Origin: a virus
Virus record (IMG/VR): IMGVR_UViG_3300038566_000113
Coordinates: 1 to 29,740 of that record
Strand: one strand, 5' to 3'
DNA: 29,740 bases
Below, piece after piece: positions 1-29,740 of this stretch. The position numbers were made by a program, and so were the translations under genes. The notes beneath the pieces were generated by a model. The model was given only the letters and a program-made list of their open reading frames with translations. It ran no database searches and was not told the DNA's origin. Position 1 is the first letter of the stretch. Every line of letters starts with the position of its first letter.

Positions 1-17
1 GTTTCCCAGTCACGATC
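1..17 (+). other. Random-PCR primer sequence left at contig end (artefact)
   Basis: The first 17 bases read GTTTCCCAGTCACGATC. From memory this is the constant part of the round A/B random-amplification primer used for virome libraries. It is very unlikely to be phage sequence, so the true genome begins at about base 18, and the next few bases may also be altered by the random primer tail. Confidence 0.85.
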
Positions 18-44
18 CCAAAGCTTAAGGAAATAGGAGCAGGG

Positions 45-737
45 TTGTTGGTATTGACGCTGATGGTGGGCTGTAGTGGTAAGAACACACTGAGCATCAC
101 CGAGTCTAAAGATGCACTTGGTCAACCGATAATTAAGACTGAGTACGTTCTTTCAGACACTGGTATGTATCACAAGTCTGTATCTGAGAGTGACCAAGCG
201 AAGGCTTCTCTAGCGGAGACTAAAGCTACATCAATCAGTAACCAAGATCTCAGTGAGCTGTCTACTGATGCACAAGCTATCATTAAATACAAGAACTCTG
301 AAGAGATATCTAAGATCGAGGTGACCCCTTACAGTGGCGAAGCACCTACGACTGCCGCAGATATGGGTGTAGCTGCAATAGAGGTAGTTCCCGCAGTAGT
401 CTCTGGTACTGTGAAAGGTATAGCTATCGTAGAGGCTGGTAAGACTGTGCGTGAGGTAGTCAATAAAGATACCGTCAAGGTTGAAAGCTCTAAGGATACG
501 GCTGTTAGTATGAATCGTGAAGAGACACATCAAACACAGGTGGTCTCAGCAGCTCAGGAAGGTGGAGCTACAGGTGCACCACAACAGATAGGAGCGAAGG
601 AGCCAGTGACTCTGGAGTCAGAAGAGGGAATAGTAACCGACGCGAATGGTATGCCTTGTGATGGCGCTGACTGGGGTGTATATGGTGGTGAATGTATGTC
701 CAATGAGAGTGCCAGAGAAAGAGGTCTCTTAGAATGA
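45..737 (+). CDS. Putative lipoprotein, probably 5'-truncated
   Basis: The protein has no family I recognise. From the TTG at 45 it begins with a hydrophobic run that ends in LMVGC followed by SGK, which is a lipobox-like signal peptidase II site with Cys10 as the would-be lipidated residue. The frame is open upstream to the contig edge and reads PKLKEIGAG before the TTG. That would give the signal peptide its missing basic n-region, so the real start may lie outside the window. Against this, TAGGAG at 33-38 is a fair ribosome-binding site for the TTG. The mature part is polar, rich in T, S, V and E, and has two cysteines near the C-terminus. Its stop overlaps the next start (ATGA). It may be an envelope-associated or exclusion-type protein; the function is unknown. 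Confidence 0.6.
   Translation: MLVLTLMVGCSGKNTLSITESKDALGQPIIKTEYVLSDTGMYHKSVSESDQAKASLAETKATSISNQDLSELSTDAQAIIKYKNSEEISKIEVTPYSGEAPTTAADMGVAAIEVVPAVVSGTVKGIAIVEAGKTVREVVNKDTVKVESSKDTAVSMNREETHQTQVVSAAQEGGATGAPQQIGAKEPVTLESEEGIVTDANGMPCDGADWGVYGGECMSNESARERGLLE
607..620. repeat. Dispersed palindrome TGACTC-TG-GAGTCA, perfect copy
   Basis: Exact match inside the lipoprotein gene, read as (G)TG-ACT-CTG-GAG-TCA. It is the only perfect copy inside a plus-strand gene. Confidence 0.8.
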
Positions 738-925
738 TTAGCTATAAGGACATGACGTTCTGTACATTCTACAAGAGCTGCGCTGATGGAGACAAATGCT
801 TTAGGGCGTGCACTCCAGAGACGATACAGCAGTCAGTTCGCTTCGGGTTACCTATCAGTAGTTTTTGTAGTAAGCCAGATTGTTTCAAAAAGAAAGAGGA
901 GGAGGTATTAGTTAGTGTTCAATAA
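734..925 (+). CDS. Small six-cysteine protein upstream of ribonucleotide reductase
   Basis: The 63-residue product has six cysteines arranged as FC-x5-SC-x6-C-x3-C and, near the end, FC-x4-DCF, followed by a KKKEEE tail. The pattern resembles small Cys-rich proteins of other phages whose function is not known to me. It could bind a metal or act as a thiol partner. Its ATG overlaps the stop of the lipoprotein gene (ATGA), and its own stop at 923-925 overlaps the reductase start at 915, so the three genes look translationally coupled. Placement directly before a reductase that needs thiol recycling makes a redox role possible, but that is inference only. Confidence 0.7.
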   Translation: MISYKDMTFCTFYKSCADGDKCFRACTPETIQQSVRFGLPISSFCSKPDCFKKKEEEVLVSVQ

Positions 926-2588
926 TTTCAAATGGAAGACGGAAATTGCCCGTGATATCTTCTACCAAAAGTACGCACTGACTCAGGCTGACACTTGGCC
1001 TGAGCGGTGCCGAACAATAGTAGAGGATGTATGTGGCACTATGGGAGGCAGACGTAGACAGACGTTATCTAAGAGTGAACAAGAGTTCCTTATCGAGATG
1101 ATGGTCCAGATGAAGTTCTTACCTGGAGGTCGATACGTCTACTATGCTGGACGTAGGGCTCACTACTTCAACAACTGCTTCTTACTGAGGGCTGAAGAGG
1201 ATACACGCGAGGAGTGGGCTGCTTTGGCTCAGAGAGCGACTTCATGCTTAATGGTAGGTGGAGGTATAGGCGTTGACTACAGCCTCATACGGGGTAAAGG
1301 AAGGGCCATAGGGAGGACAGGTGGTGTAGCCTCTGGTCCAGTGTCCTTGATGGAGATGATCAATGAGATCGGTAGGCATGTAATGCAAGGTGGATCAAGG
1401 AGATCTGCTATCTATGCGTCTCTCAACTGGCAACACGATGATGCTTCAGATCTTATGGTGATGAAGGACTGGGACTCTCAGATTGTAGCTGGTACTGGTG
1501 GTCTATCGGTTGGTGACTTGAAGCGAGATAACTTCAACTACCGTGGTCCTTTAGATATGACTAACGTTTCCTTGAACTACGATGATTACTTCCTTGAGCA
1601 CGATGGTATTCCTCCTATCTTTAGAGAGAACATCCGAAGAGCTATGATGAATGGGGAGCCTGGGTTCTCTTTCAACTTCTATGAGAAATTCATGGAGACT
1701 CTGAGGAACGCATGTACTGAGATAACATCTGAAGATGACAGTGACGTATGCAACCTTGGCTCTGTCAATATAGGTAACGTTGAATCAAAGGAAGAGTTCA
1801 AACAGATAGTAGAGGTAGCATCTAAGTTCTTGGTATGTGGTACACTGAGAGCTGATCTACCCTATGAGAAAGTTAAGAAGGTTCGGGAGAAGAACCGAAG
1901 ATTAGGCCTAGGTCTTATGGGTGTCCATGAGTGGCAGTTGAAGCGAGGGCTTAGGTATGAGATGTCTGAAGAACTTAAGGAATGGATGGAGATATATCGA
2001 GATGAGTCTGAGAGAAGTGCCAATGAGCACTGTGACCGGCTGTACCTTAATCGTCCTGCTGGCTACCGGGCTATTGCACCCACTGGGACTATTGGTTCTT
2101 TGGCCGCTACTACGACTGGCATCGAACCCTTATATGCAGTTGCTTACAAGCGGAGGTATCTGGTCAACGGAACGGAATGGAAGCATCAGTTTGTAGTAGA
2201 TGCTACTGCTGAGTATCTCATTGAGAACATGGGTATCAATCCGGATAACATAGAGACAGCGGTTGATTTAGCTCAGGACTACCAGAGACGTATCGAGTTC
2301 CAAGCTGATGTCCAAGATTATGTGGACCATGCAATCTCTTCTACCCTTAACTTACCAGAGTGGGGCAGTGAGTACAACAATGAGGATCGAGTCGATGAGG
2401 TAGCTACATTCATCAAAGAGATCTCACCGAGACTACGTGGTTTGACCATGTATCCTGATGGATCTCGGGGTGGTCAGCCTATTACCTCTGTACCTTATGC
2501 TGAAGCTAAATCTAAAGTGGGTCAAGTGTTCACAGAAAACCATGACATTTGTAGCTTGAGTGGCAAGGGTGGAACGTGCGGTGAGTAA
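915..2588 (+). CDS. nrdJ: Ribonucleotide reductase, class II (adenosylcobalamin-dependent) type
   Basis: This enzyme reduces ribonucleotides to deoxyribonucleotides for phage DNA synthesis. The ten-stranded barrel signatures are visible: Cys88 in NNCFLL and Cys279 in VCNLGS form the redox pair, N265-x-C267-x-E269 (NACTE) holds the thiyl-radical cysteine and its helpers, and APTGTIG begins at residue 388. A C-terminal thiol tail carries Cys546 and Cys555. At 557 residues it is short, has no N-terminal ATP cone, and no small-subunit (nrdB) gene follows, so class II is more likely than class I; this is inference. The start is a GTG preceded by GGAGGT at 901-906 with an 8-nt gap. The last codons (GKGGTCGE) and the stop overlap the HNH gene and recur at the end of that gene (see findings). 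Confidence 0.9.
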   Translation: MFNNFKWKTEIARDIFYQKYALTQADTWPERCRTIVEDVCGTMGGRRRQTLSKSEQEFLIEMMVQMKFLPGGRYVYYAGRRAHYFNNCFLLRAEEDTREEWAALAQRATSCLMVGGGIGVDYSLIRGKGRAIGRTGGVASGPVSLMEMINEIGRHVMQGGSRRSAIYASLNWQHDDASDLMVMKDWDSQIVAGTGGLSVGDLKRDNFNYRGPLDMTNVSLNYDDYFLEHDGIPPIFRENIRRAMMNGEPGFSFNFYEKFMETLRNACTEITSEDDSDVCNLGSVNIGNVESKEEFKQIVEVASKFLVCGTLRADLPYEKVKKVREKNRRLGLGLMGVHEWQLKRGLRYEMSEELKEWMEIYRDESERSANEHCDRLYLNRPAGYRAIAPTGTIGSLAATTTGIEPLYAVAYKRRYLVNGTEWKHQFVVDATAEYLIENMGINPDNIETAVDLAQDYQRRIEFQADVQDYVDHAISSTLNLPEWGSEYNNEDRVDEVATFIKEISPRLRGLTMYPDGSRGGQPITSVPYAEAKSKVGQVFTENHDICSLSGKGGTCGE

Positions 2589-3015
2589 AGTATGCACTAG
2601 GTGTGAGGTTCGAAAGGATCTCACATCCTTCCACAAAGACAAAAGTACACCTGATGGCCTAACGCATGTATGTAAAGAGTGTCAAAGTGAGTACGCTAAG
2701 AGCTACAGGAAGAGGAACAGACAGAAGATTAAAGAGAAGAGACGAAAGTTTCTTATTGAGCAGAGAACAAAAGCTATTAAGTACAAAGGTGGTAAGTGTG
2801 CTCGGTGTGGCTACAACGATCTAACTTACCTAAGGGTCTTCCAGTTTCACCACTTAGATCCGAATGAGAAAGAAGTAGTCTTCTCGTTTGCTAGTAATAC
2901 TTTCGAGACATATAAGGAAGAGTTAGATAAATGCATCTTACTGTGTGCCAATTGCCACATGGCGGTACACGACGGTGCAGACATCACAGGTAAAGGAGGT
3001 ACATGCGGTGGCTAA
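2581..3015 (+). CDS. HNH homing endonuclease inserted after ribonucleotide reductase
   Basis: The 144-residue protein is a free-standing HNH nuclease. It has an N-terminal CxxC...CKEC zinc-ribbon-like segment (Cys5, Cys8, Cys31, Cys34) and a basic linker. The HNH core has CARC, FHHLD (89-93) and LCANCHMAVH (121-130). HNH proteins of this type usually end just after that last histidine. Here there are 14 extra residues, and the last eight (GKGGTCGG) nearly repeat the end of the reductase. I chose GTG 2581 over GTG 2560 because GGGTGGA at 2567-2573 sits 7 nt upstream and the overlap with the reductase stop (8 nt) equals the overlap at its own 3' end. It is expected to spread its own gene by cutting uninserted alleles. 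Confidence 0.85.
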   Translation: MSKVCTRCEVRKDLTSFHKDKSTPDGLTHVCKECQSEYAKSYRKRNRQKIKEKRRKFLIEQRTKAIKYKGGKCARCGYNDLTYLRVFQFHHLDPNEKEVVFSFASNTFETYKEELDKCILLCANCHMAVHDGADITGKGGTCGG

Positions 3016-3196
3016 GATGTATATCAGGAAAGTACATATAACTTGGGAAGATGGGACGGTCAATTTTTTTGAGTCTAAGAAGAACAGTACCTCAGGATCA
3101 TTATTGTTCTGTACGCAAGTTGACGATACAGAGGTGATCATTAATCTTTTGAATACTCGGTATGTTAAGTTTGATCCAGAGTCACTAAAAGATTAG
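3008..3196 (+). CDS. Hypothetical 62-residue protein
   Basis: The product (MAKMYIRKVHITWEDGTV...) is short, mostly beta-like and has no family I recognise. The start is the GTG at 3008, preceded by AAAGGAGGT at 2992-3000 with a 7-nt gap. That ribosome-binding site lies inside the duplicated reductase-tail sequence at the end of the HNH gene. A GTG further upstream (2945) lies deep in the HNH gene and is unlikely. The gene overlaps the HNH stop by 8 nt. Its own stop codon is inside the right-hand strand of the hairpin at 3179-3202. It was probably the direct neighbour of the reductase before the endonuclease arrived. Confidence 0.65.
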   Translation: MAKMYIRKVHITWEDGTVNFFESKKNSTSGSLLFCTQVDDTEVIINLLNTRYVKFDPESLKD

Positions 3197-3202
3197 TGAC
3201 TC
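3179..3202. terminator. Perfect 10-bp hairpin between convergent operons, likely bidirectional terminator
   Basis: GAGTCACTAA pairs exactly with TTAGTGACTC around a 4-base loop (AAGA). It covers the end of the plus-strand 62-residue gene and lies 10 bases from the end of the minus-strand 275-residue gene, where both operons should stop. No clear U-run follows on either strand, so it may need help from Rho or may act as an RNA 3'-end stabiliser. Its right arm is also the left arm of the palindrome at 3197-3210, so two mutually exclusive hairpins are possible. Confidence 0.6.
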
Positions 3203-3210
3203 CAGAGTCA
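3197..3210. repeat. Dispersed palindrome TGACTC-CA-GAGTCA, perfect copy
   Basis: Exact match in the intergenic spot where the two operons converge. It shares its left arm with the hairpin at 3179-3202. Confidence 0.8.
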
Positions 3211-3212
3211 GC

Positions 3213-4040
3213 TTAGATATCATAGAAGGCTATGGGGCTTGAGTTCCCATAGTCTTCTCTAATTAACATAGCATGGAAACCTGCTGAACATCCAGCATCA
3301 TTAGTATCAGTGGCAGCAAGATACTCAAGGTCTTGCTGTCCTTCAAAAACAATAGGTATCTCATATGATCTATCAGATACTGTGCTTCCTGAAGCCTTCA
3401 AAGCGACAACGTGAAGCTGTCTCCAGACCTTCCCAAAGAATCTAGTCCTAATAGTCATGATTAAATTCCCTTGACTCTTTCCAGTAGTAGTAGCCCACCC
3501 TCTGGTAATGTATAGTTTGTACCCACGAGGCACAGTGTACATAGCCATTTGAGTCTGTGCCCTATAGCCGTCAATGATAGCTCTGACCGTAGAGTCATCT
3601 GTAGGTTTCCCTCCGGATAGTGTAGCACCAGTATGTATGTACACATGCTCACCATTAGGTAGCTTCTGGCTACAATCCATGTAACCTCTGAACACTCTGA
3701 TCAATGGAACTGTCAGTAGCACTGGGCTCTGTCCATTTAGTGCGACTCTCTGTACTACTAGGTCCCAGTTCTCATCAAGCCCTTGGACATTTATGACACA
3801 AGAGGAACCTACATCCGTAGAGGACATCGTAGTGATATCCGCTGTAGTTGAGTAAGTATAGTTTGGTATCTTACTGCCAATGTCCGGGTCCATACCATCC
3901 CATATATTAACGATACCATCGTCTGTATCTATGTCCTCCGCTAGTCCAAACTTATGGATAGTAGTGGCTCCATAAATTCTACCCCGAGCTAACTCAAGGT
4001 AGTAATTGGTGTTAATGAGCATTCGTCTTGATTGATCCAT
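3213..4040 (-). CDS. Phage virion structural protein, 275 residues
   Basis: This is the last gene of the late operon. Features near the start are YLELARGRIYGA, KFG and NIWDGMDPDIG. They are followed by GLDENWDLVVQRVALNGQ, LIRVFRGYM and a C-terminal GYKLYITRGWATT region. The same order of motifs (KFG, IWDG, GLD.N...LNGQ, R.FRG) is, as I recall, common in uncharacterised structural proteins of marine podoviruses and siphoviruses, some detected in virions. The predicted fold is beta-rich, which fits a decoration or appendage protein. Its ATG overlaps the stop of the 72-residue gene by 1 nt. The exact place in the particle cannot be told from sequence. Confidence 0.65.
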   Translation of the reverse strand: MDQSRRMLINTNYYLELARGRIYGATTIHKFGLAEDIDTDDGIVNIWDGMDPDIGSKIPNYTYSTTADITTMSSTDVGSSCVINVQGLDENWDLVVQRVALNGQSPVLLTVPLIRVFRGYMDCSQKLPNGEHVYIHTGATLSGGKPTDDSTVRAIIDGYRAQTQMAMYTVPRGYKLYITRGWATTTGKSQGNLIMTIRTRFFGKVWRQLHVVALKASGSTVSDRSYEIPIVFEGQQDLEYLAATDTNDAGCSAGFHAMLIREDYGNSSPIAFYDI

Positions 4041-4258
4041 TACTTATCTCCATCAGGAATATCAAAGTAATACCTGATCTCTCCAGTAATCTCCTCGATC
4101 ACTGTATCTTTCAGAGATCCTTGGCTGTAGTAATCTTCAATTCTATCTAGTACCTCATCTGCTGTCTTGATGAAGTCTTCCGTTGCCATGTAGTTCCGGA
4201 GATACTTAAGTGAATACTTAAGCCCCCGGATCATCAGTCCTTTAACAATAACATTCAT
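4040..4258 (-). CDS. Hypothetical 72-residue protein
   Basis: The product begins with a basic amphipathic helix (MNVIVKGLMIRGLKYSLKYL) and continues with an acidic helical half ending IPDGDK. It has no clear membrane span and no motif I can name. It lies between a one-helix membrane protein and a structural protein at the end of the late operon, where lysis or accessory virion genes are common. The tight spacing on both sides supports it as a real gene. Confidence 0.6.
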   Translation of the reverse strand: MNVIVKGLMIRGLKYSLKYLRNYMATEDFIKTADEVLDRIEDYYSQGSLKDTVIEEITGEIRYYFDIPDGDK

Positions 4259-4261
4259 ATC

Positions 4262-4654
4262 TTATGGTCCTTTATATGCTTTAGAGTTCATCCTTTGATG
4301 ATACAGTTCATTCTTCAGGATGGCTCCTATTTCTGCTAGTGACTTAGACATCTCTTGTTTCCAAATGATATCCTCTTCCCTAGCCTTATCCCTCTGCGAC
4401 TCCGATCTATCTAACCTAGACTCTACCCTAACGATAGCATTCTCCAATGCGCTAACATCCCGATAGACTTCAGCTCGGCAAATCTGCCGCTCCTTATCAT
4501 GATCTATGACTGTCAAAAACCTCTTGTTCTCCAAATCACTCACCCTCTCTATGAGCTTCTTGTGGCTATACCACAGTTTAGCTACGTATGCTACTGTACC
4601 AGCTAGAAACGTAGCAACTACCGATGCACTTGCCAATACTGTTATGTCCATCAT
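4262..4654 (-). CDS. Single-span membrane protein with coiled coil, possible holin or spanin
   Basis: Residues 4-27 form one hydrophobic segment, followed at once by the basic stretch KLWYSHKK and then a long charged coiled coil to the end. By the positive-inside rule the coiled coil should face the cytoplasm. That fits a small holin-like protein better than an Rz-type inner spanin, whose coiled coil is periplasmic. Two ATGs lie in tandem at 4654 and 4651; AAGGGA in the end of the giant gene is better spaced for the second. No companion outer spanin or endolysin lies next to it, so the lysis role is a guess from topology and position. Confidence 0.55.
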   Translation of the reverse strand: MMDITVLASASVVATFLAGTVAYVAKLWYSHKKLIERVSDLENKRFLTVIDHDKERQICRAEVYRDVSALENAIVRVESRLDRSESQRDKAREEDIIWKQEMSKSLAEIGAILKNELYHQRMNSKAYKGP

Positions 4655-4655
4655 C

Positions 4656-7600
4656 TTATCCCTTTTGCTCCCTCAGCTTTTTCCTTTCTTTGGACTTAAT
4701 AGACCTTATAGTTTTGTTATCTATAATCTCTCCACCAGATTTCCTCTGGTCTCGATTGTACTTATTGATCTTCTTTCGAACCTCACTATAGTTACCATCC
4801 GAGACACTAGCTCTAATGTCCTTGTAGATGCTAGTACGAGTTCTATCTGATTCTTTACCCTTCCCTTCCGAAGTTCTAGAGTAAGCTAACTTCCCAACTA
4901 AAGGTACAGACTTCAGAGCACTATAGGTCATCTCTTTATCTGAGCTAACCATATTGTAGATGTCCTTCAGGAATGGGTCAGCCACACTGATACCCGGTGG
5001 TGTCAGTACGTCCTTGACGAAGGTAGCTATTGGTTGACCAGATCGAAACCCTTTGTCAACTGTATATCGACTAGCCATTCCTAGCTTCAGTAAGTTATCC
5101 CATACTTGATCTGAGAATGCATCGTCCCTTCCGAGAATCCAATCCTTTAGTTCATCAACAGAGGCGTTAGCTAACACCAGTAAAGGTACAAGAGTCATAA
5201 GATTCTTAGAGGCCTGAGCAGTGTTACCCTTCTGGTACTCACCGATGATCTCCCGCCTCATATTGTCCAAAGCTTTGATACCATATGATTTCAAGGTATA
5301 AAAGATCCTACCATTACCAGACTGAAGATACTGTTGAGGCATCTCCGATAGTGTTACTGGTTGAAACTTAGCTACACTCACTAAGGCGAAGTGCTTGACA
5401 TCCTGAGATATCTCACCCTTCTGTATGTCCTCCCAAGTTTTGGCTGCTGTCTCTGGAGTCAAGATCTCTTCATACTTCGAAACAAAGTCTTCCTTCGATG
5501 TACCTCTTGCTTTATTCAGAGCAGCCTGCATGTTAACATTCTTACCGAACTGATCCATAAAGTTAAGACCAGTCCACTTCATAGTCTTGTCTACCCACTT
5601 AGCTGTTGAGCCTTGAGCAAACTCCTTCAACACATGAGACATATCGAGATCTTTAGTTGTGATCTCTTTGTTACCAAAGATTGCTCGGATAGTATTGGTC
5701 GGTCCGTTCTCATACAGAGACCATACCAAGTCACCCAACTGAGTCACAGCATTCAAAGGAGAACCAAGAGCTGTGATAAGCCCTATGTCTCTCAACTTAG
5801 CTGCACCACCATGCATACCTCTTTGATTCAACCGAGACCTTAAGGCCTGAAGGAGAGCATCTTGCTGATCCTCAGGTAAAGAGTTATAATCCTTACTAAT
5901 CAGTTGAGAGATTGACTCCTCACTGACTTCAGCTATATCTCTGATCTCGTTAGTCTTAGTGTTTATCTCACCGAGGGTCGTCTGATACCCTTTAGTTCCT
6001 GGCTTCTGAGTCAACAGTTTCTTATGAAGTCTGTTGACATCTTTAGTCAGTCTCTTCCTAGCATCGACACCAACGAAGTCTCTGGTAGCGATAGCTTCAT
6101 TACCTTCGAAGATAGTGTCAACCAATGAATCGATTGGATTGTGATAGAACTCCATCATTGCCGGGTTAACCTTAGCAATGCTTCGACTCTTAGTAGAGGT
6201 TGGTATCTTAAGAGCAGTGGCTGGATTGTAACCACTGTTGATTATCTCTGCGATACGATCTTCCTTCTGCTTGTCACTTAGGTTGACATCTTCAAGTATA
6301 TCATCGAAGACACCCGTTCCTCCAGCTACCTCCTTCCCTTGTTGTTTAGCTTTAGTGGCTCTTATGTAAGCCATAAGCCCTTTGACATCCTTAACCTTAC
6401 GAGGATAGTAGTTATCAATACGGTTGAATAGGTTGAGCCCTACTCTCTCATAGTCCTTCTTGATACTATCGAGTACACCTTGAACCTTAGCAAAGTCTTG
6501 AGTCATACCTTTAGATCTCAGTAGAGCATTAAGATCCTTAGCATCCTCAGGATTGTTAGAGTTAAGAAGAGCATAGTTCATAAGCTTCTTCTCGTCATCG
6601 TTGAGCTTCTCATACTTCTTTACAAACCCTTCGATCTCATTACGATACTCTTGATTCTTCGAGTTTATAGTACTCTCCATCTCCATAAGCTTCGAGTAAA
6701 TCTTAGGAGCTATATCCTTGACCACTGAGGCTACAGGTTTGATGTACTTATCGACCTCTCTCAGTCCTTTCTTTAGAGGCTCTGTGAACCAATACTTACC
6801 TTGCTTCTCTTCAGCCTCTGTCTTCTTAATCCACTCTAAGGTTTTCTTCTGCGATGCAGTGAAGTCACTGTAGACTCCAGAGTCACCAGCAATCATCCCA
6901 CTCTCTTCCAAAGACATCCCTTGAGCTACCAGTTCAGCTTGCCGAGGGCTGGTAGAGGCGACACGCTTAGCTAATTCTATATGACTTAGATCCGCAGTGA
7001 TAGCCATGACTTCTTCAAGTGCACTGTTGTACTTCGATGGAAGCCGGAACCCTCTTCGAATAGCATTGACCACCTTATCCCATAGAGATTTGATTCTCCC
7101 AGTCCTTTCACCTTCAGGAACAGGGATTGCTTTAAGGTCTGCTTGAATCTCAGGCTCAGTCATAGCCATACTGATAAATTCAAAAGGACTCTTAAAGGTA
7201 TACTGTTGACGCTCTGTCATCTTCTGCCCTTTAAGATACCCCTCATAAGCTTTAGCTACTGACTTAAGGTTCTGAACTACTGGATGATTTAGGCCTAACT
7301 GTCGCATCTCTCTAACAGTTACACCATGCATCATCTCATGAACTATCGTTCTCTCTGTAGCACCAGGACCATAGTAAAAGGTATGATCCTCACTGAGATA
7401 CATACTATTCTCTTGCTGCTGATTAGCTGGAGCTTGAGACATAGGTTTGATCTGAAAGGTTCTAAGCTTCTCTTCAGGTGTCAGACGTAACAGAAACTCC
7501 ATAGCATCCCTAACTGAAGGACCAACGTTCTCTCTATCAGCCTTCAGCTCTTGAAGCATAGTATAACCATCAACTACCCTTGTACCACCTTCGAATCTCT

Positions 7601-10385
7601 TAGCTACAGTATCAGTAGTTTCTCCATCAGATACAACTACATCATCGTAAGTAAACTCCCCTTCATCATCGATACCTTCCATGTTCAGTTCAGTGCTTGT
7701 GAGGTCTTCTTCTTTCTCTACTGAACTATACTCCTTCTTAGCCTCTACATCTACTGCCTTTTGTAGGTCTTTCAACTCAACCTTACCTGAAGACACACCC
7801 TTAGCTGCTTCAGCTAAAACCTTAGGACTACCTTCCACAGACACCCAAGTACCATCTTTACTCTGGATGTTCAGCGTCTTCCCTTCAGAATCTAATACAT
7901 ACTGATTACCTATTTGATCCGAACCAGACTGAAGAGTGTCGGTCATTGCTGTCCACTTAATCTTCCCAATCTTAGGAGCTGTAGATTTTCGTGACGAAGA
8001 GGCAAAAGTTACTTCAGGTTTAATAAGATCAATATCAACCTCAGATTCTATACCTTTCTGTGTGGCCTCAGCCTGAGCCTGCTCTGCTAACGTTTCAAAA
8101 GCAGCAGCTCTCCCTTGCCCTTTAGGTAGCTTAGAGGATATCTTCTTGATCCAGGAATCCTTAGCCTTCTGATCCATACCTTCTTGATTCTCAACAAAGT
8201 ACTTCATATCTTCGGAGAGAGCAAAAGCTTTGTCTTCAGATAAGTTCTCGATCTCTTGATTCACAATCTCTTGTGCACCAGTGATATCGCCACTATCTAT
8301 CAGCTTCTTAAAGGTACTCTTCTTACCAGTAGGCATCTCCTTAGACATCTTAATGATCTCAGATTTGATAGCCTTAGTATCTTTATCGATAAACATCTGG
8401 GTAACCGGGCTTACTTCAACCTCAGTCCTCTCTGTCTCTGGAGTCAGTAGGGATTCAGGTTCAGTCTCCTTAAGTTCCTGAGCTTCCTCAGCAGCTATAA
8501 ACTGATCCTCTACGCCACCAACAGCAGGTACAGTAGTGTCACCCTCATAAGCAGAACCAGCATCTACATCCGGCAAGGCCTCCATTTGCCCCTCAGTTAC
8601 ATCTTCTCCTTCAACAGGAGCCTCAGTACCTTCTGGAGATACATAAGCACCAGGGGCCAATTTTGGGCCTTCTAGAGGGGTTGCCTCTACACCAGTAGAT
8701 ATACGAGAGATAAGAAGCTCTTGTTCAGGAGTCTTCTCTACACCATCATTCTCCCTCCAGTAAGCATCCTCCATCAGCTCACGTTCTTCCGGGAGTATTG
8801 AGCCACCTTCAACCAACTGATCTACAGTAGTCCGGATCTCAGATCGGGTCTTAACATTCTCAGCTACCTGAGTCCTAAGGTTCTCTGCTTCAGCCTTGAT
8901 GAACTCATATGAATCTGTAAGATCTATCTCACCTGCTGTAGGAGCCGGTGGTGTTGCCGCTGCCTTCTCCCTCTGCTGTCTCTCCTGTCGTTGAGCGATA
9001 GATCGAGCACTCTCCTGTTTAGCTCTAGCCTCTGAAGATACATCATCGATAGCTGGAGTAGCATTAGATCGTACAGCATTCTCTGGACGGAAGGCGCCTG
9101 TAGAGTAGTCAGTCTCTTCAGCTGCCATCTGAGCTGAGCCTTTCTTATTTATAGCTTGTGAGTTTCTCTTCCGAGCCTCTTGCTCTTGGAATGCAATAAC
9201 TAGAGGATCATTAAGATCTTCGTTCTGATCATAAGGAGCAGGAGGTAATAGTTGACCATTGATCTTCTGAGTCAATGCATCGATATCTCCTAGAGGATTG
9301 ATTCGTTCAGCCGCATCCAGCTCATTCTGTCTTACCTCCTCCATCATATCGATCATATTAACATTCAGATCCATAGGTTTACCAATGTTAGCTTTGGCAA
9401 ACTCTTGGAGACCTTTAGCTAACTCAGGATCTGATTTCTCTATGTTTGCGCGGAGTGCATTGACTGCTCTCACCTGTCGCCCTGCATCACCTGACTGAAG
9501 ATCTGAAGCTAACCGAGCCTTCTGTCTAGCGTTGTACATCTGACCACCAGTAGCAAAGATACCAGACATAAACAGGGATGGGATGATAGAGTCTATAGCA
9601 GCATCAGTAACTGAAGTGTCACCCATACCATAGGTTAAGTCCGTCTGTGCACCAAGACCAGATTGAAGTGCTTCAGTACTACCCTCAACTGCCATAGTCT
9701 TACCATAGGCCTTAGCTATATCTTTACCTGAGACCTTCAGTAAGCCTTTCAATGTTTGAGACAATGGTTTAGTGAAGAAGCTACCGAGTCCAGCAGTATA
9801 TGCTTCGATACCAGAGGCAACACCCTCAATACCACCTTCGATCAAACCTTGCTTTAGTGCATAGGTATGAGCTGACTCCTCATCGAGACCATTAGCCAAT
9901 GCAGCTTCCTTGGCCTCACCGTAAGTACCAGCTCCGAAGAGGCCAAGTGTACTTAGTATGCCACCAATGGCAGCACCAGGGACTGAACCGATAACACCGA
10001 ATGCAGAACCTATGGCAGCACCAGCAGCAGCACCGGGAGCGAAACCAGCTAGTGAAGGAACAATAGATTCCATAGCTCCTTGCCATCCTTTACCTACTGC
10101 TCCTTTCTCCTGGTAGTACTCACTCTCATCGGGTTTGAAGAACTCCGTCTCTTCCCGAGTCTTAGTTGCCCACTCATCCAACCCTGTTTCGAAGGGAGTT
10201 AATACTTCAAATGCCTTAGCACCTTTCCCAACCAAACCTAATACACCACGACCTAATGAACTTGCTGTATCTCCAACAAACCCACGCTCATCAGTATAAG
10301 GTAGTCCTTTGTTGTTGGAAGTGACAGTAGGGCTAGCGACCACCAGCCCTTGATTATCACCATACAGATCGTCTAAGTATCCCAT
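4656..10385 (-). CDS. Giant internal/ejection virion protein with zinc-metallopeptidase domain
   Basis: At 1909 residues this is the largest gene and holds the place of T7 gp16, the large ejection protein. An N-terminal Gly/Ala-rich hydrophobic region (about 108-154) resembles segments of phage DNA-transfer proteins. Residues 330-1000 are polar and low-complexity. HEMMH at 1016-1020 (bases 7326-7340) is a HExxH zinc site, and FEFISMAM with Glu1069 fits the third ligand of a gluzincin-type fold. The same HExxH...EF pattern is known from metallopeptidase domains of large polyvalent phage proteins. The C-terminal half is long, helical and charged, with a short hydrophobic stretch late (NLMTLVPLLVLANA), and ends in a basic tail. 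I saw no transglycosylase motif. The start ATG has AAAGGAG 10 nt upstream. It is probably injected with the DNA. Confidence 0.8.
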   Translation of the reverse strand: MGYLDDLYGDNQGLVVASPTVTSNNKGLPYTDERGFVGDTASSLGRGVLGLVGKGAKAFEVLTPFETGLDEWATKTREETEFFKPDESEYYQEKGAVGKGWQGAMESIVPSLAGFAPGAAAGAAIGSAFGVIGSVPGAAIGGILSTLGLFGAGTYGEAKEAALANGLDEESAHTYALKQGLIEGGIEGVASGIEAYTAGLGSFFTKPLSQTLKGLLKVSGKDIAKAYGKTMAVEGSTEALQSGLGAQTDLTYGMGDTSVTDAAIDSIIPSLFMSGIFATGGQMYNARQKARLASDLQSGDAGRQVRAVNALRANIEKSDPELAKGLQEFAKANIGKPMDLNVNMIDMMEEVRQNELDAAERINPLGDIDALTQKINGQLLPPAPYDQNEDLNDPLVIAFQEQEARKRNSQAINKKGSAQMAAEETDYSTGAFRPENAVRSNATPAIDDVSSEARAKQESARSIAQRQERQQREKAAATPPAPTAGEIDLTDSYEFIKAEAENLRTQVAENVKTRSEIRTTVDQLVEGGSILPEERELMEDAYWRENDGVEKTPEQELLISRISTGVEATPLEGPKLAPGAYVSPEGTEAPVEGEDVTEGQMEALPDVDAGSAYEGDTTVPAVGGVEDQFIAAEEAQELKETEPESLLTPETERTEVEVSPVTQMFIDKDTKAIKSEIIKMSKEMPTGKKSTFKKLIDSGDITGAQEIVNQEIENLSEDKAFALSEDMKYFVENQEGMDQKAKDSWIKKISSKLPKGQGRAAAFETLAEQAQAEATQKGIESEVDIDLIKPEVTFASSSRKSTAPKIGKIKWTAMTDTLQSGSDQIGNQYVLDSEGKTLNIQSKDGTWVSVEGSPKVLAEAAKGVSSGKVELKDLQKAVDVEAKKEYSSVEKEEDLTSTELNMEGIDDEGEFTYDDVVVSDGETTDTVAKRFEGGTRVVDGYTMLQELKADRENVGPSVRDAMEFLLRLTPEEKLRTFQIKPMSQAPANQQQENSMYLSEDHTFYYGPGATERTIVHEMMHGVTVREMRQLGLNHPVVQNLKSVAKAYEGYLKGQKMTERQQYTFKSPFEFISMAMTEPEIQADLKAIPVPEGERTGRIKSLWDKVVNAIRRGFRLPSKYNSALEEVMAITADLSHIELAKRVASTSPRQAELVAQGMSLEESGMIAGDSGVYSDFTASQKKTLEWIKKTEAEEKQGKYWFTEPLKKGLREVDKYIKPVASVVKDIAPKIYSKLMEMESTINSKNQEYRNEIEGFVKKYEKLNDDEKKLMNYALLNSNNPEDAKDLNALLRSKGMTQDFAKVQGVLDSIKKDYERVGLNLFNRIDNYYPRKVKDVKGLMAYIRATKAKQQGKEVAGGTGVFDDILEDVNLSDKQKEDRIAEIINSGYNPATALKIPTSTKSRSIAKVNPAMMEFYHNPIDSLVDTIFEGNEAIATRDFVGVDARKRLTKDVNRLHKKLLTQKPGTKGYQTTLGEINTKTNEIRDIAEVSEESISQLISKDYNSLPEDQQDALLQALRSRLNQRGMHGGAAKLRDIGLITALGSPLNAVTQLGDLVWSLYENGPTNTIRAIFGNKEITTKDLDMSHVLKEFAQGSTAKWVDKTMKWTGLNFMDQFGKNVNMQAALNKARGTSKEDFVSKYEEILTPETAAKTWEDIQKGEISQDVKHFALVSVAKFQPVTLSEMPQQYLQSGNGRIFYTLKSYGIKALDNMRREIIGEYQKGNTAQASKNLMTLVPLLVLANASVDELKDWILGRDDAFSDQVWDNLLKLGMASRYTVDKGFRSGQPIATFVKDVLTPPGISVADPFLKDIYNMVSSDKEMTYSALKSVPLVGKLAYSRTSEGKGKESDRTRTSIYKDIRASVSDGNYSEVRKKINKYNRDQRKSGGEIIDNKTIRSIKSKERKKLREQKG
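5448..5461. repeat. Dispersed palindrome, one mismatch
   Basis: Reads TGTCTCTGGAGTCA (third base A to T) inside the giant ejection gene. Confidence 0.6.
6872..6885. repeat. Dispersed palindrome, one mismatch
   Basis: Reads AGACTCCAGAGTCA inside the giant ejection gene. In the gene it is read in the phase GAC-TCT-GGA-GTC (Asp-Ser-Gly-Val). Confidence 0.6.
8433..8446. repeat. Dispersed palindrome, one mismatch
   Basis: Reads TGTCTCTGGAGTCA inside the giant ejection gene, the same variant as at 5448. Confidence 0.6.
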
Positions 10386-10400
10386 CTTCTACTATCTCCT

Positions 10401-11462
10401 TTAGTATGTTCTTATAGCACCAGCACCAATAGGTGTGATGCCTTGAGCTGCTCTCTCTGCTTCTTCTTTATCTGCTTGCTCTTGAGGTGACAATGCTACC
10501 GATACACCTGGAGCAATAGTCTTAGTAGGTCCACCTAATACTCCACCGCCTCCTGACTCTGGAGTCACAGTACCAACGTAGACCATAGGGAAGACTGTCT
10601 TGTACATCTCTGGATCTTCCTTCTTCATTGCTGCCAGCGTAGCCTGTCGCTTAACCTCGGGCAACTCACCAATGTCCGTTGCTATTTGTTGAGGTGTCAC
10701 AGTTCTCTTACCTTTCTTGGTTGGAACCATAGCACTCAACATAGAGCTAGTAAGATAATCTGTAAGTACTGATGGTGCTACGTTAGGTGTTACTTGCTTA
10801 CCTGTCATCTCAAAGAGCATCTTAGCAGCTGTACTACCATCAATATCTTTAGTCTGAGATATAGCTAACTCCTTAGCCTTCAAGTAGTTGGCCGGGGTAA
10901 GTGTAGTATCCTTAGGCACAGGGATACCAAGAGCTTGAGCTTTAGTCTTCCATTTCATCGTCTCTTTCTGATCTTCATCAATATCAGTCCGAGAGTCAAT
11001 ATGAGCCATAGCAGCTGTAGTCTTCCTTTGAGTCTCAGCATCCAACAAAGATATCTGAGCTTTAGTTTGAGCTTCAGTCATACCTACCGCATAGTCTAGT
11101 TTCCTCTTAGCAGCAGCATCTTCCAAAGCAATAGATTCAGGAGATGCCTGTACCTTCCGCTCTGCTAATGCAGCTGCCTCAGCGGAACCAGCAGCACCAG
11201 CAATCTGTTCCTTCTGGAGTTGTGCCCTAAGCTGTATCTGCTCTGGGCTCATCTGCTGTTGAGCTGTTTGTTGCTGGAGACTCAGCTGGTTCTGCAACTT
11301 CTCTTTCCCCATTAGTTTCTCGAAGTGTAGCTTACGCTCCATTTCAGCTGTCTTCCCGGCTTGATCCAGGTTCCATTCCCTTTGTTTCTTCTGTTGCTCA
11401 CCATAGGTGTTAGCTGATCCAGCAGCAAACCCAAGAGCACTCATCGCCCAATCCAAAGCCAT
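10401..11462 (-). CDS. Ejection-type virion protein, Q/A-rich helical, 353 residues
   Basis: The N-terminus (MALDWAMSALGFAAGSANTYGEQQ) has the small hydrophobic Ala/Gly patch common in phage internal proteins, followed by a long Q/K/E-rich coiled coil (about 25-170) and a mixed C-terminal part with a Gly/Pro linker (ESGGGGVLGGP). No enzymatic motif is visible. It lies directly before the giant ejection gene, in the place of T7 gp15, so an internal core or ejection role is likely by position. The 3' end contains a perfect copy of the dispersed palindrome (10554-10567). Function beyond this is not recognised. Confidence 0.7.
   Translation of the reverse strand: MALDWAMSALGFAAGSANTYGEQQKKQREWNLDQAGKTAEMERKLHFEKLMGKEKLQNQLSLQQQTAQQQMSPEQIQLRAQLQKEQIAGAAGSAEAAALAERKVQASPESIALEDAAAKRKLDYAVGMTEAQTKAQISLLDAETQRKTTAAMAHIDSRTDIDEDQKETMKWKTKAQALGIPVPKDTTLTPANYLKAKELAISQTKDIDGSTAAKMLFEMTGKQVTPNVAPSVLTDYLTSSMLSAMVPTKKGKRTVTPQQIATDIGELPEVKRQATLAAMKKEDPEMYKTVFPMVYVGTVTPESGGGGVLGGPTKTIAPGVSVALSPQEQADKEEAERAAQGITPIGAGAIRTY
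10554..10567. repeat. Dispersed palindrome, perfect copy
   Basis: Exact TGACTCTGGAGTCA near the 3' end of the 353-residue virion gene, read on the minus strand as Thr-Pro-Glu-Ser. Confidence 0.8.
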
Positions 11463-11463
11463 C

Positions 11464-12093
11464 TTACTTACCTCCTCGTAGCATACCTTTCTGATTCCCG
11501 AGTATCTGTTGTTGATTAGGCTCCATAGGTATACCTTGTTGTTGAGCTACCTGAGACCCCACTGCCCTCTGTTGCTCATTCATAAAAGGCTCAGCAGATT
11601 GCTGAAGTTCCATAGGGTCGATAGTTTTATCCCTAACTCCAGTTTCAATATAGTCCTGAAGAGTGTCCTGATAGATTTGCTTGGCCTCATCTTCAGCTAC
11701 AGGTACTTCCCATCCAGCACCAGCATTACCAAGTTCAATAAGATCGGACACTAAGAAGACTGATCCAGCTAGCTTAGTATTCTGAGAGATCTTAATTCCT
11801 TTACCCTTCATGATCTCTTCAGCTTGCTTATTGAGAGTGATTGCTGCATTAGGTACAGACATGGCAGCAGGTCCAGCCTTAAGCATTTCCATAGTTGACT
11901 CTTGCTTCTCAGGTGCATGGATCAACTTGGTCAACAGAGTCTTATAGCCACTCATTTCTTTCTTCAGTCTTGGAGATAACTCTTTACCCTCTGCTTCAGC
12001 TTTGATAGCTTGGGTTCCATTCATTTCCTCTTGAGGGCTCATCGCTTCCTCATCTCCAGTAGCTACCGGAGCATTGTATTGTTTGGTCGCCAT
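11464..12093 (-). CDS. Hypothetical virion-operon protein, 209 residues
   Basis: The protein is polar and mostly helical, with an acidic, Glu-rich N-terminal third and a Gln-rich C-terminus (VAQQQGIPMEPNQQQ) that ends in RGGK. The middle (about 60-150) contains LNKQAEEIMKGKG and VSDLIELGNAGAGW, possibly a small globular domain. I do not recognise the family. Its ATG overlaps the stop of the upstream gene by one base and it sits 1 base before the next gene, so it belongs tightly to the ejection-protein block and is likely a minor virion or assembly protein. Confidence 0.65.
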   Translation of the reverse strand: MATKQYNAPVATGDEEAMSPQEEMNGTQAIKAEAEGKELSPRLKKEMSGYKTLLTKLIHAPEKQESTMEMLKAGPAAMSVPNAAITLNKQAEEIMKGKGIKISQNTKLAGSVFLVSDLIELGNAGAGWEVPVAEDEAKQIYQDTLQDYIETGVRDKTIDPMELQQSAEPFMNEQQRAVGSQVAQQQGIPMEPNQQQILGNQKGMLRGGK

Positions 12094-13010
12094 TATCGTT
12101 GGCCTCCTTTGAATCCTATGTTAAGTGCTGTTCCTCTAGCTTTAGCGAAGTCTTGTTCGAACCTCTCCCTAGCTCTTTGTAACTCAGCTTGTTCAGCAGC
12201 AGCAGCAGCTTTGATAGCAGCCCGTTGATCTGCAATGTTAGCTCGATAGTTATTCATCTCTGCATCAAGGGCTGCACCTGCTGCACCTAACTGACCTAAG
12301 CCACCTGCTAGTTGAGCATCAATAGATTGATTATAAAGGTCAGCCTTCTGTTGCTCATGTGCTCTAGCAGCTGCTATCTGTTCATCTATCTTTTGCTGTA
12401 CGCTACTCTGTGCACCACTCAACATAGAGTGAAGCTCTTGACCATATGAGTCGCTAGTTCCTTGAGGTGTTACATCCACATTGTAGAACTTACCACCGTC
12501 AACCCAGTTAGCTACATATGAGCCATCGCCTTGATTAAAAGACTGAGTGTTCAGCTGATCGATCACTGATCTTGGAAGCATGTATGAAGCTTCAACATTA
12601 CTTCCAGACACAACCCTTACAGTCTCCATAGCAGGGCCAGAGATATTTATATTGCCAGCGTTTATATAGGCCCCTGAAGCTTCAGCTTCTATTTGTGCCT
12701 TCTGGTCTGCCAGCATCTGTTGCTGTGTCTTATATGCTGAGTCTAGTTTCGATTGGTTAGCCGATAACTTTTGGTTGGCCTCATCCCTTGCCTTTCGAGA
12801 TTCAGCAAGATTACCCTGAAGCTCATCATGTTGAGTAGGTGTCATAATCAATCCGAACTCGTCATACTTCTGAGTCTCAAACTCTTCAGGAACTCTGTTA
12901 ACTACAGCGTCTTGCCGAGTCCTAGCAGTCTCCATCTGCCCTGATTGTCCTAGCTGCTGTTGCCGAGTATCATTGAGATACCTCCGCATACTAGCTGTCA
13001 TTACTGCCAT
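12093..13010 (-). CDS. Coiled-coil virion protein, 305 residues
   Basis: The sequence has helical coiled-coil arms on both sides of a small beta-like centre. Residues 1-110 are Q/R/K-rich helix, residues 115-185 contain YINAGNINISGPAMETVRVV and YVANWVDGGKFYNVDV, and residues 195-300 are again Ala/Gln/Arg-rich helix ending GFKGGQR. No catalytic motif is visible. Composition and position between the lytic protein and the giant ejection gene suggest an internal virion protein. The family is not one I can name. Confidence 0.65.
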   Translation of the reverse strand: MAVMTASMRRYLNDTRQQQLGQSGQMETARTRQDAVVNRVPEEFETQKYDEFGLIMTPTQHDELQGNLAESRKARDEANQKLSANQSKLDSAYKTQQQMLADQKAQIEAEASGAYINAGNINISGPAMETVRVVSGSNVEASYMLPRSVIDQLNTQSFNQGDGSYVANWVDGGKFYNVDVTPQGTSDSYGQELHSMLSGAQSSVQQKIDEQIAAARAHEQQKADLYNQSIDAQLAGGLGQLGAAGAALDAEMNNYRANIADQRAAIKAAAAAEQAELQRARERFEQDFAKARGTALNIGFKGGQR

Positions 13011-13012
13011 CG

Positions 13013-13531
13013 TTATACCTCCAGGTCCATGAAGTATTTGACTGCTCTCTTCCTTGTAGCATTGTCAGGGTTCGTGTGATGTAGCTTATAGTAAGCCTCC
13101 AACATCTTAGTCTTATCCCCTGAAGCCATGATGTCCTTCATATACTTATCGCTTCCTTTCTTCTCAAGCATCTCCCCTAAGAATAGTAAAGTCTGTTGTT
13201 CATTATCGAGTACTGTTACATCTTTGTTCTCTCTAAGCTCTGCCATCCATGGTAGCTCACCAAGTGTCCGAGCTAACCTATTCAGTGCAGGTTCTATCGA
13301 TCCCTTTACGAACTGATACTTCCCTGCTGCACTAGAGGCTTCTTTACCTTTCTGTGGTATGTTCAGTGCTGTAAGATCTCCATTACTCTCTACCTGCCCA
13401 ACAACCTCAGCGAACTCTAAGAGATTATCATAGGCAGTAGACGGGTCCACTCCGAGTCGTTCAGCATGCTTAGAGATAAGTGTCTCAGTGTCTCCTGACT
13501 CTGGAGCCATAACTTCCTCTTCTAGTGGCAT
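13013..13531 (-). CDS. Small lytic transglycosylase/lysozyme-like virion protein
   Basis: The 172-residue protein shows the pattern of a goose-lysozyme/SLT-type fold: VVGQVESNGD (catalytic-type Glu48 followed by Ser49) and, about 20 residues later, AAGKYQFVKGSIEPAL (68-83). This corresponds to the ES...G.YQ(F/I) signatures of lytic transglycosylases. It should cut peptidoglycan locally during DNA entry. In T7 this activity is the N-terminal domain of gp16; here it is a separate gene placed well upstream of the giant protein. Its ATG overlaps the stop of the preceding small gene (TAATG). An endolysin role is less likely given its position in the ejection block but cannot be excluded. Confidence 0.65.
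   Translation of the reverse strand: MPLEEEVMAPESGDTETLISKHAERLGVDPSTAYDNLLEFAEVVGQVESNGDLTALNIPQKGKEASSAAGKYQFVKGSIEPALNRLARTLGELPWMAELRENKDVTVLDNEQQTLLFLGEMLEKKGSDKYMKDIMASGDKTKMLEAYYKLHHTNPDNATRKRAVKYFMDLEV
13496..13509. repeat. Dispersed palindrome, one mismatch
   Basis: Reads TGACTCTGGAGCCA near the start of the lytic transglycosylase-like gene. Confidence 0.6.
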
Positions 13532-13692
13532 TATAGTTCTCGGTCCATCTGGTGATGATTTAAGACGCCTACCGGATCACCCTGACCCAAAGTAGGAAGC
13601 TCTTGCATCTGAGGACTCAACTGTCCCTCGACTGGCATAACCTGTTGTTGCCGGATCATCCTCTTAACCCCGGTAGGTACTACGTTCTTCAT
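13531..13692 (-). CDS. Small hypothetical 53-residue protein
   Basis: The likely product starts MKNVVPTGVKRMIRQQQ and is rich in Gln, Pro and Met, without a recognisable fold. I chose the ATG at 13692, just after the stop of the Gly-rich gene, over the ATG at 13758 inside it. No strong ribosome-binding site precedes either. Support comes from the 1-nt TAATG overlap with the lytic gene that follows and from the way it fills the space between two real genes exactly. It may mainly serve to couple translation. Confidence 0.45.
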   Translation of the reverse strand: MKNVVPTGVKRMIRQQQVMPVEGQLSPQMQELPTLGQGDPVGVLNHHQMDREL

Positions 13693-13699
13693 CAGCAGA

Positions 13700-14623
13700 T
13701 TACGCAGCAGCTTGAGCAGCGAGAGCGGCCTCAGTAGGATCTGTATATTCAGCTTCACCTAATACTCCTGATTGAGCTATTAATACTTCTTTCTCTCTTG
13801 CTGTTAGTTCAGGGGCACTGTTTAGATTCCCTTTCCTACCGAGACTCTTGGCAGCACCGGACCTAATAGCCCGAGCCTTGTTAAGCTCAAGGTACTCCTT
13901 GGCCTGTTGGTTCTCAGCAGCAGTAGTCTGAGCAATAGTAGATGCCAGGGTCTGTGGTTTATAGCTTGTAGCTGCCGCAGTGTTCGCTTGCATTGAAGCT
14001 ATCGCTTGGTCAGAAGCAAGTTTCTCTCTCAATGCCTGTAGTTCAGCATCTCTAACTCTCTGGTTCTCAGCGAACTGAGCTTCCTGTTGATCACTAGCAG
14101 CCTTACCAGCCATCATAGCTCCTGCACCTTCCTTAACACCACCAGCTACAATCTCGCCAAGTCCACCTCCAAGGCTCTGAACAGCACCTGCACCCAAGTT
14201 GCCTCCAATACCTGCAAGTCCACCACCAGCAGCGTCACCTCCATAAAGTCCAGTCATCTCACCAACTCCTTGAGTAGAGTATAGTGCGTCAGCCCCTGCT
14301 AGTTTACCTGTAGCATCCGGGATAGTACTATAGGATACAGCATCTCCGATACCAGCGAACTCAGCAGCTCCACCGACACCAAAAGCACTTGGGTTGAATG
14401 CACCGAGTACACCACCAGTTACCGCACCACCGATAGCACCTACCAGTACGCCTGACATAATATCTCCACCAGTGACGGCGGATGTCAGACCACCAACCAC
14501 TGCACCCACGATAGCCATATCAATAGCACCAGCGATAGCACCAGCAGCTATCCCTGCGAACCCTGTAGTAGCTGTTGTGAATAGCCCTGTAAGAGCTGCA
14601 CCTACTCCTATTTCAAATCCCAT
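13700..14623 (-). CDS. Gly/Ala-rich membrane-active internal protein (T7 gp14-like)
   Basis: From the ATG at 14623 the protein has 307 residues. The first 130 are a run of Gly/Ala hydrophobic segments (GVGAALTGLFTTATTGFAGIAAGAIAG is part of it), able to enter membranes. The second half is a Q/A/E-rich helical arm from about residue 165. This composition and the place right after a gp13-like gene match T7 gp14, which forms the outer-membrane part of the ejection channel. Homology at sequence level is not claimed. The start is set by GAGGG 7 nt upstream; the ATG at 14680 would add 19 residues inside the previous gene and has no such site. The gene starts 11 nt inside the upstream coding region. 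Confidence 0.7.
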   Translation of the reverse strand: MGFEIGVGAALTGLFTTATTGFAGIAAGAIAGAIDMAIVGAVVGGLTSAVTGGDIMSGVLVGAIGGAVTGGVLGAFNPSAFGVGGAAEFAGIGDAVSYSTIPDATGKLAGADALYSTQGVGEMTGLYGGDAAGGGLAGIGGNLGAGAVQSLGGGLGEIVAGGVKEGAGAMMAGKAASDQQEAQFAENQRVRDAELQALREKLASDQAIASMQANTAAATSYKPQTLASTIAQTTAAENQQAKEYLELNKARAIRSGAAKSLGRKGNLNSAPELTAREKEVLIAQSGVLGEAEYTDPTEAALAAQAAA

Positions 14624-15035
14624 TGTATTTCCCTCTGTTAATATAGTCTTGTATTGTAAAGTAATACATCCTCGTTCCATCCTGGAGATCTATGTAGTTC
14701 ACTTTGTCTCCTTCCCTACCACCTATGAATCTCCTCCAACCTTTCCGATTCGAAGGAGTAAGCCCGAGTATCAGTGTGGCCCCTTCCTTCTCAAAAAGAT
14801 GAGTCATGGCCTCTTCGAGTAACTTGATAGCTTCCATTCCTTTCCGAGGTTTCGCATTGATGTGAATGTGATGTACAGTTGGTTGTCCTTCATACACTGA
14901 GACGAAGCTGTCTCCAGAGTCAGAAAGATAAAGGTGAGTGCATCTCTTTCTTATTGCCTCTAAGTGATGCTCCTCACCATTGATCTCAAGTATCTCTAAG
15001 ATCTTAGGCATATCTAGAATCGTAGCTACCTTCAT
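14613..15035 (-). CDS. GNAT-fold acetyltransferase-like protein (T7 gp13-like)
   Basis: The 140-residue protein follows the GNAT plan: an N-terminal strand and helix (VATILDMPKILEILEI), strands with YEGQPTVHHIHI, then a motif-A-like KPRKGMEAIKLLEEAM, strand ATLILGL and a motif-B-like NRKGWRRFIGG helix. T7 gp13, an assembly protein of similar size between the tail-tube genes and gp14, also looks like a diverged GNAT, and the gene order here is the same (before the gp14-like gene). It is therefore more likely an assembly factor than a small-molecule acetyltransferase. It overlaps the next gene by 11 nt. Confidence 0.65.
   Translation of the reverse strand: MKVATILDMPKILEILEINGEEHHLEAIRKRCTHLYLSDSGDSFVSVYEGQPTVHHIHINAKPRKGMEAIKLLEEAMTHLFEKEGATLILGLTPSNRKGWRRFIGGREGDKVNYIDLQDGTRMYYFTIQDYINRGKYNGI
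14909..14922. repeat. Dispersed palindrome, one mismatch
   Basis: Reads TGTCTCCAGAGTCA inside the gp13-like gene, in the Asp-Ser-Gly phase. Confidence 0.6.
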
Positions 15036-15037
15036 CT

Positions 15038-15994
15038 TTAAATACCAGAGAAGTCAATCAAAGTCATATCGTCTACCCAAGCATCCAGCATATCGTTCAT
15101 ACCCGGATCAGACTCAACATATCCAGCAGCTACCATATCACTCTTGATAGATGCAGCTACACCTGAAACCATAGTGTTCATCAGGTTAGAGATAGCTGCT
15201 CCACCAAGCTCAAGGAACGAAGGATCACCTAACAGCTCCTGTGTTACAATCTGGTGGTTCAGTTGAGCTTCAGCCATACGGTTCAACAGGTTCTCTTTAG
15301 TTTGAGCACTCACTTGATACTGAGTTGACCACTCTTGGAAATCATTATCTAAGTTGGTCATAGCTTCCTGCCATTGTCCTTGTTGATCCTGAAGGATAGC
15401 TGCCGTCTCTTGGTCAGCATTCTGGATCGCTGTCTTATATGAGTTATTCAAGGCAAGCTGTCGTTCATTCAAGGCATACTCTTGTTGCCTCAACTCTCCC
15501 GCAGATGCCGTGTCAGCTATAGTTTGTTGTTGGGCTATATTCCCTTGCTGAGCCAGCCGTCCTGCTTGGGCGTAGGTATCAGCGTCTCTCGCTCCGATCT
15601 CGATAGCACGATCGTACAGTGCACCTTGAGTCGTCCTCATTCCCGCAGTGCTACCAAGCTGTCCACTCTTCGCAGCCGCTGCTTGTCCTTGAGATTTAGC
15701 TTGCAACATCAGTTCACTATCAGGATCTAAGATAGTCTTCAGTTGGTTAGCTACTAAAGAATTAGAAGATACTGACTCATCTCCTGTAGCTATTGGAGCA
15801 TACGTCTCAATCTGATTCGTGGTATCAGCAATGTCTAGAGCAGGTTGACTACTGGCAGAAGCATTATCCGCCAGTGTCTGTTGTTCATCCTTGACTCCAG
15901 TGTATGCATTATCGATAGCACTTGTGGTGTCTCCCAGTTCCGGTGTTACTGCAGGTACATCTTCTCGAACTGGAAGGGTAGCGTCTAAAGCCAT
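15038..15994 (-). CDS. Ala/Gln-rich probable internal virion protein, 318 residues
   Basis: The protein is low in basic residues and rich in Ala, Gln, Thr and Asp. It has an extended N-terminus (1-80), a long helical coiled-coil centre (about 85-245) and a C-terminal piece with a short hydrophobic patch (ELGGAAISNLMNTMVSGVAA). No enzymatic motif was seen. A ribosome-binding site GAGGAG lies 9 nt upstream of the ATG. It sits between the fibre-side small genes and the gp13-like gene, so a virion role is likely by position; the family is not recognised. Confidence 0.65.
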   Translation of the reverse strand: MALDATLPVREDVPAVTPELGDTTSAIDNAYTGVKDEQQTLADNASASSQPALDIADTTNQIETYAPIATGDESVSSNSLVANQLKTILDPDSELMLQAKSQGQAAAAKSGQLGSTAGMRTTQGALYDRAIEIGARDADTYAQAGRLAQQGNIAQQQTIADTASAGELRQQEYALNERQLALNNSYKTAIQNADQETAAILQDQQGQWQEAMTNLDNDFQEWSTQYQVSAQTKENLLNRMAEAQLNHQIVTQELLGDPSFLELGGAAISNLMNTMVSGVAASIKSDMVAAGYVESDPGMNDMLDAWVDDMTLIDFSGI

Positions 15995-16000
15995 GTGTTA

Positions 16001-16168
16001 TTACTCCTCGTCTACTGCGAGTCCAAGGTACTGCTCGACTAAATACAGTCGATCTCTCATTTCCGGTACGTTCTTAGGTGGTTTATGTGGAAGCTCTAGG
16101 GTGTCCCGAGCCTCAATCTGATCTGCCTTCCTAGCATCGAACTCTCGTTTATTTAACTTATGCGACAT
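16001..16168 (-). CDS. Small hypothetical 55-residue protein
   Basis: An ATG at 16168 opens a frame reading MSHKLNKREFDARKADQIEA and ending in YLVEQYLGLAVDEE before TAA at 16001. The product is highly charged, helical and amphipathic. GGAG lies 7 nt upstream of the ATG, inside the end of the 180-residue gene, giving an 11-nt overlap. The spacing to the next gene (6 nt) and the good ribosome-binding site make it a likely real gene. Function unknown. Confidence 0.6.
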   Translation of the reverse strand: MSHKLNKREFDARKADQIEARDTLELPHKPPKNVPEMRDRLYLVEQYLGLAVDEE

Positions 16169-16700
16169 TGATTATCTCCTCGAATCCTGGGGTTATTGCA
16201 TCTAGGTCTCCGTCGTTCCTAGCATTCTCTACTGCATCATACAACCTGTTCTCTTCAGCTATCATATCTCCGATGAAGAGCGCTATGTCCTCCAGTATCG
16301 CTGACTCATAGATTCCCAACGAAGCTGACCTCTGTATAGGCTCTGGGTATACCTGAAGGATACCGCTGGTACATTGAGTCTTGTAGTCTGCTTGCATCGC
16401 AGTCTTCCTCTCGGCCAACAGTATCGGTCCCATCTCAGCGTCAGTCCGAAGGTATGCATCCTCAGATACAACCTTGTAGTACTTAGGGTCATATCCTTTC
16501 GTGAAGAACTGAGGTGGCTTCTGCATCTCTCGTTCTCCTTCCAGTGCTCCCCTATTAATTCCAGTGACCTCTCCATCTCCAGTGCCTACCATGACAGTCT
16601 CGTACTGTACCTCACCGAGCTCATCGAGGATTGGCTCTCCCTCTTGATTAACCAGCAGTTGCTCTTGTTCCTCTGTGTATTCCATCCATGCTACTTTCAT
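16158..16700 (-). CDS. Hypothetical 180-residue protein following the tail fibre
   Basis: The protein is acidic. It has an N-terminal segment rich in Glu (YTEEQEQLLVNQEGEPILDE), a middle part with FFTKGYDPKYYKVVSEDAYL, and a C-terminal helical part ending PGFEEIINVA. Being close behind the tail fibre it could be a fibre assembly chaperone, a class of small acidic helical proteins often encoded there. This rests on position only. The ATG overlaps the stop of the 42-residue gene (ATGA), with AAGGAG about 8 nt upstream. Confidence 0.6.
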   Translation of the reverse strand: MKVAWMEYTEEQEQLLVNQEGEPILDELGEVQYETVMVGTGDGEVTGINRGALEGEREMQKPPQFFTKGYDPKYYKVVSEDAYLRTDAEMGPILLAERKTAMQADYKTQCTSGILQVYPEPIQRSASLGIYESAILEDIALFIGDMIAEENRLYDAVENARNDGDLDAITPGFEEIINVA

Positions 16701-16825
16701 TGAGCTTTCTCCTTATATCGTTTAGCTTTCTTCTTGCCTTCTTCGAAGTCTCTTGTTACTTTTGTTCTACTGGTGAAAGACAGAGGGTTCCTAATCTTCC
16801 ACCATAGTTCTTTTAGCCAGTTCAT
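16697..16825 (-). CDS. Small basic 42-residue protein
   Basis: An ATG at 16825, 5 nt past the tail-fibre stop, opens MNWLKELWWKIRNPLSFTSR and ends in a lysine-rich tail. The N-terminal part is an amphipathic Trp-rich helix that could lie on a membrane; the rest is basic. The TGA overlaps the next ATG (ATGA). There is no good ribosome-binding site, so it would depend on coupling to the fibre gene. It fills the gap exactly, which is the main support. Confidence 0.45.
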   Translation of the reverse strand: MNWLKELWWKIRNPLSFTSRTKVTRDFEEGKKKAKRYKEKAQ

Positions 16826-16829
16826 TGTA

Positions 16830-19139
16830 TTATCGTTTGAGTTCTACTTGGTGTATACTTGGTGTAGCTGTATTAATATTAGTTTTAAAGTGGTACGTAC
16901 TTTGTGCGACAACCACGTCCAAGTGGCTTTTGATATTTGTTGGTGGAATCTTAGATGTAAATGTGTCGATTCCATTAAGACTAAGACTTAGATTAACACT
17001 GCTTGTACTTTGAGCACCCACCCCTATCCTATGACACCTAGAAACAGGTACAAAAGCCTCTACACTGTAGCCTGTAAAACTACTTCCAAATGCTCCACCA
17101 ATAGTTATGGTTTTATCGAATGTAATATAGCTCCCACTCATCCTGAACTCAACTATATCACCACTGCTATCAGTAAGAACAAACCCAATCCACCTCTTAT
17201 GTGTCACTGTTGCAACTAGATTGGCACCATTAACATCTGTATCATATTCAACCCCATAAGTGTCATCGTTGTATCTAACAGCAAAGAAGTTGTAGATCGT
17301 ATTGATCGTAGGGGAACTTATGACCACATTAGTAGTCCCAGTGACTGCAATAGCCTGGGTCAGTGTGTCGTCCATACAACTTAGTGGATTCACATCAACA
17401 TCAGCAACCCCACTGTATACAAGCTCACCACCAAAGATACCACCAGTTACCTCTGCACCTACTACAGGTTGATTCACTGGTTGATGTACGATTGGTGCTT
17501 CGACTACAGCATCCTCTTGCCAGACCTTCAGTTCAGTATAAATCTCCGGATCGGCTGGTTGGTTAATACCTAGGCCAAAGGTAGCAAGACCCTCTTGTAT
17601 CCAGTTTGTTACCTTAATGACTGTCTGCTCTGTCAACACTACACGCCCAGAGACAATAGGTTTATCCATAACCCTATTTACTGAGTCTTGATCTCTTGTT
17701 ACAGCAGATCTCAATAGCTCTGTATCGTCTGACTTTCGAATAGAGATACTTCTACCGTACCTACCTTGTATAGGTGCAGACGCTTCCATGTAGTATGTAC
17801 CAGCAGGAAGAGTAACTTCGTTAGAGGCTAAGGAAGCCCCAGAGATCTCATTGACTACAACAGCATTAAGGTCTCTATCGTTATCTCCAGCTACACTTGT
17901 CCCACCGTTAGTTCCTTGAGCCTTCCTATCCTGTACATGCATAAAAGGCTTAGTAATCACAGGATTCTGAGCACTAGCACTGACAGCCAACCATCCTTTG
18001 GTAGCATCGGTATACACCAGAGTTACATAAGCTCCCCTTGTGTCTACCTTCAAGCTATCATTAACACCTTCTATCTTCTCAGTACCATCTGGAACCAAGA
18101 GACAGTGAAAAGTTCCAAAGGTCTGTGCGTAATCCTTGATTGCCACAGTCATACCAGCAGTACCTACAGGAAGTTGAACCTCTACGGCACCACCAGAAGT
18201 ATCTACAGGATAACCCTTGGCATCCTCAGCAGTGAAGTCAGTGGATTGAGCGGAAGAGGACCAATCGAGTCCACCACCACCACCACCTATAGATCCCCAT
18301 TCTCCATCAACATATCCCTCAAAGCCTGGAGTATCTGTATTGAATCTAAGATGTCCTTCAGCAGGAGTATCTCTTTGAGCAGTAGTACCAGCAGGGATCT
18401 CAGCTTGTCCAGTAGCGGAGGTCCGAAGTACTGACTCCAGAGACACTTCAGAGGCTTTAGCGGCCCAGTGAAGTGCACTATACTTACCCGGTTCTACCTC
18501 TACATCTTCAGCTTCTTCAGCCCATTTCTCTGCTTGTACTTCAGCAACCTCAGCTCCCGCTTGAGCCGCTTGAGCATCTGTAACATTATTACCTGTAGTG
18601 ACTACATCAGCATTAGTAAGTACTACATTAGCTGCTGTCTGTGCGATATCAGCTTGAGTTTGAACTACGTCAGCAGCGGTACTTGCAGCATCAGCAGCGG
18701 TTAAGAGAGAGTACTCCCGAGCACTGGTAGTGATCGTGGTGACTCCATCAGCCTCTGTGTCAACTCCACCGACACCTTGGGCCCATGCTTTCGCTTCTTC
18801 TGTGTAAGCCTTAGCACTGTAGAGAAGAGTAGCTACACCATCAGCCCCAACTACCAATACCCCTTGATCTTTAGAGGCGAAGTTCTTAGACTCTTGAGAC
18901 CAAGCATAAGCAGAGTACCCTGTGATCGTAGAGCCACTGCTATTATCTGTGATCAATACTCCTACTTCTTCTACTGCCCAGTCGATTGAGGTAGACTGCC
19001 CCTCTTCCACCGCAGAGAGCCTTGTCTCTATAGTAGTATTAAAAGAAGTCTCTAAACGAACTATCAGATCGTTGATGTCGGCTTCATCTGATCTGTCTCC
19101 GTTGCTAACCTCTAAACCTGTTGTATCAAATATTGCCAT
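16830..19139 (-). CDS. Tail fibre / receptor-binding protein
   Basis: The 769-residue protein has a fibre layout. The N-terminal 60 residues probably anchor it to the tail. There are helical repeats of the WSQESKNFASK and YTEEAKAWAQ type common in phage fibres, then a run of heptads at about 147-195 in which Thr-x-Ala-Asp/Asn-Val/Ile recurs every seven residues, typical of a trimeric coiled coil. The fibre motif PAGTTAQRDTPAEGHLRFNTDT with FEGYVDGEWGSI follows at about 249-283. After a Gly6 linker there are beta-rich domains to the end that should carry receptor specificity. In T7 the fibre gene follows the ejection genes; here it precedes them. The C-terminal 200 residues look unrelated to anything I know. 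Confidence 0.8.
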   Translation of the reverse strand: MAIFDTTGLEVSNGDRSDEADINDLIVRLETSFNTTIETRLSAVEEGQSTSIDWAVEEVGVLITDNSSGSTITGYSAYAWSQESKNFASKDQGVLVVGADGVATLLYSAKAYTEEAKAWAQGVGGVDTEADGVTTITTSAREYSLLTAADAASTAADVVQTQADIAQTAANVVLTNADVVTTGNNVTDAQAAQAGAEVAEVQAEKWAEEAEDVEVEPGKYSALHWAAKASEVSLESVLRTSATGQAEIPAGTTAQRDTPAEGHLRFNTDTPGFEGYVDGEWGSIGGGGGGLDWSSSAQSTDFTAEDAKGYPVDTSGGAVEVQLPVGTAGMTVAIKDYAQTFGTFHCLLVPDGTEKIEGVNDSLKVDTRGAYVTLVYTDATKGWLAVSASAQNPVITKPFMHVQDRKAQGTNGGTSVAGDNDRDLNAVVVNEISGASLASNEVTLPAGTYYMEASAPIQGRYGRSISIRKSDDTELLRSAVTRDQDSVNRVMDKPIVSGRVVLTEQTVIKVTNWIQEGLATFGLGINQPADPEIYTELKVWQEDAVVEAPIVHQPVNQPVVGAEVTGGIFGGELVYSGVADVDVNPLSCMDDTLTQAIAVTGTTNVVISSPTINTIYNFFAVRYNDDTYGVEYDTDVNGANLVATVTHKRWIGFVLTDSSGDIVEFRMSGSYITFDKTITIGGAFGSSFTGYSVEAFVPVSRCHRIGVGAQSTSSVNLSLSLNGIDTFTSKIPPTNIKSHLDVVVAQSTYHFKTNINTATPSIHQVELKR
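18432..18445. repeat. Dispersed palindrome, one mismatch
   Basis: Reads TGACTCCAGAGACA inside the tail-fibre gene. Confidence 0.6.
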
Positions 19140-19153
19140 TGTCTTTATCCTTG

Positions 19154-19165
19154 TTGATATATATG
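19154..19165 (-). promoter_or_regulatory. AT-rich element before the tail-fibre gene
   Basis: The minus strand reads CATATATATCAA 14 nt upstream of the fibre ATG. A very similar 12-mer lies 15 nt upstream of the capsid gene. It could be a phage late-promoter core or simply an unstructured AT-rich leader around the ribosome-binding site. Confidence 0.25.
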
Positions 19166-19166
19166 T

Positions 19167-20975
19167 TTACCACTTCGTACCGTTCAATGTATAAAGTACG
19201 ATAGCGTTGTGCACCACGTGTGGAAGATGGTGTCGGGTTGTGCTTTTAAACTGTATTGCCATGTTCACCCCAATACCTGTAATATAAGAGTACTCTTGGT
19301 TCACCGCTCCAGCACCACCCCAAACAAATGTCCCCCATATACCTTCACCCCATATAGCGGGCTCATTCCCTTGAGGGTCTGACTCGTACAGTATACTCTT
19401 AGGTGTATCGAGACCCTGGTAATCATAGCTCGGTCTCATAGAGAACACCTGACCTTTGTTGGCTGTCAACTCAAACAGTAGCCTCTGGAAAGTCTTGTTG
19501 TTAGTTGGTGTCCCATAGTTATGAAAAGCCGTAGTGAATCTAGAAGATATATCATTGCCATCGAAAGAAGCAGCAGACTGATGTTGTAGTCTAAGGTAAT
19601 TATCTTCTTTAGTAGTAAAGAGTCTCTTAGATTCTTTGGTTACTTCCTCCACTGTATTCAATGTGATCCCTAAGTTAAAGAGTGACACTCCTCGAACTGA
19701 GAACTCCCCTCGATAATCAGGCTCACAGGTCACTACAATTCCAGAGCCACTAGCGAAGTACACTATGTATTGAGATTTCTCCCGATCTAGCACTGCTCCT
19801 ATGATCTGATCTTTGTTAGCTTGGTATGTCTTTTGAATCTTTCGACTTAAGTTGGAGATATCAAAGTCTCCATACTGGTCAGCAGCTTCTAAGTAAGTAA
19901 TCCCCCGCTCATCACAGAACAAAGTCCTACCGAGTATCCTAGCTGCTGATCCTCTGATGGCTCCAGAGACAGCTGAGAAAGTATCCTTACGTTCGTCAAA
20001 CCCGGAGATTGTAGCATCGGTAACCTTAATAATGTCTATCCCTTTCTCTTGGAATACAGTAAGAGATGAAGGAGACACTACCATATCTGTGATCTCACCG
20101 CCAAGCCAGAAGACACCACCAGAGGTTACTGCTGGATCATAGGCGAAAGGATCTCCACTATGAGAGACAAACAGTGTCCCGTAAGGGAAGGCTATATGAA
20201 GTCTCTGATTGAAGATCATAGAGGACATCGGGTATCCTTCTAGTATAGAACTGTCAGAAGGAAGTACTGGTGTCGCTCCTGGGTATTGTGGGCTGTTAGC
20301 TTCAATCAACGAGGTACAATGGTAAAGCCCTGTGTTATCTTTATAAAGTATTACAGCTGCACTAACCGAGTTACAAAGGATTACTATCTCGTCGTTTGGT
20401 GTAGAACTATTAGCGACTAAGGGGAAGTACTGCATGCGCCCTTTAGTTATCTGGTAGTTATATCCTGCATCTATGCCAGCTCCCTCAGATATTGCAGGGA
20501 ACGAGGCGACACTAGCCCATCCTGTGGCAGCATCCATCTTCCATAGGCTGTGGTCTCCAGTGCTTGAGGTATACCCTATAACAAAGTAATCCCCATTGTA
20601 ATCAAAAGCTCCCTTCAGGTAATCAACTCCAGTGGGTCCTACTATCTGATCTCTCCGATCCTCTCTAGCTGTATCATCTACTTGAGAGAAATCATCTGGA
20701 TCGGTAAACACTAGAGGAACTGTTGAGGCCCATGTTACATCTAAAGTATCTCCAGGATTATTAGGGTTATCTATTGTGACTGTAGTTCCATCGATTCTCT
20801 CGAAGCCCATAGTGCTCCGGTAACCATGGAACTCACCACTAATCTCCTCATAGTTAACCATATCGTAACACTCACCTGCCTTAATCTCTAGGTTACTAAG
20901 GGCTTCGTTAATCCCTCCAGTAAACACTATAGTCTTTGGTTTAGGTGTAGTGAAAGATGGTGTCTTATTGTACAT
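19167..20975 (-). CDS. Tail tubular protein B-like nozzle protein (T7 gp12-like)
   Basis: The 602-residue protein begins with KTIVFTGGINEALSNLEIKAGECYDMVNYEE. This is an opening typical of podovirus tail-nozzle proteins, in which FxGGIN...L..GE....NYE precedes a beta-propeller. The rest is beta-rich with repeated short strands and Trp/Tyr/Gly turns, as in T7 gp12 and P22 gp10. It should form the hexameric tip of the short tail below the gp11-like ring. The order gp11-like then gp12-like after the capsid gene is the T7 order. The ATG is preceded by AAGGGGAA within the 15-nt gap after the upstream stop. Confidence 0.75.
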   Translation of the reverse strand: MYNKTPSFTTPKPKTIVFTGGINEALSNLEIKAGECYDMVNYEEISGEFHGYRSTMGFERIDGTTVTIDNPNNPGDTLDVTWASTVPLVFTDPDDFSQVDDTAREDRRDQIVGPTGVDYLKGAFDYNGDYFVIGYTSSTGDHSLWKMDAATGWASVASFPAISEGAGIDAGYNYQITKGRMQYFPLVANSSTPNDEIVILCNSVSAAVILYKDNTGLYHCTSLIEANSPQYPGATPVLPSDSSILEGYPMSSMIFNQRLHIAFPYGTLFVSHSGDPFAYDPAVTSGGVFWLGGEITDMVVSPSSLTVFQEKGIDIIKVTDATISGFDERKDTFSAVSGAIRGSAARILGRTLFCDERGITYLEAADQYGDFDISNLSRKIQKTYQANKDQIIGAVLDREKSQYIVYFASGSGIVVTCEPDYRGEFSVRGVSLFNLGITLNTVEEVTKESKRLFTTKEDNYLRLQHQSAASFDGNDISSRFTTAFHNYGTPTNNKTFQRLLFELTANKGQVFSMRPSYDYQGLDTPKSILYESDPQGNEPAIWGEGIWGTFVWGGAGAVNQEYSYITGIGVNMAIQFKSTTRHHLPHVVHNAIVLYTLNGTKW

Positions 20976-20990
20976 TATCTGTTCCCCTTG

Positions 20991-21656
20991 TTATATAAGG
21001 AAGTTCCTAGAGTGTACTCTACGTGCTCTAATGTAGTTCCTCAGCATCTGACCAACAGCTAAGTTACCTTCAACAGAGTAGTTCTGATAGAGTCCAGCAT
21101 TACCTAAGTAAGTAGCTACCTTTTGTATAGCCTTATATACTATAGCTCTTTGGAACTGCTCTGGTATATTTGGTGTGTCAGTATTCTCCGATAGAATCTG
21201 AGGTGCTCTCCGATATCTAATGACGATGTTGTGTGCATCATCTGGTCTCTGAAAGTGTAGGTTGTTTGTCCCCGGATCAATAGAGTACCACATAGGTGGA
21301 GCCTTCTGTGTGTTATCTGCAAAGGGTAGATCTTCCCATGGTAAATAAGAGAGCATCACTTGATTCCGAAAGAAACCTCGCTTAGTCTTATATACACTAA
21401 GGTTAGCCGCAGCTACTGTAGAGCCGAATACTTCTACAGGAGTGTAGACAACTTTATCCTCTACAGTCATAAACGAACTGATCTCGGCATTCATAAAGGT
21501 CCAATCTTCCCTCATGGTTTGGATGTCAACCCACGCTGAAGAGACTGCATCTGTTATATTCTTCTGGATACCACGAGGTGCTGTTACGTCAGCGATAGAC
21601 CCTTGAAGTCCTATAGTGTTGTTTACTTGGTTGCAGAGTTCAATGTAGGTAGACAT
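20991..21656 (-). CDS. Tail tubular protein A-like adaptor (T7 gp11-like)
   Basis: The 221-residue protein fits the gatekeeper/adaptor group of podoviruses. It has an N-terminal helix (YIELCNQVNNTIGL), a segment with AVSSAWVDIQTMREDWTFM, the core PPMWYSIDPGTNNLHFQRPDDA followed by IRYRR, and a C-terminal helical part with YVA-like repeats and basic residues (RNYIRARR). It should form the ring between portal and nozzle. AAAAGGAG overlaps the stop of the upstream gene, 10 nt before the ATG. Confidence 0.75.
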   Translation of the reverse strand: MSTYIELCNQVNNTIGLQGSIADVTAPRGIQKNITDAVSSAWVDIQTMREDWTFMNAEISSFMTVEDKVVYTPVEVFGSTVAAANLSVYKTKRGFFRNQVMLSYLPWEDLPFADNTQKAPPMWYSIDPGTNNLHFQRPDDAHNIVIRYRRAPQILSENTDTPNIPEQFQRAIVYKAIQKVATYLGNAGLYQNYSVEGNLAVGQMLRNYIRARRVHSRNFLI

Positions 21657-21663
21657 CGTTTAC

Positions 21664-21906
21664 TTACTCCTTTTCTAGTGTTGCTTCTGACTCTGGAGTC
21701 ACTACTTTCTTTCTTGATCGCTTAGGCTTGTTGTCAGGATCATTGAAGCACATATCTCCATCCTGGTAATCACCGAGGATCTGGACATCTACTCGATACT
21801 GAATGGCACTAAGTTTCTTTACCATCTCAACACCATTGTTACCTTTGATCCAAACTAGCTTATCTGTTTTCACTGGAGCCTCTTGGCCCCCTCTCATATT
21901 TCCCAT
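21664..21906 (-). CDS. Hypothetical 80-residue protein after the capsid gene
   Basis: A small protein with a beta-like middle (KLVWIKGNNGVEMVKKL, YRVDVQILGDYQDG) and a very basic then acidic tail (NKPKRSRKKVVTPESEATLEKE). It starts just beyond the terminator behind the capsid gene, with AAGGAG 10 nt upstream of the ATG. Position between the capsid and the tail adaptor suggests a head-completion or capsid-accessory role, not proven. The tail codes a perfect copy of the dispersed palindrome (21688-21701). Confidence 0.6.
   Translation of the reverse strand: MGNMRGGQEAPVKTDKLVWIKGNNGVEMVKKLSAIQYRVDVQILGDYQDGDMCFNDPDNKPKRSRKKVVTPESEATLEKE
21688..21701. repeat. Dispersed palindrome, perfect copy
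   Basis: Exact TGACTCTGGAGTCA at the 3' end of the 80-residue gene behind the capsid gene. Confidence 0.8.
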
Positions 21907-21925
21907 GTATCATATTCTCCTTAAA

Positions 21926-21968
21926 GAAAAATAGGGAGCCGGAGGCTTAAGTGCTCACGACTCCCTAT
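21926..21968 (-). terminator. Rho-independent terminator behind the major capsid gene
   Basis: On the minus strand ATAGGGAGTC pairs with GGCTCCCTAT (nine Watson-Crick pairs and one G-T) across an 18-base loop, followed directly by TTTTTCTTT. This is a classical intrinsic terminator. T7 has its main late terminator at the same place, after gene 10, where partial read-through sets a high ratio of capsid to tail transcripts. Confidence 0.85.
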
Positions 21969-21974
21969 AGGTTG

Positions 21975-23039
21975 TTATGCTACGTTGGTAACCTTTAGTA
22001 CTGCAACACCGTAAGCCTTAGGCTGTACGACAGAGCGACCATAGACGAAAAGTCCACGCCAGTACTTACCGAAGCTTTTCTCAAGCTGTCCGGTTTCAGT
22101 CTTAGTGATCTGACCCGCGAAGGTAAGAGCCTGAGTGATACCGAAAGGAATCAAGAATGCTTCTGTCTCAACAGTAGCAGCTGGAAGCTGGTTACTCTTG
22201 TAGATCTTCATGTTATCGATCATGCCGATAAGACCAGTACGGATGACACCAGTAGCGTCTCCAGTAATGTCTGCTCTACGGAGGTCACCTTTCTTCAAAA
22301 GTGCACACATAGAAGCAGGAAGCACACACCAACGATTCTCCATTGGAATGTTGTTCTCATCGAGTACAGCGTTCATCTCAACGATAACGTTAAGGATGTT
22401 GTCTGCATCACCATCGGTGGCATTAACGAGACGACCAGAGCCGTTCAGGTCAGCACCCATGTTGTAGGAACCAGTAATGGCACCAGCAGCTACACCTTGG
22501 TTATTGCTATCACAAAGTGAAGGATCACAGAAGTAACCGAGTACTTCACGGTCTACAGACAGCTTAAGTTGCTCAGCTGCATTAGCAGAGAACTCATTGA
22601 CCAGGTTAAGGTCAGTCTGCCCCATGTCTACTGTGTCCATTTGGAATGCCCAGTATTTCGCTTGGTCGATGTTCAGAACCTCACCACCTTCCTTAGGCAT
22701 TTCGTAGACGATACCACCAGCACTGATTGTGGTCTCATCGGTTTCTTTACCAGCGTTACCACCAACTACGTAGTCACCAATAGACAGCGTTGGTACTCGA
22801 CGGATGTATACTTTGTCACCACCGGACTTGATCTCGCCTTCGTAATCAGTGTTAGAGATCTCACTGAATACGGTAGAAGCATAGAAGTCCTTGAGCATCT
22901 TCCGGGAGAAGACTATAGGGATGTAAGCATCTACCTTACCGTTGGCGCTGCCGGTAGCAGTACCATCAATAGGGTTTCCGTAGTAATCTGTGGTATAAGG
23001 TACGTTAGCACCTGGACGAACTGGTTGTGTATAAGCCAT
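21975..23039 (-). CDS. Major capsid protein
   Basis: The 354-residue protein has the traits of an HK97-fold capsid subunit. An extended N-arm (1-40) is followed by an E-loop region with YEGEIKSGGDKVYIRRVPTLSIGDY, then a spine-helix part with VDREVLGYFCD. The A-domain has NRWCVLPASMCALLKKGDL and MKIYKSNQLPAA, and the C-terminal beta part reads YGRSVVQPKAYGVAVLKV. Position after the scaffold and before a strong terminator is that of T7 gene 10. The size (about 350) agrees with capsid proteins of T7-like and phiEco32-like phages. AAAGGAG lies 10 nt before the ATG. Confidence 0.9.
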   Translation of the reverse strand: MAYTQPVRPGANVPYTTDYYGNPIDGTATGSANGKVDAYIPIVFSRKMLKDFYASTVFSEISNTDYEGEIKSGGDKVYIRRVPTLSIGDYVVGGNAGKETDETTISAGGIVYEMPKEGGEVLNIDQAKYWAFQMDTVDMGQTDLNLVNEFSANAAEQLKLSVDREVLGYFCDPSLCDSNNQGVAAGAITGSYNMGADLNGSGRLVNATDGDADNILNVIVEMNAVLDENNIPMENRWCVLPASMCALLKKGDLRRADITGDATGVIRTGLIGMIDNMKIYKSNQLPAATVETEAFLIPFGITQALTFAGQITKTETGQLEKSFGKYWRGLFVYGRSVVQPKAYGVAVLKVTNVA

Positions 23040-23054
23040 TGTATTGTATCTCCT

Positions 23055-23066
23055 TTAATATATAAT
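23055..23066 (-). promoter_or_regulatory. AT-rich element before the capsid gene
   Basis: The minus strand reads ATTATATATTAA in the 45-nt gap between scaffold and capsid genes, 15 nt upstream of the capsid ATG and touching the AAAGGAG site. It resembles the element before the tail-fibre gene. A separate capsid promoter would make biological sense, but no -35-like partner is clear. Confidence 0.3.
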
Positions 23067-23084
23067 TATCAGAGGAGGTTAAGG

Positions 23085-24125
23085 TTAACGGATGCGGCCT
23101 TCCTGGAGTGCCTTATCGAAATAGGCCTCCCATTTCTTTGCCTCTGCTTCACGACCTTTAAACCTTCCTCTTGTGACATCTTCCATGAATTGTTCATAAG
23201 ATGCCAATGGGACAATCTCGGGTTGTCCCTGAGTATTTTTCTTTGGTTGTGCTGTAGCAGAGTTACCTACTGGGGTGACTTGTCGTTCAAGCGTTCTATT
23301 CACTAGCTTCTTAAATTCCTGAAAGAAACCAGCTACCCTTCCTACATCTCCAGAGTTTTCGGCCTGTTTAAACAGATCGAATCTTTTGAATCCACTAATC
23401 GGATCGGACTGTTGCAACCATGCTTCGAACCTAGCATCCTGATCTATCTCTGCATAATCAGGAACTATGGCATTTAGCCTTTCCAGAAAGATGTTGTATG
23501 CTTGTTGCTTCGCTTCGAGGCTAGCAGCGATCCGAGCTTCTTGCTCTCGTTTCTCAGCAGCACTTAGCTTAGCTTTTAGTTCAGCGGTAGAGTTCTCTAC
23601 TGCTTGGGCTGTGAGTCGCTGCATTGTTGAAAGCTCCTCTTCACCTATAGCATCTATTTCTTCTGGTGTTGCAAAGTCTCTCACAGACTTAGGTTGTGCT
23701 TTGGTCAGGTCGAGAACCATAGAGTTGAGTCTTGAGATCTCATTGTCCTTTGCGGTCAACTGATCGTAGAGACTACCTATAAGTTTTCGATCCTTGTATT
23801 TCTCAGAGTCATGATACTGCTTCAGTTTGATAAACCGATTCTTCCAAGACACACGTTTCTTCTGGTTAGTAGGTTCTTCTTGATCTTCGTCATCATCCAT
23901 CAGAGGTTGTTGATCCACGTCGAATGTCGCGTGCTCACTAGGTTGTGCTGGCGATTCAGTTGCAGCCTGAGACTCAGCATCATCCTCTTGAACATCTACG
24001 CCTTGGGCTGACTGATCGGCTGCAACCGATTCGGCAGGTTCCTCGGGAGTCTGTTTACCATAGATCATGGTTTCAAGACTCTGTATCTCAGCGTCAAGTT
24101 GTTCTCTAATCTCTTTTGCTCCCAC
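23085..24125 (-). CDS. Capsid scaffolding protein
   Basis: The 346-residue protein has the usual scaffold composition: a very acidic N-terminal half (residues 20-95 rich in E, D, Q), a basic short segment (NQKKRVSWKNRFIKLKQYH), a long coiled coil (about 130-215) and a C-terminal basic part with RFKGREAEAKKWEAYFDKA. It stands directly before the capsid gene, the place of T7 gene 9. It should drive procapsid assembly and leave before packaging. The start is a GTG at 24125 with GAGGAG 8 nt upstream. Confidence 0.85.
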   Translation of the reverse strand: MGAKEIREQLDAEIQSLETMIYGKQTPEEPAESVAADQSAQGVDVQEDDAESQAATESPAQPSEHATFDVDQQPLMDDDEDQEEPTNQKKRVSWKNRFIKLKQYHDSEKYKDRKLIGSLYDQLTAKDNEISRLNSMVLDLTKAQPKSVRDFATPEEIDAIGEEELSTMQRLTAQAVENSTAELKAKLSAAEKREQEARIAASLEAKQQAYNIFLERLNAIVPDYAEIDQDARFEAWLQQSDPISGFKRFDLFKQAENSGDVGRVAGFFQEFKKLVNRTLERQVTPVGNSATAQPKKNTQGQPEIVPLASYEQFMEDVTRGRFKGREAEAKKWEAYFDKALQEGRIR

Positions 24126-24206
24126 TCAGTTAACTCCTCATTCCTTCATCTGACTACTCACGAGTCTACGGGGGTTGCCTATGATTGGCACGTTCCCTTA
24201 GAGGCT

Positions 24207-24392
24207 TTAGTCGAAAGAACTAATTAATGCTTCAAGTACTTGGGCTGCCCCTTGTGCCCGGTGAAGCTGTTCAATGTTAGAGGCACTCTTCAGTATATCT
24301 AATTGAAACTGAAGTTTATCCTTAAATACTTCCTTCTTATCGTTCACCGTACCTGTACGGATCTTGATCTTCTCTTGTTTATTGAAGGTCAT
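24207..24392 (-). CDS. Hypothetical 61-residue protein after the portal
   Basis: The product (MTFNKQEKIKIRTGTVNDKK... ending ALISSFD) is basic in its first third, then helical with QFQLDILKSASNIEQLHRAQGAAQVLEAL. It has no family I recognise. It starts on the base next to the portal stop. The 81 bases between it and the scaffold gene hold no further gene and only a weak short inverted repeat. It may be a head-assembly accessory by position. Confidence 0.55.
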   Translation of the reverse strand: MTFNKQEKIKIRTGTVNDKKEVFKDKLQFQLDILKSASNIEQLHRAQGAAQVLEALISSFD

Positions 24393-26744
24393 TTAGATAC
24401 CTTCCCCTTCTTGTAACTTCAGTGCAATCTCCCTAGTCTGTTTGTCCATATCATTCTTCTGTGAACTAGCGGCTATCTCACCTTGCTGCTTGATAGATTG
24501 CTCTTTAAGCTGTAGGTCTAGTGCTTTCAACTGTTGATCAATAGCTTTACGTTGATCTCTCAGCTGCTCAGCTTGTGCCTTAACAGTCTGAGTTAACTCA
24601 TTCATCTGCTGTTGGCCTTGGACCTGAATAGATGTAGCTTGTAGTGAAGCCTGTTGCTCGGCTTGCTTCTCTTGTTGAGCTGCTTGCTGAGCCTGAGCTT
24701 GTCTACCCTCTGCGACCTTCTCACGCTTCTTCATATCCAATCGAGTCGGTACGATATCTTCAATGAACCCAAGGTCCTTAGCCATCTCACGAAGGAGTGC
24801 AGCTCGACCTTCAGCTCCCATGATCTCTTGATCAATTGGGTTAGCTGTAATCTGGAGGAACTCATTCCTTTTGATCTGCTCTGCACCTTTCAACGTCAGT
24901 GTTGATGAACCTAACGCATCTACATGAGGGTCACCAGTATAAGGTACTTTGTTGTCTATGATGTTCATGTAGAACTGATGTTCAATCCGAGGGATAATGA
25001 CTCCAGAGTCAATATTACGGATAGCATCTTTGATACCTTTTGAAGCACTCTCCAGTAGAACACTAAGACCTGAGAATGTAGCAGCTGCTTGACCTGAGTT
25101 CTCATTACCATATGCGTATCGTGGGATACCTGTGGCATCGTCAGCTCTCAGTTCAAACTCTTTATAGACTGTCAGTAGCTCATTAGCATTAGATGTCGGT
25201 TGGAAGAAGTTGATACCTCGACCACCTGCACCTGTTGGATCTACATTCAACTGCCAGATCTTGAATGGATAGATATCTTCTAGATCAGACATATCTGCTA
25301 TCCTCTCTACGTACACCTCAATCTGTGGGCCAGCTGCTAAAGCCATGTTGTTCGCCAGTGCTCTTGCAGTAGCGTTACACATACGTTGGATATCTCTCAT
25401 CAAGTCCGGAAGTGATCGGCCCCATACTGAGCCTGGACGTTGTTGATAGGATGCAGTGTAATAAGGTCTTCGAAGCATAGGGTCTTGGTTGAGTATACAC
25501 TTGATCGTATGGTTACCAACAACGATGACCTCACATTCAAACTCTACCCAATCATTAGCCGACAATACTTCCAGATCCTGTACACCCCAATCCTTAAGTA
25601 TCCTTGCTTTGATAGGTCCAAAGAAGTGGATACCATGGTAGATGTTTTGGTTAGCATCAAAGGTGTCTCCACGTTTCTCTTGATCTGCTTTCTCCTGCTC
25701 TATCCCTGAGTCGAGATAATCATACACATCCATAGGACCTTCTTCAAGAACCTTAACTATATTCTCGCTCTTGTAGTCAGTACCAACAGACAGTAGGTCA
25801 TTCAGTTCCAACCCCGTAAACCGGAGGTGTTCACATAAAGCGCCATCGTAGAGGGATGTAGCTTCCGGGGCTGGATACATATCATATGGAGATACCCTTC
25901 TATTCTTATAGCAGTATTCATGTGGTGAGGGGACCATAATACCATTTAGGTAAGTCATCTTAGTACTACGAGTAACAATTGGTCCTTTCATGAATGCAGA
26001 TGGATACACAACAAAATCATCGATGAACTGAGAGAAAGCTTCGTACCACTTGCCTTCTATTAGTTGATCATTGATCTGTCGCTCCATGACTTTCATATCG
26101 AACTCAGCTTCCTTCTGTAACTCTTGAAAGATAGCTTCTTCAATGTCTCGTTTATTCTGATTGATTTCTCGGATAGTATCTTGTGCGTCACTGGCTTTAG
26201 GTGGAGAGGGAGCATTCTGTCCTTCTGCTTTACTCTGCTCTACCTCTTTAGCTCTAGTCTCTACAACTAATGCTTCGAACTCCTTAGAGATCGCACCTGC
26301 TATCGTAGCCTTAACGTCTGCTGGAAGATCTGGAATTGGTGTAGGCCTAATGGTCCAGCTTTTAAGATTCGTAGCTAACTCAATATCTCTAATCCATGAG
26401 GCAGCTGCTCTACATTTTGTAGCTGTGATATTCATAAAGAGATCCGAGCCACCTTGTTTCGTAATGGCTGCAAGCTCTTTGGCTGAATACTCACCGTTGT
26501 ATTGCTCTGATGCTTGAGTGATCATCTCTTCGATACCACTCCGTCTCTTTGCTTCCTTATTAATCCTGAACTGTCCAGTTACATAGGAAGTAACAGCATC
26601 TAGGAAAACCTGAGGCTGCTCATCGAGAAGAGACATTTGATTACTCTCTTCCTCAATCAGTAACTTCAGATCTGAGATCCCTAAGATTTCTACTCCAGGA
26701 GAGTCATCATAGAGATCGGTTGTATATTTATCCATCATACCCAT
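24393..26744 (-). CDS. Portal protein (head-tail connector)
   Basis: The 783-residue protein lies between terminase and scaffold and should form the dodecameric packaging and ejection gate. Portal-like parts are SDLFMNITATKCRAAASWIRDI near residue 100 and a clip/stem region with YPSAFMKGPIVTRSTKM. Another is PYYTASYQQRPGSVWGRSLPDLMRDIQRM followed by a long helix, a common portal signature. The last 130 residues are a Gln-rich coiled coil, longer than in T7 gp8 (about 536 residues), and may form a barrel inside the head. The start ATG-GGT-ATG-ATG overlaps the HNH stop by 10 nt, with AGGAGA in the end of the HNH gene as ribosome-binding site. Confidence 0.85.
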   Translation of the reverse strand: MGMMDKYTTDLYDDSPGVEILGISDLKLLIEEESNQMSLLDEQPQVFLDAVTSYVTGQFRINKEAKRRSGIEEMITQASEQYNGEYSAKELAAITKQGGSDLFMNITATKCRAAASWIRDIELATNLKSWTIRPTPIPDLPADVKATIAGAISKEFEALVVETRAKEVEQSKAEGQNAPSPPKASDAQDTIREINQNKRDIEEAIFQELQKEAEFDMKVMERQINDQLIEGKWYEAFSQFIDDFVVYPSAFMKGPIVTRSTKMTYLNGIMVPSPHEYCYKNRRVSPYDMYPAPEATSLYDGALCEHLRFTGLELNDLLSVGTDYKSENIVKVLEEGPMDVYDYLDSGIEQEKADQEKRGDTFDANQNIYHGIHFFGPIKARILKDWGVQDLEVLSANDWVEFECEVIVVGNHTIKCILNQDPMLRRPYYTASYQQRPGSVWGRSLPDLMRDIQRMCNATARALANNMALAAGPQIEVYVERIADMSDLEDIYPFKIWQLNVDPTGAGGRGINFFQPTSNANELLTVYKEFELRADDATGIPRYAYGNENSGQAAATFSGLSVLLESASKGIKDAIRNIDSGVIIPRIEHQFYMNIIDNKVPYTGDPHVDALGSSTLTLKGAEQIKRNEFLQITANPIDQEIMGAEGRAALLREMAKDLGFIEDIVPTRLDMKKREKVAEGRQAQAQQAAQQEKQAEQQASLQATSIQVQGQQQMNELTQTVKAQAEQLRDQRKAIDQQLKALDLQLKEQSIKQQGEIAASSQKNDMDKQTREIALKLQEGEGI
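24998..25011. repeat. Dispersed palindrome, perfect copy
   Basis: Exact TGACTCCAGAGTCA inside the portal gene, read as Asp-Ser-Gly-Val, a different phase from the copies at 10554 and 21688. Confidence 0.8.
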
Positions 26745-27292
26745 TCGGTATCTCCTGTAAATTCATAGTAATCATCTGAAGTAAAGTTGACTCTTCCATA
26801 GTGATCGTGGAACCTTTTATGACAAGACTCACACAGTGTGACTCCGTTGTTTACTTCAGTCCTTAGCTCAGGAAACCTAGAGTATGCTTTGATATGGTGT
26901 GCATTCAATGGGACTCCAGACACTTCACATACCTGACAGGTAAACTGATCACGCTCGTAGACTGACAGTCTCCACTCTCTATACTCAGCAGTATCTCTTG
27001 AAGTTTTCTCTAAACCTTTCCATGCAGGGTTGTTATCCCCGACCATCCACTGCCTCCTGCACTCTCTGTCGCAGAAGTTCTCTCCCCTTACCCGGCAGGG
27101 CTCTTTAGCAATCAGACGACCGCAGTTAGCACACTCAAGTACAACTAGCTTTATCTTTGAAAGTCGTACGCACTCTTTAGAGCAGTAGTGGTGTTTAGCT
27201 TTCTTATACTCATAGTACCCCTTAGAAAAGGAAGTACCGCAAGTTTCACACTCTACTTGTACATTAGGTCTTGCCTTTGCCCTCACACCCAC
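26735..27292 (-). CDS. HNH homing endonuclease between terminase and portal
   Basis: The 185-residue protein has two N-terminal zinc-ribbon-like units (CETCG...YCSKEC and CANCG...FCDREC), a DNNPAWKG motif (86-93) typical of homing HNH proteins, and the core CQVC...LNAHHIKAYSRFPELR...NNGVTLCESCHKRFH (119-162). After that comes an extension ending YYEFTGDTEWV. It overlaps terminase by 10 nt and portal by 10 nt. The start region GTG-GGT-GTG-AGG mirrors the portal start ATG-GGT-ATG-ATG, and its final TGG-GTA-TGA mirrors the terminase end TGG-GTG-TGA. GGGGG lies 8 nt before the GTG at 27292. It differs in domain make-up from the HNH gene near 2581, so it is a separate arrival. Confidence 0.85.
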   Translation of the reverse strand: MGVRAKARPNVQVECETCGTSFSKGYYEYKKAKHHYCSKECVRLSKIKLVVLECANCGRLIAKEPCRVRGENFCDRECRRQWMVGDNNPAWKGLEKTSRDTAEYREWRLSVYERDQFTCQVCEVSGVPLNAHHIKAYSRFPELRTEVNNGVTLCESCHKRFHDHYGRVNFTSDDYYEFTGDTEWV

Positions 27293-28665
27293 AGATACGA
27301 CCCCCGTTTGACATTTAGTTTCGACTGCTTCACATAGCCAGTACTGTATACCTCCTGAGCGAACGTTAGTGATAGTGCATCTGCTCTATCAGGAGATCTC
27401 TTCGTTCTCTTCTTCATATCCTTCTTAGCCTCCAATACGATCTGGAGTCTATTATTGAAGAAATAGTTAAGAGCACTTAGATCCTCAAATAACTCTTTGT
27501 CATCGTGGGGTAGATCAGCAGAAGCTAACCAATCCCTAAGCCTTCCATATACTTGTGCTCTAAGGTTACTGTAAGTCTTAGGCTCAGAGGATTTACTATT
27601 CACTGTCACTTCAACTACCGGCAGGTTGAACCTCTTGAGCTGATCGACAACACCAGCACCCACTCCGATACCATCAACGAACACTTGAGTGAACTGATGC
27701 TGTCTGTAGTGATTAAGTACTACCTGTGCGAACTCAATAGTATCTAATCCTTGGAACTGGTAGATGCCATGGATCTTCGGTCCTTGTCGATCTACCATAA
27801 CACTCGTATCGTCTCCGAATCTAGCAGGGTCACACCCTAATACTCGTGGGTAATTCATGTACTCTCTAGGCTCCAGGATTCTATTCATAGCTTCTTGAAT
27901 TGATGACGAGCTAATGAACTGGCTATTACCTACAGATGGAAACTCCCCTTTGATCCTCATCTTTACGAAGTCACTGGTCTCACCGTAGTAAGCTATAACC
28001 TCGTCGATCCAATCTTGGTCTACGTTTGGTGACCCATATGAGTCAAAGGTAATCCTATCCCAGTGTTCATTCTCACCTTGGAACAGTTGATAGAAAGCTC
28101 CAGAGGCACGAACAGGGTTACTCACTAATACGAAATGACACTCACCTTTAGAGAGTGTACCTAACAGTGTATCGAATATCTCCGAGGGAAGAGCTGAGGC
28201 TTCATCCACTAGCACTACAACCTTGTTTGCATGGAGACCAGCGAAGGACTCTTTGTTCTCTGGTGAGCCTGTTACTAACCCACAGAACTGTGTATCCTTC
28301 TTTCCCTTAACGAACACCTTATCACTCATGATCTCGAAGAACTCGTTGTATGGTGCTCTCATCTGACCTAGCCACTTAGCTAACTCAGATCTAAATACAC
28401 GGTGTAGCTGATTAGCTGTAGGAGCTGTGGTCAGCATACGACAGTCAGGAAAACAGATAAGAAAGTAAAAGGTGAGCCAAGCGAGTACCGCAGTCTTGCC
28501 GGATGCTGTGCAGCTCTTAACCGCAGTTCTAGCCTTGGGCCGACATGCCGATAGAATCAACTGTTTCTGTTGCTCGGTTGGTTCAACACCTATTACCTCT
28601 CTCACGAAAGCTACAGGATCTGTTCGATACCTTAGAAGTTGTGCTGTAAGTTTCGCTTGTGACAT
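27283..28665 (-). CDS. terL: Terminase large subunit (packaging ATPase/nuclease)
   Basis: The 460-residue motor protein cuts concatemeric DNA and drives it into the head. The ATPase part shows Walker A SCTASGKT (51-58), Walker B VVVLVDEA (149-156, catalytic Glu155) and the coupling motif SNP (182-184). The RNase-H-like nuclease shows GCDPARFGDD (Asp279), FVDGIGVGAG (Asp331) and DRADAL (Asp426, Asp429). All key acidic residues are present, so it looks active. AAAGGAG lies 5 nt before the ATG. No small terminase gene is visible near it; upstream are the tRNA-like element and tRNA genes. The C-terminus ends SYLWV, and its last codons overlap the HNH start. Confidence 0.93.
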   Translation of the reverse strand: MSQAKLTAQLLRYRTDPVAFVREVIGVEPTEQQKQLILSACRPKARTAVKSCTASGKTAVLAWLTFYFLICFPDCRMLTTAPTANQLHRVFRSELAKWLGQMRAPYNEFFEIMSDKVFVKGKKDTQFCGLVTGSPENKESFAGLHANKVVVLVDEASALPSEIFDTLLGTLSKGECHFVLVSNPVRASGAFYQLFQGENEHWDRITFDSYGSPNVDQDWIDEVIAYYGETSDFVKMRIKGEFPSVGNSQFISSSSIQEAMNRILEPREYMNYPRVLGCDPARFGDDTSVMVDRQGPKIHGIYQFQGLDTIEFAQVVLNHYRQHQFTQVFVDGIGVGAGVVDQLKRFNLPVVEVTVNSKSSEPKTYSNLRAQVYGRLRDWLASADLPHDDKELFEDLSALNYFFNNRLQIVLEAKKDMKKRTKRSPDRADALSLTFAQEVYSTGYVKQSKLNVKRGSYLWV

Positions 28666-28802
28666 TCATTCTCCTTTTGTGGTGTATAGACACAAGCGTC
28701 TCACTGTTACTAACGATCATACTCTCCCGTACCCAAGGCTCCTTGCCTCAGTACCTGAAGAATACACCAGACTTAGAATAGTGGCTTGTGTATGTATATG
28801 TG
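28666..28802. other. Non-coding leader upstream of terminase
   Basis: No convincing gene was found here on either strand. On the minus strand it holds a small hairpin (AGGC with GCCT around AAGGA) and the AAAGGAG ribosome-binding site of terminase. A short frame opening with ATGATCG runs into terminase out of frame and is not supported. Confidence 0.5.
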
Positions 28803-28943
28803 TGGCGGCCCTGGAGGGATTCTCACCCCCAATTGATCTGTTTCACAATAGGTCATCCCCTAAGCTACGGTAAGTTTTAGCGTTTCTCTCCGCATCACCA
28901 ACAGAGTATAATCTCCAGCTGCACTCGCAGGATCATCAGGGCC
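28803..28943 (-). ncRNA. tRNA-like structured element, possibly degenerate or insertion-bearing tRNA
   Basis: On the minus strand GGCCCTG at the 5' end pairs exactly with CAGGGCC at the 3' end, followed by G and CCA as in a tRNA. Before it stands GGGGG-TGAGAAT-CCCTC, a T-arm whose loop differs from TTCGAAT at only two positions. TAGCTTAGGGG and a TTGTGAA stretch recall a D-arm and a His (GTG) anticodon loop, but the anticodon stem does not form well and about 68 extra bases separate the acceptor from the D-arm. Alternative pairs exist inside (GGGGAT with ATCCCT; CCTATTG with CAATTGG). It may be a decayed tRNA or a separate small RNA. Confidence 0.4.
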
Positions 28944-29010
28944 ATACGGTGATGTTCTTGTAAATTCCTATGTATTGTCTGCTGCCCATAGGAAGGCCGT
29001 GTTGTTTCTC

Positions 29011-29154
29011 TTAGACTTGTTTAGTCTTCTTCAAGTGCTTGCGGAGCTTACGGGCTTTGTTCTTCTCTCGACGACCTTCAGCTCTGTAACGCGCACACTT
29101 CTCCAGGGAGCGTCCGTACTTCTTAGCTCCACCTTTTCTTGATTGCTTCTTCAT
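29011..29154 (-). CDS. Very basic 47-residue protein
   Basis: The ATG at 29154 opens MKKQSRKGGAKKYGRSLEKC and ends in RKLRKHLKKTKQV before TAA at 29011. Nearly half the residues are Lys or Arg. Short basic proteins of the pattern KKYGR..EKCARYRAEGRREKNKARK are, as I recall, common among phages, often near late genes; their function is unknown. DNA or RNA binding, for instance during packaging, is plausible. GGAGGA lies about 10 nt upstream. It stands between the tRNA genes and terminase, where a small terminase could be expected, but it is too short and unlike that family. Confidence 0.65.
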   Translation of the reverse strand: MKKQSRKGGAKKYGRSLEKCARYRAEGRREKNKARKLRKHLKKTKQV

Positions 29155-29199
29155 AATGATGTTGTCCTCCACAGACTATGGAAGGCTTGATTGCCTACC

Positions 29200-29225
29200 T
29201 TACATCATTGAGCTATCTCCTGCAT
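29200..29225 (-). other. Leader mini-ORFs downstream of the tRNA cluster
   Basis: On the minus strand AAGGAG precedes ATG 29225, which opens a six-codon frame (MQEIAQ) stopping at 29205. GGAG inside it precedes a second ATG at 29208 that reads only ATG-ATG-TAA, overlapping the first stop. Both have correctly spaced ribosome-binding sites. The rest of 29155-29288 holds an imperfect hairpin (GGTAGGC with GCCTTCC) and no gene. Confidence 0.3.
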
Positions 29226-29288
29226 ATTAAGTTCTCCTTGTCGGGGTTTCTGTGTTCCGGTCGCTGCAACGCGCCTCTAGTGTTCTTA

Positions 29289-29379
29289 TGGAGGAAAATG
29301 TGGGGATCGAACCCTATGCCTCAGTGAGACACACCGCCGGTTTTCAAGACCGGATGCTCACCGATGAGCGGCATCTTCC
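29289..29379 (-). tRNA. tRNA-Ser (anticodon TGA)
   Basis: The acceptor stem GGAAGAT/ATTTTCC, D-stem GCTC/GAGC and anticodon stem CCGGT/ACCGG are complete, with loop CTTGAAA (anticodon at 29344-29346). A long variable arm as in serine tRNAs is present, and CCA is encoded. The T-loop is standard (TTCGATC), but only three of the five T-stem pairs form (A-A and T-C mismatches). Confidence 0.85.
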
Positions 29380-29380
29380 A

Positions 29381-29468
29381 TGGAGGTAGATACAGGACTC
29401 GAACCTGTAAAGGTGTGACCCTTGTAGCCGCTTAGCAAGCGGGTGCTTTACCGTTCAGCCAATCTACC
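29381..29468 (-). tRNA. tRNA-Ser (anticodon GCT)
   Basis: The acceptor stem GGTAGAT/ATCTACC is perfect. The anticodon stem CCGC/GCGG carries loop TTGCTAA (anticodon at 29434-29436). The variable arm AAGGG/CCTTT is long, the T-arm ACAGG-TTCGAGT-CCTGT is perfect, and CCA is encoded. One base separates it from the Ser-TGA gene. Confidence 0.92.
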
Positions 29469-29480
29469 TTTTGTTCTTTA

Positions 29481-29564
29481 TGGTGGGAGCACTTGGAATC
29501 GAACCAAGAAGCCGAAGCATGGGGTTACAACCCACAGGACTCACCACATCTGTCCAATACTCCC
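29481..29564 (-). tRNA. tRNA-Tyr (anticodon GTA)
   Basis: The acceptor GGGAGTA/TGCTCCC and D-stem GGAC/GTCC are intact. The anticodon stem GTGGG/CCCAT has loop TTGTAAC (anticodon at 29526-29528). The variable arm is of medium length, the T-arm CTTGG-TTCGATT-CCAAG is perfect, and the discriminator A and CCA are encoded. Confidence 0.92.
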
Positions 29565-29565
29565 A

Positions 29566-29640
29566 TGGTCAAGGCAGGAGGATTCGAACCTCCACCAAGG
29601 GTATCCAAGACCCCTATGCTACCATTAACACCATGCCAAG
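29566..29640 (-). tRNA. tRNA-Pro (anticodon TGG)
   Basis: The anticodon stem GGGGT/ACCCT holds loop CTTGGAT (anticodon at 29605-29607). The T-arm GGAGG-TTCGAAT-CCTCC is perfect, A-CCA is encoded, and the D-loop has TAATGGTA. The acceptor CTTGGCA/TGCCTTG pairs at C1-G72 (usual for bacterial proline tRNAs) and 4-7, but T2-T71 and T3-T70 are mismatched, which may impair it or be a sequence error. Confidence 0.8.
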
Positions 29641-29648
29641 CTATGTTC

Positions 29649-29725
29649 TGGTCGGAAGCCGGGGAGTCGAACCCCGAAGACCTAGGGTCTAAGCCTAGTA
29701 TGTATGCCAGTTCCATCAGCTTCCG
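29649..29725 (-). tRNA. tRNA-Leu (anticodon TAG) with short variable loop
   Basis: The acceptor CGGAAGC/GCTTCCG, the anticodon stem CTAGG/CCTAG with loop CTTAGAC (anticodon at 29689-29691) and the T-arm CGGGG-TTCGACT-CCCCG are all perfect, and A-CCA is encoded. The D-arm (ATGGAACTGGCATACAT) is leucine-like. The variable region is only five bases, whereas bacterial leucine tRNAs carry a long arm. Confidence 0.88.
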
Positions 29726-29740
29726 TTTGTTTCTTTGGCT

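Follow-up and report, generated by a model that had tools for sequence, protein, structure and literature searches.

A 14-bp interrupted palindrome, TGACTC-YR-GAGTCA, is dispersed in five exact and six one-mismatch copies through the window (the whole stretch of DNA analysed here, a virus record from IMG/VR that is 29,740 bases long and is classed as linear), and comparison with the sequences of related phages settles that this array is a real genomic system: its places are partly conserved, they turn over among close relatives, and the arms of the palindrome co-vary between two sister clades. The explanation we favour, which we judge to have a somewhat better than even chance of being right, is that the copies are putative sites (consensus TGWCTCYRGAGWCA) for a dimeric, probably phage-encoded DNA-binding protein and make up a genome-wide array that would act most likely on RNA polymerase.

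The palindrome in the window and its frequency

The window has the gene content of a podovirid-like phage and its group consists of uncultured, probably short-tailed phages. The + strand encodes ribonucleotide reductase and small genes, the − strand terminase, portal, head and tail genes, and the two convergent operons meet near 3.2 kb. Exact copies of the palindrome lie at 607–620 (TGACTCTGGAGTCA, inside a lipoprotein-like ORF at 45–737 on the + strand), 3197–3210 (TGACTCCAGAGTCA, in the intergenic stretch that separates the ends of the two convergent operons), 10554–10567 (TGACTCTGGAGTCA, in the gene at 10401–11462), 21688–21701 (TGACTCTGGAGTCA, near the 3′ end of the gene at 21664–21906) and 24998–25011 (TGACTCCAGAGTCA, in the portal gene). 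Copies with one mismatch lie at 5448–5461 (TGTCTCTGGAGTCA), 6872–6885 (AGACTCCAGAGTCA) and 8433–8446 (TGTCTCTGGAGTCA), all within a 1909-aa gene, and at 13496–13509 (TGACTCTGGAGCCA), 14909–14922 (TGTCTCCAGAGTCA) and 18432–18445 (TGACTCCAGAGACA, in a tail-fibre-like gene); the weakest, at 19958–19971 (TGGCTCCAGAGACA), has two mismatches. The first-pass annotation had located all 12 of these correctly but overlooked a further two-mismatch copy at 3584 (TGACCGTAGAGTCA), one that chance could yield. Its description of copies in both operons, in two codon phases and once between genes (3197) also holds, 11 of the 12 lying inside genes. The arms are symmetric, CA and TG centres are both found in both orientations, and the commonest variant in the window is TGTCTC..GAGTCA. 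A search with the 16-mer TGACTCCATGGAGTCA gave no match.

When sites with up to two mismatches and a YR centre were counted, the window held 13 against 0.9 in dinucleotide shuffles, and 0 of 100 shuffles reached 13, in agreement with the earlier claim that the copies are far above chance. The codon-preserving shuffle that the annotation had proposed was run and leaves them unexplained: over the whole window it gave 1.05 exact copies and 1.29 within one mismatch (the intergenic 3197 copy, not touched by this shuffle, makes up about 1 of each expected count), where 5 and 11 were observed, and in coding DNA alone ~0.05 and ~0.3 against 4 and 10. The maximum in 300 such shuffles was 2 exact copies and 3 within one mismatch. 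Codon bias or a protein motif as the cause is ruled out by this shuffle together with the two codon phases.

Every motif-bearing contig that was tested showed enrichment over shuffles. Counted with up to one mismatch to TGWCTCYRGAGWCA, the observed and expected numbers were 31 and 0.4 in G001, 22 and 0.1 in G002, 13 and 0.1 in G005, 10 and 0.1 in G004 and 9 and 0.2 in the L229 contig, against 0 and 0.4 in the motif-free relative G007 (60 kb, portal 47%); in G014 there were 10 within one mismatch for 0.1 expected. The centre was YR in 99 of 99 TGWCTC-NN-GAGWCA sites. Information was ~1.2–2 bits within the 14 bp and near 0 outside, the flank signal being a weak preference only, 3 bases outside the site, in the window clade. 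Regular spacing, another feature reported at first pass, is borne out for the 12 listed copies (gaps of 1413–3523, CV 0.33 against a simulated median of 0.86 for random placement, P = 0.0004). Spacing is even also in G038 and G004; it fails in G001, G002, G005 and L229c, where the sites cluster.

Conservation, turnover and a sister clade

Close relatives were obtained from terminase and portal searches and from one IMG/VR motif scan (TGACTCCAGAGTCA, CA centre; among the matches listed). The same group includes at least L024 (12.9 kb), G014 (L074 + L077, 18.1 kb), L025, L085 and L098, while L119, which carries phage replication genes, is linked to it only by three copies and by the kinship of those replication genes with the sister clade’s. 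Each of these contigs has exact copies, G014 having seven together with two variants. For the tandem hairpin clusters of L030, L040, L118 and L122, which contain the 14-mer, a tblastx screen against the window detected no similarity.

Copy positions were compared by mapping through codon alignments. G014 has the copies at 5448 and 14909 without any change (14/14 bases each), and L024 and L098 have that at 24998 likewise, against a background in those gene pairs of only 0.5–2.6% of 14-mers unchanged. At the place equivalent to 607 (G014:15561) the centre has gone from TG to CA, replacing Leu (CTG) by Pro (CCA), with all 12 arm bases intact. The intergenic copy at 3197 has an intergenic counterpart at L077:9021 (G014:12535), and the copy at 21688, which is missing in L024, is matched in L085 by an exact, flipped copy that lies in roughly the same position but outside genes; the relatives’ genes were called by a simple script and the genic or intergenic status of some sites is provisional. 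The G014 orthologue of the gene at 10401–11462 has its own exact copy elsewhere, with a flipped centre. The copies at 6872 and 8433 are not conserved in G014, nor that at 19958 in L024, and the one at 24998 is lost in L025, L151 and L152; more generally, copies outside the conserved places are lost or shifted among close relatives, and in L024 one copy belongs to an insertion that splits the major capsid gene, where it is part of a LAGLIDADG-like ORF. Gene order is collinear among the relatives. The refuting condition named at first pass, close relatives without sites at equivalent positions, was checked in this way: the relatives retain some of the positions that can be compared and have further copies in other places, so that positions turn over while the array persists.

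A portal profile search returned 80 loci. Among them L160, L168/L169, L170, L172, L174 and L229, whose portals are 43–48% identical to the window’s, carry TGTCTC-YR-GAGACA (TGTCTCYRGAGACA), a motif that keeps the 6-2-6 layout but is switched at positions 3 and 12 and has no GANTC in its sites. The window variant TGTCTC..GAGTCA is a hybrid of the two clades’ words, and this hybrid, taken with the switch of both half-sites in the sister clade, fits a protein that reads each half-site. A complete scan of all viral contigs with TGTCTCTAGAGACA gave 68 stretches, the multi-copy ones almost all from sister-clade members, and the majority of the distant relatives examined had no array. The records are partly non-independent (G038 and G009 share a metagenome of origin and possibly represent a single phage; G002 and G003 look almost identical). 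Turnover with the array kept, the flip of the centre and the co-varying sister motif together lend strong support to the first-pass suggestion that this is probably a DNA-binding or condensation type of site and not a protein motif.

Layout, gene X and the possible role of the array

G001 has a 123-bp identical overlap at both ends and is probably a complete genome of 57.5 kb. In G001 and G038 the sites run through early and late genes, with intervals of ~1–2 kb in early and middle genes that shorten towards the early end. Near that end lies an uncharacterised early gene of about 190–245 aa, here called X, which is present in all the motif-bearing records that extend to the early end (G001, G002, G003, G005, G038 and the L229 contig). 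This distribution concerns one clade; the records of the window and its closest relatives lack the early end. G038 was picked by motif alone and afterwards found to carry X, and a search of motif-free relatives (including some 20 records of 38–68 kb) found no X. The gene is closely flanked by sites in G001, G002, G038 and the L229 contig. Site density within 3 kb of it is 1.8 per kb in G001 and 1.2 per kb in both G002 and G038, and lower farther out (0.3–0.6 per kb in G001 and G002); taken by itself, the trend with distance reaches significance in G001 (P = 0.001) and in the L229 contig (P = 0.004) and not in G002, G038 or G005. X matched no family in Pfam, PHROG or NCBIfam and gave no significant match in the PDB, two AlphaFold runs (pLDDT 38 and 43) produced no usable model, and its use as a query for further relatives brought nothing new. 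As the genes for a MoxR-type AAA and a CobT/VWA protein have nearly the same distribution, the link between X and the array is suggestive and not proof, with X the best candidate for the site-binding protein.

From the sequences we infer the following. A sequence-specific protein would bind the 14-bp site as a symmetric dimer, as is suggested by the symmetry of the site, its flexible YR step, its free orientation, the tolerance of one changed half-site and the lack of extended homology, and once bound would probably bend the DNA at the central pyrimidine-purine step. This protein would probably be phage-encoded and made early, with X the leading candidate. The sites would then form a genome-wide array, with one site in every 1–3 kb and a tendency to higher density towards the early end. 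Most likely this array acts on RNA polymerase in transit, whose passage it would block or whose transcription it would silence irrespective of orientation, much as stoperators do; a bound protein reaching over about 1–2 kb would account for both the even spacing and the denser early end. Promoter control of lysogeny is unlikely because most window sites are intragenic, promoter-like matches near the early ends are no more frequent than chance and no integrase (PF00589) was found in 10 records. HTH_3 above cut-off was likewise not found in 10 records (the early half of the window phage being missing), the weak matches being a sigma-like ORF shared with motif-free G007. A promoter for a phage sigma factor was also considered and is ruled out by the presence of that ORF in G007 and by the symmetry of the site.

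The main rival, to which we would give a real but minor share of the probability, is that a clamp or bridging protein working like ParB/KorB or a nucleoid protein is loaded at the sites and serves to compact, segregate, protect or package the phage DNA, transcription being affected only indirectly. Such a role would suit the even genome-wide spacing in some members and the density focus at one locus in others, as well as sites that occur in late and early genes and mostly away from promoters. However, a ParB_N domain was absent from all 10 phage records among the 11 searched (the early end of the window clade being missing), the only match lying elsewhere in a metagenome-assembled genome (MAG). 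An array that blocks or silences transcription is preferred over one that packs the genome. A more far-reaching reading, which we offer tentatively and hold to be a good deal less probable than the general proposal, is that X represents a protein family without known relatives which binds the evenly spaced 14-bp array and covers the genome of an apparently lytic phage from end to end with a structure that resembles chromatin or brakes transcription, while the site arms and the protein evolve together from clade to clade.

Hairpins in transcripts, serving processing, termination or translation, are improbable: the site is self-complementary on either strand, but the commonest window variant would place T opposite T in mid-stem and two copies of this kind are unchanged in G014, no listed window-clade copy has both sides switched, compensatory double changes were not seen within a clade, a U tract is lacking and both orientations occur. 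Slightly less credible still is a small dispersed insertion repeat, or an over-represented host word, with no function in the phage. Several non-conserved copies do sit in gapped, variable protein regions, but flanking sequence is not shared and at the 24998 place the relatives differ by substitutions with no indel. The portal search of bacterial genomes returned two MAG contigs only, and a phage contig in one Flavobacteriaceae MAG has 9 copies against 1 in the other 2.8 Mb, a single match which indicates that the motif is uncommon in that bin at large (which need not be the host).

A methylation switch, with GANTC pairs as CcrM targets that control binding or protection, is very unlikely. The first-pass annotation had placed two GANTC in each copy, which is wrong: there are two in 6872 and in each of the five exact copies, one in five other copies and none in 19958. 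The exact window-clade sites do have the pair, and among cultured phages the nearest portal relatives have Rhizobium and other alphaproteobacteria as hosts, but the sister-clade array is identical in design with zero GANTC, which refutes methylation as a shared feature, and an N6/N4 methylase (PF01555) was not found in 10 records. Just as unlikely are replication or recombination sites, either origin-like or recombinase targets with a 2-bp centre resembling a serine-recombinase crossover, since although centre orientation flips between homologous places and density peaks at one locus in some members, exchange between direct or inverted copies would delete or invert the genome, yet the relatives are collinear.

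Comparison with known systems

The stoperators of cluster A mycobacteriophages (L5, Bxb1) are 24–34 repressor sites over the genome that are thought to halt transcript elongation (PMC3029335). They are asymmetric, oriented with transcription and mainly intergenic, and they belong with an HTH repressor and lysogeny, whereas the sites described here are symmetric, occur in both orientations and are almost all genic in the window, in a group where the 10 records searched (window early half missing) revealed neither integrase nor HTH_3 over cut-off. For action at a distance KorB of plasmid RK2 is, by analogy, the functional counterpart acting over >1 kb: its operators may lie >1 kb from target promoters and the protein slides and silences at a distance (PMC11790492), although KorB is a ParB-family CTPase clamp and no ParB_N was found in the 10 phage records searched.

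Rhizobium phage RHph_TM27A, the best cultured portal match (32% identity), has an array of its own, GTTACC-N6-GGTAAC: in 50 kb there are 15 exact copies and 35 within one mismatch, where 0 and 0.1 are expected. It differs from the present one in its arms, its 6-bp centre and the lack of gene X; a literature search brought up no paper about it. In Roseobacter phage CRP-1 there are four exact copies of GTCCAA-N2-TTGGAC. These two cases suggest that such arrays may be scattered through the wider group with different words.

The nearest known thing, judged by analogy, is the 17-bp dyad repeat of the cluster O mycobacteriophages (Corndog), TGTTCGG-N3-CCGAACA, which has 34 copies, some within genes and denser at one end (PMC4351075). 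These phages have no integrase, few of the repeats are at promoters, their orientation is not meaningful, and a dimeric binder was predicted with the function stated to be unknown (PMC4351075). Both arrays consist of a short interrupted palindrome with nearly invariant arms, in many copies genome-wide including within genes, in phages where no integrase was found. In contrast, the cluster O phages are long-tailed and unrelated (portal relatives here are other phages), their arms are TGTTCGG and not TGWCTC, and their centre is variable whereas here it is always YR, with arm co-variation between clades, even spacing in some genomes and a linked candidate early gene. Genome-wide dyad arrays had thus already been noted; what the present clade adds is the conserved places, the turnover, the arm switching between sister clades and the candidate early gene, by which the role of genome-wide palindromes in apparently lytic phages becomes a testable question. 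If the array is a transcription brake or phage chromatin, it would represent a control of the viral genome that differs from promoter-by-promoter regulation.

Ends of the window

The first 17 bases of the window (1-17) read GTTTCCCAGTCACGATC, which occurs once in the whole window, with no second copy, and which matches a widely used random-PCR/SISPA primer tail; the first bases are therefore probably an amplification artefact. At the right end lie five tRNA genes, two for Ser and one each for Tyr, Pro and Leu (29289-29725).

Ribonucleotide reductase, capsid and small reading frames

Ribonucleotide reductase is unusually long in L077, a contig of the window's own group (887 aa, 9268-11931), and in the sister-clade record G002 (1218 aa, 2092-5748), and the 887-aa protein reads like one bearing an intein. 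The window's enzyme (557 aa) differs in type from these long forms and is close to that of G001, a probably complete sister-clade genome. In several members a LAGLIDADG-like ORF lies within insertions that appear to split the major capsid gene (L024, of the window's own group, 5617-6537; also the sister-clade records G004 and G005, and G007), and these insertions are probably group I introns. G007, a relative that lacks the palindrome motif, also carries many tiny adjacent ORFs with similar lysine-rich tails (e.g. LIEKK, LKVKE) at about 9500-15800.

Paired sites, and palindromes of cultured phages

Three pairs of sites are spaced exactly 24 bp apart, two of them in G001 (39424/39448 and 48937/48961) and one in an apparently unrelated contig (L049, 255/279). 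Among cultured phages, Rhizobium phage RHph_TM27A has an independent array of palindromes, with about 35 dispersed copies of GTTACC-N6-GGTAAC at no more than one mismatch within positions 1-50000, against 0.1 expected. Roseobacter phage CRP-1 holds four exact copies of GTCCAA-N2-TTGGAC (429, 1059, 2228 and 6868) where 0.003 would be expected; this palindrome shares the 6-2-6 layout (arm, centre, arm) of the window-type site, but its arms differ.
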